Positions 1 through 64,000 of a stretch of DNA of 64,000 nucleotides are shown here, one piece after another (position 1 is the stretch's first letter; every line of letters begins with the position of its first letter). The DNA comes from Rufibacter immobilis (GTDB lineage: Bacteria; Bacteroidota; Bacteroidia; Cytophagales; Hymenobacteraceae): positions 732,636-796,635 of the forward strand of contig NZ_RJJE01000017.1 in NCBI RefSeq assembly GCF_003721565.1, read 5' to 3'. Both the position numbers and the translations under genes were made by a program. The notes below the pieces were generated by a model. That model searched no databases, was not told where the DNA came from, and saw only the letters and a list, made by a program, of their open reading frames with translations.

Positions 1-27
1 CTCCTTAGAGAGATAACCTATATTATT

Positions 28-177
28 ATGGGAAATATACTGTATATCATTGCGGTGGTTCTCGTGATCCTTTGGTTAATCGGGTTCTTAGGGTTCGGAG
101 ATGCCGTGGGCGGAATCATTCACGTCTTGCTGGTCATCGCGATCATTGCCGTACTCTTACGACTGATTAGAGGATAA
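28..177 (+). CDS. Small lmo0937-family membrane protein
   Basis: A 49-residue protein starting MGNILYIIAVV and ending RLIRG. It has two hydrophobic segments (about residues 4-22 and 28-46) separated by a GFGDAVGG turn, which is the layout of the lmo0937 family (DUF5670) of tiny inner-membrane proteins. No enzymatic function is known for the family, and members are often linked with stress. The gene is followed at once by a strong bidirectional hairpin, so it is probably transcribed alone or as the last gene of an operon starting left of the window. Confidence 0.75.
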   Translation: MGNILYIIAVVLVILWLIGFLGFGDAVGGIIHVLLVIAIIAVLLRLIRG

Positions 178-193
178 CGCCAGGAACCAACTG

Positions 194-235
194 AAAACAG
201 CAAGGGCGCCTTTATAAAGGCGCCCTTGCTGTTTT
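194..235. terminator. Bidirectional intrinsic terminator
   Basis: A 17-bp perfect stem (AAAACAGCAAGGGCGCC and its complement) around an 8-nt loop, with A and T runs on the two sides. It lies between the convergent small membrane protein gene and the ABC-F gene and can serve both. Confidence 0.85.
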
Positions 236-240
236 AGACC

Positions 241-267
241 TGTTTTAGGAAAAACGGCCGCTAAACG
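241..267. repeat. REP-like palindrome, half copy
   Basis: Reads TGTTTTAGGAAAAACGGCCGCTAAACG, one arm plus loop of the host palindrome family that recurs in this window. It matches the subtype at 13,048-13,082 in the opposite orientation and lies just past the stop codon of the ABC-F gene. Confidence 0.55.
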
Positions 268-281
268 TAAAACCAGGTAAA

Positions 282-1982
<1,701 letters not shown>

Positions 1983-2208
1983 CTATTTCAGCTGTTTTGG
2001 CTCTTGGGTCTTATATACAGACAATCAAATAATTAAATCAGTTCAGGAAAACAGGGGAAGCAGGCAACGAGTGAGCGTCAAGTAAAAAAATGCGAATTTC
2101 ACAACACCTGTCCCTACAATCAAGTATATAATAATCTATATAAACTATGCGAAACAGAGTATAGGATGCCTCATCCTGCTAACAAGATCTAACACAAATA
2201 AAACTATT

Positions 2209-2673
2209 ATGGAACAGCGTCGGACAACGGTACAGAAAACGGGTACTTATATTGGCTTGATGACCGGTATTGCAGCAATAGTCTATCACTTGTTGCTGGT
2301 GGTCACCGGTTTATCAGATATGGTTTCCTTGCACTTTTTGACAGGAATCATTTTAGTGATAGGAGTCTGCTGGGGTATAAAACGCCACAAGACCCACCAG
2401 AACGGCAGAATTAATTATTTAGAAGGAGTAGGGGTGGGGTTTATAGTAGGGATAGTATCCTCTATTATCTATACCATTGCTCAGGTAATTGGCGATTATG
2501 TTTTCAATATGGCCTATTCTTACCCATACATGGCAGATGATACCTACGGTAGCGAACCCGCCATTTGGCTGATGGCCGTTACTTGGATTTTGTTCGGTGC
2601 TGTCTTAGGGCCCTTTATTGCTTATCTAGCCATGCAATATTTCAAAAACCCAGACCATAAACTTACTTCCTGA
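2209..2673 (+). CDS. DUF4199-like membrane protein
   Basis: A 154-residue protein with four hydrophobic segments (about residues 13-33, 40-57, 73-92 and 121-146) and short polar ends. The layout, including a glycine-rich third segment with GVGVGFIVGIVSS and the C-terminal FGAVLGPFIAYLA, resembles the Bacteroidota-specific DUF4199 family of unknown function. It is a single gene with its own terminator. The family assignment comes from pattern memory, not a search. Confidence 0.65.
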   Translation: MEQRRTTVQKTGTYIGLMTGIAAIVYHLLLVVTGLSDMVSLHFLTGIILVIGVCWGIKRHKTHQNGRINYLEGVGVGFIVGIVSSIIYTIAQVIGDYVFNMAYSYPYMADDTYGSEPAIWLMAVTWILFGAVLGPFIAYLAMQYFKNPDHKLTS

Positions 2674-2693
2674 AATAACCTTGCTTAATATTT

Positions 2694-2726
2694 AAAGGCC
2701 TGACATGCAAAGTCAGGCCTTTTTTA
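2694..2726 (+). terminator. Intrinsic terminator
   Basis: Stem AAGGCCTGAC / GTCAGGCCTT with a 7-nt loop followed by TTTTTATTTT, just downstream of the DUF4199-like gene. Confidence 0.85.
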
Positions 2727-2730
2727 TTTT

Positions 2731-3086
2731 ATGTAGCTCCTAGAAATTGAGTATATAATTTATTCTATATTATAATAAGGAGAGTTGAAGAGCTATGAAT
2801 AGTTGGTGAATTGATTTGTCAATATTTGACAATGGAGCAATATGCAGCTAAACCTTCTTTCAAGCTGCTTTTTGCTGTGTATTGAAAGTCAATCTTATAC
2901 TTTTTGTAATATATAGTATTTTTTAATATTAGTTAATTATAATATTTGAAAATTATTTTTAGAAATAAATACAACAAACAAATGTTAATATTCCTATAAC
3001 CTTGCTTTGTGTCGTGCGTTAAAGGACATATAAATCAAGAACGAATTGATTTTAACAATCTACCTAAAGCGTCAAAAAACAATATC
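2731..3086. other. AT-rich intergenic region, no gene seen
   Basis: About 355 bp, strongly AT-rich, with no open frame worth calling on either strand. It must hold the promoter of the downstream secreted protein. Several AATATTTG-like strings resemble the Bacteroidota -7 box, but none is a clean TAnnTTTG with an upstream TTG at the right distance. Confidence 0.5.
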
Positions 3087-3806
3087 ATGAAAAAGTTACT
3101 ACTATCCGCCTTATTTATTGGAGCTTTTTACACTGCTCAAGCTCAAACTGCTTTAACCGGGGCCGCTGCCAGCACCCGTGCGGTACTCTCTATGAGCGCT
3201 CAGGAAATGAGCCGTCAGATGTACAATGAACTGGAGTTGAATGAAGGTCAGTATATCAAGATTAAAGCCCTGAATCAGGCTAGATTTGACAAGTTCAGTG
3301 AAATTGAAAAAATGTACTCTAATGACCCGCAGATGCGCGCCTCAAAAATTAGTGAGGTGAATGAGCAACTGGATCAGGAGTTCGCCCAAGTACTAACCCC
3401 CAAACAGTTTACTTCCTATTTAGAGTTTGATGGAAGAGCTACCGCTCAGCCTGCGCCAGCTATGAATGCCACTGGCGGTGCTAGCTCAGCTACAACCACT
3501 GAAGCTTCCAGCACTAATACTTCTGCCGGTACCGCCACAGAGGCGGAACTGAAAGTAAAAGATGATAAAGTGAAGATGGAGAGCAAAGACGGCAAGGTAA
3601 AGCTGGAAGATGATAAACTGAAAGCAGAATCTGCCAACGGCGAAATGAAAATAAAAGGTGATTCAGAGAAACTTAAAACTGAATCTGTGAAATACAAGTC
3701 TTCTCCCTCAGGAACAAAGATTATCACGCCTCAAGGCAAATCCAAAGTAGAGGATGACAAAGTGAAAATCAAGACTGAGACAACTAAAAAGAAAGTTAAA
3801 AACTAA
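3087..3806 (+). CDS. Secreted protein with lysine/acid-rich repeat tail
   Basis: A 239-residue protein. The start MKKLLLSALFIGAFYTAQAQ gives a clean signal peptide cut after AQA; the frame extends upstream but without conserved features. Residues 40-120 are a helical region (MYNELELNEGQYIKIKALN, then VLTPKQFTSYLEF) like the small helical Spy/DUF4890-type periplasmic proteins of Bacteroidota. An alanine/threonine-rich linker follows, then from about residue 150 a run of repeats of the form DDKVKMES, DGKVKLED, DDKLKAES, which is highly charged and probably an extended strand or coil. Function is unknown; a periplasmic binding or stress role is only a guess. Confidence 0.75.
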   Translation: MKKLLLSALFIGAFYTAQAQTALTGAAASTRAVLSMSAQEMSRQMYNELELNEGQYIKIKALNQARFDKFSEIEKMYSNDPQMRASKISEVNEQLDQEFAQVLTPKQFTSYLEFDGRATAQPAPAMNATGGASSATTTEASSTNTSAGTATEAELKVKDDKVKMESKDGKVKLEDDKLKAESANGEMKIKGDSEKLKTESVKYKSSPSGTKIITPQGKSKVEDDKVKIKTETTKKKVKN

Positions 3807-3822
3807 AGTTTGACGCTTGCCT

Positions 3823-3858
3823 AGAAAGCCGTTCTCCCTTTGAGGAGAATGGCTTTCT
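3823..3858 (+). terminator. Intrinsic terminator
   Basis: Stem AGAAAGCCGTTCTCC with its near-perfect complement around a 6-nt loop, followed by a T-rich stretch. It lies between convergent genes. Confidence 0.7.
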
Positions 3859-3879
3859 TCTTTTATAGGGTTTCTGTTC

Positions 3880-4287
3880 TTATTCCTCAAATATGTTTGC
3901 CTCCCGCACCACGCCCAAAGCATCCATCCGCACAGTTAGCGCTGTCTTGGTGGTGGCTTGAGTGGCTTGCTCGCATTTTGGGCCTGGCGTAATAAAGTAG
4001 ATGTACACTTTGTTGCTTCTCTCCATCAACTCCTCAGAGTCAGGTTTGCCAAACAACTTTCTGATTTCCCGCTCATTGAGACCCAGTAGTTGAAGTCTTA
4101 TTTCCTCCACTTTTGCTTTCTGCTGTACCCGTGTCCCTTTGCAGCCATTTAAGTCGTTTTTCCAGGAGACCGCATCAAAACCGAATTTGTTTTCACCGGA
4201 GGAACAAGAGAAAGATTGCAGCAGCACCATGAAACATAGCGCGCTTGTTATCGTTTTTCTTACGGATGCCAATAATCCTTTTGTCAT
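3880..4287 (-). CDS. Putative lipoprotein, SmpA/OmlA-like domain
   Basis: A 135-residue protein with an N-terminal signal (residues 1-29) ending in a Cys at SFSCSS, a plausible lipobox. Residues 62-95 read LQLLGLNEREIRKLFGKPDS followed by a strand VYIYFITPGPKC. This is the helix-turn-strand pattern of SmpA/OmlA-type small lipoproteins, where a glycine-proline turn follows an amphipathic helix. It converges on the preceding gene and is divergent from the L,D-transpeptidase gene. The exact role is unknown. Confidence 0.65.
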   Translation of the reverse strand: MTKGLLASVRKTITSALCFMVLLQSFSCSSGENKFGFDAVSWKNDLNGCKGTRVQQKAKVEEIRLQLLGLNEREIRKLFGKPDSEELMERSNKVYIYFITPGPKCEQATQATTKTALTVRMDALGVVREANIFEE

Positions 4288-4428
4288 AGAGGTTTCTTAA
4301 ATAAGAGCAATGCATTCTGTTTTGCTTCTACCCTAAAAAGTCTTTATTTTAGGTATCTGTTTTGTGCAGATGGAACAAAAGTAGGAAGTATTGGGGTTAA
4401 TAAACTGACACTGGTAAAGAAATAAGAC

Positions 4429-5235
4429 ATGAATAGAATAATTTCGGCTTTCTCCTTCGTAGCGATATTGTCTTTTGTTTTTCCTGCTAGCAGCGCAACT
4501 ACCACTCCTTCATCTAAGAACCTGGAATCGGTGGCCGTTTCTGCCCCCGTGGCAGTTTCCTCTAAAGAACCTTTTGAAGATTATTTAGAGGAGCTATATG
4601 ATGAGGCGGACCTAAAGAAATCTGGCTTAAACTATGAGGTTTTTAGAAGAGCCGCCACTGGTTTCTTTAACCTGAAAGAGCAGAAAAAATTAAACCAATC
4701 TAAAGACATCCTTTCTATTGTTGATTTTGGTAAGTCAAGCCGCGAGAAACGGCTTTGGATTGTTGATCTGAATAAAAAGAAACTGCTATATAATTCCTTG
4801 GTCGCCCATGGCATGGGGTCTGGCAATGACAAAGCGCTCAAGTTCTCAAACGTGGAGAATTCACACATGAGCAGCCTGGGTTTCTATGTAACGGAGAATA
4901 CTTATTTCGGCAAACATGGCCTTTCCCTTAAGTTAAACGGACTTGACAAAGGTTTCAACTCTAATGCGAAGCAAAGAGCCATTGTGGTGCACGGAGCTGA
5001 TTATGTTAGCGAGGCTTTTGTGAAGAAACAGGGAAGATTAGGCCGTAGCCACGGTTGCCCGGCTCTTCCAAAAGAGATCACACCTGAAGTGATTCAGTTG
5101 ATCAAAGGCGGCACCTGCCTATACATTGATGCGCCCTCTGCCAACTACGCATCTGCTTATTTAGATGCAGATACTGCCATCAAACGTTTTGAGAATGAGA
5201 TTTTGGCTAAGCAGTCTAAGTTGTTGAGCAGATAA
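4429..5235 (+). CDS. L,D-transpeptidase catalytic domain protein (YkuD_2 type)
   Basis: A 268-residue exported protein with signal peptide MNRIISAFSFVAILSFVFPAS. The catalytic part (about residues 100-250) contains LWIVDLNKKKLLYNSLVAHG, a later conserved histidine in VVHGADYVSE, and RSHGCPAL with the catalytic Cys. The HxG/SHGC pattern is that of YkuD_2 murein L,D-transpeptidases of Bacteroidota. The enzyme would cross-link peptidoglycan or anchor proteins to it in the periplasm. It is a single gene with a strong terminator. Confidence 0.88.
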   Translation: MNRIISAFSFVAILSFVFPASSATTTPSSKNLESVAVSAPVAVSSKEPFEDYLEELYDEADLKKSGLNYEVFRRAATGFFNLKEQKKLNQSKDILSIVDFGKSSREKRLWIVDLNKKKLLYNSLVAHGMGSGNDKALKFSNVENSHMSSLGFYVTENTYFGKHGLSLKLNGLDKGFNSNAKQRAIVVHGADYVSEAFVKKQGRLGRSHGCPALPKEITPEVIQLIKGGTCLYIDAPSANYASAYLDADTAIKRFENEILAKQSKLLSR

Positions 5236-5246
5236 TCTCTGAGATA

Positions 5247-5298
5247 CCACCAATAAAAAAGAGCCGGTTTAGACAAACCGGCTCTTTTTTATTGGTGG
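5247..5298. terminator. Strong bidirectional terminator
   Basis: A stem of more than 20 bp from CCACCAATAAAAAAGAGCCG to its complement around AGAC, with A and T tracts inside the arms. It lies between convergent genes. Confidence 0.9.
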
Positions 5299-5310
5299 AA
5301 GTGAATTAAT

Positions 5311-5517
5311 TCAGGCAGTGTCTTTGGTCCCTTTGATAAGACTGATACCGGTAAAGAAAAAGATTAAGCCCACTATGAAGGGGACCAATGAAGAAAATTG
5401 ATTCATAGAGACACCTCCCACTGAATCGCCACCGGATAGAAAGGCATATGCGCCCCAAATGATGCCCACAATCCCTAGGATCGTAAGAATGGCCCCGAAA
5501 GTTCTTTTTAGGTTCAT
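5311..5517 (-). CDS. Small two-TM membrane protein
   Basis: A 68-residue protein MNLKRTFGAILTILGIVGI..., with hydrophobic segments at about residues 7-27 and 43-61 around a loop GGDSVGGVSMNQ. It ends just before the shared terminator. Such short proteins are common in Bacteroidota; no function is recognised. Confidence 0.65.
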   Translation of the reverse strand: MNLKRTFGAILTILGIVGIIWGAYAFLSGGDSVGGVSMNQFSSLVPFIVGLIFFFTGISLIKGTKDTA

Positions 5518-5743
5518 TTTAGTTTTTCCTTTGTTTTAGTACGCTTGCTGCGTTCAAAGCTTCTTACGTATGTACAAACAAAAATGATATAGCAGCCCAA
5601 CTATATCTGGAGGAGACTGCTTGCTACGTGGTAGTGAAATGCGTAACCAAGTTATCTCTGCGCCGTTCTTTTAGGCAAACAATCTGAGTCCTCAAGGTTA
5701 TTCACTTTTAGGGGATGGGCAGAAAAGCTTAGAAAACTGCAAT

Positions 5744-6550
5744 ATGAGAAACTCCTTGAGGTTTTTAGTTGGGCTTATGATAGCGGCGTTCTCTTTGATT
5801 ACCTATTGGTGTAACCAGGAATATAATCCCGTGACCGGTGAAACCCAGCACATCAACATGAGCGCCGACCAGGAGATAGCCTTGGGCCTTCAGGCAGCAC
5901 CCGAGATGGCCCAACAATATGGCGGCCTACATCCTGACCAACAGGCAGCAGCCAAGGTGAAGGAGATAGGGCAGCGGATTGTGCAGAATACTAGTGCTGG
6001 GGAAACTCCTTACCAGTTCAACTTTCATCTATTGGCAGACGAAAGTACCATCAATGCGTTTGCGTTACCAGGTGGGCAGGTATTTATCACCGCAGGATTA
6101 TTGAGTAAGCTGCAAACCGAAGGCCAGGTGGCCGGTGTGTTAGGTCACAAAATAGGACACGTTGTAGCCCGGCATTCAGCTGAACAGATTGCCAAAAGCC
6201 GTCTTACCCAGGGGTTAACCGGGGCGGCAGCCGTGGCTACATATGATCCCCAGAACCCTAGCAGTGCCAGTACAGCCGCTGCCGCTGCAATGATTGGTAA
6301 ACTCCTGAACCTGAAGTATGGCCGTGATGATGAATTGGAGTCTGACCAATTATCGGTTATGTTTACGGCGCAGGCCGGGTATGACCCAAAAGCTATGTTA
6401 GCCGTCATGCAGATCCTGTCAGAAAGTGGCGGAGGTGGCGGGCCGGAGTTTTTCCAGACCCATCCTAATCCTGCCAACCGCAGGAATAGAATTGAAGCCG
6501 CTATTGCCGAAGCCTTTCCTAATGGTGTACCGCAAGGGCTTATTCCATAA
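5744..6550 (+). CDS. M48 family peptidase-like protein with HKIGH in place of HEXXH
   Basis: A 268-residue M48-type metalloprotease homologue with an N-terminal hydrophobic segment (8-22) placing it in the periplasm or membrane. Family landmarks are present: NAFALPGGQVFITAGLL (about 104-120), the zinc-motif helix GHKIGHVVARHSAEQ (about 134-148), the third-ligand region DELESDQLSVMFTAQAGYDP, and THPNPANRRNRI near the end. The catalytic Glu of HEXXH is replaced by Lys (codon AAA at 6149-6151, one base from GAA). The zinc ligands remain, but the general base is missing, so the protein is predicted inactive or regulatory. A second, intact M48 gene lies at 12,081-12,938. Confidence 0.85.
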   Translation: MRNSLRFLVGLMIAAFSLITYWCNQEYNPVTGETQHINMSADQEIALGLQAAPEMAQQYGGLHPDQQAAAKVKEIGQRIVQNTSAGETPYQFNFHLLADESTINAFALPGGQVFITAGLLSKLQTEGQVAGVLGHKIGHVVARHSAEQIAKSRLTQGLTGAAAVATYDPQNPSSASTAAAAAMIGKLLNLKYGRDDELESDQLSVMFTAQAGYDPKAMLAVMQILSESGGGGGPEFFQTHPNPANRRNRIEAAIAEAFPNGVPQGLIP

Positions 6551-6557
6551 AGATGTG

Positions 6558-6601
6558 TCCTGTTTAGGGGCTCTTTTGGGAAAAAGAGCCCCTAAACAGG
6601 A
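6558..6601. repeat. REP-like intergenic palindrome
   Basis: Near-perfect hairpin with arms TCCTGTTTAGGGGCTCTTTT and complement around GGGA. A member of the host palindrome family, placed 7 bp after the M48-like gene. Confidence 0.8.
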
Positions 6602-6633
6602 CCAGACATTTTACTAGTTCAGCTTGTGTTGCT

Positions 6634-7527
6634 ATGTCAAAAGTGCTTTTCGTCATAAACCCTATTTCTGGAGACATTCCAAAAGAGGAGTTAGAAGAAG
6701 ACATCCGGTTATTCTGCGAGCGGAATAACATAGAGGGTGAAACGTTCAAAACTACTGGTGAGCAGGATGAGTTTAAACTGAAGGAAGCCATCCAGATATT
6801 CACACCGGAGATTGTCTGCGCCGTTGGTGGAGACGGAACAGTGAGTCTGGTGGCGAAAGCCGTTGTGAAAACCGAACAGGCCTTAGCTATTCTCCCGCTT
6901 GGTTCTGGTAATGGCTTGTCTAAAGACATAGGTATTCCTCAGAATTTTGAGGAAGCCTTACAAGTGCTGGTCCATCATAGAATTATGCCTATTGATACGC
7001 TAGACGTAAATGGGCTGCTCTCAATCCACCTCTGTGACATGGGATTCAATGCCTTGGTGGTAAAACGCTTCTGTGACGGCGACACACGGGGGCCTAGTGC
7101 CTATGCCTGGATTGCCATGCAGGAGTTTGTGGGGTATGAGCCCAAGAAATACACGATTATCGCAAATGGCAATACCATCTTTGAGGGAGATGCTTTTATG
7201 ATTACCGTCACAAATGCCAGGGCTTTTGGAAGCAATGCCGCCATCAATCCCACTGGTGTCATCAATGACGGACATTTTGAGATCTGCGTTCTGGAGCCGT
7301 TCCCAAAATCCTCCAGCTTAGGAATTCTGTACCGCCTGTACACCGATAGCATTGACGATTCGGTCTACACCCACCGTTTTAGTTGCAGTTCGGCTACTAT
7401 CATCAACCATGCTGAGGAAGTAACCCAAATTGATGGGGAACCAGAAGAATTAGGTCGTGACATTAACTTCACTGTTCAGCCCCGTTCTCTTCGAGTGGTG
7501 TTGCCTAAGGCAAAGGAGCAGGGGTAA
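6634..7527 (+). CDS. Diacylglycerol/lipid kinase (YegS/DagK-like)
   Basis: A 297-residue soluble protein with the DAGK catalytic fold: N-terminal strand KVLFVINPISG, nucleotide-binding GGDGT (about 65-69), PLGSGNGL (about 88-95), and a C-terminal beta domain ending in QIDGEPEELG, where the family carries a conserved DGE. It would phosphorylate diacylglycerol or a related lipid with ATP at the inner membrane face. Its last 23 bp overlap the 3' end of the convergent metallophosphoesterase gene. Confidence 0.9.
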   Translation: MSKVLFVINPISGDIPKEELEEDIRLFCERNNIEGETFKTTGEQDEFKLKEAIQIFTPEIVCAVGGDGTVSLVAKAVVKTEQALAILPLGSGNGLSKDIGIPQNFEEALQVLVHHRIMPIDTLDVNGLLSIHLCDMGFNALVVKRFCDGDTRGPSAYAWIAMQEFVGYEPKKYTIIANGNTIFEGDAFMITVTNARAFGSNAAINPTGVINDGHFEICVLEPFPKSSSLGILYRLYTDSIDDSVYTHRFSCSSATIINHAEEVTQIDGEPEELGRDINFTVQPRSLRVVLPKAKEQG

Positions 7528-8707
7528 GGCACTTCAGAAAAGCCAGAGTAGGAGGTTCGCCAACTGCTACGGGAGGCTCTAGTACCCGTAGCCAAATGCT
7601 TCCGTCTTTATATTGGTCCAGCACCATAAAACCTTTATTTTCATGAGAGAAAGAAGCCCGGCCACCTTTGGCTACAAAATTGGTTTTGCTGGCAGATCCG
7701 CTTACGGCATAGTGGTTACCCTTTACCTTGAAGTACTGTAAATTATGGTCATGCCCGGCTACGTAGAAAACAGAGTTGTATTGGTGCAGAATCTTTAACA
7801 GCCTTTTCCTGAATTTCCTGAACGGCGGATATGACATGTCTTCATGCGCTCCCACGTATTTGCGGTAAATCCTGAACATGGAACCGGCCAATGGGAGGGG
7901 TACTAAAGCTCTTTTATTGATGAAGGTTAACGGAAAAAGGTGCTGCTTCACCGTAAAGTTACCCCCATGCAGGGCATTACTGTACATGGGATGGTGTGCC
8001 GCCAACACAATGAAGCGGTGCTGGTTGGCTTTTAGTAACTCATCTAAAGCGGGAAAGAATTCCTTGGAGGTGGCATAGGGTTGGCCGGGTGTACGTTCCA
8101 GGGGCTTGTATCCTGCCTGCACCCACCATTGCGTGTTTATGACAATCAGCAACAGTTGATCATTCACTTCCCACGTGACCGGGCCCATGCAGCCGCCGTT
8201 GGGCAGATATGCCGTTGGGTCTTGCAGTGTTTCCACCACATGCCTCTCTTGCCGCAGCACATACTCATAGCCATCTTTGCGACCTTTGTTCCAGTCATGG
8301 TTCCCACTTAAGTAAATTACTTTCCCTTGATATTCATTAAAAAGCGCAAGTTGATGCTGCAGCTTTTGCAGAGCATTTGCATACTTAAAGTTGCTCTCTT
8401 CTGGTAAGCCGATGGGATAGATGTTGTCGCCCAGAAATATGATGGAGCTGTTGGGGCCTACTTCGGCCATCCAATGCTGTATAGACTGTAAAATGGTATC
8501 GTCTTGCAAGGAGCCGTTATTGCCCAGGTCGCCTACCAGCGCCATGGAATGGCTCAACTCTGAAACGGGCGGGGGAGTGAGCGTACGCCATCCAATCTCA
8601 GCCAGGTTATAGAATGGTTTCTTCCTGTATTTACGTTCTCGCAGGTAGGCCCAAAGCAGCCAGACAGCGGAAGCCAGAAAAGCAATGAGTACTATTTTGT
8701 AGAACAT
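7505..8707 (-). CDS. Membrane-anchored metallophosphoesterase
   Basis: A 400-residue protein with one N-terminal TM (residues 4-21) followed by a calcineurin-like phosphoesterase domain. Metal-ligand motifs appear in order: VGDLGNNG (about 58), FLGDNIYP (about 91), LSGNHDWNKG (about 134), LAAHHPMYS (about 222) and VAGHDHNLQY (about 330). This order is canonical. The substrate cannot be told. The domain probably faces the periplasm. The 3' end overlaps the lipid kinase gene tail to tail. Confidence 0.88.
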   Translation of the reverse strand: MFYKIVLIAFLASAVWLLWAYLRERKYRKKPFYNLAEIGWRTLTPPPVSELSHSMALVGDLGNNGSLQDDTILQSIQHWMAEVGPNSSIIFLGDNIYPIGLPEESNFKYANALQKLQHQLALFNEYQGKVIYLSGNHDWNKGRKDGYEYVLRQERHVVETLQDPTAYLPNGGCMGPVTWEVNDQLLLIVINTQWWVQAGYKPLERTPGQPYATSKEFFPALDELLKANQHRFIVLAAHHPMYSNALHGGNFTVKQHLFPLTFINKRALVPLPLAGSMFRIYRKYVGAHEDMSYPPFRKFRKRLLKILHQYNSVFYVAGHDHNLQYFKVKGNHYAVSGSASKTNFVAKGGRASFSHENKGFMVLDQYKDGSIWLRVLEPPVAVGEPPTLAFLKCLTPAPLP

Positions 8708-8758
8708 TGGTCATGGCGGGTATTTTAAGGCGCCTACTTCTTGTACTCTTACCGGTGC

Positions 8759-9394
8759 TTAAAAGTTAGGTGGCGAAAGGTGTTTGAAATGTCCGTTCAG
8801 TTTCACGCGCTCCTTTAGCCGCTCGGTTTCCTGCACCACCGGGAGAATAGCCCTGAGGTGCTCCAGTATATACTCCATCCGGTCACTTTCCTTCAGGCAC
8901 TGCAATAACTGGTACTCTTGCTCTATGGAAAAGCCTAAGTGATGGGCAATGTCATAGGAAAGGAAGTTCTTGGGGAGTTTGAGCATCAAAGACTGAATGC
9001 CCAAGGCACCGTAGAGTTTGCGCAGCAACTCCAGAATGTTCTCCCTCTGGCCAGTTTCCTCGTCCTGTACGGTTTCCAGATATTCCACCTCGCCCCCAGG
9101 ATATAATCTTCCCGGCGCCTGCCGCTGAAACTCCAGTAGTTTAAAAACCCTGAGCCCCTGCGTTTTTATGTCCATTTCACCGTTAGGGTACTTTTTCTCC
9201 AGGCTCAGAATCTTGATTTCAGTCCCATACTTGCCCAAACCCTTCTCCAGGTACACCGGTATCCCAAAGGTGCTTTGCTGCTCCAGACATTCCAACACCA
9301 GTTGCTTGTACCTGGGCTCAAATATGTGCAGGTTCAGTTTCTCTCCAGGAAAAGCCACAATGTTCAATGGGAAGAGCGGGATAAATCTGGTCAT
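8759..9394 (-). CDS. LON peptidase substrate-binding domain protein
   Basis: A 211-residue protein beginning TRFIPLFPLNIVAFPGEKLN, the typical start of the Lon N-terminal substrate-binding domain (PUA-like fold), with LHIFEPRYKQLV following. No AAA+ or protease domain follows, so this is the stand-alone form common in Bacteroidota and others. Its function is unclear. It is read in the same direction as the metallophosphoesterase gene, 50 bp upstream of it, and could be cotranscribed. Confidence 0.88.
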   Translation of the reverse strand: MTRFIPLFPLNIVAFPGEKLNLHIFEPRYKQLVLECLEQQSTFGIPVYLEKGLGKYGTEIKILSLEKKYPNGEMDIKTQGLRVFKLLEFQRQAPGRLYPGGEVEYLETVQDEETGQRENILELLRKLYGALGIQSLMLKLPKNFLSYDIAHHLGFSIEQEYQLLQCLKESDRMEYILEHLRAILPVVQETERLKERVKLNGHFKHLSPPNF

Positions 9395-9505
9395 TTAAGT
9401 TTAGTGAAGTAAAGCGATACTAATTTACGCAGCCTTTCTGCTTGCTCCCACTATTTGCTTAATTTTGTCTGTGCCGCCGGGTAGAGGCGCACAGCCTTTT
9501 TGTTT

Positions 9506-10237
9506 ATGGCCAACAAGCAGACTTCGGTATCTTTTACGTGGGCAGACGCCCGGTGGCTTTTCTTAAAGCTCTGCATCACCCTTTTTCTGGTGACGGTGGT
9601 ATGGGTGATTACCTATCGCTGGATTGACCCGCCCGTGACGCTGCACATGCTGTCTAAGCGCTCTGAGCCTTCGCCCAAAAACCAGAAAATAGAGGAGATC
9701 CAGTACAAGTTTGTGGAGCTGGAAGACATGTCGGTGCAGTTACCCTTGGCAGTGATTGCCGCCGAAGACCAACTTTTTCTCACCCATAATGGGTTTGATT
9801 TCAACGCGATCAAGCAGGCTTTCCAGCGCAATATGTCCAGCAAGAAGACGGTGGGCGGCAGCACCATAAGTCAGCAAGTGGCCAAAAACGTGTTTCTGTG
9901 GCACGGGCGCAGCTACATCAGGAAAGCGGTGGAAATGTACTTCACTTTCTTGATAGAAGTCCTTTGGGGCAAAGAAAGGATCATGGAGGTATACCTCAAC
10001 ATTGCCGAAATGGGCGATCATGTATTTGGGGTGCACGCGGCCAGCCGGAAGTATTTCAAGTGTGAGCCGCAGCAAGTAGGCAGACAGCAGGCCGCTTTGC
10101 TGGCCGCGGTATTGCCCAATCCCATTCGGTACTCTGTGGCTAAACCCTCTGGTTACACGCTGCGGCGCAGAAGAAACATAGCCCGTAACATGAGCCGTTT
10201 GGGCGGTAGTGAATATGTGCAGAAATGGTTAAACTAA
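9506..10237 (+). CDS. mtgA: Monofunctional biosynthetic peptidoglycan transglycosylase
   Basis: A 243-residue GT51 enzyme with one N-terminal TM (about 15-37). Catalytic-core motifs are AAEDQLFLTHNGFD (Glu near residue 87), KKTVGGSTISQQVAKN, GKERIMEVYLNIAEMG and RRRNIARNM. It polymerises lipid II glycan strands in the periplasm, without the transpeptidase domain. An ATG at 9506 is preferred over a TTG two codons upstream. The next gene starts inside its last 13 bp, which indicates translational coupling. Confidence 0.93.
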   Translation: MANKQTSVSFTWADARWLFLKLCITLFLVTVVWVITYRWIDPPVTLHMLSKRSEPSPKNQKIEEIQYKFVELEDMSVQLPLAVIAAEDQLFLTHNGFDFNAIKQAFQRNMSSKKTVGGSTISQQVAKNVFLWHGRSYIRKAVEMYFTFLIEVLWGKERIMEVYLNIAEMGDHVFGVHAASRKYFKCEPQQVGRQQAALLAAVLPNPIRYSVAKPSGYTLRRRRNIARNMSRLGGSEYVQKWLN

Positions 10238-10722
10238 CAAAGATGAACTGGAGCAGTAAAGCATTAAAGGCTATTATGTTATGTGTAGCGCTGTGCATTT
10301 GTGGCTGCGCCTCCACTAAATCTTCCAGCACCGCTCCCCAAGAGATTGAACAGGTCATGCGGCAGCAAAGCCAGGCCTGGAACGAGGGGGATCTGGAGAA
10401 GTACATGGAACCCTACTGGCGCTCAGACTCTCTGCTGTTCATTGGCAAAAGCGGGCTTACCTATGGCTGGGAGAAGACCTTGCAGAATTACCGCAGAGGC
10501 TACCCCAACCCCGAGGCCATGGGCAAACTGACTTTTACCTTTCTGCATACCCAAAAGCTCAGCAAAGACTCTTACTTTGTAGTAGGCAAATGGCACCTGC
10601 TCCGGACCATTGGTGACCTGCAAGGGCATTTCTCTTTGGTCTTCAGGAAGATTAACGGTGACTGGAAAAATTGTAGCAGACCATTCCAGTTAAGGAGCAA
10701 CACTGTTTCACAACCTAATTGA
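10225..10722 (+). CDS. NTF2-like lipoprotein with frameshifted C-terminus
   Basis: A 165-residue protein with a signal ending ICGC (lipobox, Cys near residue 28) and an NTF2/DUF4440-like domain: QEIEQVMRQQSQAWNEGDLE, then LLFIGKSGLTYGWEKTLQNY and DSYFVVGKWHLLR. In this family the last strand is followed by an ending such as KIVADHSS. Here the frame reads KNCSRPFQLRSN, but removing one A from the run at 10,666-10,670 gives DWKIVADHSS and a stop. The last residues are therefore most likely replaced by a +1 frameshift or a homopolymer error. The gene overlaps mtgA by 13 bp. Confidence 0.75.
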   Translation: MVKLTKMNWSSKALKAIMLCVALCICGCASTKSSSTAPQEIEQVMRQQSQAWNEGDLEKYMEPYWRSDSLLFIGKSGLTYGWEKTLQNYRRGYPNPEAMGKLTFTFLHTQKLSKDSYFVVGKWHLLRTIGDLQGHFSLVFRKINGDWKNCSRPFQLRSNTVSQPN

Positions 10723-10733
10723 AGAATAAAGAT

Positions 10734-10787
10734 GCGGGGTGCGTTTAGGGGCTCTTTTTGGAAAAAGAGCCCCTAAACGCACCCCGC
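10734..10787. repeat. REP-like palindrome, long copy
   Basis: Arms extended to about 26 bp (GCGGGGTGCGTTTAGGGGCT and on) around TTGG. It lies between convergent genes and may also act as terminator. Confidence 0.85.
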
Positions 10788-10819
10788 TTTGTAAATAATA
10801 TTTCAGTTAGACCAAGAGC

Positions 10820-12016
10820 CTAAGCTCGCTTTTTGGTGTCTTTGCTGAGGGGCGCCGGCGCTTGCTGGGTGGCGGTACCAGGTGCGTCGCTCTTGTCAAT
10901 TTCTTTCTGTTCTTCCACTTTCTGCACCTCTTCATGGAAGATGAGGCCAGAGTCAGCGGCGTGTTTGGCAGCGGTGGCGGTGTCTTTCACCAGAAGCATC
11001 TCCACCGTTCCCTTCAGTTCCTCAGAAATAGTGGTCACCATCTGCGCGCGCTCCTCGATGTTCACGTCCCTGATGTACACGCAGATGATTCGGCCCGGAA
11101 ATTTCTTGATCACTTCCTGGTAAATGGGCGCATCCTGCTGTCCGCTGTCGCCAATGAGCACGAAGTTGAGGTGCGGGTAGGTGAGCAAAATGTTCTGGAT
11201 TTCCTTGAACTTGTGGCTCATGTGGTCGGCCCCGAAGAACTTGTTCTGCATGAGCCCGAAGTCGCGCAGGAGAAGCGGGCCGGCCGGAATGTCGTTCACG
11301 TCCAGGAAATCGTGCAACAGGTCATACATGTTCCAGGGGCTGCTGCTCACGTAGAAAAACGGGTTGTTGCGCTTGCCGTTACGGCCCAGTTGCAGAGACC
11401 GGTAGAAAGCAGAAACCCCGGCAAAGGGCAAACGGGTGCGGGCATTGTTCAGGAACGTGTGCTGTGACATTTTTAGCAGATCGGTGGCCGAGGTGAGCAC
11501 AATGGTGTCATCGATATCGGAGATGATGCCGTATTCGGCGTCGGGCGGAGGAACCAGCACGTGTGCTTCAGTCTTAATGCCGGGCTCAAAAGAAGAGATA
11601 TCGGCGTGTACTAACTCCACTTCCATCTCGTGCCAGATATCTTCCAACTGCAGAGGAGTTTTAGGTTCTAAGTTAATCACGAAATACCCTTCCCGGTCTG
11701 TGATTACGGCATGCTCCTGCCCCTGGAAATTAATGCGTACCTGCGCGTCCCGTACCTCATCGCTCTCAAAACGGCGGTACATGTTCACCAGGTTTTTGAG
11801 CAGGGTGTCATTGTCGGCCGCGGAGGTGATGCCTTTGTTGGCCAGTACGCGCCCTTTGAGGTAAAGCCGGTTTACGGTGCCGTAGCTCCGGAAGGGAACA
11901 ATCTGTAAGGGTTTATACAAGCCAAACCTATTCCGGAACCGTTGCATGAACAGGTCAAAAGAATCGTCTACTTTCTCAATGATCTGGCTGGCTTTATTTT
12001 TCCAATCGTTTGCCAT
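10820..12016 (-). CDS. App1-family phosphatase-like protein
   Basis: A 398-residue soluble protein. Residues 40-150 form a beta-rich N-terminal domain. The catalytic part carries DIDDTIVLTSAT (about 167-178), the HAD-like DxDxT nucleophile motif of App1 (DUF2183) phosphatidate phosphatases, then FYVSSSPWNMYDLL, LRDFGLM and VLIGDSGQQDAPIY. The likely reaction is dephosphorylation of phosphatidate or a related lipid. The C-terminal 50 residues are charged and low in complexity. It ends close to the palindrome shared with the NTF2-like gene. Confidence 0.88.
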   Translation of the reverse strand: MANDWKNKASQIIEKVDDSFDLFMQRFRNRFGLYKPLQIVPFRSYGTVNRLYLKGRVLANKGITSAADNDTLLKNLVNMYRRFESDEVRDAQVRINFQGQEHAVITDREGYFVINLEPKTPLQLEDIWHEMEVELVHADISSFEPGIKTEAHVLVPPPDAEYGIISDIDDTIVLTSATDLLKMSQHTFLNNARTRLPFAGVSAFYRSLQLGRNGKRNNPFFYVSSSPWNMYDLLHDFLDVNDIPAGPLLLRDFGLMQNKFFGADHMSHKFKEIQNILLTYPHLNFVLIGDSGQQDAPIYQEVIKKFPGRIICVYIRDVNIEERAQMVTTISEELKGTVEMLLVKDTATAAKHAADSGLIFHEEVQKVEEQKEIDKSDAPGTATQQAPAPLSKDTKKRA

Positions 12017-12080
12017 AGTTTATCTGCTTGGAGGCAAGGCATCTGCAACTGCTTTGCCCTGATGATCATTACTAAAATTG

Positions 12081-12938
12081 CTATAACCCTAAGTTGCGCT
12101 TGAATTCCTGATACTCAGAATTGTCTGCGCCGACGGTTTTACAACCCCGCTGCCGCGCATGCGCCTGAATGTCCTGGATACGGTTGCCGGGAGCGGGGTG
12201 CGTACTGATGAACTCCGGCGGGTTCCCGTTTTTCTCCAGGGTCTGCATTTTCTGAAAGAACCCAGCGGCGCCGTCGCAGGCATAGTAATTGGTGGCTCCC
12301 AGGTATAGGACAGAGTATTCATCGGCCTCACGCTCATAGTCTCGGCTGAATTTAAGTCCCGCCAACTGGCCCCCAATCTGGCTGGCTACCCGTTCCAGTT
12401 CACCGGCATTTTCTCCCAGCACCAGTCTGGTCACAAAGGAGATGCCGTACTGTTTCTGCATTTGTTTGATGGAGTGCCGTTGGTCTGCGTGGGCAATCTC
12501 ATGCCCTAAGACCCCGGCCAGCTGGTCTTCAGAGTCCAGGTACTGGATGAGGCCCGTAAACACGTAGATATGACCACCCGGAGTGGCAAACGCGTTAAGG
12601 TTGCCGGGGTCATTAATAATCTTCACATCCCAGGGAAATTCATCGCGGTAGCTCACCTCCCCAGATTCCAGAATTCTGGCTACAATTTTGTCTAAATGGG
12701 CGTAGGCGGCTCTTATTTTGGGGTTGGAGGAATTGCGGTCAAGCAGTTGCCCTTTGGCCCGGTAAGACGAATCTACCTGTTGCGCTACCTGTTGGCCCAG
12801 CTGCAAATCATCCTGTATGGAAAACAGCACGCGGTCGCCGTTCTTGTCTGTGCCGCAGCCGCCCAGCCAGAGCCCAGCCGCCAGCAGCAGGGAGGTACAG
12901 ACGCGGGGGCCAAGGAGAGAGGAGAAGGTGTTATTCAT
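12081..12938 (-). CDS. M48 family metalloprotease lipoprotein
   Basis: A 285-residue protein with a lipoprotein signal (LWLGGCGT, Cys near 28). M48 landmarks: NLNAFATPGGHIYVFTGLI (about 113-131), intact zinc motif GHEIAHADQRHS (HEIAH at 146-150), third ligand in YEREADEYSVLYL, and STHPAPGNRIQDIQ. A LoiP/YcaL-like periplasmic quality-control protease is likely. It contrasts with the homologue at 5744-6550 that lost the catalytic Glu. Confidence 0.9.
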   Translation of the reverse strand: MNNTFSSLLGPRVCTSLLLAAGLWLGGCGTDKNGDRVLFSIQDDLQLGQQVAQQVDSSYRAKGQLLDRNSSNPKIRAAYAHLDKIVARILESGEVSYRDEFPWDVKIINDPGNLNAFATPGGHIYVFTGLIQYLDSEDQLAGVLGHEIAHADQRHSIKQMQKQYGISFVTRLVLGENAGELERVASQIGGQLAGLKFSRDYEREADEYSVLYLGATNYYACDGAAGFFQKMQTLEKNGNPPEFISTHPAPGNRIQDIQAHARQRGCKTVGADNSEYQEFKRNLGL

Positions 12939-13047
12939 GGGTTAGTTGTTTATCAGATTTCCACTTCTACGGCATTTGCCCAAAAAGAACAATGGCAGAA
13001 GAAGGGCAAAGTTTACCAATACTACCGGAAAATAAGTTAAGCTTCCC

Positions 13048-13082
13048 GTTTAGCGGCCGTTTTTCCTAAAACAGCCCCAAAC
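13048..13082. repeat. REP-like palindrome, degenerate copy
   Basis: GTTTAGCGGCCGTTTTT, CCTA, then AAACAGCCCCAAAC. The arms are imperfect. Unusually, it lies in a divergent intergenic region, upstream of both flanking genes, so a terminator role is unlikely here. Confidence 0.6.
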
Positions 13083-13141
13083 CAGCCGCACAACTTTTAT
13101 GTGCGGGAAAAGGTAAAGGAGTAAAGATTTTGACGCCATCC

Positions 13142-14209
13142 ATGGACAACCAGTTAACTCCTCAGGCTTTATACGCAGACGCCGCCGCCTCTGCCCAACA
13201 GGCAGGCTTACGCTATTTCCCAGACACCAAACCCGGCATCTCCCGCCAGCAAAAGGGGAAAGAATTTATTTACCTCAGCGCCAAGGGAGAACCCGTCACC
13301 GATGAAAAAGTGCTGGACCGGATAAACCAGTTGGTGATTCCGCCCGCCTGGACCAACGTTTGGATCTGTCCTTCGGCCAACGGCCATATTCAGGCCACTG
13401 GCCGAGACGACAAAGGCCGCAAACAGTACGTGTATCACCCGCAGTGGCAGCAGGCGCGCAGCCTGAACAAGTTTGGCCGTATGCTGGCCTTTGGGAAGGC
13501 GTTGCCGGGCATTAGGAAGCAGGTGGAGAAAGACCTGCGCCTCAAGAAGCTGGAGAAACGCAAGATCCTGGCCATTGTGGTGGAGCTGCTGGATAATTCC
13601 TTCATCCGGATAGGGAACCGGGCCTACGCCAAATCTAACAAGTCTTACGGGCTCACCACCCTGCGCGACCGGCACGTGAAAGTGGAGGGCGACCACCTAC
13701 GGCTAGAGTTTGTGGGCAAGAAAGGCGTGAAGCACGAAATCAGCATCAAAGACCGCCGTCTGGCTCGCCTGGTGAAGCAGTGCCAGGACATTCCGGGGTA
13801 TGACCTGTTCCAGTACTATGACGAAGACGGCAACCGCCAACCCATAGAGTCCGGCGACGTGAATGAGTACCTTCGCAGCCTGAGCGCCGAGGAGTTCACT
13901 GCCAAAGATTTCAGGACCTGGGGCGGCACGGTGCTCATGGTACAATGCCTGGAACAGCTGCTGGATGAAAACCCTGCCATTGAGAAAGAGAAATCGGTGA
14001 AAGAGGCCGCCAAAATGGTGGCGCAGGAACTGGGGAACACGCCCAGCGTTTGCAGCAAATATTACATCCATCCAGAGGTGGTGAACCTGTTCAAGCAGGA
14101 CAAACTCATTGATTACCTCCGGAAGCACGATGCCAAACCCCGCAAAGAGAATCCTTTTCTCTCTAAGACAGAAGAGTTTGTGATTAAGATGCTGAAGGCG
14201 GTAAAGTAG
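13142..14209 (+). CDS. DNA topoisomerase IB
   Basis: A 355-residue type IB topoisomerase of the small bacterial/poxvirus kind. N-terminal domain with IPPAWTNVWICPSANGHIQA; catalytic domain with FIRIGNRAYAKSNKSYGLTTLRDRHV (Arg), FVGKKGVKHEISI (Lys), FRTWGGTVLM (Arg) and SKYYIHPEVV holding the nucleophile Tyr. It relaxes supercoils through a 3'-phosphotyrosine. The ATG at 13,142 is used here. An in-frame TTG at 13,130 lies 8 nt behind a GGAG and could be the true start. Confidence 0.92.
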   Translation: MDNQLTPQALYADAAASAQQAGLRYFPDTKPGISRQQKGKEFIYLSAKGEPVTDEKVLDRINQLVIPPAWTNVWICPSANGHIQATGRDDKGRKQYVYHPQWQQARSLNKFGRMLAFGKALPGIRKQVEKDLRLKKLEKRKILAIVVELLDNSFIRIGNRAYAKSNKSYGLTTLRDRHVKVEGDHLRLEFVGKKGVKHEISIKDRRLARLVKQCQDIPGYDLFQYYDEDGNRQPIESGDVNEYLRSLSAEEFTAKDFRTWGGTVLMVQCLEQLLDENPAIEKEKSVKEAAKMVAQELGNTPSVCSKYYIHPEVVNLFKQDKLIDYLRKHDAKPRKENPFLSKTEEFVIKMLKAVK

Positions 14210-14256
14210 GATTAGGTTAAACTTTTCTTTATTTTAAGTGCTTAATCCCCCTGCAC

Positions 14257-14820
14257 ATGATCCAGATTGAGACCAACCGGCTCTTGATAAGGCCTCTCAC
14301 CGAAACACAGCTCCACCTGTACGTGGCCAACAACGGCAGCCTGGAGAAGCAATTGGGAGTTGGGTATTCGCCCAAGGAAATAGCCGAGGATTTAGCCGAT
14401 GCCCTGGAAAACTATTTTCTGCGGCTGGTGCCCCAGCACCGGGAGCAGTACTATTTCTACACGCTCTGGTCTATCATCCTGAAACAGGGCCAGGTGCTGG
14501 TGGGCGATCTCTGCTTCAAAGGCGAACCCGACGAGGAGGGAGAGGTAGAGATTGGCTATGGTACTTACCCGGAATTTCAGCAGCAAGGCATCATGACCGA
14601 GGCGGTGGCCGGGCTCCTCCGGTGGTGTTCCACCCGCCCAGACATCCAGACCTTGATAGCGGAAACCGAGGCGGGGAACGAGGCCTCAGAGAAAGTGCTG
14701 GAGCGCAACCACTTCCACCGTGATGCCCAAACCCGCGACAATACCTGGTGGAAGTGTTATATAAAAGATTTCAAAGCAGCTGACCAAGCCAAAACGGAGC
14801 AGCCTCTACGGGTAGGGTAG
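14257..14820 (+). CDS. GNAT family N-acetyltransferase
   Basis: A 187-residue protein of the RimJ/RimL type: start IETNRLLIRPLTETQLHLY, core VEIGYGTYPEFQQQGIMTEAV (acetyl-CoA-binding Q-x-x-G), and AGNEASEKVLERNHFHRD near the end. The acceptor substrate is unknown. It lies 47 bp after the topoisomerase IB gene on the same strand. Confidence 0.85.
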   Translation: MIQIETNRLLIRPLTETQLHLYVANNGSLEKQLGVGYSPKEIAEDLADALENYFLRLVPQHREQYYFYTLWSIILKQGQVLVGDLCFKGEPDEEGEVEIGYGTYPEFQQQGIMTEAVAGLLRWCSTRPDIQTLIAETEAGNEASEKVLERNHFHRDAQTRDNTWWKCYIKDFKAADQAKTEQPLRVG

Positions 14821-14842
14821 ACCTATAGGGGCTACATAAATC

Positions 14843-14894
14843 GGGCTTGCGTTTAGGGGCTGTTTTTGGAAAAACAGCCCCTAAACGCAAGCCC
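14843..14894. repeat. REP-like palindrome, long copy
   Basis: A stem of about 25 bp containing GCGTTTAGGGGCTGTTTTT and its complement, between convergent genes. Confidence 0.85.
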
Positions 14895-14920
14895 AATGGC
14901 TTTGTCTTCTCCGGCGCCTC

Positions 14921-16513
14921 TTATAATCCTTCGCGGTCAAAGGCGTGCACTTTCACATCTCGTGATTTCTTTACCTTGGTTTCTTTCCCTTTCTCCACCT
15001 CAATGCCTTGGCGGGTGTCATACACGCGCGTTTTCTTGGCCCAGCCACTCACAAGGGAATTGTCTTTCACTTCGTCTTCGCCCATGCCGCCGTAGATGTT
15101 GACCCTTATCCCTTTCTTGCCTTCGCCCAGCAGAATGAAATTGTCTTCCTCGGCCAAACCGTAGAGTGAAATGCTTTTGGTGTCTTTCTTTCTGAACACC
15201 CGGTCATACACCAATAGGTTGCTTTCCTTGTCTTTGCCGGCCATTTGGGAGACGAGCACGCGGGTGTCGCCGTTGGGCAGGCGCTGCACAATAAATTTCT
15301 CTTTCTGGTCTGTACCCGCTACCAGTTCATGTTTGGCCAAATGGCGGTACAGCTGCGTGGCTACCTGGGGCAGCTGCGCGCGCCTGCTTTTCAGTTTCTC
15401 CAGAATCTCCTGGCCCGTTAAATCATAGACCGCCGTGGGGAGCGTGGCTACCGCCGAGTTTAGGACGCTGTCGGTGAGTTGGTTCTGGAGTTGTACCGCC
15501 AATTGCTGCCATTGCTCCAGGGTTACTTCGTTCAGGCAACGTTCATCTATGAACTGTGCATTCTGTAGGTACCCTTCGGGCGAGGTGATCTTGTGTTTAA
15601 ATGTCTTCATTTTCTTGAGCGGAGCCCAGCTTCGGCTGAAAAGCCAGGGAATAGCCCCGTCATCAAACTTAAAGAAGGCTTGGTCACGGTCTTTGGGGAC
15701 GGGAGTATAGGTGGTCACCTGGCTGGTGTCATAGACGGCCCACTGCCATTGCCCTTCGTGACGGTCCCAGTCGCCAATGAGCACGTCAAACAACCGGGCT
15801 TTGGCAAAAGAGAGCTGGTCTGGTAAGTGAGAATGTTCTGAGAACCGTTTCTCCAGGAAATCTTCGGTGTCCACCAGATTTTTAGCTTTGCCCAGATAGC
15901 TTGTAATGGCTTCTTTGCCTTCATATTTCTCTTCCAGCATGAAGACTTTATCCCGGAACTCCACCGAGTTTTTTCCCAGGCCTGTCTCGTTTTTAGGGAC
16001 GTAGACGTAGCGCGGGTGGCTATGCGGAATTCTGGCCCCGCCTGCCAAATGGGAAACCACCGTGGCCCCGTACGGGTGCGCCGCTGAGGTCTGGTCCCTG
16101 AGCAAGTTGGAAAGAAACGTTTTGCGGAGGCCTTTGGGCAGTATTTCCTGCGGATCTTTGTCTACGGAGCGGAGCGAGTATTGCCTTCCGTCCTCGTTCT
16201 GGAGAGTAAGGCTAGTGGTCTGGAAACCGCCGCCCATTTTCTCCGGTGTTAACCCTCCGTGCATCTTACTTACATCCAGCACAGGCAGCTTCACGGGCTG
16301 GGCCCAAACCTGCCGGTAATGTTTCCCCCAGAAAACCGTGTGCAAAAAGTTTTTGCGGTAATGGGTGCCTGCTACCACGGTGGCAGAATCCCATTTGGCA
16401 TTAGGTTTTTGGGCCTCGGGGCGCACCAGCGCCGATGTTTGGAAATAATCTTTCTTGGCGCAGCCGAAGTGGAGTAGAACCACGCCTCCCATATAGATCA
16501 GTAGTTTACGCAT
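14921..16513 (-). CDS. Secreted lipoprotein, kinase-like domain (paralogue 1)
   Basis: 530 residues from MRKLLIYMGG; the signal ends LLHFGCAKK, a lipobox. The conserved core starts near residue 50 with FLHTVFWGKHYRQVW and GGGFQTTSLTL, then RSVDKDP (about 116), HPYGA (about 147), GDWDRHEGQWQWAVY (about 247) and PKDRDQAFFKFDDG (about 274). The arrangement of a basic residue, a GDWDRH loop and a DRD motif recalls atypical kinases (CotH/HipA style). As I recall, the same core also sits in large Bacteroidota proteins fused to metallophosphoesterase and BamA-like domains. No function is established. It is divergent from its paralogue at 16,649. Confidence 0.7.
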   Translation of the reverse strand: MRKLLIYMGGVVLLHFGCAKKDYFQTSALVRPEAQKPNAKWDSATVVAGTHYRKNFLHTVFWGKHYRQVWAQPVKLPVLDVSKMHGGLTPEKMGGGFQTTSLTLQNEDGRQYSLRSVDKDPQEILPKGLRKTFLSNLLRDQTSAAHPYGATVVSHLAGGARIPHSHPRYVYVPKNETGLGKNSVEFRDKVFMLEEKYEGKEAITSYLGKAKNLVDTEDFLEKRFSEHSHLPDQLSFAKARLFDVLIGDWDRHEGQWQWAVYDTSQVTTYTPVPKDRDQAFFKFDDGAIPWLFSRSWAPLKKMKTFKHKITSPEGYLQNAQFIDERCLNEVTLEQWQQLAVQLQNQLTDSVLNSAVATLPTAVYDLTGQEILEKLKSRRAQLPQVATQLYRHLAKHELVAGTDQKEKFIVQRLPNGDTRVLVSQMAGKDKESNLLVYDRVFRKKDTKSISLYGLAEEDNFILLGEGKKGIRVNIYGGMGEDEVKDNSLVSGWAKKTRVYDTRQGIEVEKGKETKVKKSRDVKVHAFDREGL

Positions 16514-16648
16514 GTGTCTCATTAGATCATCTGCCATACCGCAACTAAGGCAGAAAGGTTATAGCGGCAACTTATTGTTGGTTGCTGGGGAAGCAATCTT
16601 CCTGCCAACAGAACTTAGCGGTGGGTATATAAGTATAAATACGCGCTT

Positions 16649-18238
16649 ATGTTATTTGCCAAATCATCTTCCAAGAGGTCATGCCAAGCCAGAGTCCTCC
16701 TTCTGTTTATCCTGCATCTGCCGTTCTTTTACCCAGAGACTGTCTTTGCTCAGGCAAAAGAAGCTTCTACTAAGGTGGCGGCTGGTTCGCATTACCAGAA
16801 AAGCGCCTTTCACCGGTTCTGGTGGGGAAAGCATTACCGCAGAATTTGGGCTGAACCCGTGGAGGTGCCGTATTTCAGGCTACAGGACTTCAAGGGTGGA
16901 GCAAAGCCTTTGGTGCAGGGCGGTAGTTTTCAGACCAAGAACCTCCGCATCATGACCCCAGACAGCCAGGAGTATGTGTTAAGATCCATTGACAAAGACC
17001 CGTCCAAAGCTTTGCCACCGTTTTTGCAGCGCACCTTTGTTGCCAACCTCATGCGGGACCAGACCAGCGTCATCCATCCTTACGGCGCTTTTATTGTAGC
17101 CGCGCTGGCCAAGGCCGCCGATGTGTACCATACCAATCCCATGCTGGTCTATATTGCCGATGACCCGGCGCTGGGGGAGTTCCGGCACGAATTTGCCCAC
17201 ATGCTGGCGCTGCTGGAAGAAAGGCCCGATGGCAACTGGAAGAATCTGGAGAGTTTCGGGAACCCAGAGGAAGTGATCAGCTCCAAAAAAGCCTTTGAGC
17301 GCATGGTCAGTAACCCGCTGCATCAGGGAGAGGCCCGCCGGTATCTGCGCTCCCGCCTCTTTGACATGTGGCTGGGCGACTGGAGCCGCAGGGAAGATCA
17401 ATGGCGCTGGGCGGTGCATTGGCAGGAGGGCATCACCCACTATTCTCCCATTCCGCGCGACCGCGACCACGCCTTCTTTAAGTTCAATGATGGCGTGCTC
17501 ACTAAAATGGTAAGTATGTTCAAGCCCAACTACCAGAGCTTTGACAAAACCATAGAAAGCACAAATGTGAAAGGCCTCATGAAGAGCTCCAGAGAGATGG
17601 ACGCTTATCTGCTGACCTATGTCACGAAGGAAGAGTTTGAGCAGGAGGCCCTGGCACTGCAGCAAAAACTGACCGATGCCGTCATTGACCAAGCCCTGCA
17701 ACAGTGGCCTCCCCAGATACAGGAACTGTCTTTGAAGAAATTTTCCACTTCGCTCAAAAGCCGCCGCAAAGACCTGTTGAGGGCTGCCCGCGTGTTTTAC
17801 AAAGAGATTAACCGAGAAGTGCACTTACCCGGCACCGATGGTGAAGACCTGTTTGAGTTGAGCTTTGAGAAAGATGGAACCCTGCTGGTGCAGCATTGGG
17901 ATAAAACGCCCGGCAAAGACAAAAGACTGCTCCACCATAGAACCTTCCGCCCGTCTGAGACGAAAAAGCTGTCTATTTACGGTTTGGGAGAAGAAGATAC
18001 GTTTCTTCTGAAAGGCGAGGGGACCAACAAAATGCAGATCAAACTTTACGGCGGGGAAGAGACCGATGAACTCCAGCTTGCTCCTGGACTGCGCCTGAAA
18101 GGGAAAAAGATACAGGTGCTGGATGAGGAAGATGGAAATGAGTACCCCCGCCACCGCAGGCTTAAAAAGAAAACATATACCCCGGCGGCCAATGAATTTG
18201 ATGGCAAGGGCTGGCTCCTGCGCTACCGCCTGCACTAG
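16649..18238 (+). CDS. Secreted protein, kinase-like domain (paralogue 2)
   Basis: 529 residues with signal peptide (cut near VFAQA). It is colinear with the divergent neighbour: FHRFWWGKHYRRIWAEPVEV, GGSFQTKNLRI, LRSIDKDPSK, IHPYGAF, LEERPDGNW, GDWSRREDQWRWAVH (about 243), PRDRDHAFFKFNDG (about 270), IYGLGEEDTFLL. The putative catalytic loop differs: DRH in copy 1 is SRR here, so this copy may be inactive if those residues are catalytic. The two genes share the 135-bp region between 16,514 and 16,648 and are probably co-regulated. Confidence 0.7.
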   Translation: MLFAKSSSKRSCQARVLLLFILHLPFFYPETVFAQAKEASTKVAAGSHYQKSAFHRFWWGKHYRRIWAEPVEVPYFRLQDFKGGAKPLVQGGSFQTKNLRIMTPDSQEYVLRSIDKDPSKALPPFLQRTFVANLMRDQTSVIHPYGAFIVAALAKAADVYHTNPMLVYIADDPALGEFRHEFAHMLALLEERPDGNWKNLESFGNPEEVISSKKAFERMVSNPLHQGEARRYLRSRLFDMWLGDWSRREDQWRWAVHWQEGITHYSPIPRDRDHAFFKFNDGVLTKMVSMFKPNYQSFDKTIESTNVKGLMKSSREMDAYLLTYVTKEEFEQEALALQQKLTDAVIDQALQQWPPQIQELSLKKFSTSLKSRRKDLLRAARVFYKEINREVHLPGTDGEDLFELSFEKDGTLLVQHWDKTPGKDKRLLHHRTFRPSETKKLSIYGLGEEDTFLLKGEGTNKMQIKLYGGEETDELQLAPGLRLKGKKIQVLDEEDGNEYPRHRRLKKKTYTPAANEFDGKGWLLRYRLH

Positions 18239-18240
18239 TG

Positions 18241-18278
18241 CGTTTAGGGGCTCTTTTTCTAAAAACAGCCCCTAAACG
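18241..18278. repeat. REP-like palindrome
   Basis: CGTTTAGGGGCTCTTTTT, CT, then AAAAACAGCCCCTAAACG. It lies 2 bp after a stop codon, between convergent genes. Confidence 0.85.
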
Positions 18279-18283
18279 GAAAA

Positions 18284-19693
18284 TCATGCCGCCTCTGAAA
18301 ACACCAATACCTTGTCCTGGTGCTTGGTGCGCATGTAGCCCCTTATGATCTGCTGCGTGTCTTTGTTGTCATTGTAATACTTGATCACGCCCTTGAAATC
18401 TTCAAGGGAGCTGGCGCTGAACGTCTCGTCAAAATACCCGAAGCCTAGGTAACGGCCGTTGTCTACCACCACCGCAGATTTCTCCTCGGCATGCCGGCCT
18501 TTGCCAATGATCACGAACGAGTCATGGTCATACCGGAACGCGTCCAGAGCTTCCACCACGCGCTGGTTGTATTCCTCCGGCGATTCCTTTCCCACGCAGG
18601 CGCCTTTGCACTGGTGCACCTGGTAATCAAAGCAGGGGCCGTTGGTTTTGTACAGGTCGCAGAGCTTCTGGCACAGGTTGTACTTGGCCACCCGGCTGTA
18701 CAGGAAGTTCTTGGCCTGGAACTGGTTGGACATGGTCAACAGCGGCGGTACTTCAGTTTTGGCTTTCTGGAACGTGAGGCGCAGGTACCCATCCTGGTCA
18801 TAATAAGAATAGATGCCTGAATGGTACACGCTCCGGCGCTGGGCCCGGTTGTAGAAGGGTTTGCGCTTCTTGATCTCGTCAGATTCAAACAGCAGGGCCA
18901 CCAGTTCACTTCCCGTCCGCTCATAGGTAATGCTGGCAATGCGGTTCTTGAACTCAATGGACTTCTTGCTCTTAAAGTCAATGTTGAAGTGCTGGATGAT
19001 CCGCTTCCGGATGCTCTTGCTCTTGCCCACGTAGATGATCTCGCCGTGCTCGTCATGGAAATAGTACACACCGGCTTCCAGCGGAAGGGCATCTACCATG
19101 TCTTTGGAAATGGCAGGAGGCAGCAGCGATGTCTTTATTTCCTTGGAGATGGAAGATGCCTCCAGCAGTTTGTCGTCCTGGGAGTCATCCACTTTCTTCT
19201 TGTCTATCTTGAGCAGGCGGTCAAAAAGTACGGCGGTGGCCTCGGCGTCGCCAATGGCGCGGTGCCGCATCTGCAGCGGGATGTTGATGCTCTGGCAGAG
19301 TTTGCCCAGACTGTAAGAGGGGAGTCCCGGCATCAGTTTGCGGCTGAGGCGCACGGTGCACAAGGTCTTCCGCTGGAAGGTGAAGCCAAGGTCGGCAAAC
19401 TCCTTCTTCACGAAAGAGTAATCAAAACGCACGTTGTGGGCCACAAACACATTGCCCTCCGTGATCTGCACAATCTGCTTGGCCACCTCATGGAACTTGG
19501 GCGCGTCTTTCACCATCTCGTCGGTGATGCCGGTAAGCTGCGAGATGAAGAACGGAATGGGCCGCCCCGGATTGATGAGGCTGTGGAACTGGTCTACCAC
19601 CTGATTTCCGTCATGGATGAAGATCGCGATCTCCGTGATGCGGTCATCGGCGGGTTGGCCTCCGGTGGTTTCTATATCTATGATGGCGTACAC
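18284..19693 (-). CDS. DnaQ-like exonuclease fused to GIY-YIG domain
   Basis: 469 residues. N-terminal 3'-5' exonuclease: AIIDIETTGG (DxE), VFVAHNVRFDYSFV, and HRAIGDAEAT (HxxxxxD). A GIY-YIG domain starts near 205 (GVYYFHDEHGEIIYVGKS), then RGVH-like KKRKPFYNRAQRR and a UvrC-like cysteine region CQKLCDLYKTNGPCFDYQ. The domain order matches Cho-like proteins with a proofreading-type exonuclease seen in Bacteroidota, probably acting in DNA repair incision. The start codon is GTG. Confidence 0.88.
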   Translation of the reverse strand: MYAIIDIETTGGQPADDRITEIAIFIHDGNQVVDQFHSLINPGRPIPFFISQLTGITDEMVKDAPKFHEVAKQIVQITEGNVFVAHNVRFDYSFVKKEFADLGFTFQRKTLCTVRLSRKLMPGLPSYSLGKLCQSINIPLQMRHRAIGDAEATAVLFDRLLKIDKKKVDDSQDDKLLEASSISKEIKTSLLPPAISKDMVDALPLEAGVYYFHDEHGEIIYVGKSKSIRKRIIQHFNIDFKSKKSIEFKNRIASITYERTGSELVALLFESDEIKKRKPFYNRAQRRSVYHSGIYSYYDQDGYLRLTFQKAKTEVPPLLTMSNQFQAKNFLYSRVAKYNLCQKLCDLYKTNGPCFDYQVHQCKGACVGKESPEEYNQRVVEALDAFRYDHDSFVIIGKGRHAEEKSAVVVDNGRYLGFGYFDETFSASSLEDFKGVIKYYNDNKDTQQIIRGYMRTKHQDKVLVFSEAA

Positions 19694-19796
19694 GCGCAGC
19701 GGTTAAGGTGGAAGATGATACTAGTGGGTTTAGTAAAAGAACCAAAAAATTAGCAAGATCGTTTCATGCCTTCGGTTTAGGTTGTATCTGTAAACC

Positions 19797-19820
19797 AAAA
19801 AAGCAGCCTTGTCAGCTGCT
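19797..19820 (-). terminator. Intrinsic terminator of the AI-2E permease gene
   Basis: On the minus strand GCAGC, loop, GCTGC then TTTTTT, placed after the permease gene and past the REP-like palindrome. Confidence 0.6.
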
Positions 19821-19836
19821 CTTCAGTGGTGATGGT

Positions 19837-19882
19837 TTTGCGTTTAGGGGCTGTTTTTGGAAAAAGAGCCCCTAAACGCAAA
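19837..19882. repeat. REP-like palindrome
   Basis: TTTGCGTTTAGGGGCTGTTT with its complement around TTGG. It ends 1 bp from the stop codon of the AI-2E family gene. Confidence 0.85.
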
Positions 19883-19883
19883 T

Positions 19884-20981
19884 TCAACCGTCCTTCCGTT
19901 GTTTCAGTTTAGTTAAGAGCCGGTTCTTTTTGCTCTCCTGCTGCACGTCATTCAGCAGAAACCCGAACGGCTGCAAAGGGCCGTACGCATCAAAAATCAC
20001 TTTGAGAATGGCGATGATAGGGATGGACAGGATCATGCCTGGCGCGCCCCAGATCTCGCCGCCCAGGATCAGGGCCACAATGGCGGCAAACGGATTGATG
20101 CTCACTTTGGAACCTACCACGTACGGCGTGATGAAATTCCCCTCCAGGAACTGCACAAACCCAAAAATCCCAATCACAATGAGCATCTGTGCCGCCGATC
20201 CTGTATTCACCAACACGAACATAGCGGGCAGCATGGCGCCAATCAAAATACCTATGTAGGGAATCACCGTCAGGATTGAGGCCAGCACCCCAAAGAAAAT
20301 AGCGTATTCCACCCCCATGATCAGGAGACCCACCGAGTTCAGGATAGAAACCACCACAATCACAATCAACAGACCAGATAGGTACCCCTGCACAACGCGC
20401 TGAATATTGTCTACGGTTTCCATGAGCGGTTCCCGGCGGTCTCTGGTAATGAACTGAAACATGAACTGGCGCAAGTGGTCGCGGTAGTACAGCATGCAGA
20501 ACACGTAAATAGGAATGAGGGAAAGCACCGTGAGCGCCCCGGTAGTAAGGGAGATAGTGCTGCCCAGAAAAGCGGTACCGGTTTGGGTCACGTTCCCTAA
20601 GGCCTTTTGCAGGAACTCACTTTTATTCGTAGGCTTTATCCCGAAACGCTCAAACAAAAAGGTTTGGAACTTGGCCAGCAGCAAAGACAATTTGCTGTTG
20701 ATCTCAGACAACTCACTGGAAAAATTACTGATCTGCGCCGACAGAAACCAGATCAGCAGCCCTAGGATCAGAATCACAATGACCAGGGAAATTACAATGG
20801 CTAAAGCCCGGGGCAGCCGTTTTTCCATCCCTCTGGTCATGGGCAGTAGCAGCAACGCGAACAAACCGGCAAAGCAGATAGGAATGAGCACCGGACTGAA
20901 AGTCTGCAAAAAGTGGAGCAGCAGGAAAAGGCCCAGCAGGATCACTGTGTATTTAAAGTAAGAAGGTAGTTTTATTTCCAT
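19884..20981 (-). CDS. AI-2E family transporter / PerM-like permease
   Basis: 365 residues with about seven to eight TM segments. N-terminal helices are FKYTVILLGLFLLLHFLQ and LIPICFAGLFALLLLPM; the conserved C-terminal block has IPYIGILIGAMLPAMFVLV, FLEGNFITPYVVGSKVSINP and LILGGEIWGAPGMILSIP, all hallmarks of the UPF0118/AI-2E exporter family. Family members export autoinducer-2 or ions; the substrate here is unknown. It is a single gene with its own terminator. Confidence 0.9.
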   Translation of the reverse strand: MEIKLPSYFKYTVILLGLFLLLHFLQTFSPVLIPICFAGLFALLLLPMTRGMEKRLPRALAIVISLVIVILILGLLIWFLSAQISNFSSELSEINSKLSLLLAKFQTFLFERFGIKPTNKSEFLQKALGNVTQTGTAFLGSTISLTTGALTVLSLIPIYVFCMLYYRDHLRQFMFQFITRDRREPLMETVDNIQRVVQGYLSGLLIVIVVVSILNSVGLLIMGVEYAIFFGVLASILTVIPYIGILIGAMLPAMFVLVNTGSAAQMLIVIGIFGFVQFLEGNFITPYVVGSKVSINPFAAIVALILGGEIWGAPGMILSIPIIAILKVIFDAYGPLQPFGFLLNDVQQESKKNRLLTKLKQRKDG

Positions 20982-21290
20982 TTGGATTTAGGTTCAGGCT
21001 TAGATGAAGTATTGCTAATAATTTTAGTTTTTAAGTTGTTGTTATTCACTTTTTTGCTAACTTTAGCTAATTAAATAAGCAAAAGTAGAGGCTTTAAATG
21101 AACCGCGAAGCCCCCTATTTGGTTATCTACACGGGATGAATAATCTCTTTCTGCATAGCCTCTCCAGAAGAAAAGGTTGCCCTGAGAGCACAAGATTTGG
21201 GATTATTGTTGTTCATTCGCGGTTCTGATGGCAAAGTACACGCAAAAATTCTTTTATTTTACCTAATTCTACTAAACCCTAAAGTTCCCT
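20982..21290. other. parE upstream region with distant inverted repeat
   Basis: 309 bp without a gene. TTGTTG at about 21,037 followed by TAACTTTA at about 21,058 is a fair Bacteroidota-type promoter. GAACCGCGAA (21,100-21,109) and its exact complement TTCGCGGTTC (21,216-21,225) bracket about 106 bp, which could close a long leader structure or mark paired protein sites. Confidence 0.4.
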
Positions 21291-23162
21291 ATGGCAGAAC
21301 TGACTGATGTTTCCTACAACGAGGATAGTATACGTTCCCTTGACTGGCGTGAACACATCCGGCTGCGCCCGGGTATGTACATTGGTAAGTTGGGCGACGG
21401 CTCCTCTCCCGATGATGGGATTTACATTCTTGTAAAAGAGGTGATTGACAACTCCATTGATGAGCACATGATGGGGCATGGTCGCACTATTGAAGTAAAA
21501 ATTTCTGACCACAAAGTAGTAGTGCGTGACTACGGCCGTGGTATACCGCTGGGCAAGGTAATTGATTGTGTGAGCAAGATCAATACCGGTGGTAAGTATG
21601 ACAGCCGGGCCTTCCAGAAATCTGTGGGCTTAAACGGGGTGGGTACCAAGGCGGTGAACGCACTGTCTACGCACTTCAGAATCCAGTCTGTGCGTGAAGG
21701 ACAAACAAAGGTAGCTGAGTTTGTGCGCGGTGAACTGGTGAATGATGAGCCGCTGCAGGAGACCAACCAGCGCAACGGTACCACCACCACCTTTGTGCCA
21801 GATGACACCATCTTCAAGAACTACCACTTCATCCCTGAGTTTCTGGAGAACCAGATCTGGAACTACGTGTACCTGAATGCAGGTCTCACCATCCACTTTA
21901 ACGGACAGAAGTACTACTCAGAGAACGGTCTGAAAGATCTTTTGTCCCGCAAGATTGATGAGGAGAGCATGCGTTACCCTATCATCCACCTGAAGGGGGA
22001 GGATATTGAGTTCGCACTCACCCACGGCAACGACTATGGCGAGGAATATTATTCCTTTGTGAACGGCCAGTACACCACCCAAGGCGGTACCCACTTAGCG
22101 GCTTTCCGCGAGGCGGTGGTGAAGACAGTGCGTGAGTTCTACAAAAAAGACTATGATGCCACAGACATTAGAGGTTCTATTGTAGGCGCTATTGCCATCC
22201 GGGTGCAGGAGCCGGTGTTTGAAAGCCAGACCAAAACCAAACTAGGCTCCATCAACGTGGCCCACGACGGGCCAACGGTGCGTAACTTCGTGAATGATTT
22301 CGTGAAGGAGCACCTGGACAACTACCTGCACAAAAATCCAACGGTAGCCGAGGCGCTGAAGAAAAGGATAGAGCAGAGTGAGCGCGAGCGCAAGGACATG
22401 GCTGGGATTAAGAAACTGGCTAACCAGCGCGCCAAGAAAGCGAACCTTCACAACAAAAAACTGCGCGACTGCCGCTTCCACTTAGGTGAAGGCAAGGAGC
22501 AGGAAAAAGAAGCGTTGACCACTCTGTTCATCACGGAGGGGGATTCGGCTTCCGGTTCTATCACTAAGTCCCGAAACGTGGAGTTAGAGGCGGTGTTCAG
22601 TTTGCGCGGAAAGCCTTTGAATTGCTTTGGGTTGAAGAAGAAAATCGTTTACGAGAACGAAGAATTTAACCTGCTGCAACACGCCCTCAATATTGAAGAA
22701 GGGCTGGAGGGGCTTCGCTATAACCGCGTAGTAATCGCCACAGACGCTGACGTGGACGGCATGCACATTAGGCTGCTCATGATGACGTTCTTCTTGCAGT
22801 TTTTCCCAGATCTGGTAAAGAACGGCCACTTGTATATCTTGGAGACTCCTTTGTTCCGCGTGCGGAATAAGAAGGAAACCATTTACTGCTATGATGAGCA
22901 GGAAAAGCAAAACGCCATGCGCAAATTGGGCAAGAACCCGGAGATCACCCGCTTTAAAGGTTTGGGAGAGATCTCACCGGAGGAGTTCGGTAAATTCATT
23001 GGCGAGAATATTCGCTTAGAACCGGTGATCCTGGGTAAGACGGAGCAGAACCTACAGAAGATTCTGTCTTACTACATGGGCAAGAACACGCCGGAGCGTC
23101 AGCAGTTTATTATTGAGAATTTGAAGATTGAAAAAGATATAGTAGAGGAGGTATATGCTTAA
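21291..23162 (+). CDS. parE: DNA topoisomerase IV subunit B
   Basis: 623 residues of the GyrB/ParE family: [24 protein letters not shown] ATPase DNSIDEHM and [21 protein letters not shown], Toprim [10 protein letters not shown] and [13 protein letters not shown], and C-terminal [14 protein letters not shown]. It supplies the ATPase and Toprim half of the decatenase. It overlaps parC by 8 bp, so the subunits are translated from one mRNA. That pairing and the Bacteroidota-like sequence favour ParE over GyrB. Confidence 0.93.
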
Positions 23163-25902
23163 CGAAGAATTGGAAAACGAGAACAACCTGGAACTGGAGG
23201 GGCAACTGGAAGGTGAAGAGACCATCCATGATATTGTCTCGGTTTCAGGTCTCTACGAGAACTGGTTTCTGGACTATGCCTCTTATGTAATTCTAGAGCG
23301 GGCCGTGCCTGCCCTGGAAGATGGTTTCAAGCCGGTTCAGCGCCGCATCATGCACGCCATGAAGGAAATGGACGATGGCCGTTTCAACAAAGTGGCGAAC
23401 ATCATTGGCCAAACCATGCAGTACCACCCACACGGCGATGCTTCCATTGGAGACGCCATCGTGAACCTAGGGCAAAAAGACCTGCTCATTGACACCCAAG
23501 GGAACTGGGGCGATGTGCGCACCGGTGATAGCGCCGCGGCGGCCCGTTATATTGAGGCTCGTCTTACTAAATTCGCGCTGGATGTGGTGTTCAATCCGCA
23601 GACCACGGAGTGGCAGTTGAGCTATGACGGCCGCAAAAACGAGCCGGTGACCTTACCGGTAAAATTCCCGTTGCTGCTGGCGCAGGGGGTGGAAGGGATC
23701 GCCGTAGGCTTGTCTACCAAGATCATGCCCCACAACTTCCGAGAGCTGATCAAAGGCTCCATTGACGTCCTTAAAGGCCGTAGAACACAGCTGTTGCCAG
23801 ACTTCCCTACGGGTGGCTTAGCCGATTTTACCAACTACAACGGTGGCTCCAAAGGGAGCAAGATCCGTTTGCGTGCCACCATTGAGAAAGTAGACAAATC
23901 ACTTCTGATCATCCGTGACGTACCGTATGGCACCACCACCACGGCGTTGATGGAGTCCATTGTCAAAGCCAGTGAGAACAACAAGATCAAAATCAAGAAG
24001 GTAATTGACAACACGGCCAAAGACGTGGAGATTCAGGTGCATATTCCGCCAGGGATTTCTCCTGACCTAACCATTGACGCCTTGTATGCCTTCACAGATT
24101 GTGAGATTTCTATTTCGCCCAACACTTGCGTCATTATTGAGGACAAACCTCGGTTCATGACCGTTGATGATTTGCTGCAAATGTCTACGGTGAAAACTGT
24201 GCGCTTGCTGGAGCGCGAGTTGGAGATTAAGCTGGGAGAACTGGAAGACAAATGGCACCAATCTTCCCTAGAGAAAATCTTCATTGAGAACCGGATCTAC
24301 CGTGACATTGAAGAGTGTGAAACTTGGGAAGCCGTTCTGGAAGCCATTGACAAAGGCCTTGATCCATATAAGCCACTGCTGCGCCGCGAGGTGACGCAAG
24401 ACGATATCATCCGCCTCACGGAGATTAAAATTAAGCGTATCTCCAAATTTGATGCTTTCAAGGCAGATGAGTATATCAAGAAACTGGAGGCGGAAATGGC
24501 GGAGGTGTTGGATAACTTAGCTAACCTTACCCGTTACGCCATCAGCTATTTTGAAGGCTTACTGGCCAAGTATGGCAAAGGGAAAGAGCGTAAAACCCAG
24601 ATCAGAACTTTTGATGTGGTGTCTGCCCAAAAGGTAGCGGTAGCCAACCAGAAGCTGTACGTGAACCGCAAAGACGGCTTTGTGGGCTATGGCCTCAAAA
24701 AAGACGAGCTTGTATGTGATTGCTCTGACATGGATGACATCATTGCCATTAGAAAAGACGGTAAGTTCATGGTATCCCGCATCAGTGACAAGATTTTCAT
24801 GGGTAAAGACATCATTCATGTAGGCGTTTACAACAAGAATGATGAGCACATGGTCTACAACATGATCTATGTTGATGGTAAGACAGGTATTTCGTATGCC
24901 AAACGATTTGCAGTTACCTCCATTACCCGTGATAAGGAGTATGATCTTACTAAAGGCGAGAAAAACTCCAAAGTGGTTTACTTAACGGCAAACCCAAACT
25001 CAGAGTCTGAGGTAGTAAGTATTCAGTTACAGCCAGCCAGTGCCGCCCGCGTGAAACAGTTTGACTTTGATTTTGCGGAACTGCTCATTAAAGGCAAAGG
25101 CTCACAAGGAAACATCGTGACTAAGCACCCCATCAAGAAGGTGACGCAGAAAGCCTTGGGTGAATCTACCCGTGGCGGACGTGAGATTTATTACGATGAA
25201 GTGATTGGGCGTTTGAATACCGAGAACCGTGGTCGATATCTGGGATCTTTCAATACAGATGACACTATTTTGGTGATCTACAAAGATGGTTCCTATGAAT
25301 TGACTTCGTTTGAGCTATCCAACCACTATGATGTCCCTAACATTGAGGTGGTTCATAAATTCTCCCCTGAATTGGTAGTATCTGCCATTTATACCGAAGG
25401 AGAAACGAAAGTTTCTTATGTAAAGCGGTTTACGGTAGAGACCAGCACGGTAGGCAAACGGTTTACCTTTATTAGCGAAACCAAAGGCTCTAAGCTGCTG
25501 GCAGCCTCTGTGCATCCAGAACCTAAAGCAGAGATAAAATTGCAGCGCGATAAGAAATCTGAAAAGGAAACAGATGTTCTGTTGCTGAGCGAGTTTATAG
25601 ATGTGAAAGGCTGGCGTGCCATGGGCAATAAGCTCAGCTACTTTAAGATCTTTGGAGTAACTATCCAAAAGGAGGAAGAAGTTGAGCCAACAAAGTTAAA
25701 AAATGGTACTAAACCAGTAAAATCTTTAAAAGTTGAGCCTCAAATAATGCAAGAGGCAACTGCTTCATTTTCAGTAGGAGAGGAAGTTTCCCTTGGTATA
25801 AATACATTACAACCTGTATTGGATTTACCCGTAGAAACAGAACCAATCGAGGATCTACAAAAACCAGCCAAAACCCCTAAGAAGCAGCTTAACCTTTTTT
25901 AG
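23155..25902 (+). CDS. parC: DNA topoisomerase IV subunit A
   Basis: 915 residues. Breakage-reunion domain with [25 protein letters not shown] and catalytic Tyr in AARYIEARL (about residue 132), then a beta-pinwheel C-terminal domain (about 500-835). The last 75 residues are AT-rich in codons and low in complexity, and end KKQLNLF, which fits a sliding-clamp binding pentapeptide. It is coupled to parE by overlap. Confidence 0.93.
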
Positions 25903-25963
25903 GAGTTTAGAGAAAGATTTTGTAGATTCCGCTGGCAATAGACAGGTAGTTTTAACGGGGAAT

Positions 25964-26752
25964 ATGCAGAAGACTTTTAAACTCTTATTTTTAATGATCC
26001 TGCTAATAAGTTCTCCGAACTTGGTGGCCATTTCTGGCGGCCTAGGTTCGGAGAACTTGCTTTGGGAGGCAAATCAGCTTTATAAAGATTATAAAGATGC
26101 TGAAGCGCTGGCTAAATATGAGCAACTTCTTGCATCTGAGCCTGAGCAGCAGGAAGCTTTGATCAAAGCCAGTATTGTCTGTGGCCGTATTGGCAGTAGA
26201 TTCCCAGATGATACTCAAAAAAGCCAATATTATCAAAAAGCCTTCACCTTTGCCCAAAGAGCTCTACTGGTAGATAGCTCAGTGGCGGAATCTAATTATA
26301 TCATGGCGCTCTCCCTGAGCAATCTGTGCCAAACCGTTACTTTAAAAGAGCGGATGGTGCAGTTAAACCAGATCAAGACCTTCTTGGATAGAGCTCTGGC
26401 AAAAAATCCCAGACATGCCGACTCATGGCACCTAATGGGCAGATGGTCTTTCAAAGTAGCCAATCTTTCTTTTACAGAACGCTCTGCCAACCGCCTGCTT
26501 ACGCATCTTCCGCTTCCTATATCTTCTAATCAGGCAGCCATTGAAGCAATCTCCAAAGCCATAGAGCTTGACCCCTCAAATTTGCTTTATTACTATGATC
26601 TGGCACGCGTACAGCGGGAAGCGAATTTATCCAATGACTGTGTCCAAACCCTTCAGCGGGCGCTAGACCAGAAGTTAACCACTACAGAAGACCTTGAAGT
26701 AAGCAGAAGATGCAGAATACTCTTACAGGAAGTGCTTAAAGTAAGAGCTTAG
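25964..26752 (+). CDS. Periplasmic TPR protein
   Basis: 262 residues with signal peptide MQKTFKLLFLMILLISSPNL and several TPR-like helix pairs: ENLLWEANQLYKDYKDAEAL, ADSWHLMGRWSFKVANLS and AAIEAISKAIELDPSNLLYY. The central part resembles the RMD/FAM82-type TPR proteins often found in Bacteroidota. It probably acts as a protein-binding scaffold. It lies 61 bp after parC but has its own long hairpin downstream. Confidence 0.75.
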   Translation: MQKTFKLLFLMILLISSPNLVAISGGLGSENLLWEANQLYKDYKDAEALAKYEQLLASEPEQQEALIKASIVCGRIGSRFPDDTQKSQYYQKAFTFAQRALLVDSSVAESNYIMALSLSNLCQTVTLKERMVQLNQIKTFLDRALAKNPRHADSWHLMGRWSFKVANLSFTERSANRLLTHLPLPISSNQAAIEAISKAIELDPSNLLYYYDLARVQREANLSNDCVQTLQRALDQKLTTTEDLEVSRRCRILLQEVLKVRA

Positions 26753-26760
26753 CCAATCAT

Positions 26761-26830
26761 AAACAGGAATGCCCGCCTTGCCAACGGTACCTTTAGAGAG
26801 GTGCCGTTGGCAAGGCGGGCATTCCTGTTT
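26761..26830. terminator. Very long hairpin (31-bp stem)
   Basis: Arms 26,761-26,791 and 26,800-26,830 are complementary with a single G-U position, around TTTAGAGA. It is far longer than the usual terminator and is followed by a half copy of the REP-like element (26,827-26,853, with CTCTTTTTCTAAAAA). Confidence 0.7.
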
Positions 26831-27041
26831 AGAGCCTCTTTTTCTAAAAATAAGGGAAAAACAAAGATGCCATAGGGGTTTATTGGAATAGGCTGTCTAG
26901 TAAAAGGAACTATTCGAACGGTGGCAGTAGCTAACCTCTGCATATTTCATTTTTTTGTGCCACAATTTTCTAAACAAATAGCAGAAACAATATATAAAGC
27001 TTTATACCATTCTTTATATTAGTAAATCCAATACCCATCTG

Positions 27042-29519
27042 GTGAGAAAGTTATTCCTTTATATTCTTCTACTTCTTTGCACCAGGTTAGGGTACGCCCA
27101 AACTTCACCACTGAGTGGTAAAGTGATTGATGCAGACACTAGAAAAGAGCTGGAGTATGTAACCGTTCATCTGCATTCTCAGAAAGTGCCTGTTTTCACA
27201 GATGAGGCAGGAAGGTATAAACTCGTTAAATTCAATTCCAAAGATACCGTCACCTTTACCCTTATGGGCTATGTGGCGCAATTCAAGCCGGTGCAAGAGT
27301 TACGGCAGAATGCAACGGTGGAATTGAAACGGCAGAGTTACGCCATTCAGGAGATAGTGGTGCGGCCAAAAGAGAATCCTGCCTTTAGAATTGTGCGGTC
27401 GGCGGCCAGAAATAAGCATCTGTACCTGCCGGAGAACCAGACCTACCTTCAGTTCAGGACCTATACTCTTATGAAAGGCAGCATTTTGGAAAAAGATGCC
27501 GTTGATCAAAAGAAAAAGTTCTCCAAGCGCTACGCCCCGTATCTGGACAGCCTTAGCATTTATGCAGAAGCTGGTTCCCGTACGGCCTCTTTACCCATCT
27601 TCCAGTCTGAGACGGTAAAAGAGAGTTATTTTTCCCAAAGCCCGCGCAAGTCCAAGGAGATTCTGAAAGCCAGTAAAATAATTGGTGTGGGCATTGAGCG
27701 GGAGAGTCAGATGGCGCAGCTGTTGAACGCCCAGTCTGAGCATTTCTCTCTGAACCAGAACTGGCTGCGCATGTTTGACAAAGACTTCGTGAGCCCGATC
27801 GCTAATCAGTGGGCTAGTTACTATGACTATGACCTGGAAGATAGTATGGAAACGGCTGCGGGTAAACTCTACCGACTCAAAGTCATACCCAAACGTACCC
27901 AAGATCTTGCTTTCCAAGGAACCATCTGGATTGCGGAGGGTACCTATGCTTTACGCAGGGTGGAGTTGAAACTAAACAAAGACGCGGCCCTCAATTTTGT
28001 GAGCGATTTGCAAATTGTACAAACCTGGGATGAGCAACAACCGGCTCTTTTGCCTGTTTCCAGCAAGCGCAGATTCCAAATCACGGGTTTGCCGGGTACA
28101 GACGTGCGATTATTTGTGGAGACAACAACTACATATGCCGATGTTGTGTTGGGGCAGCCTAAACCGGAAAGCTTCTTTGACATGACGCACCAGATCAGTG
28201 ATTCTGCTTTGAAACATCAGGAAAGCTTTTGGCAGGCGGTTCGGCCGATGGCCTTCACTCCGCAGGAACAGAAACGGGTAGAATCCATTGCGCAGATCAA
28301 CCAGTTGCCTGAGATAAAGAGCGCGGTTAAATTGGTGAGAGTGGTGGTTGAAGGACATCTGCCGGTGAATGAGAAACTGGAATTCGGCCCGGTATTCGGT
28401 ACGTACGTGTACAACAATGTGGAAGGGCACCGCTTTCAGGTGGGAGGGCGCACTACCCAGGCTTTTCACCCCAATTGGATCCTGAATGGCTATCTGGCGT
28501 ATGGCACCAAAGATCAATCCATCAAAAGTTTATTGAATCTGCGGTATATAGCCAACCGGGAGCTGTGGACAGAATGGGGAGCGAGTTACATGAATGATGT
28601 AGGCCCGGCAGCCATGAACTTAGACAATGCCCAAATCAATAGTCTTTTTTTCTCTTCCTTCCGGTGGGGGACTATGAACTTCCCTTACCAGCAGGAACGC
28701 ATTCAGTTGTGGGCGGAGCGTGAATGGTTCCCAAGTTTCAGGCAACGGCTTACATTTAGGCACGCCAATTACAAGCCTGTCTTTGAGGTTAAACCAATAA
28801 CCGCAGACAGGGAAGAGACTAAGTTTTCAGGATTTACAAGTACAGATGTGGTGCTAAGTTTACGCTTCTCCCCAGATAGGAAAATGCTGATTAGGCACTA
28901 TGAGAAAATACCCATCTCCAATTCAAATGCCCCCATCATCGGTTTGGATATCTCAGCGGGGCTAAGCGGCTTAATGAATTCAGATTTGTCATATCAGGAT
29001 ATAGCTCTTTCCCTGGAGCAGCGGGTGCGGGCGGGCATTTTTGGGTACGGGCGTTACTATTTGAAAGCCGGGAAAACCTTCACTAAAGTTCCGCTGCCTC
29101 TATTGCAGATTCCTATTGGCAATGAAACGCCCTTCTTCATTTTGCAGGGATATAACTTGATGCCTTTCTTCGCCTTCGCCACCGATGAATACGTTTCCCT
29201 GCGGTATGACCATCATTTTGAAGGTGCCTTCTCTTTAACCAACCGCTTGCCTCTGTTGAAGAAGACCAAGCTGCAACTGGTGGCGGGCGGGGCAGTATTG
29301 TACGGGCGTCTGTCTGACAGAAACAAACCAACAGAAGCTGTGGCGGTCACGGGTAACGGCAACTTCAGAGGCTTAGGCAAAGACCCATACGCCGAGGTGA
29401 ACATCGGGTTCAAAAACATATTCCAGTTGTTCAGGGCAGACCTGGTGCACCGGCTAACGTACCGGAACCTGGATGCGCCGCTTTGGGGAGTGCGGCTCTC
29501 TGTTTCAGTGAACCCATAG
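27042..29519 (+). CDS. DUF5686 / carboxypeptidase-regulatory-like outer membrane protein
   Basis: 825 residues. A signal peptide ends near GYAQT; a carboxypeptidase regulatory-like (CarboxypepD_reg) domain covers about 22-110 (SGKVIDADTRKELEYVTVHL). The rest is the DUF5686 domain, rich in alternating strands, ending in an aromatic-flanked barrel-like region with LTYRNLDAPLWGVRLSVSVN. It is probably an outer-membrane protein of the TonB-dependent receptor style without a plug. The start codon is GTG, with no in-frame ATG nearby. Confidence 0.85.
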   Translation: MRKLFLYILLLLCTRLGYAQTSPLSGKVIDADTRKELEYVTVHLHSQKVPVFTDEAGRYKLVKFNSKDTVTFTLMGYVAQFKPVQELRQNATVELKRQSYAIQEIVVRPKENPAFRIVRSAARNKHLYLPENQTYLQFRTYTLMKGSILEKDAVDQKKKFSKRYAPYLDSLSIYAEAGSRTASLPIFQSETVKESYFSQSPRKSKEILKASKIIGVGIERESQMAQLLNAQSEHFSLNQNWLRMFDKDFVSPIANQWASYYDYDLEDSMETAAGKLYRLKVIPKRTQDLAFQGTIWIAEGTYALRRVELKLNKDAALNFVSDLQIVQTWDEQQPALLPVSSKRRFQITGLPGTDVRLFVETTTTYADVVLGQPKPESFFDMTHQISDSALKHQESFWQAVRPMAFTPQEQKRVESIAQINQLPEIKSAVKLVRVVVEGHLPVNEKLEFGPVFGTYVYNNVEGHRFQVGGRTTQAFHPNWILNGYLAYGTKDQSIKSLLNLRYIANRELWTEWGASYMNDVGPAAMNLDNAQINSLFFSSFRWGTMNFPYQQERIQLWAEREWFPSFRQRLTFRHANYKPVFEVKPITADREETKFSGFTSTDVVLSLRFSPDRKMLIRHYEKIPISNSNAPIIGLDISAGLSGLMNSDLSYQDIALSLEQRVRAGIFGYGRYYLKAGKTFTKVPLPLLQIPIGNETPFFILQGYNLMPFFAFATDEYVSLRYDHHFEGAFSLTNRLPLLKKTKLQLVAGGAVLYGRLSDRNKPTEAVAVTGNGNFRGLGKDPYAEVNIGFKNIFQLFRADLVHRLTYRNLDAPLWGVRLSVSVNP

Positions 29520-29559
29520 CGTTTAGGGGCTGTTTTTTTAGAAAACGGCCCCTAAACGC
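29519..29559. repeat. REP-like palindrome overlapping a stop codon
   Basis: GCGTTTAGGGGCTGTTTTTT, AG, then AAAACGGCCCCTAAACGC. Its first base is the last base of the stop codon of the DUF5686 gene. Confidence 0.85.
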
Positions 29560-29620
29560 ATTAGAAACTTCACCGGAAATAGTACCTTTGCTCATCAAAT
29601 CGTTTTTTCCCTCTGCTGGT

Positions 29621-30685
29621 ATGCGTCTTCTTTGTTTTCTTATAGGTTTGCTGGGCTTGCTTTCCGCATGCTCCCAAAAGGCTTCAGAAGAAAGAATGTT
29701 CCATCCGGGACGGGTAGACAGCAGCATACCCTCCCAGATCAATGAACTCACCAGAGCATTGGAGCAACGCAATCCGCAGCCGGAGTGGTTTGTGAAAAGG
29801 GCCAAACTGTATCTGGCGCTGGAGAAAACCCAGCCTGCCTTCAAAGACCTTTCCACGGCTACGGCCCTGGATCCTTCTTTGGGCGAGGCGTATTTCTGGA
29901 AGGCCAAGATTCTAACCGGCGGGCAGCAGTACCAGGAGGCCATGAAGATGATGATGCAGGCCAAAGCCTTCAATTTCTACTCCCCAGAATCTGAGGCCAT
30001 TTTAGCTGAAACCTACGTAGGACTGAACCTGTATGACCGGGCGCTTAGCCACGGCAGTAAAGCCATCAAGCTAAGACCCGGCGAAGCCAAATTTTACGTG
30101 CTGCTGGCCAAAGCCCAGGCGGGAACCGGAGACACTACCCGGGCGTTGTTTAATTTGAACCGAGCACTGCTCAGAGATTCGGCTTCATTGCCAGCGTTCC
30201 GGGAACTGAGCGCCATCTACACCGCCCGTAAGCAGTTTGACCAGGCTCTGCCTTTCGTGCAGGCGGGGGTAGGAAAGCAGCCGGAGGAGGGATTCTGGTG
30301 GCAGCAGTTGGGACGCAACTTCCTGAGCCGCAGCCTCACCGATACGGCGGCTGCCTGTTTTGCCAAAGCCATCCAGCTGAAGCCCGATGACGCCGCCGCA
30401 TATGCCGGTCTGGGAGAGACGTGGTACAAGAAACGTCAGTACAGCACAGCTCTCCCCAGCCTCCTGAAAGCGAACGAGCTTGGCTTGCCCCTCACGGAGC
30501 ATAACCGCTGGATTCTGGCTTCCTGTCTGGAATGGACCGGTCAAAAAGAGGCCGCCCGCCCGCATTACGTTTTTTTAACCAGAAAATATCCGCAGAACCC
30601 ACGCTATAGTGTAGCTTTGCAACGCATAAGTAGGCCAGTGGAGAAACCAAAGATGGATACATTGAGCGCCATAACGGTTTTTTAG
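29621..30685 (+). CDS. TPR-repeat lipoprotein
   Basis: 354 residues. The chosen ATG gives MRLLCFLIGLLGLLSACSQK, a clear lipobox (LLSAC); longer upstream starts would run through the REP-like palindrome. At least seven TPR units follow, for example KLYLALEKTQPAFKDLSTAT, EAYFWKAKILTGGQQYQEA and AAAYAGLGETWYKKRQYSTA. It is a protein-interaction scaffold on the periplasmic side of a membrane; the partner is unknown. thrS follows 48 bp downstream. Confidence 0.85.
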   Translation: MRLLCFLIGLLGLLSACSQKASEERMFHPGRVDSSIPSQINELTRALEQRNPQPEWFVKRAKLYLALEKTQPAFKDLSTATALDPSLGEAYFWKAKILTGGQQYQEAMKMMMQAKAFNFYSPESEAILAETYVGLNLYDRALSHGSKAIKLRPGEAKFYVLLAKAQAGTGDTTRALFNLNRALLRDSASLPAFRELSAIYTARKQFDQALPFVQAGVGKQPEEGFWWQQLGRNFLSRSLTDTAAACFAKAIQLKPDDAAAYAGLGETWYKKRQYSTALPSLLKANELGLPLTEHNRWILASCLEWTGQKEAARPHYVFLTRKYPQNPRYSVALQRISRPVEKPKMDTLSAITVF

Positions 30686-30733
30686 CTATTTTGCCGAAAA
30701 CATGCCCAACCTGAAGAAGTTTATTCTGTCTAT

Positions 30734-32671
30734 ATGATCCATATTACCTTACCAGACGGTTCGGTCCGTGAGTACCAGGAGGGAGTGACCGGCATAGAGA
30801 TTGCCGCCTCCATCAGTGAAGGTTTAGCCCGCAACGTTTTGGCCGTGAAAGTAAACGGCCAGGTATGGGACCTGACGCGCCCCATCACCCAGGACGCCTC
30901 CATCCAACTCCTGACCTGGAACGACGACGAAGGGAAAGCTACCTACTGGCATTCTTCCGCCCACTTAATGGCAGAGGCGCTGGAGGCCTTGTACCCAGGC
31001 GTGAAGCTGGGCATTGGTCCGTCCATTGAGAACGGCTTCTACTATGACATTGACCTAGGCGATGACCGAATTCTTTCTCAAGAGGATTTCCCGGCCATTG
31101 AGCAGAAAATGCTGGAACTTGCCCGCCAGAAAAGTGAGTACATCCGTCAGCCCATCAGCAAGGCGGAAGCCATCGCTTACTTCACGGAGAAAAACGACCC
31201 TTACAAGCTGGATTTGCTGCAGGGACTGGAAGACGGTTCCATCACCTTCTATACCCAGGGCAATTTCACTGACCTTTGCCGGGGGCCGCACATTCCAAAC
31301 ACTGGTTTTATCAAGGCGGCCAAACTGATGAACGTAGCCGGTGCCTATTGGCGCGGTGACGAGAAGAGCAAGCAGCTTACCCGCGTATACGCCATCACGT
31401 TCCCTAAGCAGAAAGAACTGACTGAGTACCTGGAGCGCCTGGAGGAGGCCAAACGCCGCGACCACCGCAAACTGGGGAAAGAGATGGAATTGTTCGCCTT
31501 CTCAGAGAAAGTAGGCATGGGCTTGCCGCTGTGGTTGCCTAAGGGCACCATGCTGCGTGAGCGCCTGGAGCAATTTATGCGCAAGGCTCAGCAGAGAGCA
31601 GGGTACCAGCCGGTAGTTACCCCGCACATCGGTTCTAAGGAACTGTATGTGACCTCAGGTCACTATGAGAAGTATGGCGCAGATTCTTTCCAGCCCATCC
31701 GGACTCCCAATGAAGGAGAAGAGTTCTTCCTGAAACCCATGAACTGCCCGCACCACTGCGAGATCTATAAAACCCGTCCTAGGTCCTATAAAGAGTTACC
31801 GGTGCGGCTGGCTGAGTTCGGGACCGTGTACCGGTATGAGCAGAGCGGGGAATTACACGGGTTAACCCGCGTTAGGGGCTTTACCCAAGATGATGCCCAC
31901 ATTTTCTGCCGCCCAGATCAGGTAAAAGAGGAGTTCACGAAGGTGATTGACCTGGTGTTGTACGTGTTCAAGGCGTTGGGCTTTGAGAATTACACGGCCC
32001 AAATCTCATTGCGCGACCCAGAGAACAAAGCCAAATACATTGGTTCTGATGATCTGTGGGAGAAAGCCGAAAATGCCATTATTGAAGCGGCTACGGAGAA
32101 AGGACTACCTACTGTAACTGAATTGGGCGAGGCTGCGTTCTATGGACCTAAGCTAGACTTCATGGTGAAAGATGCCCTTGGCCGCAAGTGGCAGTTGGGA
32201 ACCATTCAAGTAGATTACAACCTGCCAGAGCGGTTTGACCTGGAGTATATTGGCTCAGATAATGAGAAACACCGTCCGGTAATGATTCACCGGGCACCTT
32301 TTGGTTCTTTGGAGCGTTTTGTAGCCGTATTGATTGAACACTGCGGTGGTAATTTCCCGCTGTGGCTCAGTCCAGATCAGGTAGCCATTCTGCCTATTTC
32401 TGAAAAATACCACGACTACGCACACCAGGTGAACGCCCTGCTGGCCGACCAAGACATTAGAGGGTACATTGATACCCGTGATGAGAAGATTGGCCGTAAG
32501 ATCAGAGATGCCGAGGTGAGCAAGGTGCCGTACATGATCATTGTGGGCGAGAAAGAGCAGGAGAATGAGATTGTCTCTGTCCGTAAACATGGCTTAGGCG
32601 ACATGGGTACCATGCCGGTAAATGCCTTCGTGCAGAACTTCAGAGAAGTGCTGGCAGAGTTGCTTGGATAA
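30734..32671 (+). CDS. thrS: Threonyl-tRNA synthetase
   Basis: 645 residues in full-length form: TGS domain (1-62, [17 protein letters not shown]), editing domain with [12 protein letters not shown] (HxxxH) and [11 protein letters not shown], class II catalytic core with [33 protein letters not shown] and [18 protein letters not shown], and an anticodon-binding domain with [18 protein letters not shown]. It charges tRNA-Thr in the cytoplasm. It heads the conserved thrS-infC-rpmI-rplT cluster. Confidence 0.97.
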
Positions 32672-32743
32672 AAAATATAGAAGATTACTTTTATTATAAA
32701 AGGGAAAACGCGATATTCGCACCCTGAATGTGAAACCTTAATT

Positions 32744-32750
32744 AAGGAGG
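32744..32750 (+). promoter_or_regulatory. Strong Shine-Dalgarno of infC
   Basis: AAGGAGG, 7 nt before the ATT start of infC. Such strong sites are rare in Bacteroidota, which makes this one informative for the start. Confidence 0.8.
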
Positions 32751-32757
32751 TACAACT

Positions 32758-33312
32758 ATTTCTACGAATAACAAACGCTACGTGCCACGTGGCAAGGTTG
32801 AAGAAGCGCATCGCATCAATCAGCGTATTACCGGTTTACGTGAGGTAAGGGTGGTAGGCGAGAACGTGGAGCCAGGCATTTACACCATTGAGCAAGCACG
32901 CCGGATGGCGCAGGAGCAGAATCTTGACCTGGTGGAGATCTCGCCAAAAGCAGATCCGCCGGTTTGCCGCATCATTGACTATTCTAAGTTCAAGTACGAA
33001 CAGAAGAAGAAGCAACGCGAGATGAAGGCCAAAACCACGAAGGTGGTGATGAAGGAAATCCGCTTTGGGCCTAACACAGATGAGCATGACTTTGAGTTTA
33101 AACTGAAGCACGCCCGCCAGTTTTTAGCGGAAGGTGCAAAAGTGAAGGCTTATGTGCACTTTGTGGGTAGAACCATCGTCTTCAAAGAGCGCGGCGAGTT
33201 GCTGTTGCTGAAGTTTGCCCAGGCGCTTGAAGAGGTAGCCAAGGTAGAACAGCTCCCTAAATTGGAAGGAAAACGGATGTTCCTGTTTTTGGGGCCGAAA
33301 GCGAAGAAATAA
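32758..33312 (+). CDS. infC: Translation initiation factor IF-3, ATT start
   Basis: 184 residues when begun at ATT 32,758, eight codons before the first standard start (GTG 32,782). The ATT sits 7 nt after AAGGAGG and gives [20 protein letters not shown]; no ATG exists in this stretch. IF-3 landmarks: [54 protein letters not shown] and [15 protein letters not shown]. In E. coli the AUU start lets IF-3 repress its own mRNA; the same logic is inferred here. It lies in operon with rpmI and rplT. Confidence 0.93.
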
Positions 33313-33334
33313 AACTTCACTATTTATATAAACC

Positions 33335-33529
33335 ATGCCTAAAGTTAAAAGCAAATCAGGGGCTAAGAAGAGATTCACCCTGACAGGTACTGGCAAAATC
33401 AAGCGTAAACACGCTTATAAAAGCCACATCCTGACCAAGAAGACCACCAAGCAGAAGAGAAATCTGACTCACACTGGTTTAGTTAGCGCCGCTGACCACG
33501 CCAACGTGATGAACATGCTTGCGTCTTAA
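33335..33529 (+). CDS. rpmI: 50S ribosomal protein L35
   Basis: 64 residues, start [20 protein letters not shown] and [20 protein letters not shown], the typical basic L35 sequence. It lies 22 bp after infC in the standard order. Confidence 0.96.
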
Positions 33530-33613
33530 CCCAATCAATTTATCACAATTGTTTCATCGGGAACTGGTAACTAAGAATTAAACCGAGATCACCAGCCCCA
33601 AAAAAAAGTAGAA

Positions 33614-33958
33614 ATGCCTAGATCGGTCAATGTAGTGGCTGCCCGCCACAAGAGAAAAAGAATCATGAAAATGGCCAAAGGTTACTTTGGCCGTAGAAAG
33701 AACGTTTGGACAGTAGCCAAAAACGCAGTAGAGAAAGGTTTACTTTACGCCTACCGCGATAGAAAAGCGAAAAAGAGAGACTTCCGTGCTCTTTGGATTC
33801 AGCGTATCAACGCTGCCGCCCGCTTAAACGGTCTGTCTTACTCACAACTGATGGGCGGTTTGAAAAAAGCCAACATCAACCTGAACCGCAAAGTTTTGGC
33901 TGATTTAGCTTTGAACCATCCAGAAGCGTTCACTGGAATTGTTGCAAAGGTGAAATAA
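33614..33958 (+). CDS. rplT: 50S ribosomal protein L20
   Basis: 114 residues with [40 protein letters not shown] and [17 protein letters not shown]. Full-length L20, an early assembly protein binding 23S rRNA and in some bacteria a feedback repressor of this operon. Confidence 0.97.
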
Positions 33959-33980
33959 CCTTTTCCATACATACCTCAGA

Positions 33981-34010
33981 AAAAGCCCAGCACACGCTGG
34001 GCTTTTTTTA
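33981..34010 (+). terminator. Terminator of the infC operon
   Basis: Stem AGCCCAGC / GCTGGGCT with loop ACAC followed by a T7 run. Confidence 0.9.
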
Positions 34011-34043
34011 TGCTAAGCACTTAGGTTCATAAAGACATTCTCT

Positions 34044-34079
34044 GGTTTAGCTCTTTTTTCAGAAAAAGAGCCGCTAAAC
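34044..34079. repeat. REP-like palindrome, degenerate
   Basis: GTTTAGCTCTTTTTTCAG, AAAAAGAGCCGCTAAAC. One arm lacks the GGGG/CCCC core. Confidence 0.65.
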
Positions 34080-34120
34080 TTGGTTACAGTAATAAAGTAA
34101 ACCGTACTGCTTTCTCCTTT

Positions 34121-34160
34121 CGGTTTAGCGCCTCTTTTTTGAAAAATAGCTTAAAACCAG
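34121..34160. repeat. REP-like palindrome, degenerate
   Basis: CGGTTTAGCGCCTCTTTTTT, GAAAAATAGCTTAAAACCAG. It lies 41 bp after the previous copy in the same intergenic gap. Confidence 0.6.
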
Positions 34161-34260
34161 AACTGCATCAGGGTGGTTGACTTTCCTGCGTGATAATGCT
34201 TTATAACTGATTGCTGTGACTCCCGCCAAACCTGGGCACAGGCCTCTTCGTTAGGAAAGC

Positions 34261-34776
34261 ATGAGCAGAGCTTTTGTAAAAGAAGATGACGCCGGTGAGG
34301 CACCTATCATTCCACCTAGGGCGGCCCTTCCGCCCGGAACCCTCAATTATGTAACTCCCTCTGGGTTGGAGCAGTTGCACCATGAGCTGATGGAGCTGGA
34401 GGAGGAGCGGAGCCGCGCCGAAATGAACCGAGAGGATGAGGCAAACCGTACCCGACAACTGACTATCCTGAAAGGGCAGATCTCAGCTCTACAGGCACGT
34501 ATTGCTACCGCCAAAGTAATTGAACCGCAGAGTCAGAGCCCCAATGAAATAAAGTTTGGTGCAACGGTTACCCTTAAAACTCTGAAAGGGAAGAATGCCG
34601 GGCAGGAACGTACCTTCACCATTGTGGGAGTTGACGAGGCTTCTGTAGCCCAAGGTAAAATCGCTTTTGTGGCACCTATTGCGAAAGCCGTTATCGGGGC
34701 AAAATTAGGGCAAGTTTTGCTGCTTCGGTTTGGCAGCAATGAAGAGGAGGTACAGGTTGCCAAGATAAGTTACTAA
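34261..34776 (+). CDS. GreA/GreB-family transcript cleavage factor
   Basis: 171 residues. An N-terminal coiled coil (YVTPSGLEQLHHELMELEEE then REDEANRTRQLTILKGQISA) carries acidic residues at the tip, as in Gre factors. A C-terminal FKBP-like domain has FGATVTLKTLKGKNAGQERT, IAFVAPIAKAVIGAKLGQ and a final VAKISY. It stimulates cleavage of backtracked RNA by RNA polymerase. It is closer to the GreB side by its SRAFVKEDD start. Confidence 0.88.
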   Translation: MSRAFVKEDDAGEAPIIPPRAALPPGTLNYVTPSGLEQLHHELMELEEERSRAEMNREDEANRTRQLTILKGQISALQARIATAKVIEPQSQSPNEIKFGATVTLKTLKGKNAGQERTFTIVGVDEASVAQGKIAFVAPIAKAVIGAKLGQVLLLRFGSNEEEVQVAKISY

Positions 34777-34978
34777 CTTGGTGCAATGGCTTTTACAACC
34801 ATTTACAATTTTGTTATACAGGTTATTATGAGTATTCATCTACTCTAACCATTGAAGTAGAAGTTCTAAAGTACAACTACCTTTCCTTAGTTGAAGCCTT
34901 AAAAAAATTCTCATTTCTAGGGCATACCTTGATCCTGTGACACAATTTGGCTTTTTCTATCTAGTTGGAATTACTTAT

Positions 34979-35013
34979 GTTTAGCGGCTCTTTTTCCGAA
35001 AAATAGCCTAAAC
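34979..35013. repeat. REP-like palindrome, degenerate
   Basis: GTTTAGCGGCTCTTTTTC, CGAAAAATAGCCTAAAC in the otherwise empty stretch between 34,777 and 35,288. Confidence 0.65.
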
Positions 35014-35059
35014 CAACGTAACGCTCATACTCAATGGATGAAGAAGCCATTAAACTTAG

Positions 35060-35218
35060 ATGGCAAGTAGCGTCCCTCAACCACCTTTAAAAGAAGTAAT
35101 TGGTATACTTAAAGAGCCCTACAGTGTGAGAACACTTGGAGAAGAACAGTTCAGTTGATTCATCACAGAAGCAGAAAGAAAACCTTTGAACAAAATGTAT
35201 TCTCTAGGGAAGCAGTGA
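35060..35218 (+). pseudogene. Possible small decayed gene
   Basis: From ATG 35,060 the frame reads MASSVPQPPLKEVIGILKEP and on for 32 codons to a TGA at 35,156, then stays open for 19 more codons (FITEAERKPLNKMYSLGKQ) to a TGA at 35,216. The single stop in an otherwise protein-like frame suggests a broken 52-residue gene. The evidence is weak and rests on composition only. The rest of 34,777-35,288 holds nothing else that I can name. Confidence 0.25.
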
Positions 35219-35288
35219 GGGAGAAGCAGGGCTGGGGCAGGTGCAAAAAGAAAGGGCGAACCTGTTTTTCACAGATACGCCCTGGAGT

Positions 35289-35361
35289 AGCGAAGAGCAG
35301 AATCGAACTGCCGACCTTCGGGTTATGAATCCGACGCTCTAACCATCTGAGCTACCTCGCC
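35289..35361 (-). tRNA. tRNA-Met (CAT)
   Basis: Cloverleaf readable on the minus strand: acceptor GGCGAGG with CTTCGCT (one G-U at each end), D arm GCTC/GAGC, anticodon loop TTCATAA, T arm GGCAG TTCGATT CTGCT, discriminator A. CCA is not encoded. The C1-A72 mismatch of initiators is absent, so this is probably the elongator form or a tRNA-Ile2 precursor. Ends are exact to about one base. Confidence 0.9.
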
Positions 35362-35380
35362 TTGTGTACTTTACAAATAA

Positions 35381-35401
35381 AAAGCCCCTTGTGGGGCCTT
35401 T
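35381..35401 (-). terminator. Terminator between tRNA fragment and tRNA-Met
   Basis: On the minus strand AAAGGCCCC, loop, GGGGCTTT then TTATTTG. It follows the tRNA fragment at 35,403-35,424, as expected if that was once a complete upstream tRNA gene. Confidence 0.6.
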
Positions 35402-35402
35402 G

Positions 35403-35424
35403 TAGTAGCGGGGAGCAGAATTGA
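35403..35424 (-). other. tRNA 3'-end fragment, candidate attL
   Basis: On the minus strand it reads TCAATTCTGCTCCCCGCTAC plus TA, matching the T-arm 3' half and acceptor strand of a tRNA and sharing ATTCTGCTC and CGCTACT with the adjacent tRNA-Met. No 5' part of a tRNA exists next to it. This fits a displaced 3' end left at the phage boundary. Confidence 0.6.
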
Positions 35425-35481
35425 CCGGCAAAAGTCACAAATACGCTTTCCAGGCTACCAGGCCACAATTTTAATAGGGTT

Positions 35482-35556
35482 GTTGCAGTAAACATGAGTT
35501 GTTGCGCGCCCATTTAGGCGCTTTTTTAAGGTGGGTTTGTTGCAGATTCGTTGCAG
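35482..35556. repeat. GTTGCAG direct repeats, possible integrase arm sites
   Basis: GTTGCAG occurs exactly at 35,482, 35,539 and 35,550, with a variant GTTGCGC at 35,501, all in one orientation within 132 bp of the putative attL. This resembles arm-type sites of tyrosine integrases. The rest of 35,425-35,605 shows no gene. Confidence 0.4.
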
Positions 35557-35605
35557 ATCAGGCGGGAGAGATACCTTCAAAACCAACTTAAAAGGGAAGA
35601 GGAAA

Positions 35606-35950
35606 CTATCTGGACTCCAGCAATTGGTTATGCCGTTCCAGTAAAGCAATGTACTTACGCTGAGTAGCAAGCAACTCTTTAGTACAATCACTCAATGTTT
35701 TAAACTCCTGTGCATTATCTTGAACATCATTGTTCAGATTACTAACTGACTTAGGAATATCTGTAAAAAGATAGCTAAAGTCTTTATTAATTATTTTACC
35801 AACTTCAGACATAAAGCTCCAATCCAGATTGTATTCTTCAAATCTGTTGTAGAGTGTACCCCTGCTAATTCTCAATTTCTTAGCTAGGTCCGCGATCCTA
35901 ATGCCGCTTTCACGCACGGCTTTCTCCAGTATTTCTCCTTTGTGATCCAT
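35606..35950 (-). CDS. Phage repressor-like HTH protein
   Basis: 114 residues from MDHKGEILEKAVRESGIRIA; longer starts (ATG 35,983, GTG 36,001) are possible. HTH at about 12-35: RIADLAKKLRISRGTLYNRF. The C-terminal half is helical and charged (FKTLSDCTKELLATQRKYIA). It is divergent from a second small DNA-binding protein with a perfect operator palindrome between them, the layout of a lysogeny switch. No peptidase domain, so induction would not be by RecA-type self-cleavage. Confidence 0.75.
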   Translation of the reverse strand: MDHKGEILEKAVRESGIRIADLAKKLRISRGTLYNRFEEYNLDWSFMSEVGKIINKDFSYLFTDIPKSVSNLNNDVQDNAQEFKTLSDCTKELLATQRKYIALLERHNQLLESR

Positions 35951-36023
35951 AGCCCAAAATTCCTCTGCTATGTGTTTACACATTTGCCTTTTTTTGAACA
36001 CAGGCGTTGATTATAAAATATAT

Positions 36024-36041
36024 TTGAACATATTTGTTCAA
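36024..36041. promoter_or_regulatory. Operator palindrome of the divergent switch
   Basis: TTGAACATATTTGTTCAA: 7-bp perfect arms around TATT, with half-sites TTGAACA near 35,995 and TGAACA near 36,079. A separate perfect palindrome TTATACGTATAA follows at about 36,050. Both lie between the repressor-like and Cro-like genes. Confidence 0.65.
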
Positions 36042-36127
36042 CGGAATAGCTTATACGTATAAAGGTATAGCAATTTCATGAACACAAAAAGACAGTTCTA
36101 AAAAAATTAGGCAAAACGCTAAAAAAA

Positions 36128-36460
36128 ATGGTAGCTGAAAAAAAACCTAAAGGAGAAGCACCGAAGCAGAGAAATCGGAAGGTGTATTTCATGGAGCGCA
36201 GGAACAGACTGAAGATAATACTGACAGATCTAGGCCTGGAAACCATGAAGCCAAGCGAAGTACTTCTGGAAAAACTAGGGGTGGCCAGGAAGAGATTTTA
36301 CCAGATAATGGAAAATAAAGGCAAAAACGAGCTGACAGTACTGGAGAAGGAGAATCTGGAAAAATGGCTGGCTGAGCTAATGAACAAAAGTGTCAGTGAA
36401 ATCTCGCTGATGGAGGATAATGAAAGCAGAATGATTATCACAAAACACAAATTAAGCTAG
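36128..36460 (+). CDS. Cro-like small DNA-binding protein
   Basis: 110 residues: a very basic start (VAEKKPKGEAPKQRNRKVYF) then a probable HTH near 45-70, PSEVLLEKLGVARKRFYQIM, and a helix KENLEKWLAELMNKSVSEIS. First gene of the rightward early operon and divergent from the repressor. Cro-like by position and HTH only. Confidence 0.6.
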   Translation: MVAEKKPKGEAPKQRNRKVYFMERRNRLKIILTDLGLETMKPSEVLLEKLGVARKRFYQIMENKGKNELTVLEKENLEKWLAELMNKSVSEISLMEDNESRMIITKHKLS

Positions 36461-36466
36461 CCCATC

Positions 36467-36706
36467 ATGAAAGACGCACAATACTACCACGCAAAGTTTC
36501 TAGTAGATGTCCGGAAACTACTGATTGGCACCAGGGAGGAGCTAAAGAAAGACAGGGAGCTGCAGCTGATCAGCCAGGAAACATTCGACGCATGCGACAG
36601 GCAGGCTGAGGATTCAATAAAACTGGTAGAAATGGACCTGGAGGACTTAAAAAACAACCTAGATCCAGAAGCATTTAAGGCAATTGCCTACCTAAAAAAT
36701 CAATAG
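36467..36706 (+). CDS. Small helical early phage protein
   Basis: 79 residues, predicted all-helical and highly charged (VRKLLIGTREELKKDRELQL, then IKLVEMDLEDLKNNLDPEAF). It lies between the Cro-like gene (6 bp) and the primase-helicase (14 bp) in one operon. Not recognised. Confidence 0.65.
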   Translation: MKDAQYYHAKFLVDVRKLLIGTREELKKDRELQLISQETFDACDRQAEDSIKLVEMDLEDLKNNLDPEAFKAIAYLKNQ

Positions 36707-36720
36707 CAGAGTACCCCCTA

Positions 36721-39021
36721 ATGGAAGGAAAAATGACAAACACGGAAGAAAAAACATTGCCATACTGGAAAACCAGGCTGCAGGAGTTAGGGCTCACTAA
36801 AGAACAAAATGAAATAATGGTTGTCTTCCCCGGATCGGAAGAACCACAGAAGAAAAGACTACTCACAGCTGCAGGTAAAAATGACCTTGGAATACTATAC
36901 CTGGACCTGAAAAAAGAAGGTGATGCTTATGTGGCCATGACCACGAAAGAAAAGCAGGTCCACGAGAAAACAGGAGTAGAAACCATTGAAACGGTAGCCT
37001 ATTATAATATAAGGCTCCAGAAACCCTTCGGGGATAACAAATATAAACTGCCGGCCGATGCGCCGGCGTTGCCATATCTCACAACCCCCGTAATTGAGGC
37101 AGCTTGCAGCAAAAGTAAATTTATCATCCCGGTATTGGTCCTAGTGGAGGGAAGCCTAAAAGCCCTCAAAGGAGCAATGCACGGGATTTTTGCCATAGGG
37201 ATAAACGGAATATACGGGACCAGGGCAAGGGGGAAAAAAGACCTACACCCAATCGTAAAAAAAGTACTTGAGAATTGCCAGGTGCAGAATCTTGTTTACC
37301 TGCAGGATGCTGACGCCAGGGACGCAAATATGAAATACCTGGCTGATGCTGGCCAGCGGCCGATGAACTTCGCCAACGCGGTGTGGGCCTTCAAGAAAGC
37401 AACCAAGGAACTGAAAAACAGGCCAAACTGCTTCTACGCTCATGTGAAGGAGGATATTGGCCAGAAAGGGCTGGATGATGTGCTAATTGCCCAAAAAGGC
37501 AATGAAATGGAAGTTGTTGAGGATCTGTTCAAACTCAGGGAAGCCTCAAAATATTTTCAGATCCAGGACCTTGAAAAAGACCTCAAAAACATTGAGGACA
37601 TACACGATTACTTCAAGGTATCAAACGCAAAACAATTCTACAACGCTCATTCCGATGCCCTGGGGAATGAGCCATTTTACTTTTTAGGTGACCAATACAA
37701 ATACAATGACGAAGAAGACGAACTGAAAATGGTTCTTCCTGGCATTGTGAAAGATTACGTGCTGGTAGGGAACAGATACGCTAAACTTTACTTTGAGCTA
37801 AACAGCAAGGGGCTGCCTGAGCCGGTGAGGGATGTGCGCACAGAATCCAGGATAATCAGCGATTTCATGCGTCAGGGGAAAACGGAGAAACAGGCCAAAG
37901 AGCTGATGCTTCAAATACCGGACTACGAAGCATTCTGCAACGAGCCCGATTTCCTGAATTTCAAACAGGAGCACGTGATCCAGGGCCGCTTTAAGTTAAT
38001 GAACCTCGCCTACCCATTGGAGCATGAGCCGCAAGACGGAGACTGGAGCACCATACGGGGATTCCTGGAGCACATTTTCTACAACGGGGGAAATTCAAAA
38101 TTGAGCGTTGGCTTGGACATGATCCAGATGTATTACACCAAGCCAAAACAGAAACAGAGAATCCTGGCATTGGTGAGCAGGGAAAACGAAACCGGTAAAT
38201 CAACTTTTCTATCCTTCATGCGCGCCGTCTTCGGGCAGAACATGTCCATCATCGGGGCAACAGATTTCCGGTCACAGTTTAACCCCTACATTGTCAAATC
38301 TTTAGTAGGCGTTGATGAAGGTAAAATTGAAGACCCAACCATCATTGAGGCGATCAAAAGCATGGTGACCACCGACTATGCGAATTTCAATGACAAAATG
38401 GTGAGCGCCCGGCCAGTGATCAACCGGGTAAAGCTGATCATGACTACCAACCACATCTTTGATTTCGCCAATATCAATGAAGACGAGAACAAATGGTTCG
38501 TGCTGGAGGTGGGCAAGATCAAGAATAAAAACAATGACCTGATGAGTGAAATGGTGCGGGAAATTCCCGCATTTCTGCATTTCCTCAGAAACAGGAAGCT
38601 GGAGCACTTCACCACCACCAGCAGATTTGCCATTCCGGATGAAGCAGTCGAAACCGAGGCGCTGGCCAGAGTGAAGGAAAACAGCACCCCGCCGTTAGTG
38701 GCCATGATCAAGGATTACATCATTGACCGCTTCCAGGAACACAACGAGACTGAAATACTGATTGACAGGCTCAGACTATGCGAGGCGCTCCGGTATAGGG
38801 AGAAAACAGATAAAATCTCCGCTTACGAAGTGATGGTGAGCCTCAAGAGGGACCTTAACCTGAAACCAAGCAAAACGAGCGAACACTTCCGTTACCCACT
38901 GCCCATGGTAGATGTGGTGGAGAATGAGGGAGAGGAAGGACTTCTGCCTTCTTTCAACGTCGAATGGAAATACGCAAGTGGCAAGGTCTACACTTTCAAA
39001 CGGGAGGATTTCATCAAGTAG
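36721..39021 (+). CDS. Phage DNA primase-helicase (Toprim + SF3/DUF5906)
   Basis: 766 residues. Residues about 130-215 form a Toprim-like domain (VLVEGSLKALKGAMHGIFAI, later VYLQDADARDANMKYL). A D5/SF3-type helicase follows: Walker A SRENETGKSTFLSF near 488, SLVGVDEGKIEDPTIIEAIK as Walker B region, and IMTTNHIFDFANINEDENKW as sensor/motif C. It should prime and unwind phage DNA. A terminator and an iteron-rich candidate origin follow directly. Confidence 0.85.
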   Translation: MEGKMTNTEEKTLPYWKTRLQELGLTKEQNEIMVVFPGSEEPQKKRLLTAAGKNDLGILYLDLKKEGDAYVAMTTKEKQVHEKTGVETIETVAYYNIRLQKPFGDNKYKLPADAPALPYLTTPVIEAACSKSKFIIPVLVLVEGSLKALKGAMHGIFAIGINGIYGTRARGKKDLHPIVKKVLENCQVQNLVYLQDADARDANMKYLADAGQRPMNFANAVWAFKKATKELKNRPNCFYAHVKEDIGQKGLDDVLIAQKGNEMEVVEDLFKLREASKYFQIQDLEKDLKNIEDIHDYFKVSNAKQFYNAHSDALGNEPFYFLGDQYKYNDEEDELKMVLPGIVKDYVLVGNRYAKLYFELNSKGLPEPVRDVRTESRIISDFMRQGKTEKQAKELMLQIPDYEAFCNEPDFLNFKQEHVIQGRFKLMNLAYPLEHEPQDGDWSTIRGFLEHIFYNGGNSKLSVGLDMIQMYYTKPKQKQRILALVSRENETGKSTFLSFMRAVFGQNMSIIGATDFRSQFNPYIVKSLVGVDEGKIEDPTIIEAIKSMVTTDYANFNDKMVSARPVINRVKLIMTTNHIFDFANINEDENKWFVLEVGKIKNKNNDLMSEMVREIPAFLHFLRNRKLEHFTTTSRFAIPDEAVETEALARVKENSTPPLVAMIKDYIIDRFQEHNETEILIDRLRLCEALRYREKTDKISAYEVMVSLKRDLNLKPSKTSEHFRYPLPMVDVVENEGEEGLLPSFNVEWKYASGKVYTFKREDFIK

Positions 39022-39042
39022 CAAAGCATCTTACCAAAAGGA

Positions 39043-39070
39043 AAAGTGCAATCCAACTGCACTTTTTTTT
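39043..39070 (+). terminator. Terminator after primase-helicase
   Basis: AAAGTGCA, loop of 7, TGCACTTT then more T. It separates the replication gene from the downstream iteron field. Confidence 0.8.
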
Positions 39071-39110
39071 GGGGCCTTTGCTACAGGATGGAGAAAATGT
39101 CTGAAAAACG

Positions 39111-39341
39111 GTAAGACAGTAAGAAAACGAGTTTAAAAAGTTGGGGCTGAAAAGGTTAGCTTCTTACTATTTATACTTTTTTAGTAAGAAATAGTAAGAA
39201 ACAGTAAGAAGAAAAACCCACCAAAAAACGCCTCAGAATAAAACTGCCGCTAATTTTCTTACTCTTCTTTCTGATCTAACTAAACAGTAAGACAATAAAC
39301 AGCTGTAAAACAGCCACTTCAATGGTTTCTTACTGTCTTAC
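39111..39341. repeat. GTAAGA iteron field, candidate phage origin
   Basis: Ten copies of GTAAGA: plus strand at 39,111, 39,119, 39,184, 39,194, 39,204, 39,287; minus strand (TCTTAC) at 39,162, 39,257, 39,328, 39,336. Three plus copies are spaced exactly 10 bp, so they share one helix face; the last two minus copies are 8 bp apart, like the first two plus copies. The region has no gene and an AT-rich stretch with runs of T. Placement right after the primase-helicase supports an origin, but transcriptional control sites are also possible. Confidence 0.65.
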
Positions 39342-39392
39342 TGTTTTTTCACGGTATCCGGGTAAAATAAGAAACAGCTATAAACACCGAAA

Positions 39393-39698
39393 ATGGGCGA
39401 ATCATCAAAACTTCCAAAAAAGGAACTGTACCCTAAGTTCCTGCAGAGCACAGACGGCACGGAACAGATAAAGATCATCAGCCGGCGCTCCTACATCTAC
39501 ACCTGCTTTTACAGGGATGGGGACCTGTACACCGCCAGGGTGGAGCACAAAGCAAACAGTGAATACACAGAAACCAGCATGCTCAACTGCTACAAACTCT
39601 CAGAGGAGGAATACTTTCTGGAAAAGTTGGGGGAGCTGGCCAGATACTTTGCCAACATCAAAATGAAAATAGACCACTTAACAAACACACCCGCATGA
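39393..39698 (+). CDS. Early phage protein, unknown
   Basis: 101 residues; beta-strands IKIISRRSYIYTCFYRDGDL and LYTARVEHKANSEY, then helix SEEEYFLEKLGELARYFANI. It looks like a small alpha/beta protein. First gene after the iteron field; its stop overlaps the next start (ATGA). Confidence 0.6.
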   Translation: MGESSKLPKKELYPKFLQSTDGTEQIKIISRRSYIYTCFYRDGDLYTARVEHKANSEYTETSMLNCYKLSEEEYFLEKLGELARYFANIKMKIDHLTNTPA

Positions 39699-39856
39699 AC
39701 ATTTTAAAAGATCTAGAATGTGACTTCTGCAGAATTATCATGGTGGAGCAACACCAGGTACTGCTATTCAGGAAAAAAAACACCATTGTGGCCATGAGCA
39801 GGATGCACATCAAAGGGAAACACTATGCCACCTACACGGTGGAACGGGAATATTAG
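39695..39856 (+). CDS. 53-residue early phage protein
   Basis: MNILKDLECDFCRIIMVEQH and on to TYTVEREY. It starts at an ATGA overlap with the gene before it. Short strands, one CDFC pair. Not recognised; coding is supported by the overlap and its place in a dense operon. Confidence 0.5.
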   Translation: MNILKDLECDFCRIIMVEQHQVLLFRKKNTIVAMSRMHIKGKHYATYTVEREY

Positions 39857-39865
39857 GACAGCGAT

Positions 39866-40027
39866 ATGGTGAGGCTAATCTTCATGAAGTACCAGGGCAT
39901 TTTCAGAATTACCATCCCAGGAATAGATGAAGCGCTGCAGATTCCTGATCTGGAGAAAGTGGCCAGCCAAATGTTCTTCACAATGAAAGGCAAAGCAATC
40001 ATGGCCAGAATGGAAATAACCAAATGA
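39866..40027 (+). CDS. 53-residue early phage protein
   Basis: MVRLIFMKYQGIFRITIPGI and on to KGKAIMARMEITK. The stop overlaps the start of the following gene as ATGA, 9 bp after the preceding stop. Unknown. Confidence 0.5.
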   Translation: MVRLIFMKYQGIFRITIPGIDEALQIPDLEKVASQMFFTMKGKAIMARMEITK

Positions 40028-40275
40028 CACATAAAATAGGAATGCACTACACTTTCAAGGAAGGGGTACTGCACTGCAGGGTAGAACTGGACAATGGTGC
40101 CTATAAGATCTTGGGCCCCCAGCTCAAGGCAGAACTGGAGCTCGGTCTTCTGGAAGGGGAGCGAATGGAGAACACCAGCGAGGGAGGAGCGGTCTATGAG
40201 TTAACGTTCAGTGATCTGGACGAGCACGAGCATTTCACCAGGACATTTTTCACAATGGTAAAAAAAAACTACTGA
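40024..40275 (+). CDS. Early phage protein, unknown
   Basis: 83 residues with strands MHYTFKEGVLHCRVELDNGA and a helix GPQLKAELELGLLEGER. Coupled to the preceding small gene by ATGA. Unknown. Confidence 0.6.
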   Translation: MTHKIGMHYTFKEGVLHCRVELDNGAYKILGPQLKAELELGLLEGERMENTSEGGAVYELTFSDLDEHEHFTRTFFTMVKKNY

Positions 40276-40371
40276 TACCTGTCAAAAAGGGTGTCTACGC
40301 CACACCCCGCCCAAAGGCCGCAAAGCCACTTTTTAAACCTTGATTTTAACCTATCAAAAAGGAGATCCTAA

Positions 40372-40554
40372 ATGACACCAGAAATAAAGAAAATGATCGC
40401 GGCTAAAGCGGCCGAGGTCCAGCAAATAAAAAGCGACCTAGAAAACGTCACTTATCTTGATGATTTTAATAATGAAGCAGCCTCAAATTCTCTTACTGAA
40501 ATTGACAATCTGCTAGATGATGTGATTGTGATACTTGAGCAGTTTGAAGATTAA
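40372..40554 (+). CDS. Small acidic early phage protein
   Basis: 60 residues, very acidic and helical (LTEIDNLLDDVIVILEQFED at the end). Preceded by AAAGGAG 8 nt before the ATG, a better ribosome site than most neighbours. The composition suits a DNA-mimic or inhibitor, but this is speculation. Confidence 0.55.
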   Translation: MTPEIKKMIAAKAAEVQQIKSDLENVTYLDDFNNEAASNSLTEIDNLLDDVIVILEQFED

Positions 40555-40565
40555 CATAATGATTT

Positions 40566-40784
40566 ATGATAACAACCAGAGAAGGGGACCCAAAACAAAG
40601 AGGAGAATCTGTTTGGGCTATTGGAATTACAGGCAGTAATGGCAAGCCTCAGTACATGCCTTTCAGAGCCAAGGTGAGCAACCCAAATGACTGCTTTGCA
40701 AAAGAGTGTTTTACTCTTTATGCAAATGCAAAAAAAACGGCAAACAAAATGAATACTGAAAAGGGCTATGCTCAATTAACCTAA
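40566..40784 (+). CDS. Small early phage protein
   Basis: 72 residues: GESVWAIGITGSNGKPQYMP and CFTLYANAKKTANKMNTEKG. Probably two strands and a helix. 11 bp after the previous stop. Unknown. Confidence 0.55.
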   Translation: MITTREGDPKQRGESVWAIGITGSNGKPQYMPFRAKVSNPNDCFAKECFTLYANAKKTANKMNTEKGYAQLT

Positions 40785-40813
40785 AGTTATTACCACCACT
40801 AAAGACCATAATC

Positions 40814-41053
40814 ATGAACCACAAAATTGTAAAAACAGCAGAAACAGAAGTTCTAATTTATAGAGACCGCACTGAGGAGAATGAAGAGATAGTTGTTGTC
40901 CAGGCATGGAAACACTATGAGGGTGATCCAGACGAAGATGAAGGAATAGTTTATGAGTCGCATGACTTTGCCAATGCCGATGCGGCCAAGGCTTATGTGC
41001 GGGATTTCTCCGAAGCTTCAGCAGAAGAGTTTCTTATAAGAAGTGTTTTATAG
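40814..41053 (+). CDS. Small acidic early phage protein
   Basis: 79 residues, acidic: EVLIYRDRTEENEEIVVVQA, HYEGDPDEDEGIVYESHDFA, then helix AAKAYVRDFSEASAEEFLIR. Unknown. Confidence 0.55.
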   Translation: MNHKIVKTAETEVLIYRDRTEENEEIVVVQAWKHYEGDPDEDEGIVYESHDFANADAAKAYVRDFSEASAEEFLIRSVL

Positions 41054-41075
41054 AATCTAATAATTAAACATTAAC

Positions 41076-41477
41076 ATGAGAATACAACCGAATGCAGATT
41101 TCGCAGAGGCAATAGCTGTAATGAGTAGCGGAAATCCTGGGGCTTTAATGGCCTTGATAGAAATGGCAAAGCATGGCCATTTAGTAGACCCAAACCAAAT
41201 AGCTGGTGGATTCTACTACATAATGAAACTGGACCAGTTTGAAATTTATGGTAGTGATATATATGTGCTTTTCTCAGATATCTGTGAGAGAAAGCTGCAT
41301 TGGTTACTGGCAACGATCAAGGCACCTGAGCTGGGGCTAATTAATGAGGAAATTCTAAAAGAAGCGGCCAGTAAACAGGACTACAGCGGAAGGAAACTGA
41401 TAAATGCTGAACACATTTATAATGAGGTAAAATTAAAGGTCCAAAATTTCAATGAATACAATGAGGGTAGATCCTAA
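41076..41477 (+). CDS. Early phage protein, helical
   Basis: 133 residues, mainly helical: AEAIAVMSSGNPGALMALIE, IYVLFSDICERKLHWLLATI. The 3' end overlaps the next gene by 26 bp. Unknown; this type of small helical protein occurs in Bacteroidota phages. Confidence 0.6.
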   Translation: MRIQPNADFAEAIAVMSSGNPGALMALIEMAKHGHLVDPNQIAGGFYYIMKLDQFEIYGSDIYVLFSDICERKLHWLLATIKAPELGLINEEILKEAASKQDYSGRKLINAEHIYNEVKLKVQNFNEYNEGRS

Positions 41478-41691
41478 TTCACAAACGCACAGGTGCATCA
41501 TGATGGGCTACATAATAGGGAAAATGGAAACAACAAGTTGCAATGCCTGGGATGCAATCAAATACTTCTTCCTGGAGAAAAATCTTTCGGCTCCATCTGA
41601 AAAGGTAGTCCAAGAGTTTTACCGGCATTGGCTAGAATTTAAAGAAACAGATTTTGCAAAGGCATTAATAGGAGAACATGAAGAAATTTGA
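41452..41691 (+). CDS. Early phage protein, unknown
   Basis: 79 residues: RCIMMGYIIGKMETTSCNAW and FYRHWLEFKETDFAKALIGE. Overlaps both neighbours (26 and 14 bp), which argues for a real compact operon. Confidence 0.55.
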   Translation: MNTMRVDPNSQTHRCIMMGYIIGKMETTSCNAWDAIKYFFLEKNLSAPSEKVVQEFYRHWLEFKETDFAKALIGEHEEI

Positions 41692-41860
41692 AACTGGGCA
41701 TGCAGAAAACTGCATCTGTGAAGTCTGCAGAAAAACAATTTTAGAGCAGAGCACAGAAATAAGCAGGGAAATTAAAAGGTCCTATAGATTCCTAGTCTGG
41801 ACCTCAATCATTTTAGCAACAATCAATATAGTAGCAGCAATTTTTAAGATTATTGAATAA
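41678..41860 (+). CDS. Small protein with CxxC and C-terminal TM
   Basis: 60 residues: a Cys pair CICEVC near residues 11-16, a basic stretch, then a C-terminal membrane segment FLVWTSIILATINIVAAIFK. A tail-anchored membrane protein with a possible metal-binding head. Start and stop overlap neighbours. Unknown role; superinfection control or host takeover are possible. Confidence 0.55.
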   Translation: MKKFETGHAENCICEVCRKTILEQSTEISREIKRSYRFLVWTSIILATINIVAAIFKIIE

Positions 41861-42291
41861 TGGAAACAGCAAGAATAGAATTCACTGATCAGACAAACCA
41901 GAAGATATTTATCAATGCAGAGCGCGAAACTGAAAATAATAGCACAACAATTACCCTAAACGTTGAATTTCAACCAGCTGTAGCGCAAAATAGAAAAGTA
42001 GGCTTCGGCGAATGGTTAGCTGCTCAGTTAATAAAGAAAGTAGGGGAAATTGGAAAGGAGGTAACAGAAGAGGTTAGACCGGAAGATCCTGAAACTTATT
42101 TGATGTATGGGTATGTAGCGGCAAAAACAAATTTTATGGGATTGTCACCACGACAGGCGATTCAGGAATTCATAGAATTAAGGGGCCTTGATAATTCAAT
42201 ACAGAATATGGCTAGTTTTCTAGGGGCGTGGGCCTTGTTTGAAGCTAGCCAAAAAGGGAAGAAACTATTGCTGCAAGATATATTCAAATAA
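41860..42291 (+). CDS. Early phage protein, unknown
   Basis: 143 residues. N-terminal strands (ARIEFTDQTNQKIFINAERE) and a helical C-terminal half (LSPRQAIQEFIELRGLDNSI). The start shares one base with the preceding stop. It ends just before a REP-like hairpin. Confidence 0.6.
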   Translation: METARIEFTDQTNQKIFINAERETENNSTTITLNVEFQPAVAQNRKVGFGEWLAAQLIKKVGEIGKEVTEEVRPEDPETYLMYGYVAAKTNFMGLSPRQAIQEFIELRGLDNSIQNMASFLGAWALFEASQKGKKLLLQDIFK

Positions 42292-42293
42292 GA

Positions 42294-42327
42294 TTTTGGG
42301 GCTGTTTTTCAGAAAACAGCCCCAAAA
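42294..42327. repeat. REP-like hairpin inside prophage
   Basis: TTTTGGGGCTGTTTTTC, AG, AAAACAGCCCCAAAA. Same core and T/A loop as the host palindromes but with TTTT/AAAA in place of the CGTTTA outer arms. It can act as terminator of the small early genes. Confidence 0.75.
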
Positions 42328-42339
42328 CTTTAACAGACA

Positions 42340-42543
42340 ATGGAAAACAAATCTTTCACCTGCCCTGACTGCGGCCGCACCAGCTACAACTCCAATGACA
42401 TTACACACCAGTATTGTGGCCATTGCCATACTTTTCCGGAGGATAGAGAACGTAAGCGAGAAAGGGAACATCTACTGGCCAGAGCCAACAATAAAATCAC
42501 TTATCTGCCGCAATGGCTACAAAATTTAATATTCGGCAAATGA
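42340..42543 (+). CDS. Zinc-ribbon protein
   Basis: 67 residues with CPDCGRTS (residues 8-11) and HQYCGHCH (about 25-30), a two-pair zinc ribbon, followed by a highly basic helix EDRERKREREHLLARA. Its stop overlaps the start of the serine recombinase (ATGA), so the two are coexpressed. It could aid DNA binding or transcription. Confidence 0.65.
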   Translation: MENKSFTCPDCGRTSYNSNDITHQYCGHCHTFPEDRERKREREHLLARANNKITYLPQWLQNLIFGK

Positions 42544-43145
42544 AAAGAGTAGCTATATACGCCAGAGTGAGCACCATTGACAAAGACCAGAATCCGGAAA
42601 CCCAGCTGGTCCCGCTCAGGGAGTACTGCACCAGGAGAAACTACCAGGTAGTCGCAGAGCTGGTAGACCAGGCCAGCGGAAAACGGACCGAGAAAAGACC
42701 GGCTTATAAGCAGCTGCAGGAAATAACCATGCAGCGGAAAGTGGATGTGGTACTGGTTTTCAGATATGACCGCTTCGCCCGGTCTATGCAGGAGCTGGTA
42801 ACCAGCCTGGCCAACTTCAACGCCCTGGGTGTAGACTTCATTTCCTACATGGAACAGGTAGACACGACAACCGCCCACGGTAAACTCTTCTTCCACATGA
42901 TCGCGGGCATGGCTGAGTTCGGGAGCCAGCTGATCAGCGAGAACGTGAAAGCCGGCATGGCCAGAGCCAAAGGGGAAGGGAAAAGGATCAGCAGACCAAG
43001 ACTGGATGATAGCACCAGGCTGAAAATACTGGAGCTGCACAAGAAAAAGAAAAGCCCCAACCAGATCGCAAAAGCCCTGAAAATCGGCTACGGAACAGTA
43101 TACAATTACCTGAAAGAGAAACGCCAAGCGGAAGAAAATAAATAA
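42540..43145 (+). CDS. Small serine recombinase (resolvase/invertase type)
   Basis: 201 residues from MKRVAIYARVSTIDKDQNPE; the Ser in YARVS is the nucleophile. Other landmarks: VLVFRYDRFARSMQELV, GVDFISYMEQVDTTTAHGKL, AEFGSQLISENVKAGMARAK, and a C-terminal HTH SPNQIAKALKIGYGTVYNYL. It is a complete resolvase/invertase-size enzyme, too short for a large serine integrase. It may resolve dimers, invert a segment or act as the phage integrase. A 46-bp-period tandem repeat starts right at its stop codon. Confidence 0.88.
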   Translation: MKRVAIYARVSTIDKDQNPETQLVPLREYCTRRNYQVVAELVDQASGKRTEKRPAYKQLQEITMQRKVDVVLVFRYDRFARSMQELVTSLANFNALGVDFISYMEQVDTTTAHGKLFFHMIAGMAEFGSQLISENVKAGMARAKGEGKRISRPRLDDSTRLKILELHKKKKSPNQIAKALKIGYGTVYNYLKEKRQAEENK

Positions 43146-43217
43146 AAAAAATCGCAGTCAGGTTTGTCCCTGCCGAAATTGAAGTTTTTAGAAAAAATCG
43201 CAGTCAGGTTTGTCCCT
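43146..43217. repeat. Tandem repeat behind the serine recombinase
   Basis: A 26-bp sequence beginning AAAAAATCGCAGTCAGG occurs exactly at 43,146-43,171 and 43,192-43,217; weaker similarity continues for about 20 bp after each copy, so the unit is 46 bp. It directly follows the recombinase stop codon. Candidate subsites for the recombinase, though no clear inner dyad is seen. Confidence 0.7.
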
Positions 43218-43311
43218 AAAAATATAGAGTTTTTGCGCTTTTTGATTTAAGCTATCTTGTAAAAACAGCCCTAATTGCTTAATTTAGTACAAACAGACAA
43301 GGAATTAGAAT

Positions 43312-43350
43312 AAGACCGACCGCTATCTGACTAATAGCCCGGTCTTTTTT
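43312..43350 (+). terminator. Terminator at end of early region
   Basis: AAGACCG and CGGTCTT arms around a 25-nt partly paired loop, then TTTT. It separates the recombinase unit from the next gene. Confidence 0.65.
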
Positions 43351-43455
43351 CATTTAGCATTATGCGCACATTTTTGTAATGAACTTTTAGCGCGATGTTT
43401 TCCTTTTTCTGTGAGCACGGCGGACAAACACAGGAAGGGGAACTCTACCCCCTTT

Positions 43456-43962
43456 ATGACAACAACCACTCTATCTATTGCAGTAAAGCCTTACACACTT
43501 AAATACCTGGAAGCCTCTCTGTTTTTGCAGGAGAATGAAATCTACAAATTAAGCAAGCTGGACGCTTTCGGCCTGTTTCTGAATACGCTCATGCGCCGGC
43601 CGCTGGATGATATTCAGTACCACAACTACCTGAAACGCTATACGGCAATATTCCAGGTGTCTGTGAAGGTGGACGAAATCGTGATCATGGGCTTTAAGCT
43701 AACGCCCCAGGGGATGGTAGACTTCAACAATTTCGTGGAGGGAATCATCCGCTCAGAATTTCACGCCTATGTGGACTATGCCTTAGAGTACGGAAGCAGC
43801 AGCCGAGCCAAGGCATTCCTGAAGTTTCGGGAGAAATACAACATGAGCGAAGAGGACTATCCCTTCGAAACCATGAAGAAAAGCTACGACCGTTACCGGG
43901 AAAGAAAACTCAACAAAATCACTGAGGTACAGGAAGCAAGGCCTTTGAAGCTGGTTGCCTAA
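43456..43962 (+). CDS. Unknown phage protein, candidate late regulator
   Basis: 168 residues from MTTTTLSIAVKPYTLKYLEA; a GTG 15 codons upstream is possible. Mixed alpha/beta, with a basic helical C-terminus (FREKYNMSEEDYPFETMKKS then YDRYRERKLNK). I recall similar proteins in other Bacteroidota mobile elements but know no function. It stands alone between the early terminator and the first late promoter, which begins 4 bp after its stop: the usual position of a late activator. That role is inference. Confidence 0.6.
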   Translation: MTTTTLSIAVKPYTLKYLEASLFLQENEIYKLSKLDAFGLFLNTLMRRPLDDIQYHNYLKRYTAIFQVSVKVDEIVIMGFKLTPQGMVDFNNFVEGIIRSEFHAYVDYALEYGSSSRAKAFLKFREKYNMSEEDYPFETMKKSYDRYRERKLNKITEVQEARPLKLVA

Positions 43963-43965
43963 GCC

Positions 43966-44001
43966 TGTCCTTTTTAAGCCCTCCCAACAGCGCTAGCTTT
44001 G
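43966..44001 (+). promoter_or_regulatory. Late promoter copy L1
   Basis: TGTCCTTTTT (43,966-43,975), 22 bp, TTTG; the -7 box is TAGCTTTG (43,994-44,001), a full TAnnTTTG match. It serves the tail gene starting at 44,017. Confidence 0.75.
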
Positions 44002-44016
44002 TTTAATTACAGAGCA

Positions 44017-44664
44017 ATGCAGAATATCGTTGGTTTAGAGGGGGAGAACCTGGGAGGAATTACCAGGCTTTTTTTCATTGAGCAGAAGAATCTACTAGAG
44101 CAGCAGCCCACAGATGGGCTGCTGCTAGAGGGAACCATTACCTTGTCACCAGGAACTGAGTGGCATTTTTTTATTCCCACCCCATACACCACCAGTTTCA
44201 CGGAAGAGGAGGAACGGACCCCCCACGGCTACCTGTACACGCAGGAAGTGAAGGGATTCAGGGCAAAAGACAACCTCCAGCTGGCAAAAGCCTGGCTAAA
44301 ACTGCGCGGTAAAAAAATGGTGCTGTTGGCCATTGACGCGAACAACCAATGCCGCCTGATCGGGAATACAGAGGATTTCCTGATGATCACGCGGAAACTG
44401 GACACCGGCAGCGCGCCCAGCATCCGGAACGGATATAATTTCTCCTTTAAAGGCACATCCACCGAACCCGCGAAATTCTTCGTGGGCACATTCACTGTTT
44501 CCGAAGAGGGACCAACCCCCACACCAGGCAATACAGGATCTGGAGGCGGACCGGTCACAATAAAGGACGTGAACGGGAACACCCTGGGAATCGTGCCTGC
44601 AGGCAGCACTTTCACTTTACCGGATATATGGCTCACGATTGATGATAAATACCTGGAGATATAG
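44017..44664 (+). CDS. Phage tail-tube-like structural protein A
   Basis: 215 residues from MQNIVGLEGENLGGITRLFF. An N-terminal beta-rich domain ends with RNGYNFSFKGTSTEPAKFFV, then a glycine/proline linker PTPTPGNTGSGGGP and a short C-terminal beta segment. The body matches the product of 50,268-50,795 block for block (ENxGG near the start, FxxLAxDAxxQxRxxG, then RxGxxFxFK). Such proteins are typical beta-barrel tail components. First gene after late promoter L1. Confidence 0.65.
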   Translation: MQNIVGLEGENLGGITRLFFIEQKNLLEQQPTDGLLLEGTITLSPGTEWHFFIPTPYTTSFTEEEERTPHGYLYTQEVKGFRAKDNLQLAKAWLKLRGKKMVLLAIDANNQCRLIGNTEDFLMITRKLDTGSAPSIRNGYNFSFKGTSTEPAKFFVGTFTVSEEGPTPTPGNTGSGGGPVTIKDVNGNTLGIVPAGSTFTLPDIWLTIDDKYLEI

Positions 44665-44666
44665 CC

Positions 44667-45392
44667 ATGAAAATTAAAGACATAAAAAACGAAGCCGGTG
44701 CACCGATACCCGAGGCCTGGCTGCTGATGGAGGGACCTAGCGGCACTACCTATAAAATCAAAGTGTCAAACTTCGCCCTGGAGGGAAAATTCCGGGGGAT
44801 TTGGGCACCTGGAGCATTGACGGCGGATTGCTACTACATCTTCGTCGGCAAACTCTGGAGAACGAAATCGGCCTTCAACAGCTCCAGCGGCCCAACGGTG
44901 GCCAACGCCTATTGGGAGCTGGTGAAGCTGGACGGCCAGGAAATTTCCTTTTCGCAAATCATCGGCACCTGGGACCAGAACGCTTCCATTGCCGGCAAAT
45001 TCCAGTCTGTCAATGAATTCATTGGCACCGAGATAAAGAAGGTAGATGATAAAGTAAACAATAAAGTTGACCAGGTACAAGGGAGCCGGTTGATCACAGC
45101 CGCAGAAGTCGCGGCCCTGAACACCTACCGCTACAGTATCACTTTCCCCCTTATCTCAGAAGTAACGGGCCTTAATTACTTACACCGGGCCGGCACGCTT
45201 AAACGCGTTTATTGGCCACAGATAGCCATAAATGCAGTCAGCTACAGGAAAAATGGCGGTGGATGGGTGAACGTGCCTAACGGTACGGATATAAATATTG
45301 GCCACGCCGCGGGTGATCTGTTTGATTGGAAAATCACCTACAAGGCAGGCTATAATTCGGGGAGCATCACAGTAACAGGTCAATACAGCTAA
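44667..45392 (+). CDS. Phage tail/fibre-associated protein
   Basis: 241 residues: PIPEAWLLMEGPSGTTYKIK at the start, a carbohydrate/fibre-like strand-rich middle (FRGIWAPGALTADCYYIFVG), a coiled stretch EFIGTEIKKVDDKVNNKVDQ and a C-terminal beta domain. The order of strand domain, short coiled coil and strand domain suits a trimeric fibre or connector. 2 bp after the previous gene. Confidence 0.55.
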   Translation: MKIKDIKNEAGAPIPEAWLLMEGPSGTTYKIKVSNFALEGKFRGIWAPGALTADCYYIFVGKLWRTKSAFNSSSGPTVANAYWELVKLDGQEISFSQIIGTWDQNASIAGKFQSVNEFIGTEIKKVDDKVNNKVDQVQGSRLITAAEVAALNTYRYSITFPLISEVTGLNYLHRAGTLKRVYWPQIAINAVSYRKNGGGWVNVPNGTDINIGHAAGDLFDWKITYKAGYNSGSITVTGQYS

Positions 45393-45393
45393 T

Positions 45394-45624
45394 ATGAGAG
45401 TACTAAATATTGAGGAGAACATCGGCCTGATGTTCCAGGTGCAGGACAACGGGGAGCCCACGCAGCTCACGGAGCCGGTGGACGAGAACAACAACCGGGT
45501 TCTGGTCCAGCGCTGGGAGACCGAGACGCACGTCTACACTATGGAATACACCTACATCAACCCCATCACGCACCCCGCCTGGGGCGCTGTCTCCTCTGTG
45601 GAGGAAACCCTAATTGAGAAATAA
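45394..45624 (+). CDS. Small tail-region protein
   Basis: 76 residues, likely all-beta: NIGLMFQVQDNGEPTQLTEP, RVLVQRWETETHVYTMEYTY. 1 bp after the preceding stop and 3 bp before the tailspike-like gene; possibly a chaperone or capping piece. Confidence 0.5.
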   Translation: MRVLNIEENIGLMFQVQDNGEPTQLTEPVDENNNRVLVQRWETETHVYTMEYTYINPITHPAWGAVSSVEETLIEK

Positions 45625-45627
45625 GAG

Positions 45628-47133
45628 ATGCACAACTTCAGGAAACATCTGACGCTCGTGAACTACACGGCCGTCTATTTTTGCAGCAAGGCGGGCAGCG
45701 ACAGCAACCCCGGCACCAGCCCCGACGCGCCCAAGGCAAGCGTCAGCCAGGTGATTTTCACCGCGACCAACGCAGGGCACACTGGGTTGGTGGCCATTAT
45801 CATCGGTGAGGGCGTGTATGAGGAAAGTATCAATGTTTCGCAGCCCTCATTGTCCGTGACCTACAATATTATTGCCGAAGGCAAAGTGGTGTTCAAAGCA
45901 TCCGGATCTAACCAGTTCATCATGACCAGGAGGCCGTTTAACTTTTTGGGGAATTTTGAATTCAGGAACTACCAGATCATGCGAGTGACCGACAACTCAT
46001 CTGGCTCCAGCTTCAACTGCAACGGCGCGAAGCTCAGGAACTGCACCCTCGGCGCGGGAAACTACGCTTACACCTTCACCAACTGCGTACTGGAGGGGGT
46101 GGTGTCAAGTGTGGTGGCCCCGAAAATGTTCGGGTGCAAGGTCTTCAATTCCCAGATCACCGGCATCAGCCCCAGCGCGGCACAGCTAGACCACACCTAC
46201 AACAATGACTTTGACGAGGAATCTGTTTTCACGATTCGCAGCACCGACAACACCACCAACCACAACTTCAACAATTTAAGGGGCAAAATACGGGTACAGG
46301 TCTATAATACCGCGGGCTATGAGGGCAACCCGTATATTACCTACAATTCGCTGCAGGAACTTTGGGCGGGAAATCCAACATCTAACCCACCGAAACCGGC
46401 ATACCCTGGCCACTTCCCAAACTCATTTTCCGCAAACCCCGAGTACAATTCAAAGGAATTGGGCGACTACACCGTTAAGGCGAGCAGCCCCAACCTGCGC
46501 ACAGGAGCTACCACGTACAGCAACGGCAACATAGGCAACGTGGAATTAGGGATCGGCACCTACATTGACTCCAGCATCAACGGCCGGGCCAACATTGACC
46601 CGGACAACCCGAACGCCTTCTTCAGCCCGGAGCTGCAGATCATAGGCGATGCCGTTTCCGTGCCCCTGAACCAAACGCTGGGCTATATTGAGGAGGACTG
46701 GCTGCAGGTAAACGGAGGGGCACTCGGTGAGATTGAGGGCGTGGACCTTTTCCATAACCTGGAGTTCAACACCAGCTACGTGGGGCCGAACATCGCCAAC
46801 ATGAACGTGCCGGACTATTACAATGGCCAGCCCCATGACGGAGCCAACCTATCGGTCACCAGAAACCCGAACCGGCTCTCTTTCCAGATGATGTGGAGCT
46901 CCCAGGTGAACAAGCCGGGCAACGGGGCCGAAGCGTATGCCGGCGCAGATAATGGCGGCCTGCTGGCCCCGGCCACGTGGGGCGTGTTCTACTACTTTGA
47001 TAAGCCTTTGGTTGATTTGGCCGGGGTCTGCTCAGGCATGCCAGGTTTTGACGCGGCCGCCAACAATGCCAGGGCGGTGACCGCCCGCTGGATCAAGCGC
47101 CGGTACTGGCTCAGAAACGACTACACGAGCTGA
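45628..47133 (+). CDS. Right-handed beta-helix tailspike-like protein
   Basis: 501 residues. It begins with TAVYFCSKAGSDSNPGTSPD, the entry motif of secreted parallel beta-helix proteins (DUF1565/pectate-lyase fold), followed by repeated short strands with Asn and Gly turns (FEFRNYQIMRVTDNSSGSSF, NCNGAKLRNCTLGAGNYAYT). A separate C-terminal domain holds GAEAYAGADNGGLLAPATWG. A receptor-binding or polysaccharide-degrading spike is likely; catalytic residues cannot be picked out. Confidence 0.65.
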   Translation: MHNFRKHLTLVNYTAVYFCSKAGSDSNPGTSPDAPKASVSQVIFTATNAGHTGLVAIIIGEGVYEESINVSQPSLSVTYNIIAEGKVVFKASGSNQFIMTRRPFNFLGNFEFRNYQIMRVTDNSSGSSFNCNGAKLRNCTLGAGNYAYTFTNCVLEGVVSSVVAPKMFGCKVFNSQITGISPSAAQLDHTYNNDFDEESVFTIRSTDNTTNHNFNNLRGKIRVQVYNTAGYEGNPYITYNSLQELWAGNPTSNPPKPAYPGHFPNSFSANPEYNSKELGDYTVKASSPNLRTGATTYSNGNIGNVELGIGTYIDSSINGRANIDPDNPNAFFSPELQIIGDAVSVPLNQTLGYIEEDWLQVNGGALGEIEGVDLFHNLEFNTSYVGPNIANMNVPDYYNGQPHDGANLSVTRNPNRLSFQMMWSSQVNKPGNGAEAYAGADNGGLLAPATWGVFYYFDKPLVDLAGVCSGMPGFDAAANNARAVTARWIKRRYWLRNDYTS

Positions 47134-47324
47134 TGGCCGGGGAACTGAAAGGTGCGGCCGTCCGGATCAGGAAAGATCTTGGTAGCCAGATCAGGGGGAT
47201 TGCCACCAGGGTGAAACCGGTGGAGCGTTCCGCTTTCGAGGGCGCGGTGCTGCGCGTGAAGCTGGTGCCTCCAGCGCCGCAGATCATCATGCACAGTCTG
47301 GATTTTTTAGAAAAAACCATTTGA
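47133..47324 (+). CDS. Small basic tail-region protein
   Basis: 63 residues starting in a TGATG overlap with the spike gene; basic (AAVRIRKDLGSQIRGIATRV). Last gene before a strong terminator. Unknown. Confidence 0.5.
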   Translation: MAGELKGAAVRIRKDLGSQIRGIATRVKPVERSAFEGAVLRVKLVPPAPQIIMHSLDFLEKTI

Positions 47325-47337
47325 AAAAAGGATACCG

Positions 47338-47371
47338 AAAAAGGCGAGCAGATCTGCTCGCCTTTTTTTTT
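47338..47371 (+). terminator. Terminator of the tail operon
   Basis: GGCGAGCAGATCTGCTCGCC, a perfect palindrome flanked by A5 and T9. A half copy of the REP-like element (CTCTTTTTCTGAAAAAAGG) follows to about 47,400. Confidence 0.9.
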
Positions 47372-47415
47372 ACCCTCTTTTTCTGAAAAAAGGCCCAAAA
47401 CAGCCTAAAAAGCGA

Positions 47416-47451
47416 TGTCCTTTTTCTAGGAAAGGCGGCGCTTGAGCTTTG
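47416..47451 (+). promoter_or_regulatory. Late promoter copy L2
   Basis: TGTCCTTTTT, 22 bp, TTTG, with -7 box GAGCTTTG. It serves the protease/capsid operon starting at 47,482. Confidence 0.72.
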
Positions 47452-47481
47452 TAACCGCAAAGTTCAAGTACCAGGCTTTTT

Positions 47482-48819
47482 ATGAAAAACAATTTCCATC
47501 TCGCCAGTGCCCTACTCCGATCAGTTTGGATGATAGAGCCCAGCTATGCAGAGGCTAACCTGCATGTGGCTGAGAGATTTTTGAGGGGGGAGGCAGTCGG
47601 CACTCGCGCAGATGGAAATTTTGAAAAGCCGGACGCGTTCCTGGCCGCCATGGCCGGGACCGTCCAGGTAACCAATTACACAAGATTAGAGGACGTGCCC
47701 CAAGGTTCAGTAGGGGTGGTAGATTTTGAGGGGCCCGTTCTCAAATATGACACATGCGGAAGCATGGGCACCATGAGCTTCGCGGAGCATCTGACCCGTG
47801 TAGGCAATCACCCGAACATCAAAGCCATTGTGGTCCGCGCTGATACCCCAGGGGGCCAGGTCTACGGAACAGACACACTTTCCGATGCCGTGGCCGCCTG
47901 CCCGGTACCGGTTCTGCTTTTTGTCAATGACGGCATGCTGGCCAGCGCCGGCGTTTGGGCTTTCGTCCCAGCCGATGAAATCTACTGCAGCCGAGCCACC
48001 GACCAGGTGGGGTCCATCGGTGTCTACCAGGGACTGGTGGATGATACCGAGGAACAGGCCAAAACCGGCCGCAAGCGCATCCAGGTCTACGCGACCAAAT
48101 CAACCGAGAAGAACGGGCCCTACCGCGAATTCGCCCAGGGCAATGAAGGTCCCCTGAAAGCCGAACTGGATTTTATCCGGGACCGCTTTGAGGCGACCGT
48201 TCGCCATTACCGCCCACAGGTCAAGGACGAGGCTTTCTACGGGGCCATGTACTTCGCCGAGGAAGCCCAGGAAATGGGCCTCATTGACGGCATCAAATCC
48301 TTTGAGGAGGTCATCAAACGCGCCCAGGAACTAGGGGGCGAAACCACATCCAGCACACAATCAAGCACCAATAAAAGACAGATGTTTTCACCATTCAAAA
48401 AAGTAGCCGCACTGGCTGGCATCGCCGCCGGTGAGGTGACAGAAGCGCAATTAGCCGCCGCCAACGCGGAGCTGAGCGCCAAAGGCATTGTAGGGGCCAG
48501 CCTTGTAGAGGCCGGTTTAATTGAATCCATGGAATCTGAGCTCACGCACTCTGAGGCAGAGCTGGAGAAAGCCCAGGAGAAAGCGGCCGAATCGGCCGAG
48601 GAAATCCGCACCCTGAAAGCGGACCTGGCTACCGCCAACACCAAAATCGCCGAGCTGCAGAAAGGACCTGCCGGCAAAACAAAAGGCAGCCTGATCCAGG
48701 AAGACGCTGACAAAATCCAAGGCAAGCAGCAAGAGCGCCCGCTCTCCAGCTGGGCCAGAAAAGCCCAGGAAAGAGCTGCCCTAACCTCCAGAAGAGAGGC
48801 CAAAACAGACAACCAATAA
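47482..48819 (+). CDS. Prohead protease (S49/SppA-like) with scaffold tail
   Basis: 445 residues. The S49 peptidase domain (about 70-285) has VVDFEGPVLKYDTCGSMGT, VVRADTPGGQVYGTDTLSDA, nucleophile region DGMLASAGVWAFV and VGSIGVYQGL; a Lys in VYATKSTEKNGPYREF is the likely base. From about 300 it turns into a helical, Ala/Glu-rich coiled coil (AEAELEKAQEKAAESAEEI-type) like a scaffold protein. It matures the capsid in the prohead. An internal ATG at codon 301 could give the scaffold alone. Confidence 0.85.
   Translation: MKNNFHLASALLRSVWMIEPSYAEANLHVAERFLRGEAVGTRADGNFEKPDAFLAAMAGTVQVTNYTRLEDVPQGSVGVVDFEGPVLKYDTCGSMGTMSFAEHLTRVGNHPNIKAIVVRADTPGGQVYGTDTLSDAVAACPVPVLLFVNDGMLASAGVWAFVPADEIYCSRATDQVGSIGVYQGLVDDTEEQAKTGRKRIQVYATKSTEKNGPYREFAQGNEGPLKAELDFIRDRFEATVRHYRPQVKDEAFYGAMYFAEEAQEMGLIDGIKSFEEVIKRAQELGGETTSSTQSSTNKRQMFSPFKKVAALAGIAAGEVTEAQLAAANAELSAKGIVGASLVEAGLIESMESELTHSEAELEKAQEKAAESAEEIRTLKADLATANTKIAELQKGPAGKTKGSLIQEDADKIQGKQQERPLSSWARKAQERAALTSRREAKTDNQ
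48382..48819 (+). CDS. Possible nested scaffold protein
   Basis: In-frame internal start ATG 48,382 (residue 301 of the protease) opens MFSPFKKVAALAGIAAGEVT, right where the peptidase domain has ended after a Thr/Ser-rich linker. The product would be a 145-residue coiled-coil scaffold, as Nu3 is nested in lambda gene C. There is no strong ribosome site to prove it. Confidence 0.4.
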   Translation: MFSPFKKVAALAGIAAGEVTEAQLAAANAELSAKGIVGASLVEAGLIESMESELTHSEAELEKAQEKAAESAEEIRTLKADLATANTKIAELQKGPAGKTKGSLIQEDADKIQGKQQERPLSSWARKAQERAALTSRREAKTDNQ

Positions 48820-48835
48820 TTTCACATAACGCAGA

Positions 48836-49777
48836 ATGAGCGCAATTAAAATTGATGAGCTTAACGAGGAGTTGGGCGCTTATCTGAGAGAAGACAAAGA
48901 TGTTCTAATCGCAGAAACCCTACAGAGCAAAAGCCTGGAGGGGAAATTTGAGTTTTGGGATGATGTGAAGGACGAAGTGCCTTTGCCTAGCCTGAGCATC
49001 GGCAACATCGTGAAGCCGGCCAACGCCGAGAAGTTTGAGCCAACCCCCGATGCCCTGCAATTCAAGGCCCGCATGCTGAAAGTGCGCGGAATGAAGGTGG
49101 ACCTCGTGCTTGTTCCCTCCAACCTGGAAAAGACCTGGCTGGGCAAGGTGAACAAAAAAGGATCTGACGCATACCAGATGCCTTTCGAGGAGTACATCAT
49201 GAAATACATTGTAGAAAAGGCCCAGGAGGAAGTCTACCTGATGTCTGTCTACAAAGGGATTTACAACCCTGCCGGTAAAACCGCCGCCGACACCATAGAC
49301 GGCGTGCTGACATTGGTAGAGAATGAGATTCTGGCAGACAACATCGTTCCGGTGATCACCGGCGCCGTCACGCCAACCAACATCATTGAATCCTGCGAAA
49401 TGGTGTACGACAACCTGGGGGAGGCCTATAAAGCCAAGCCTACGCAGATGCCGCTTGCCCCAACTTTATACGACTGGTACCAGCGCCGGTACCGCGGCCA
49501 GTATGGGGCGAACAACAACTACAGCGGCATGGAGAACAAACTCTTCCTGGACGGCACAAACTGTGAGCTGATCAGAGAGCCCGCCCTGGCTGGCTCCCAG
49601 CGCCTAATCGTGACACCGATGGAAAACAAGGTGTACGGTTTCGACAGCGCCGCTGACGAGAACAACATCACCACCCAGGTGTTTGAGCGGACCATCAAAG
49701 TAATGATGGACTTCAAGGCAGGAACCCAATTGAAAGAAATCCATTCCCGCGCCCTGGCGGTGAACGACCAAAAATAA
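48836..49777 (+). CDS. Major capsid protein
   Basis: 313 residues, directly after the protease/scaffold gene (16 bp). The helical N-terminus (LNEELGAYLREDKDVLIAET) fits a delta/N-arm region, the middle has a long spine-like helix (YIMKYIVEKAQEEVYLMSVY) and the C-terminal half has DWYQRRYRGQYGANNNYSGM and VMMDFKAGTQLKEIHSRALA. HK97-fold capsid is inferred from size, position and layout. Confidence 0.75.
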   Translation: MSAIKIDELNEELGAYLREDKDVLIAETLQSKSLEGKFEFWDDVKDEVPLPSLSIGNIVKPANAEKFEPTPDALQFKARMLKVRGMKVDLVLVPSNLEKTWLGKVNKKGSDAYQMPFEEYIMKYIVEKAQEEVYLMSVYKGIYNPAGKTAADTIDGVLTLVENEILADNIVPVITGAVTPTNIIESCEMVYDNLGEAYKAKPTQMPLAPTLYDWYQRRYRGQYGANNNYSGMENKLFLDGTNCELIREPALAGSQRLIVTPMENKVYGFDSAADENNITTQVFERTIKVMMDFKAGTQLKEIHSRALAVNDQK

Positions 49778-49783
49778 CGGAAC

Positions 49784-49821
49784 TGGAGCCGTAAGCCCCG
49801 TAAGGCTGAGGCTCCTTTTCC
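49784..49821 (+). terminator. Hairpin after the capsid gene
   Basis: GGAGCC and GGCTCC arms with an inner AGCC/GGCT pairing, followed by TTTTCCTG. Probably a leaky terminator lowering expression of the genes after the capsid. Confidence 0.6.
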
Positions 49822-49839
49822 TGTTTGCCTTAAATCAAA

Positions 49840-50244
49840 ATGACAGCAGCAGAAAAGAAAGAATTGCAGGAGGCACTTGATAAAGTCAAGATCCTGGAGA
49901 ACAGCGAGGCAGAGCTCAAGCAGGCATTGGCCAAATCACAGGACCGGGTTTTCGCGGCCGAGGAGCAGGTGGCCAGAATCCAGCTGGAGAAAGAGAAAGT
50001 AGAGCAGGAGGCGGTGCAGGTCATTACTGAGCTGCAGCAGCAGCTTGGGAAATCAGAGGCGAAAGCCTCTAAGGGCCATACCGCCAAAATCACCATCGTC
50101 GATCAGGAACCGCGCACCTTCCGCTTCAAAGTTGGGAAGTTCAACCTGGATGGGGTGATCTACAAAGCGACAGACGTGGAAGATAACTCTGAAATCCTGC
50201 ATAAGCTCGTGGAAATGGGCGCAGGGGTACTGGAGGAAGTGTAG
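49840..50244 (+). CDS. Coiled-coil head protein with C-terminal beta domain
   Basis: 134 residues. The first 75 form a long coiled coil (LQEALDKVKILENSEAELKQ onward); the last 50 form a small domain RTFRFKVGKFNLDGVIYKAT. Position after the capsid gene suggests a head fibre, decoration or head-tail protein. Confidence 0.55.
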   Translation: MTAAEKKELQEALDKVKILENSEAELKQALAKSQDRVFAAEEQVARIQLEKEKVEQEAVQVITELQQQLGKSEAKASKGHTAKITIVDQEPRTFRFKVGKFNLDGVIYKATDVEDNSEILHKLVEMGAGVLEEV

Positions 50245-50267
50245 TTGGTATCTTAAGAGTTAAATAA

Positions 50268-50795
50268 ATGACATTAGTAGTTTTAGAGGATCTGCTTTTC
50301 GAAGAGGGGACAGAGAACATGGGCGGGCTGGTAGGGGAGATCTACGCAGCCCCAGCCTCAGAGGTGGAGAGCATCACCGTCGCGGAAGACGGCGTGACGG
50401 CCACCGCCATCAAAATGAAAGCCGGCAAGAAAATGAGCCGAATCTACTTCACCAAAGACACCGGTAAGGTGGAAGATAACGAGGTAGGGGAGCGTGACGG
50501 CGGTTCGTTTGAAACCACCCTTGGTTTCTTCCACCCAGGCAACAGCGCCGCGGTGCTCAAGGCAAAGAAGAAATTCAACAACGGCGGTTTCATCTTCTTG
50601 GCCATGGACGCACAGGGCCAGATGCGGGTAGTGGGCTCAAAACTGTACCCGGCTTACCGCGAAGCTGGAAGCATCACCACCGGTGGTACTCCTACGGAGC
50701 GCCGGGGCGCAACCTTTAATTTCAAAGCCGCCAGCAACGGACCGGCTCTGATCTTCACGGGAACCGTACCGCTGGAAGTAGCACCGGCAGCCTAA
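50268..50795 (+). CDS. Phage tail-tube-like structural protein B
   Basis: 175 residues, beta-rich: LFEEGTENMGGLVGEIYAAP, GGFIFLAMDAQGQMRVVGSK, RRGATFNFKAASNGPALIFT. A paralogue of the product at 44,017-44,664 but without its Gly/Pro linker and tail domain. A tail tube or other beta-barrel virion component is likely. It is in the capsid operon, so the two paralogues come from different late promoters. Confidence 0.6.
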   Translation: MTLVVLEDLLFEEGTENMGGLVGEIYAAPASEVESITVAEDGVTATAIKMKAGKKMSRIYFTKDTGKVEDNEVGERDGGSFETTLGFFHPGNSAAVLKAKKKFNNGGFIFLAMDAQGQMRVVGSKLYPAYREAGSITTGGTPTERRGATFNFKAASNGPALIFTGTVPLEVAPAA

Positions 50796-50797
50796 CC

Positions 50798-50980
50798 ATG
50801 CCGGAACTGAGTAAGGAAGCCGCCAGGCACTACTACCTGAAGCCGGGCACCCCAACTATTTTGGGAGTGCCCGGCTTCGGTACCGTCAGTTACCAGGGAA
50901 TGAGCCTGGAGCTGGCAAACGCCATTTACTCTTCCGGGAAACATGGGCTGGTGAAAAGGAGAAAGCCACTGCAGAAATAA
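50798..50980 (+). CDS. Small basic virion-region protein
   Basis: 60 residues: KPGTPTILGVPGFGTVSYQG and a basic end HGLVKRRKPLQK. 2 bp after the preceding gene and just before a terminator. Unknown. Confidence 0.5.
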   Translation: MPELSKEAARHYYLKPGTPTILGVPGFGTVSYQGMSLELANAIYSSGKHGLVKRRKPLQK

Positions 50981-50981
50981 A

Positions 50982-51016
50982 CAAAAGGGCCAGGTACAAG
51001 CTACCTGGCCCTTTTG
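50982..51016 (+). terminator. Terminator of the capsid operon
   Basis: CAAAAGGGCCAGGTA, loop CAAGC, and its perfect complement ending CTTTTG. Confidence 0.85.
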
Positions 51017-51050
51017 TTTTGGGCCTGTTTTTGGAAAAACAGGCCCAAAA
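51017..51050. repeat. REP-like hairpin inside prophage
   Basis: TTTTGGGCCTGTTTTTG, GAAAAACAGGCCCAAAA: a perfect stem that begins right after the operon terminator and ends 15 bp before late promoter L3. Confidence 0.75.
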
Positions 51051-51064
51051 CCGCTAAAAAACGG

Positions 51065-51100
51065 TGTCCTTTTTCCGCCCAGGGCAACACCTCAATTTTG
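51065..51100 (+). promoter_or_regulatory. Late promoter copy L3
   Basis: TGTCCTTTTT, 22 bp, TTTG, with -7 box CAATTTTG. It serves the packaging operon starting at 51,120. Confidence 0.72.
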
Positions 51101-51119
51101 TGTCACTGGAGGAACCGTG

Positions 51120-51743
51120 ATGCGAGAAATACTAATGGCCTGGATTGAAAGCAACCAGGTGTATGAAAAGGGACTGGAGCTGTACCAAAAGTACGGCTCC
51201 AGCAGCCTGCTTAAAAAGGTCCTGGCTACCGGGCCCAGCGAATACAACAGGGGCCGCTTGCTGGCAGAGCTGCAGCAGCTCTATGCGAGTGTGGCCGATC
51301 AGGAAGAACAGAAACCCGCCCTGCTGCAGCTGGCCAGCGCAGCAGATCCGGACGGGGTGGAAGAACAGCTGGTAAAAGAGCGCTCTGAGGCCAACAAGGT
51401 AGCCGCAGCCCTCAAATCACAGCTTCCTTTCCTTACCGACCCGCAGAAAAGAAAAGCGGTCTGCTTCAAGATCCTGGACCTGTACGACCGCAACAGCGAG
51501 ATATGGGCCATGCTGGAGTACAAGGCCAAACACGGCTATTTTCCGCACCAGGCAATGCCGGCAGAAGAACAGGAGGAGGAGGCCCAGGCGCTGGACCGCT
51601 ACATGCTGGAGAAAATGCTCCAGAACATCCGCCCGAAAATATCCCGCATCAAGAACGACCCCACCAAGAAAGAACAATTGAAGGAGCTGCAGCAGGAGAA
51701 ATTCCGACTGGAGCAATTACTGGAGAAAGCCAATGCTGTTTAG
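51120..51743 (+). CDS. Packaging-operon protein, helical
   Basis: 207 residues from MREILMAWIESNQVYEKGLE (ATG preferred over the GTG directly before it). All-helical with a long C-terminal coiled coil (DPTKKEQLKELQQEKFRLEQ). First gene of the packaging operon, overlapping the next by 11 bp. Unknown. Confidence 0.6.
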   Translation: MREILMAWIESNQVYEKGLELYQKYGSSSLLKKVLATGPSEYNRGRLLAELQQLYASVADQEEQKPALLQLASAADPDGVEEQLVKERSEANKVAAALKSQLPFLTDPQKRKAVCFKILDLYDRNSEIWAMLEYKAKHGYFPHQAMPAEEQEEEAQALDRYMLEKMLQNIRPKISRIKNDPTKKEQLKELQQEKFRLEQLLEKANAV

Positions 51744-52404
51744 GAAAAGCGAACTGAGGGCGGGCATGAGCATCCCCGGGAAAGAGCCAGGCCAGGAAGA
51801 GGAAACAGACCAGGCGGTGAAAGGGCGGGCCACCCGCAGCAGGGGCCGGAAGAAAGATTCCATCCGCGGGGTAGGCCTCAAGCAGCTGCGCCAGGTGATC
51901 GGTGAGCTGCAGCAGGGGGAGATCATCCCATTCGCCACCGGTGGCCAATGGAGCAACCACGACCTGCTGGAGTTTATCCTCGAAAGGACCGGGCCGGCCG
52001 ATGTCTACATCACCACCTGGAGCCTCACCGAAGAACCGGTGCGGGCCATTCTGGATTTCACGGAGAAAGGACTGATCCGCAGCCTCACGTGCCTCTTCGA
52101 CTACCGCATCCAGGCCAGGAACCCCAAGGTATTCCAGCTCATAGACAGCGTGATTGAGCGCAAGAAACTCACCAAAATACACGCAAAGGTAACCGTGATC
52201 TGCAATGAGGAATGGGCGGTGAGCATCATCTCCAGCGCCAATTTCACCAAAAACCCCAGGATTGAGGCCGGGGTGATCCTGACCGACACGGAAACCGCCG
52301 CTTTCAATATTGACTGGATCGAAGAGGAGATCCTGAATGAGCAACCACTAAAATTTAAAAGGACAGAAAATGTACGCAGAGATCCTGGACGAAGAGGTGA
52401 TTAA
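51733..52404 (+). CDS. PLD-like (single HKD) protein in packaging operon
   Basis: 223 residues. After a basic, Arg-rich N-terminus, a PLD-fold: RQVIGELQQGEIIPFATGGQ, DVYITTWSLTEEPVRAILDF, then the catalytic motif THAK-type IHAKVTVICN followed by VSIISSANFTKNPRIEAGVI, which keeps H-x-K and S-x-N but has Asn-Glu where the usual Asp lies. A dimeric phosphodiesterase or nuclease is possible. It overlaps both neighbours. Confidence 0.65.
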   Translation: MLFRKSELRAGMSIPGKEPGQEEETDQAVKGRATRSRGRKKDSIRGVGLKQLRQVIGELQQGEIIPFATGGQWSNHDLLEFILERTGPADVYITTWSLTEEPVRAILDFTEKGLIRSLTCLFDYRIQARNPKVFQLIDSVIERKKLTKIHAKVTVICNEEWAVSIISSANFTKNPRIEAGVILTDTETAAFNIDWIEEEILNEQPLKFKRTENVRRDPGRRGD

Positions 52405-52660
52405 CGAGATAGAGAATAATGCCAGGCTCGCTTTCACCGACCGACAAATTGCCCTAATCGTGGGCATCCCATACCCGCACTTTGAGTACCACGCCGCCAT
52501 TCCGGAAAGCCCGGTGAGCACTGCGCTCACCAAGGGCAGGCTCATGGCCGAGGCTGAAGTGAGGGAATCAATTTTCAAACTGGCCAGATCGGGCTCCAAA
52601 GATGCCCAGATCATGGCCATTGAGTATTTCCAACACCTGCAGATAGATAACGAACAATGA
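52370..52660 (+). CDS. Terminase small-subunit-like protein
   Basis: 96 residues with a short HTH-like segment LAFTDRQIALIVGIPYPHFE and helices VSTALTKGRLMAEAEVRESI, FKLARSGSKDAQIMAIEYFQ. Size, HTH and place two genes before the large subunit fit a DNA-recognising TerS. Overlaps the PLD-like gene by 35 bp. Confidence 0.6.
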   Translation: MYAEILDEEVINEIENNARLAFTDRQIALIVGIPYPHFEYHAAIPESPVSTALTKGRLMAEAEVRESIFKLARSGSKDAQIMAIEYFQHLQIDNEQ

Positions 52661-53250
52661 GCCGGCGCCTAACCACACAGACAGATGCGGACGTGCTCAT
52701 TGAGCACCTCTACAAGGGGAAAGGAACCCTCACGCCGGCGCTGGAGGAAAAGCTGGACCGTCTGCAGTCCTGCCTGGAGCTGACCAGGAAGTACGGCTCC
52801 AGGCTGAAAGTCATTCCCATGCTGGTCAAGAAATACAACCGCGACGGCAAGAAATATTCCGCGCACACCGCCCAGGAAGACTTCGATGATTGCCAGGAAG
52901 TCTTCGGGGCAGGGACCCAAACCAACCGCATGTTCTGGTTTGACATTGTGCTGGGCATGATGATGGATACCCGCAATGCCATTCTGGCCACGCGCAATTA
53001 CAAGGCCGCCAGTCTGGTGGAAGTCCGGATGCTCAACGCCATCAAAGACTTCATTGGGGACAATGAGGCCTACCCGGTTGACAAACTGCAGCCGCAGAAT
53101 GTGGAGGTAGGATTCTTCCCTGAGCTGCTGAATGTGAAACTTCCGGACAACCTGGAGGAACAGCTGAAGAAATTGAAAGAGGCGAAAAAACGCAAAGACC
53201 TCATGATTGAAGGAGAGGCGCAGGATGCGGAGGTAATCCCAAATGAATAA
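52657..53250 (+). CDS. Terminase-associated protein
   Basis: 197 residues, mostly helical: VLIEHLYKGKGTLTPALEEK, FDIVLGMMMDTRNAILATRN, then a charged C-terminal coil. ATGA overlap with TerS-like gene and 8-bp overlap with terL. Role unknown, plausibly part of packaging. Confidence 0.55.
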   Translation: MSRRLTTQTDADVLIEHLYKGKGTLTPALEEKLDRLQSCLELTRKYGSRLKVIPMLVKKYNRDGKKYSAHTAQEDFDDCQEVFGAGTQTNRMFWFDIVLGMMMDTRNAILATRNYKAASLVEVRMLNAIKDFIGDNEAYPVDKLQPQNVEVGFFPELLNVKLPDNLEEQLKKLKEAKKRKDLMIEGEAQDAEVIPNE

Positions 53251-54880
53251 GCCGAAAGCACCGGCGAAAAAGATGCACATGAACGTGCCTCAGCTCATGT
53301 TTGAGCTGATTTTCGCGCAGATCAACATCATCCTGTGGGGAAGGGCAACCGGTAAGACCGAGGGACCAATGGCCCGCTTCACGCTCCGGAACATCTTCAC
53401 GATGCCCCGGAGCAATGGCTTTCTGATCGGGACCACATACGAGCAGCTGCTGACACGCACGCTGCCTCCGCTGTTTGCGGCCTGGGAGAAATTCGGTTAC
53501 CGGGAGAACGAGCATTTTTGGGTAGGCAAAGCGCCCCCGGCGAAACTGAAGATACAGAAAGCCTACCGGAGCCCGCTCAAGAATGACACCTATATCCAGT
53601 GGTTCAACGGCTCAGGCGTTTATCTGGTGAGCCAGGACAGGCCCGGCAGCATCAACGGTGTCCGGACGCAATGGGGGGCCGGAGATGAGGCCAAGCTCCT
53701 GAACCATGAGAAACTGAAGGACGAGGCTTTGCTTACCATGGCCGGCTACGCTGACGTGTTCGGCCACCTGAGCAATTACCTGAGCCTGCTGTTCTGCTCT
53801 GACATGCCCAACACGTCTAAGGGTAACTGGCTCTTTGATTACAAAGAGCTCATGGACCCGGAGATCATTGAGGGAATCCTGCAATGCCAGGTAAAGATGA
53901 TGGAGCTGCGCGACCTTATGGCCAAAACCAGCCCATCCAACCACTTCAAACTGCAGAAAGAGTACAACAAGTTTGACGGTTACTGCAATGAGCTCCGGAA
54001 AAACACGGTCTACTGCAGCTATGCCTCGACGCTGGATAACATCCATGCCCTGGGCATAGAGCCGATCAAGAACTTCAAGCGCTCCCTCACTGATCTGGTG
54101 TTCCAGCTGTCCGTTCTCAACAACCGAATCCTGGCCGTGGAGAACGGATTCTACGGTTTGCTAAATGAGGACGAGCACGGCTATGATGCCGTAAACTATG
54201 ACTATGTGGACCTGCTGGAGCGACAGCCGGGCCAAACGCTGGTGAAGGACTGCCGTTGGGATGCCGATCTGGACAGAAACCAGCCGCTGGACATTGCCTG
54301 TGACTACAACAACGCGATCAACTCCGTGGTGGTGGGGCAGCGCAGGGGGCGGCAATACCGCTTCCTTAATTCGCTTTACGTGGAAAGGCCATTGGTTCTG
54401 AAGGACTGCGTGAAACGGTTCTGTGAGTATTATAAGCACATGCACACCCGCCACGTGAACTACTACTTTGACCATACGGCCGTGGCCAGAACGGCCAGCA
54501 CCAACCTGAGTTTCGCGGATGAATGGAAACTGGAGCTGGAGCGCAACGGCTGGACCGTCACCATGCACTACCTGGGCCAGGCCTCCAGCCACATGAGCCG
54601 GTACCGCCTTTGGGAGCTGGCTTTCTCAGGTGACAACCGGGTGAGTAAATTCATCTACAACAAGACGAACTGCAAAGCCTGGCAGATCTCCTGCCAACAG
54701 GCAGGAATCGTGCGCTCAGGGGACAAGTTCAGCAAGGACAAATCGTCAGAAAAGAAAAGCTCAGGCGTACCACCCGCCGAGGCCACCCACATAAGCGAGG
54801 CCGGCGACTGCCTCTGGTGGGGTACGCAGCGCCGGAAAGTGCAGAATAATTATGGTTTCGTTGATACACAAGTGATGTAA
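53243..54880 (+). CDS. Terminase large subunit
   Basis: 545 residues. ATPase: Walker A WGRATGKTEGPMAR (about 32-45), Walker B region WGAGDEAKLLNHEK (about 143-156), coupling motif FCSDMPNTSKGNW. A C-terminal RNase H-like nuclease part starts with DIACDYNNAINSVVVGQRRG (first acidic residue near 351), then HVNYYFDHTAVARTAS. It drives DNA into the prohead and cuts the concatemer. Confidence 0.85.
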   Translation: MNKPKAPAKKMHMNVPQLMFELIFAQINIILWGRATGKTEGPMARFTLRNIFTMPRSNGFLIGTTYEQLLTRTLPPLFAAWEKFGYRENEHFWVGKAPPAKLKIQKAYRSPLKNDTYIQWFNGSGVYLVSQDRPGSINGVRTQWGAGDEAKLLNHEKLKDEALLTMAGYADVFGHLSNYLSLLFCSDMPNTSKGNWLFDYKELMDPEIIEGILQCQVKMMELRDLMAKTSPSNHFKLQKEYNKFDGYCNELRKNTVYCSYASTLDNIHALGIEPIKNFKRSLTDLVFQLSVLNNRILAVENGFYGLLNEDEHGYDAVNYDYVDLLERQPGQTLVKDCRWDADLDRNQPLDIACDYNNAINSVVVGQRRGRQYRFLNSLYVERPLVLKDCVKRFCEYYKHMHTRHVNYYFDHTAVARTASTNLSFADEWKLELERNGWTVTMHYLGQASSHMSRYRLWELAFSGDNRVSKFIYNKTNCKAWQISCQQAGIVRSGDKFSKDKSSEKKSSGVPPAEATHISEAGDCLWWGTQRRKVQNNYGFVDTQVM

Positions 54881-54883
54881 GCG

Positions 54884-55114
54884 ATGGATGCTATTGACAG
54901 ATTGAAAGCGTTTTTAGACAAAACAGCTGCAATCAAAAGGAAAAGTATAAGCAGGCAAGTGATTGAGGTACACGGACCTATGGTGCCTCTTAAATCTGTA
55001 CTTGAATTGCTGGACTGCTACCAGGAAGGTACACTGGAGGCCTTCCTGGACCAAAGGGACCTGTGGGCTCCCAAGGAAAACAGGACCACCTACCAGGAAG
55101 CGGGCGGCTGCTAA
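54884..55114 (+). CDS. Small protein after terminase
   Basis: 76 residues: IDRLKAFLDKTAAIKRKSIS and LELLDCYQEGTLEAFLDQRD. Helical, 3 bp after terL, last gene before a terminator. Unknown. Confidence 0.55.
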   Translation: MDAIDRLKAFLDKTAAIKRKSISRQVIEVHGPMVPLKSVLELLDCYQEGTLEAFLDQRDLWAPKENRTTYQEAGGC

Positions 55115-55134
55115 AGCACCGGGCTATCCACTTC

Positions 55135-55167
55135 AATGCCCTGGCACCTAAAGGAGCCAGGGCATTT
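55135..55167 (+). terminator. Terminator of the packaging operon
   Basis: ATGCCCTGGC, loop, GCCAGGGCAT then TTCCCGTTT. Ends the late packaging unit before the gene-free stretch. Confidence 0.7.
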
Positions 55168-55211
55168 CCCGTTTCTATCCCTGCCGCGTTCCAAATCGGC
55201 GCGTAATTTGC

Positions 55212-55219
55212 TATCTTTG
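55212..55219 (+). promoter_or_regulatory. TATCTTTG -7 box of putative ncRNA
   Basis: Exact TAnnTTTG match. No clear TTTG -33 box lies at the usual distance, so the call depends on the -7 box and on the terminator about 700 bp downstream. Confidence 0.45.
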
Positions 55220-55224
55220 AGTTC

Positions 55225-55883
55225 CTTCCATGAGTGCCGCCAGTACTCGTAACGCCCGGTAACTTCAGCCTACCATAGCTGGCCGGGCGTTTGGCGTTTA
55301 GGGCCACGTCCACAAGCCCAGGCCAATGCTCCGTTCCTCCGCACCCGCCTGGCCATAGGGGGCCGCCCCGTGCCTCCTGTGCCCGGCCATTCCGCTGCGC
55401 TCCATTTACCCGTTCACCTCCGGCACCAGGCAGAAACTTAGATGGTGCCTGCGGCGGGCTCTATGTGCTCGTGCCTCGCTGCGGCCTTCAGCCTCCACCG
55501 TACCCTGCCACTCCGCTGCGCTCCATGGCAGTGCCCGGTGCCCATGAAGCACCAGCCCAGCAACTCCGCTTCGCTCCATTCCTGGTCCGTTGCAACATGG
55601 GGGGCCGCTTTGCACGGTCATATATCCCTCTTTCCGCCCCCGCAATTGCAAACGACCCCCAGCGCGGGACGTGGTTTGCTCTCCGAGGTTTTTCTTCTCT
55701 CTTAATATCAATACAATGTAAATGCTTGATAATCTGCAATAAGTGGCTAAAAAGTTGTCGGGATTATGCTGCAATGAGGGGCGTTTGTGCACCTTCTATG
55801 GTGCAATTGCTCTTTTTGCAGGACGCAATTCGCGAATTGCAGTTCGTCAAAGCATTCAAAGGGGTGCAAATTCAGAACTTCTA
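55225..55883 (+). ncRNA. Candidate large structured phage RNA
   Basis: About 660-700 bp with no plausible gene on either strand, GC-rich to about 55,640 and then AT-richer, bounded by a TATCTTTG box and a strong terminator. Inner features: stem AACGCCCGG (55,251) with CCGGGCGTT (55,282); three near-copies of CTCCGCTGCGCTCCAT (about 55,391, 55,509, 55,560); a perfect 16-bp palindrome GCAATTCGCGAATTGC (55,825-55,840); and further GCAATTGC strings. Long open frames exist here but are Pro/Arg/Ala/Ser-rich without protein-like patterns. Size and placement recall ornate phage RNAs such as GOLLD and ROOL; no sequence match is claimed. Confidence 0.4.
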
Positions 55884-55923
55884 TTAAAAGAAGAAGGCCC
55901 TCTGCAAGGGCCTTCTTCTTTTA
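55884..55923. terminator. Strong bidirectional terminator
   Basis: TTAAAAGAAGAAGGCCC, loop TCTGCAA, and its complement ending CTTTTAA. It ends the putative RNA on one side and the small minus-strand gene on the other. Confidence 0.85.
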
Positions 55924-55925
55924 AG

Positions 55926-56075
55926 CTACTTCTTTTTGCCGCCGGACGGCTTGTTAGGTGATTGACTTAGAACTGAACCTGCTAGGCTCTTTGCTGCAGC
56001 CGAGTAGCGGTTGTCTTGTAACACTTTACTGGCTAACGTTGCCAGTGGCTTGGATGATTGGCCTGATTTTGGCAT
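55926..56075 (-). CDS. 49-residue Ser/Lys-rich protein
   Basis: MPKSGQSSKPLATLASKVLQ and on, with ASKVLQDNRYSAAAKSLAGS and a basic end GGKKK. It resembles the widespread tiny family with ASKVLRDGRTSKAAKS-type motifs, which I recall near mobile genes and toxin-antitoxin loci. The minus-strand promoter TATATTTG at 56,104-56,111 lies 29 bp upstream. Function unknown. Confidence 0.6.
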   Translation of the reverse strand: MPKSGQSSKPLATLASKVLQDNRYSAAAKSLAGSVLSQSPNKPSGGKKK

Positions 56076-56103
56076 AAAATTGATTTTTAAGTTTATGATA
56101 TTG

Positions 56104-56162
56104 CAAATATAAAAGATTTCTTGAGCAAAGTAGAGGTATAAGGAAACTTTTTAGTATATTTG
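56104..56162. promoter_or_regulatory. Divergent TATATTTG promoters
   Basis: Two exact TAnnTTTG boxes facing away from each other: minus strand at 56,104-56,111 for the 49-residue gene, plus strand at 56,155-56,162 for the toxin gene. Host-type boxes, unlike the late motif. Confidence 0.6.
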
Positions 56163-56190
56163 CGTAAGATCTAACAAAAACAAAATTTCT

Positions 56191-56532
56191 ATGAAGGAAC
56201 TCCTACGAATTGAATTCGAGGAAGACGCAGAGGAATTTTTGGATGCATTACCTGAGAAAACTAGATTGAAGTTCATTTTATGCTTCAGAAGGGTTTCGGC
56301 TGGGGAAAAGGGGAGGTTCTTTACAAAGCTCTCTGGCTACAAAAATCTTTGGGAATTCCGAGTCGAAGCAGACAAGACCTGGTATAGGCTGTTTGCTTTT
56401 TACAGTGAAACAGAGAAGTCACTTATCATCTGTACTAATGGTTTCACGAAACAGAAAAATAAGACACCTAAGAGTCAAATCAACAAAGCAATAGCTTTGA
56501 AAGACTCTTATCACAATAAGGATGACTCTTAA
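56191..56532 (+). CDS. HigB/RelE-type toxin
   Basis: 113 residues of the RelE/Gp49-like toxin family: LRIEFEEDAEEFLDALPEKT, KFILCFRRVSAGEKGRFFTK, GYKNLWEFRVEADKTWYRLF, IICTNGFTKQKNKTPKSQIN. Such toxins cleave mRNA at the ribosome. The antitoxin gene follows 68 bp downstream, the toxin-first order of HigBA. The gene and its surroundings are more AT-rich than the phage late genes, suggesting separate acquisition. Confidence 0.85.
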   Translation: MKELLRIEFEEDAEEFLDALPEKTRLKFILCFRRVSAGEKGRFFTKLSGYKNLWEFRVEADKTWYRLFAFYSETEKSLIICTNGFTKQKNKTPKSQINKAIALKDSYHNKDDS

Positions 56533-56600
56533 CAGAGTCATCCTTTAATATACTTTGATGCCCTTTATAAGGATCAACTAACCACTAAGAGCAAACTATC

Positions 56601-56978
56601 ATGGCAGCACTAACTAAAGAATTTCTCGATCAAGATAGAAGGAGGAGAGACGAACCAAGAAAGCCAAGAAAATCATTAGAAGAACTCACCGCTAAGTATT
56701 ACGGAGAAAAGGGCACTCCAGAAAGACAACAGTTCGAGTTCGATTTATCACTAGAAATGTTGAGTGAGAAAATCAAAGAAATGAGAAAGGCGAAACACTT
56801 GACCCAAGAACAATTAGGAGATATTATTGGAGTACAAAAAGCTCAAATCTCTAAATTAGAAAAAGGATCAAGAAATGTAACTATTGAAACTATAACTAAG
56901 GTTTTCAAGGCTTTACAAGCAAATGTAAAACTGAAGGTTGAAATTGCCCCAGTTGAAGAACTGGCTATTCACATCTAA
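56601..56978 (+). CDS. HigA-type antitoxin, XRE HTH
   Basis: 125 residues. A disordered, basic N-terminus (DQDRRRRDEPRKPRKSLEEL), then an XRE HTH at about 62-115: LSEKIKEMRKAKHLTQEQLG, VQKAQISKLEKGSRNVTIET. It should neutralise the toxin and repress the operon. An inter-gene hairpin (56,518-56,546) overlaps the toxin stop. Confidence 0.85.
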   Translation: MAALTKEFLDQDRRRRDEPRKPRKSLEELTAKYYGEKGTPERQQFEFDLSLEMLSEKIKEMRKAKHLTQEQLGDIIGVQKAQISKLEKGSRNVTIETITKVFKALQANVKLKVEIAPVEELAIHI

Positions 56979-57157
56979 AAAGCTTTTGGCTTTAATTTTC
57001 ATGATCTAAATCTATTATTAGTCAATTTATAATAATAGGCTTCATTACAACTTCACCACGTAGCATCACATTAATGTAAAACATTAAAAAGAAATCATTA
57101 ATTAGCTTGTCACTAATTAATGGAAATTTATTCTCTAGAATTCCTTTATAGAAATTT

Positions 57158-57190
57158 AAGGCTCCTAATAGTTAGGAGCCTTTTTTTTTA
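57158..57190 (+). terminator. Terminator after the TA pair
   Basis: AAGGCTCCTAA, TAG, TTAGGAGCCTT then T8. The rest of 56,979-57,269 is AT-rich with no gene. Confidence 0.85.
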
Positions 57191-57269
57191 TTTTATATAA
57201 ATAGCATTTCAAAGGATTAATCGAATGTTGTAGCTTTAAGGCCTCAAATTAATTTATAAACAAAATAGT

Positions 57270-57611
57270 ATGGTGTATTTTATACTTTGGATTATGCTGA
57301 GTGCCCTAGTTGGCGCTATTGGAAGCTCTCGTAAGATTGGGTTTGGAGGAGCTTTCTTATGGTCACTATTGCTAAGCCCTCTTTTGGGTTTTGTGATTGC
57401 CATTGTCTCACCTAACAAGGAGGAAGAGGAAAGAAAGCAAGCTGCCTACGATCTACAAAAAGAACAGTATTTAGCTGTAAAGAAACTTAATGAGGACAAG
57501 CCCCAAACCTCAATTGTTGATGATTTAACAAAGCTTGCTGAACTGAAAGAGAAGGGGCTAATTACTGATGAGGAGATGCAGAAGGCAAAAGATAAATTGC
57601 TTGGAAATTAA
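57270..57611 (+). CDS. Two-TM protein with SHOCT domain
   Basis: 113 residues: membrane segments YFILWIMLSALVGAIG and GGAFLWSLLLSPLLGFVIAI, a charged linker, and a C-terminal SHOCT motif DDLTKLAELKEKGLITDEEM then QKAKDKLLG. SHOCT domains pair with many membrane or regulatory modules and are thought to oligomerise. Probably a lysogenic accessory gene. Confidence 0.75.
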   Translation: MVYFILWIMLSALVGAIGSSRKIGFGGAFLWSLLLSPLLGFVIAIVSPNKEEEERKQAAYDLQKEQYLAVKKLNEDKPQTSIVDDLTKLAELKEKGLITDEEMQKAKDKLLGN

Positions 57612-57643
57612 CTTGTTAAGAATTTTGAGCCTGTTTTCTGGAA

Positions 57644-57700
57644 AACCCCCAAAAACAGAAAGCCCCGGCTATTTGCCGGGGCTTTCTGTTTTTGGGGGTT
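57644..57700. terminator. Bidirectional terminator with 26-bp stem
   Basis: Perfect stem beginning AACCCCCAAAAACAGAAAGC around a TATTT loop, between the SHOCT gene and the RHH gene. The stop codon and last codons of the RHH gene lie inside it. Confidence 0.85.
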
Positions 57701-57845
57701 TGGTGATTCCTAGACCTTTATCTAAAAATTCACTTGCTAGGGTAGAAATAGTTACACCTTTCTTTCCTTCTAGTTTTCGCTCAAGTTGAATTTTTAACAA
57801 TTCTCTATGAGCCTCCTCTGAAATATCTACAGTTGTTTTAGCCAT
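57669..57845 (-). CDS. Ribbon-helix-helix regulator
   Basis: 58 residues: MAKTTVDISEEAHRELLKIQ, then EGKKGVTISTLASEFLDKGL. The strand TTVDIS and two helices are the RHH (CopG-like) fold; no partner toxin is adjacent. Its last residues TKPPKTESPGK are encoded by the terminator stem, so the gene's end was probably reshaped by that hairpin. Divergent from the antirepressor gene. Confidence 0.7.
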   Translation of the reverse strand: MAKTTVDISEEAHRELLKIQLERKLEGKKGVTISTLASEFLDKGLGITKPPKTESPGK

Positions 57846-57902
57846 ACACAAACATAGATTAAATTAATCTTTTTACAAAAGTTGCATATTTACTTTTCTT
57901 TG

Positions 57903-57915
57903 CTGTAATTTACAG
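57903..57915. promoter_or_regulatory. Operator-like palindrome
   Basis: CTGTAATTTACAG, with a further ACTGTAA half-site at 57,931 and the palindrome AGATTAAATTAATCT at about 57,855. These lie between the RHH gene and the antirepressor gene; RHH proteins bind such paired half-sites. Confidence 0.5.
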
Positions 57916-57941
57916 TAGAAAAAGCAAATAACTGTAATATA

Positions 57942-58496
57942 ATGAAAGCACTTACCAGGACAGTGGCCACAGTCAACAATGTGTCAATTCTTATAGTGGA
58001 GAATGGGGAGAAAATTGTGCCTATCAGACCTATATGCAAAGCAATGGGAATTGATGAAGACTCTCAAAAAAGGAAGATTGAAGGAGACGAAATTCTTAGT
58101 TCAGTTGCCACCCTCAGCATGGCAACTGGAGCAGACGGGAAGAACTACGAAATGTTCTGTATTCCTTATGAATTCATCTTTGGATGGCTCTTTACAATCA
58201 ATCCGAAGAATGTCAAACCGGAAGCTCAAGCAGCGGTAACAGAATATAAACTGGCATGCTATAAAGCCCTTTTTAGAAGCTTCACCGCGAAAGCTCTATT
58301 TCTGGAGCACAAGGAAGCAGCAATGAAAGCACAAATTGAAGTGGTGAACAAAGTAAGCAGAGATTTCAGGGAAGCCCAAAGTACCCTAAAATTGGCAAAG
58401 GCACGGCTGAATACCCTAAAAGATACAACCCTAGAGGAGTGGGAGGCTAACAACAGACAGCTATCCTTTGAATTTCCAGAAGAAACCGAAGAATAA
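57942..58496 (+). CDS. Phage antirepressor (P22_AR_N type)
   Basis: 184 residues: the N-terminal antirepressor domain (about 1-110) with VNNVSILIVENGEKIVPIRP, CKAMGIDEDSQKRKIEGDEI and FCIPYEFIFGWLFTINPKNV, then a coiled coil (EVVNKVSRDFREAQSTLKLA). It would bind and inactivate a repressor and trigger lytic growth. Control by the divergent RHH protein is likely from the layout. Own terminator follows. Confidence 0.85.
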   Translation: MKALTRTVATVNNVSILIVENGEKIVPIRPICKAMGIDEDSQKRKIEGDEILSSVATLSMATGADGKNYEMFCIPYEFIFGWLFTINPKNVKPEAQAAVTEYKLACYKALFRSFTAKALFLEHKEAAMKAQIEVVNKVSRDFREAQSTLKLAKARLNTLKDTTLEEWEANNRQLSFEFPEETEE

Positions 58497-58501
58497 AAAA
58501 A

Positions 58502-58526
58502 AGCCCGGATGTTGGAGCATCCGGGC
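58502..58526 (+). terminator. Terminator after the antirepressor
   Basis: GCCCGGATG, TTGGAG, CATCCGGGC. Confidence 0.75.
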
Positions 58527-58574
58527 ATGCTTAACAGATAAATCCGTCAAACATTTTAATCAGAACCCAAAGGT

Positions 58575-58682
58575 ATGAAAAAGACCTTAAACAAGGAACT
58601 GGCACCCATCGGGCGCTGGCTTCTACGCGGAAACGCAAAGGCAAAAACAGTGATCACCCCTAAACCGCAGCCAAGAGCATGA
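58575..58682 (+). CDS. 35-residue basic protein
   Basis: MKKTLNKELAPIGRWLLRGN then AKAKTVITPKPQPRA. ATGA overlap with the next gene supports translation. Unknown. Confidence 0.45.
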   Translation: MKKTLNKELAPIGRWLLRGNAKAKTVITPKPQPRA

Positions 58683-58945
58683 CAGATATCAGAGATGTAA
58701 AAGAGCCGCTGCTGGTGAAAAACCCACTCAACACCAAACATTTCAACCTCATGCCGCTCTTCTGGCTCACAGACAAGGAAAACGCCAAATCCCCGCATGA
58801 ACTGAGTGAGAACATTGAGGAAATCATCCGTTTCGTCACGCTCTACCACCACCCCCAGGAGGCAGACCCCATGCAGCTTAAAACAACCCTGGGATTCCTT
58901 TTTGACCTAAAAGATATGTTCCACCACATGACGGAATTGAAGTAA
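58679..58945 (+). CDS. Phage protein, unknown
   Basis: 88 residues: VKNPLNTKHFNLMPLFWLTD and helices ENIEEIIRFVTLYHHPQEAD, TLGFLFDLKDMFHHMTELK. Starts by ATGA and shares one base with the next start. Unknown. Confidence 0.6.
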   Translation: MTDIRDVKEPLLVKNPLNTKHFNLMPLFWLTDKENAKSPHELSENIEEIIRFVTLYHHPQEADPMQLKTTLGFLFDLKDMFHHMTELK

Positions 58946-59184
58946 TGGCCTGTAACTGTGCCTCAGAAATAGCCATGCAGGCCGTGGAGCAGCAGCCACT
59001 GCCAGGCAAAAGAATCGTAGCCGCACAAATACAAAGGTCATTGAGAATTATTCAAAAAGATGGTAAAAGCACTCTAAGCGCCTTCACGTATTCCAACATG
59101 GAATTAACTGTAGAAGGAGAGGAAGAAGAGACAACCATGCCCGTGATTCATAAATTCTGTCCCTGGTGCGGTCAGGAAAAATGA
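58945..59184 (+). CDS. Zinc-binding small protein
   Basis: 79 residues with CNC at the N-terminus (residues 3-5) and CPWCG near the C-terminus, a split four-Cys zinc site around a beta region QRSLRIIQKDGKSTLSAFTY. Coupled to the previous gene by TAATG. Confidence 0.6.
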   Translation: MACNCASEIAMQAVEQQPLPGKRIVAAQIQRSLRIIQKDGKSTLSAFTYSNMELTVEGEEEETTMPVIHKFCPWCGQEK

Positions 59185-59187
59185 CAG

Positions 59188-59394
59188 ATGCCAATGCGTA
59201 CGCCCAAAGGATATATGTTGCTCGTCTGCCAGGACCTTTTTAATCCTGAGTTGACCCATATTATGCTAAAAGGTGTGCCTATTGGCTTTATAGAACGCAG
59301 GAAAACCACTTATCGGGCCATTGCCACAAACGGCCGAAGAAAATCGTTTAGAGGCGCTAAAAAAGCCCTCCTATACCTTGTCAAGCAGAAATGA
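59188..59394 (+). CDS. Small basic phage protein
   Basis: 68 residues: GYMLLVCQDLFNPELTHIML, ERRKTTYRAIATNGRRKSFR. Strongly basic C-terminal half. ATGA overlap with the following P-loop gene. Confidence 0.55.
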   Translation: MPMRTPKGYMLLVCQDLFNPELTHIMLKGVPIGFIERRKTTYRAIATNGRRKSFRGAKKALLYLVKQK

Positions 59395-59828
59395 CCAAAT
59401 CAGAACTTTATTTCAAAAACAAGGCAGAATTGCCGGAATTAAAAGAGAAAACCATGAAAAAGAAAGCGATAATCCTGTCAGGTGGCGGGGCCAGCGGTAA
59501 AAGCACCCAGCTCTGGAAGCTCCATGCAAATGGAAAAATGCAGATTTTAATGCCGGAGGTACCGCGCCAGCCTATAGTATTCGTGAATCCCGACACCGAT
59601 ATTATTGGAATAGATGAAATTGGCGATATGCATACCCTTAGGTTTTGGGTTAATCGTGCCCGATTCTTTGTGCAGGGAGAAGGCCGTGAGCTGTTCCCCC
59701 AGCTGGTGCTAGCCACGCAGCTGAGGATAAACGAGGACACCCACCAGTACACTGCCCACCAGATGGTGAAGTACAAGCCTGTGCCAGAATTTATACTTAA
59801 CATTCAAGGAAAATGTGCCCGTGCATGA
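59391..59828 (+). CDS. P-loop NTPase-like phage protein
   Basis: 145 residues: Walker A AIILSGGGASGKSTQLWKLH (GGGASGKST near 31-39) and a possible Walker B DIIGIDEIGDMHTLRF. The rest (RFFVQGEGRELFPQLVLATQ) suggests a compact P-loop ATPase or kinase. The overlap with the upstream gene favours the long start over an internal ATG at 59,454. Role unknown. Confidence 0.65.
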   Translation: MTKSELYFKNKAELPELKEKTMKKKAIILSGGGASGKSTQLWKLHANGKMQILMPEVPRQPIVFVNPDTDIIGIDEIGDMHTLRFWVNRARFFVQGEGRELFPQLVLATQLRINEDTHQYTAHQMVKYKPVPEFILNIQGKCARA

Positions 59829-59893
59829 TAGAACAGAATAAGGCCATAGTTGAAAAGCAGCCGCTGGAGGACCAATACTGCCCATGGCGCTGA
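59813..59893 (+). CDS. Possible 26-residue Cys peptide
   Basis: MCPCMIEQNKAIVEKQPLED then QYCPWR, overlapping the end of the P-loop gene. The CPC and CPW pattern echoes the zinc-binding gene at 58,945, but the frame is too short to be sure. Confidence 0.3.
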   Translation: MCPCMIEQNKAIVEKQPLEDQYCPWR

Positions 59894-59912
59894 CAAAGAA
59901 AAGTAGCAAAGA

Positions 59913-59942
59913 AAACAGGCGCTAAAGTCAAAAAGCCTGTTT
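59913..59942 (+). terminator. Weak hairpin before late promoter L4
   Basis: AAAACAGGC, loop with GCTAAAGTCAAAAA, GCCTGTTT. A reduced relative of the hairpins that precede L2 and L3. Confidence 0.45.
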
Positions 59943-59958
59943 CGACGCTGTTTGGCAG

Positions 59959-59994
59959 TGTCCTTTTTCACCGAAGCCTGGCTGAGGAACTTTG
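59959..59994 (+). promoter_or_regulatory. Late promoter copy L4
   Basis: TGTCCTTTTT, 22 bp, TTTG, with -7 box GAACTTTG. It serves one gene only (60,027-60,260). Confidence 0.72.
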
Positions 59995-60026
59995 AGCTTT
60001 CAAAGTAATTCAGACCAGGCTTTTTT

Positions 60027-60260
60027 ATGATCGCGTTTATCCTATTGCTACTCTTTCTTCTGGACCTGATCAAGTTCCGGACGGCAGTAATCATCTACCT
60101 GCTAATGATCGTGCTGAGCTCATGCACCCCAGCCTACTACCGGGACATTGAACAGCGGCAGTTCCTGTTCAATACCGGTCGCACCAGGTGGCATGTGGAG
60201 CCGGCAACATCCAACCAGGCTAAATTCAGGAGGGATAAGTTCCCGCTGCTCAGGAAATGA
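60027..60260 (+). CDS. Late-expressed membrane lipoprotein
   Basis: 77 residues: hydrophobic start MIAFILLLLFLLDLIKFRTA, then a second hydrophobic stretch ending VLSSC, a good lipobox, then a polar tail with YYRDIEQRQFLFNTGRTRWH. Either a TM followed by a lipobox, or a lipoprotein with an internal start. It is the sole gene of late unit L4, so high late expression is expected. A spanin-like lysis role or superinfection exclusion are options. Confidence 0.6.
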   Translation: MIAFILLLLFLLDLIKFRTAVIIYLLMIVLSSCTPAYYRDIEQRQFLFNTGRTRWHVEPATSNQAKFRRDKFPLLRK

Positions 60261-60274
60261 GAAAGAAGAAGAAG

Positions 60275-60306
60275 AAAAAAAGGCTCCTAAATGGAGCCTT
60301 TTTTTT
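60275..60306 (+). terminator. Terminator of the L4 unit
   Basis: AAAAAAAGGCTCC, TAAAT, GGAGCCTTTTTTTT. A partial REP-like copy (GCTGTTTTTCAGAAAACAAGCC) follows to 60,335. Confidence 0.85.
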
Positions 60307-60334
60307 CGCTGTTTTTCAGAAAACAAGCCTAAAA

Positions 60335-60532
60335 CTAGGATTTAAGCGCCCACTGTTTCTCCTGGACCACCTCAAAACCGGCCAGTTTCAGAGCCTCCTC
60401 AATCTTCTCAGTGGATAGTTCGCCCGATTTAAAGCGCTTTTTCATGGATTTCCAGTTTTCGGCGGTATAACCAAGCTCTTTGTGCACGTTCCGCTGACCC
60501 GCTAGCCATACAAATGCCTCTTTTGTTGTCAT
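60335..60532 (-). CDS. Small minus-strand regulator-like protein
   Basis: 65 residues: MTTKEAFVWLAGQRNVHKEL, GYTAENWKSMKKRFKSGELS, TEKIEEALKLAGFEVVQEKQ. Helical with a possible HTH (ENWKSMKKRFKSGELSTEKI). It opposes the late genes between L4 and L5. Its promoter box TATCTTTG ends 4 bp before the ATG, so the mRNA should be leaderless. DNA-binding role inferred. Confidence 0.65.
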   Translation of the reverse strand: MTTKEAFVWLAGQRNVHKELGYTAENWKSMKKRFKSGELSTEKIEEALKLAGFEVVQEKQWALKS

Positions 60533-60536
60533 AGGC

Positions 60537-60544
60537 CAAAGATA
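60537..60544 (-). promoter_or_regulatory. TATCTTTG box, leaderless start
   Basis: Exact TAnnTTTG on the minus strand, 4 bp upstream of the ATG at 60,532. Confidence 0.6.
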
Positions 60545-60597
60545 GAGATAGAGTTCAAATCTGCACCCACAAACCGCCTCAAAAGGCTAAAATCCGA

Positions 60598-60633
60598 TGT
60601 CCTTTTTTTGGGTTGGCCACGCCGACACCTTTG
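60598..60633 (+). promoter_or_regulatory. Late promoter copy L5
   Basis: TGTCCTTTTT, 22 bp, TTTG, with -7 box CACCTTTG. The TTTG ends 4 bp before the ATG at 60,638. It rules out the longer frame beginning at 60,608, which would start inside the promoter. Confidence 0.75.
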
Positions 60634-60637
60634 CACC

Positions 60638-60955
60638 ATGATTTCGATAGCGCAAGGGCTCAGACTGATGGAGCTGAAGGATAGGAGGGGGTGGCCGCAG
60701 CCGTTTTCAATAGAATTTTTCACTGCCGACCGCAAACGCGACAAGGGAGGAGAGCTGATCAGCTTGAAAAGTGCGGTACTGAGCAAAAACAGCAGGGAGA
60801 AAAACAAGCCGTCACAAAGCACAGGGATACCCAAGATGGATACCGGGCAATACATTTCAGGCACTAGGAACCTGCTCATTCCGGAAACAAAGGAGGTGAT
60901 CACCTGCCACATCTGGCTCATTCATAAAATCAACGGACAACAGGTAGCAATCTAA
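60638..60955 (+). CDS. Portal-operon leader protein
   Basis: 105 residues from MISIAQGLRLMELKDRRGWP; basic (FFTADRKRDKGGELISLKSA) with strands VITCHIWLIHKINGQQVAI. Shares one base with the portal gene. I recall similar small proteins ahead of portal genes in Bacteroidota prophages; function unknown. Probably translated from a leaderless or very short-leader mRNA. Confidence 0.6.
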   Translation: MISIAQGLRLMELKDRRGWPQPFSIEFFTADRKRDKGGELISLKSAVLSKNSREKNKPSQSTGIPKMDTGQYISGTRNLLIPETKEVITCHIWLIHKINGQQVAI

Positions 60956-62304
60956 TGGAGATCATAGCACACGCCGGTTCAGGCACGGCTTTTATCTCCA
61001 GCCTGAACGCCATCGTGACCACGCACAGCACGATAGCCCACAATCCCTACACGCCCCAGGACGAAAACGCCAAGAAAAACGCCATTGATAAGAAAATAGC
61101 GAAATGGGGCAAGAACAACCTCTTCCCGCAGGAGGTCATGCGCGACATAGACAAAAACCCGGAGCTGAGTGCCACCATCTACTGGAAATCAAACGCGATC
61201 ATTTCAGGCGGGCTGGTGTATGGCCACGTCGATATTGATGCGAACGGAAACGAGCGGCTGGTGCGCGAGATTGACCCAGCGGTGGAGGAATGGAACCAGA
61301 GCACCAACATTGACCGGTATCTGCGCGAGAGCTCCCTGGAGTTTTACAAGTTCTGGAATGTGTGGCCCACCATCATGATGAACAAGGGCTACGACTACAT
61401 TTCCAGCCTGTACTGCCAGGAAAGCGCTTTCTCACGTTGGGGCGTGCAGAATGAGGATGGTGTGATTGAAGAGGCCTATTTCAACGCGCAATGGGAAAAA
61501 AACCCGCGCATAAGCGCCAAAACCACCAAACAGATCCCGGTCATTGACCCATATTTCCAGGCGGTGGAGCAGCTCAAGGAAGAAGCCAAGAAGAGGCAGG
61601 TGGCAGAGTGGATCTACCCTATTGCCGGCACCAGCTCAGGATATACCTATTATCAGGTAGCGCCCTGGAATTCCATCCGCAACAGCGCCTGGCTGGAAGT
61701 GGCCAACGCCATACCGGTATTCAAGGCGGCGCTCATGAAGAACGCCATTACCGTCAAATACCACATCAAGGTTCCGGACTACTTCTGGAGCTGGAAATAT
61801 CCAGAATGGGAGACTAAACCTGAAGAGGAGAAAACCAAACTCCAGAAGAAAGAATACCAGCGATTCACCGAGTTTCTGACTTCAGCCGAAAATGCCGGAA
61901 AAACGATTTTCACGGTCTTCAAGACCACGGCAGAAGGCACCGAATGGGCCGGCTGGAAAATTGAGGAAATAAGCGACAAGACGAAAGACGGCGCTTACCT
62001 GGAGGATTCCCAGGAAGCCAGCTCACATATTTTCTTCTCCCAGGGGGTAGACCCCACCCTGATCGGCCGCACACCGGGGAAAGGCCTGGGAGCAGGCTCA
62101 GGATCGGATAAACGGGTTGCCTACAATATCTGGATCGCAAACAGCAAACCCGAAATGGACCTGCTCCTGGAGCCGGTTGATTTCTGCTACCGGTTCAACG
62201 GCTTCAAAAGCAAAGTCACCGGCAGGCCCTATAAACTTTGGTTTAAAAATTATTGGATCACCAGCCTCGACCAGGGCAAGGAAACCCAGCAGCAAGCGAA
62301 ATAA
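60955..62304 (+). CDS. Portal protein
   Basis: 449 residues. Portal-like pattern: N-terminal NLFPQEVMRDIDKNPELSAT and IYWKSNAIISGGLVYGHVDI, central beta-rich wing, then helical stem VANAIPVFKAALMKNAITVK and VDPTLIGRTPGKGLGAGSGS. It is followed at once by a connector-type gene. It forms the dodecameric DNA gate of the head. Full length. Confidence 0.8.
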   Translation: MEIIAHAGSGTAFISSLNAIVTTHSTIAHNPYTPQDENAKKNAIDKKIAKWGKNNLFPQEVMRDIDKNPELSATIYWKSNAIISGGLVYGHVDIDANGNERLVREIDPAVEEWNQSTNIDRYLRESSLEFYKFWNVWPTIMMNKGYDYISSLYCQESAFSRWGVQNEDGVIEEAYFNAQWEKNPRISAKTTKQIPVIDPYFQAVEQLKEEAKKRQVAEWIYPIAGTSSGYTYYQVAPWNSIRNSAWLEVANAIPVFKAALMKNAITVKYHIKVPDYFWSWKYPEWETKPEEEKTKLQKKEYQRFTEFLTSAENAGKTIFTVFKTTAEGTEWAGWKIEEISDKTKDGAYLEDSQEASSHIFFSQGVDPTLIGRTPGKGLGAGSGSDKRVAYNIWIANSKPEMDLLLEPVDFCYRFNGFKSKVTGRPYKLWFKNYWITSLDQGKETQQQAK

Positions 62305-63290
62305 TGCCACTTTTCAAAAAATTAGAGGAAGTAAAAAAGTACGTGGCCGTCAACGCCAGTATCTATTTAGAGGATATCATGCCCTTTATCAGGAGGGCGG
62401 AAAACCTGCAGATACGCCCCGCCCTGGGCCGAGAGCTCTACAACGAACTGCACACAGCCTATGAGGCTGACGCAGACCTGAGCGAGCCCATGAAAGCACT
62501 GCTGGAGGTATGCCAGGACTGCCTGGCAAACTTCGCCTATCTGCTTTATATCCCCCATGGAGCCACGCAGATCAGCGCCTCGGGAATCCAACAGGTACAG
62601 AACGCAACCAACAAACCGGCGACCCCTGAGCAGATCCAGAGACTGGAGAGCTCATATGCCACAACGGCCTACCGTGCCCTGGATGATTTGCTGGAGTACC
62701 TGGAGGAAAATGCAAAGGACTACCCGCAGTACGACCAGCTGGAGAGCAGACGCTATTTTCTGCACAGTACCCGCCAATTCGCGCAGTACGTGAACATCGG
62801 CGGGAGCCGGCGCACCTACATCGCGCTGCAGCCGGTCATGGCGAGGATAGAGCAAGGCCTGCTCTTAGAGCACCTGGGACCTAAACTGTTCCAGGAACTC
62901 AAAAACTGGCACCAGGCGACAACACAGGAAACTACCACAGAGGCCCCGGATCTGGCGCTTCTGCTGGAGAAGGTGAAACCGGTGGTGGCTTTCCATACCA
63001 TAGCCAAAGGCATTGTGGAGCTTTCGCTGGCCATCACGGAAACCGGGCTACACATTTATTCCTCCAGCTCCACATTCGCGCTCACGCTCACGTTGCCGGC
63101 CGACGAAAAAAGGATCAACCGCCTGCTGCTGCAGTACCAGGGCGAAGCGGAGAAAGCGGAGAAGGAACTCACGAACTTTTTATATGCAAGAATTGACAAA
63201 TACCCGCTATTCAAAGAAAGTGGAGCATTTGTGGAGCCACAGGCTCAGCAAGACCCCAACGCGGCAGGTGAGAAATTCTTTATGGCCTAA
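62304..63290 (+). CDS. Head-tail connector-like protein (DUF6712-type)
   Basis: 328 residues from MPLFKKLEEVKKYVAVNASI, whose ATG overlaps the portal stop (TAATG). Helical: FIRRAENLQIRPALGRELYN, CQDCLANFAYLLYIPHGATQ, and LESSYATTAYRALDDLLEYL. Position after the portal and the helical layout fit the connector-like family of Bacteroidota phages that I recall as DUF6712. Confidence 0.65.
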   Translation: MPLFKKLEEVKKYVAVNASIYLEDIMPFIRRAENLQIRPALGRELYNELHTAYEADADLSEPMKALLEVCQDCLANFAYLLYIPHGATQISASGIQQVQNATNKPATPEQIQRLESSYATTAYRALDDLLEYLEENAKDYPQYDQLESRRYFLHSTRQFAQYVNIGGSRRTYIALQPVMARIEQGLLLEHLGPKLFQELKNWHQATTQETTTEAPDLALLLEKVKPVVAFHTIAKGIVELSLAITETGLHIYSSSSTFALTLTLPADEKRINRLLLQYQGEAEKAEKELTNFLYARIDKYPLFKESGAFVEPQAQQDPNAAGEKFFMA

Positions 63291-63294
63291 ACTG

Positions 63295-63516
63295 ATGCAA
63301 TCACATGAAAATATGGGGATTGTGAAGGTCTGGGGCCTTCTCTTCCTGAACGTGCTGACGGAGAACATTCTCCAGGCAAATCTGCTGCAGAACATCCTGT
63401 TCATGCTCTCCATCACCTACACCGCCATTAGAATTTACAAAGAACTAAAACCAGTCAAAAACAAGAGTAATGCAAAAACCGCTGATCACAGTAAGCCGGA
63501 TTCTTTACAACAATGA
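63295..63516 (+). CDS. Holin-like small membrane protein
   Basis: 73 residues: MQSHENMGIVKVWGLLFLNV then LLQNILFMLSITYTAIRIYK, two hydrophobic segments, and a lysine-rich soluble tail. Directly before the DUF5675 gene with a 47-bp overlap. Holin is inferred from size, topology and place. Confidence 0.6.
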   Translation: MQSHENMGIVKVWGLLFLNVLTENILQANLLQNILFMLSITYTAIRIYKELKPVKNKSNAKTADHSKPDSLQQ

Positions 63517-63922
63517 CGCAAGCGTCTCCACCTTCACCGTCAACGGCAAAGGTGTCTCCGGATTCGGCGTTGAGGACGAGCGCCGCAACACCAAGAAAAA
63601 AGGGGAAACCTGTATTCCGGAGGGCACCTATGAGCTGGGCTTCCACAAAAGCCCGAAATTCTCCGGGAAGTACGGCCACGACATGATCCACATCAAAAAC
63701 GTGCCAGGCTTCGAGTACATCCTGATTCACCCGGGAAACACCGACGACGACACAGAGGGCTGCTACATCCCCGGCACCAGCATCGGGATGCTGAACAACC
63801 AGGTAGCCGTGCTCACATCCACCGCACTTTACAAAAAGCTGTATGCCGCCGCAGCTCCAGAGATCAAAAAAGGCGGTGCCAAAATCCAATTCATCAATCT
63901 TTTCCCATTAGCAGCATTATGA
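63470..63922 (+). CDS. DUF5675 family protein
   Basis: 150 residues: TVSRILYNNDASVSTFTVNG, GFGVEDERRNTKKKGETCIP, IPEGTYELGFHKSPKFSGKY, MIHIKNVPGFEYILIHPGNT, DDTEGCYIPGTSIGM. The HPGN..GC arrangement recalls L,D-transpeptidase-like folds; DUF5675 proteins are common in phage lysis regions, so a cell-wall enzyme is plausible. Overlaps the holin-like gene and the next gene. Confidence 0.8.
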   Translation: MQKPLITVSRILYNNDASVSTFTVNGKGVSGFGVEDERRNTKKKGETCIPEGTYELGFHKSPKFSGKYGHDMIHIKNVPGFEYILIHPGNTDDDTEGCYIPGTSIGMLNNQVAVLTSTALYKKLYAAAAPEIKKGGAKIQFINLFPLAAL

Positions 63923-64000
63923 GCGCAGAGGTAGAAAATTTGGCCACAGAGCCAAGCAAAGGAAAAAAGGTACTCAACACCGTCACAAAGGTGCTGAAGT
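63919..64000 (+). CDS. Phage protein, cut by window edge
   Basis: Starts by ATGA overlap: MSAEVENLATEPSKGKKVLN then TVTKVLK, continuing past the window. The beginning is charged; nothing further can be said. Confidence 0.6.
   Translation, partial: MSAEVENLATEPSKGKKVLNTVTKVLK

Follow-up and report, generated by a model that had tools for sequence, protein, structure and literature searches.

Five copies of a spaced motif in a Rufibacter prophage

The window, a 64-kb stretch of Rufibacter immobilis DNA, carries tail, head protease, packaging and portal-tail units of a single ~40.7-kb prophage, whose att sites are taken to be a tRNA-Met and its partial recurrence (Table 1). Scanning the window with the pattern TGTCCTTTTT-N22-TTTG yielded five matches, all on the plus strand, and no match was obtained in any of 100 dinucleotide-shuffled versions of the window. 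The same five matches, all inside this prophage, were the total for the whole 4,769,276-base genome, over which the reversed pattern, used as a control, gave none. An earlier note on this DNA had described five copies with invariant spacing, the -7 strings TAGC, GAGC, CAAT, GAAC and CACC, each followed by TTTG, and a lack of copies in host DNA. Copies and strings were exactly reproduced, and the absence from host DNA is valid genome-wide, because the only five matches of the genome are those of the prophage.

Table 1. Features of the locus (window coordinates)
Feature	Position	Strand	Context or basis
tRNA-Met	35287..35361	-	sequence parts recur at ~window coordinate 76000 (L007)
Two direct repeats AATCGCAGTCAGGTTTGTCC, starts 43150 and 43196	43150..43215	+	TGTCC in common with the box
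Variant in-frame site GGTCTTTTTT, 18 bp, CATTTTTG; 2 mismatches	43341..43376	+	ahead of candidate activator gene
Candidate late activator gene, 168 aa	43456..43962 (ORF 43411-43962, likely ATG at 43456)	+	conservation, position, co-divergence with box
Putative late promoter, copy 1: TGTCCTTTTT, 18 bp, TAGCTTTG	43966..44001	+	ahead of tail unit 44017-47324
Putative late promoter, copy 2: TGTCCTTTTT, 18 bp, GAGCTTTG	47416..47451	+	ahead of head protease unit 47482-50980
Head maturation protease (Peptidase_S49, phrog_53), first gene of unit 2	47482..48819	+	profile matches
Putative late promoter, copy 3: TGTCCTTTTT, 18 bp, CAATTTTG	51065..51100	+	ahead of packaging unit 51117-55114
Putative late promoter, copy 4: TGTCCTTTTT, 18 bp, GAACTTTG	59959..59994	+	ahead of small gene 60027-60260
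Putative late promoter, copy 5: TGTCCTTTTT, 18 bp, CACCTTTG	60598..60633	+	ahead of portal-tail unit extending past the window
Portal	60955..62304	+	phrog_11226, weak; the same profile also matches the gene annotated as portal in Leef_1

From copy 1 to copy 5, the TTTG is followed by the first start codon after 15, 30, 16 (GTG) or 19 (ATG), 32 and 4 nt, in agreement with the earlier placement of the copies 4-32 bp ahead of first genes. The start codon downstream of copy 5 (60638) is only 4 nt away, and therefore a leaderless mRNA is predicted. Copy 1 directly follows the stop codon of the ORF containing the candidate activator gene, and the small gene behind copy 4 appears lipoprotein-like by eye and had no Pfam match. 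The further statement that four copies lie behind a terminator or hairpin could be followed in part: hairpins with a T run were recognized by eye ahead of copies 2 and 3 (absent from the terminator scan output) and a predicted stem (59944-59962) overlaps copy 4, but the terminator before copy 5 (60274-60306) lies ~290 bp off, with an antisense ORF between.

Box, spacer and -7 element in related phages

In relatives, the motif forms a class consisting of a (T/C)GTCCTTTTT box at about -40 to -31, a spacer of exactly 18 bp and xAnnTTTG, the -7 element being mostly SAGYTTTG in Hymenobacter relatives. The window and the loci of 17 relatives hold 59 exact sites, all on the plus strand, which have in common several positions that the pattern leaves unspecified (A29, 59/59; C/T31, 58/59; C/G28, 57/59; G30, 49/59). 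Across 53 related phage loci, whose counts are not independent, 156 of 264 [CT]GTCCTT boxes stand at the class spacing and 15 at all other distances from 0 to 38, as compared to 2 of 289 boxes at the class spacing in the minus-strand control. Eighteen of these loci had been chosen for exact motif copies; in the remaining 35, not selected for the motif but found with a protein alignment built from those 18, 70 of 134 boxes are at the class spacing versus 7 at others. The fixed spacing is thereby demonstrated. Site counts include chance matches, with two-strand reversed controls of 5 versus 92 in one scan and 26 versus 77 in another. An order-wide pattern scan matched 46 of 390 genomes; outside the family of the window it gave 22 matches, no more than the reversed control, with two only in G292, where the two in-frame boxes lie 3.3 kb apart and neither activator nor portal was found within the 24.4 kb examined.

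Many of the sites are placed at unit junctions. Four unit-first genes have an in-frame site ahead of them in 74-87% of loci (protease, 37/50; packaging, 33/38; pre-portal, 29/35; 64127-type, 27/35), and such a site stands before none of seven unit-internal genes (e.g. 0/50 and 0/47 loci). The portal has an in-frame site in 1/40 loci and the first tail gene, at the junction of copy 1, in 4/40, so that conservation at the same junctions, a point raised in the earlier note, is observed for copies 2, 3 and 5 and not for copy 1. The 13 protease misses include six Flavobacterium-type loci and the cultured Polaribacter phage Leef_1, in which the TGTCCTTTT box is present with a -7 element outside the pattern, and 64 of 195 in-frame sites could be assigned to none of the tested gene families. 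Of 182 sites, 69 predict a nearly leaderless mRNA.

Host primary-sigma promoters of Bacteroidota carry TTTG at -33 and TAnnTTTG at -7. By position, the phage box stands in place of the host -33 element, as the earlier note had proposed, but it is unrelated in sequence and at fixed spacing. The A and TTTG of the -7 element are kept in most Hymenobacter-Rufibacter family sites, whereas T at -12 is mostly replaced by C or G: in 186 downstream sites this first -7 base is T in 11, C in 98, G in 62 and A in 15 (not T in 175/186), and it is T in one of the five window copies (copy 1). G is common at -10, a base that is virtually never found there in probable promoters of F. johnsoniae (PMC6847099). 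On sequence comparison, the putative late -7 element violates the rule of flavobacterial hosts at position -12 and, in most cases, at -10.

A candidate reader of the box

The box varies between phages and little inside one phage. In 21 prophages not selected for the motif, within-prophage mismatches at box positions 5-10 were 0.78 versus 2.01 upon permutation (minimum of 2000 permutations, 1.62). In a single host genome, G063, one stretch carries TGTCCTTTTT (3), TGTCCTTTCT (2) and CGTCCTTTTT (1), and another prophage TGTCCTTCGC (4), CGTCCTTCAC (1) and TGTCCTCTGA (1). Because different phages, prophages within one host genome included, have different boxes, the reader is probably phage-encoded, in support of the earlier expectation of a phage activator or modified polymerase; Pfam results for 30 prophage proteins contained no sigma or polymerase gene.

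The best candidate for this reader is the 168-aa product of 43456-43962. Its gene, positioned just ahead of the late region, is present in 47 of 204 family genomes, including 45/45 with the portal of this phage. At least three exact pattern matches occur in 17/47 genomes with the candidate versus 1/157 without it, the latter holding 62 exact matches (0.39 per genome versus 2.1 with the candidate). Box divergence tracks the candidate protein given the portal (partial Mantel r=0.25, p=0.006, 32 loci), a modest effect, and not the portal given the candidate protein (r=0.08, p=0.27, 32 loci). Apart from a general resolvase match, the candidate is the only early gene of the window prophage found in more than two of 17 relatives.

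For the window protein, neither Pfam nor PHROG nor NCBIfam gave a match at E 0.1, and 29 homologs gave scattered weak matches only (best Pfam 0.0011, in one member; phrog_21888, of unknown function, in four, best 0.00096). The best E was 0.14 against PDB sequences and 0.94 with Foldseek against the PDB, with no convincing relative among known regulators. A helical C-terminal half and weak homeodomain matches (Foldseek probability no higher than 0.28, E 3.9) at most suggest DNA binding.

Under the pattern used, and with start positions estimated from the profile alignment, no in-frame site was seen upstream of 24 of 50 activator genes. Sites of activator genes begin their -7 element with T in 20/26 cases, downstream sites in 11/186 (Fisher p 2.5e-15); the window is an exception, its activator-gene site having C at this base and late copy 1 having T. 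In relatives, the candidate gene carries TTGTCC repeats spaced 21 bp at its 3' end, of which 64 were seen versus 2.1 expected.

Homologs with boxes extend to Flavobacterium genomes, Leef_1 and a gut phage, with variation of the -7 element. In Leef_1, TTTG is in frame at 0/6 boxes, and xAnnTTGC takes the -7 place at 3/6 sites, as it does at 5/9 complete packaging-unit sites of Flavobacterium-type loci, whose protease sites carry TAAAATTG. Fourteen contigs of the gut-phage type hold 13 plus- and 2 minus-strand in-frame sites, three contigs being without any.

Probable late promoters and alternative readings

Taken together, these results support the late-promoter interpretation of the earlier note, the rest of the host genome being free of copies and relatives keeping sites at the junctions of copies 2, 3 and 5, and add to it a named candidate factor, phage-by-phage variation of the box and the departure of the -7 element from the host rule. 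We infer promoter activity of the sites from their sequence and placement, and consider it likely that a temperate tailed phage uses the five copies as late promoters and has their box read by a small protein of its own, for which the 168-aa product is the most likely candidate. In this model, the protein would bind the box and recruit the host polymerase, carrying the primary sigma factor, to a -7 element that departs from the host rule at -12 (C/G for T) and usually at -10 (G), such that late units would stay silent until the activator is made. About half of the activator homologs have a related box of their own, mostly with a host-like TAnnTTTG, which may provide basal expression followed by positive feedback. 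Late units would then be started in parallel, many of their mRNAs presumably beginning at, or close to, the start codon.

An unlikely alternative keeps the late promoters and has their box read by a different phage factor, or by a polymerase that the phage has modified, the 168-aa protein being otherwise employed, for instance in starting replication at the 21-bp TTGTCC repeats next to its gene. Such repeats resemble iterons, the protein has been assigned to no known DNA-binding family, and other small early ORFs without Pfam match are present in the prophage. However, the repeats carry TGTCC, as the box does, and both the restriction of shared early genes to the candidate and the resolvase match and the divergence of the box with the candidate given the portal speak against another factor. 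That phages merely exploit a host alternative sigma factor reading the box appears very improbable: the box is located where a -35 element would be, and eight alternative sigma factors are described for F. psychrophilum (PMC9723704), but phages of Hymenobacter and of Flavobacterium hosts alike retain the TGTCCTTTT box, and we rejected this reading on the prophage-only copies, the box differences within one genus and one host genome and the likeness inside a prophage.

Two readings without promoter function are more improbable still. A TTTT run occurs within 14 bp upstream of 76/116 sites (4.8 expected), and therefore terminators often abut the box; together with the stem overlapping copy 4, this would fit a terminator T tail, or an RNA element belonging to the transcript that arrives from upstream. 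GGACA, the pairing partner of TGTCC, is nevertheless found within 40 bp upstream in only 1/116 sites, and a terminator leaves the fixed 18-bp spacing to xAnnTTTG and the nearby downstream start codons unexplained; the near-absence of GGACA and the fixed spacing led us to reject it. A DNA-level mark for packaging, replication or recombination, equally improbable, would agree with several copies per phage genome in a single orientation, but not with the position of the sites ahead of unit-first genes or with their constant distance to a -7-like element.

The late-promoter reading may extend to a phylum-wide late regulon, a proposition we regard as evenly balanced, in which a new small-activator family, for which Foldseek gives no solved structural relative, takes the place of the host primary sigma factor in -35 recognition, with a host-avoided -7 element, an exact 18-bp spacer, a phage-by-phage box and many starts at the start codon. 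We found no description of a dedicated late-promoter class in temperate Bacteroidota phages in the open-access literature, as far as titles and abstracts among the matches listed and parts of PMC8375218 are concerned, and a literal search for TGTCCTTTTT returned, among the matches listed, seemingly unrelated ones. The present analysis names a concrete promoter together with one candidate activator, and Leef_1 offers a cultured phage for work on both. If true, it would open the unusual primary sigma factor of the phylum to study via a phage that redirects it, and provide a controlled promoter-activator pair and a marker by which late operons could be located in phages of the environment and the gut.

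P2 Ogr and Mu C/Mor are products of temperate-phage activator genes that switch on several late operons, as proposed here, but bind further upstream than the present box; none of these activator families is among the 21 Pfam families matched by the 29 homologs at E<=1. Lambda Q acts at one late promoter, on paused polymerase. Its late switch is likewise encoded just before the late genes, whereas several promoter-like in-frame sites per phage are found here, often right after a terminator-like T run. Some Leef_1 and Flavobacterium-type sites resemble the SM5 promoters (TAnnTTGY) of F. psychrophilum in having xAnnTTGC at the same place; SM5 is, however, a host group, and its description in the passages of PMC9723704 consulted does not include the TGTCCTTTTT box.

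No MotA match to the candidate or its homologs was found in Pfam, PDB-sequence or Foldseek PDB results (for Foldseek, the best 50 of 57); a distant kinship may nevertheless exist. In T4, the centre of the MotA box lies around -30 and almost every middle promoter depends on an excellent -10 (PMC6755090), whereas the present box would be centred near -35.5 if transcription starts 5 nt after TTTG, its -7 element is a poor host match, with -12 not T in the great majority of downstream sites, and the genes are late. Nevertheless, as in the MotA/AsiA system, a phage box occupies the place of the -35 region, and we propose that one small phage activator serves many promoters, with host sigma on the downstream element.

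Form, spacing and placement of the sites

As proposed in the earlier note, which had placed five copies of TGTCCTTTTT-N22-TTTG in the prophage and none in host DNA, the pattern matches the window five times at the positions claimed, always on the + strand, and not once in 100 shuffles; the same five are the only matches in the whole genome (4,769,276 bases, 17 contigs; reversed control, 0). The prophage is ~40.7 kb long and extends past the window edge.

Features of the window and prophage (window coordinates)
Feature	Position	Basis or remark
Prophage left end, tRNA-Met	35287-35361	tRNA-Met gene, partly repeated at the other end
Serine resolvase/invertase	42513-43145	PF00239; directly 5' of the activator region
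TTGTCC repeats, two copies 46 bp apart	43150-43215	upstream of the candidate gene rather than at its 3' end
Candidate activator gene	43411-43962	ATG at 43456
Copy 1 (+), tail unit	43966	
Copy 2 (+), head protease unit	47416	
Copy 3 (+), packaging unit	51065	
Gp49-like gene (PF05973), then HTH_3 gene	56191-56978	between late units; resembling a HigB/HigA-type toxin-antitoxin pair
Protein with P22 antirepressor N-terminal domain	57942-58496	PF10547, E 4.6e-28
Copy 4 (+), lipoprotein-like small gene	59959	
Copy 5 (+), portal-tail unit	60598	
DUF5675 protein	63470-63922	PF18925; 3' of portal-side genes; match in 2/17 relatives
ORF resembling a tyrosine-type integrase	74686-75972	by eye; adjoins the right-end tRNA repeat
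Prophage right end	~76000	partial repeat of tRNA-Met

The exact pattern was present in 81 of the 204 family genomes scanned, and some of these had 3-5 copies clustered on the same strand over tens of kb. Seventeen such clusters were retrieved and, together with the window, gave 18 loci chosen by motif, in which all 59 exact sites lie on the late-gene strand. Positions free in the search were yet conserved (A29 59/59, C/G28 57/59, G30 49/59, C/T31 58/59, G14 47/59), giving the full site form [T/C]GTCCTTTTT, 18 bp, SAGYTTTG; across the 18 loci, a weight matrix built on the 59 sites matched 92 times on the forward strand, 0 times on the minus strand and 5 times in the reversed control. For the spacing, every [CT]GTCCTT in 53 loci was taken irrespective of its downstream sequence, and distances of 0-38 to AnnTTTG were recorded. 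On the + strand, 156 of 264 boxes stood at one exact distance and 15 at all others; minus-strand boxes did so in 2 of 289 cases. In the subset of 35 loci selected otherwise than by motif, 70 of 134 boxes stood at the fixed distance and 7 at other distances.

Sites with this spacing (in-frame sites) were found directly 5' of four genes in most loci having them: the protease gene (37/50), the first packaging gene (33/38), the pre-portal gene (29/35) and the 64127-type gene (27/35), the last lacking such a site in the window prophage, unlike most relatives. They precede 1/40 portal genes and 4/40 first tail genes, and none of the homologs of capsid (0/50), gene-50268 (0/49), TerL (0/47), gene-62253 (0/39), gene-64969 (0/33), gene-65466 (0/29), gene-69812 (0/33) or second-tail (0/3), the capsid and TerL labels being assigned from position. 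By these counts, relatives usually have copies 2, 3 and 5, in line with the junction conservation that the earlier note asked for, and seldom the tail-unit copy (43966). The tested families account for 131 of 195 sites; the other 64 lie before (21) or after (43) the activator gene.

A phage-specific box and its linkage to a candidate activator gene

Comparing the ORFs of the window prophage with 17 relatives, we found the candidate activator gene in 14; in the remaining three the retrieved stretch barely extended upstream of the first site, and a whole-genome search located homologs there as well (same contig in G048, other contigs in G110 and G126). Each other early gene recurred in at most two of the 17, except for a general resolvase match (PF00239, 12/17), which, where inspected, lies 3' of the late genes and not before the activator. 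Among the 204 family genomes, 47 carry the candidate gene, including 45/45 with the portal; at least three exact motif matches occurred in 17 of these 47 versus 1 of the 157 without it (2.1 versus 0.39 matches per genome).

In 21 further loci, reached through homologs of the candidate gene, the site frame is retained and the box changes from prophage to prophage: TGTCTTTTTT occupies 4/4 in-frame sites in both the G153 and G165 loci, TGTCCTTTC[CT] 5/7 in G137 and 5/6 in G138 (both of the window's genus), and TGTCCTTCGC 4/6 in one G063 prophage. A second G063 stretch carries TGTCCTTTTT (3), TGTCCTTTCT (2) and CGTCCTTTTT (1); such differing boxes within a single host are hard to attribute to a host factor. 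Genomes G682 and G314, from other families, have TGTCCTATTT-like and CGTCCTA-like boxes in frame, with a somewhat varying -7 element. Over box positions 5-10, the within-prophage mean difference was 0.78, versus 2.01 with sites permuted among prophages (2000 deals, minimum 1.62; 81 sites from 21 prophages, none selected by motif). Box distance followed candidate-protein distance with portal controlled (partial Mantel, 32 loci, r=0.25, p=0.006), a modest effect in the predicted direction; against portal distance with the candidate protein controlled, r was 0.08 (p=0.27).

The 29 candidate homologs gave no convincing Pfam or PHROG family, and a PDB sequence search with the candidate no match below E 0.1. 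AlphaFold2 models it with high confidence (mean pLDDT 92.4, pTM 0.85). The best Foldseek match in the PDB had E 0.94, and homeodomains were among the weak matches; among viral models, one was close, that of a Polaribacter phage Leef_1 protein (TM 0.80/0.86, E 1.2e-6).

TTGTCC repeats at the 3' end of the candidate gene in relatives (64 seen, with 2.1 expected over 50 loci; two or more in 22 loci) are spaced by 21 bp 18 times and by 42 bp five times, and in several loci fall within the gene, encoding a repeated 7-residue motif; they may represent iterons or an array of operators.

Predicted promoter properties

An in-frame site lies upstream of 26 of 50 candidate homologs; in 18 cases it begins 55-60 bp ahead of the estimated gene start. 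The first -7 base is T in 20 of these 26 versus 11 of 186 downstream sites (Fisher p 2.5e-15), where C (98), G (62) and A (15) make up the others; the window departs from this rule, with T as the first base of late copy 1 and C as that of its activator site. F. johnsoniae promoters are described as having an almost invariant T-12 and virtually no G at -10 and -9, promoters being counted as probable if transcription starts 4 or 5 nt downstream of the -7 element (PMC6847099). From sequence, the host thus seems able to use the activator promoter of most relatives unaided, but not the late promoters, suggesting basal expression followed by feedback.

An ATG lies 3-6 nt after the -7 element in 69 of 182 in-frame sites (exactly 4 nt in 53), copy 5 of the window among them, and 17 have no ATG within 60 nt. 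By the host start rule, these 69 sites would yield mRNAs with no leader or almost none; the reported shares are 5.5% leaderless mRNAs in F. psychrophilum (PMC9723704) and ~3.7% leaders <10 nt in B. thetaiotaomicron (PMC7366714). In protease-unit leaders (e.g. of the G112, G037 and G070a loci), an inverted repeat, CATCGAT...ATCGATG and variants, spans the -7 end to the start codon and may be an operator or RNA hairpin; counting pairs 4-7 across 66 leaders, 118/264 form versus 82 shuffled (maximum 102), and 34 leaders have none.

Reach beyond the family and proposed mechanism

Homologs occur in 4 of 395 genomes across the phylum, the window's genome included, and the candidate family is therefore patchy. 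Homologs are present in three Flavobacterium genomes and in nine viral contigs of similar kind (21-26% identity in the 6/12 aligned); 5' of the protease unit, each of these 12 loci carries a TGTCCTTTT-type box followed after 18 bp by TAAAATTG. Their nine complete packaging-unit sites also carry the box, with a -7 element of xAnnTTGC in five and other letters in four. The cultured phage Leef_1 has its homolog, Leef1_39, directly 5' of the head genes. Its TGTCCTTTT[TA] boxes, six in number, precede genes at 511, 1878, 2515, 10572, 30708 and 34630; TTTG follows in frame in 0/6, and A occupies the -11 place in 5/6. A homolog is also encoded by the human-faeces phage fragment MT836778 (HMM E 3e-22). 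In-frame sites number 13 + and 2 - over 14 related viral contigs, three of which contain none.

If transcription begins 5 nt downstream of TTTG, the box occupies ~-40 to -31, the expected place of sigma region 4, and we therefore favour a model in which a small phage activator would bind the box and, presumably with the host sigma, activate late transcription by recruiting or remodelling the host holoenzyme. Several observations, and the modest size of the Mantel effect, count against such an activator. Contig 63 of G292 has two in-frame TGTCCTTTTT sites 3.3 kb apart (218306 and 221610) and no activator or portal homolog in the 24.4 kb retrieved; 24 of 50 candidate homologs have no upstream in-frame site under the pattern used; the -7 element changes outside the family; and in-frame sites are sparse in gut-phage-type loci. 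T4 middle promoters (PMC6755090) would likewise not tolerate a -7 element as poor as here.

The xAnnTTGC element of some Flavobacterium-type and Polaribacter phage sites (loci L286, L290, L310, L312, L313 and L329) resembles the SM5 promoter group of F. psychrophilum (PMC9723704). The proposed mode of action of the phage activator resembles that of T4 MotA, a likeness which does not imply kinship of the candidate with MotA.
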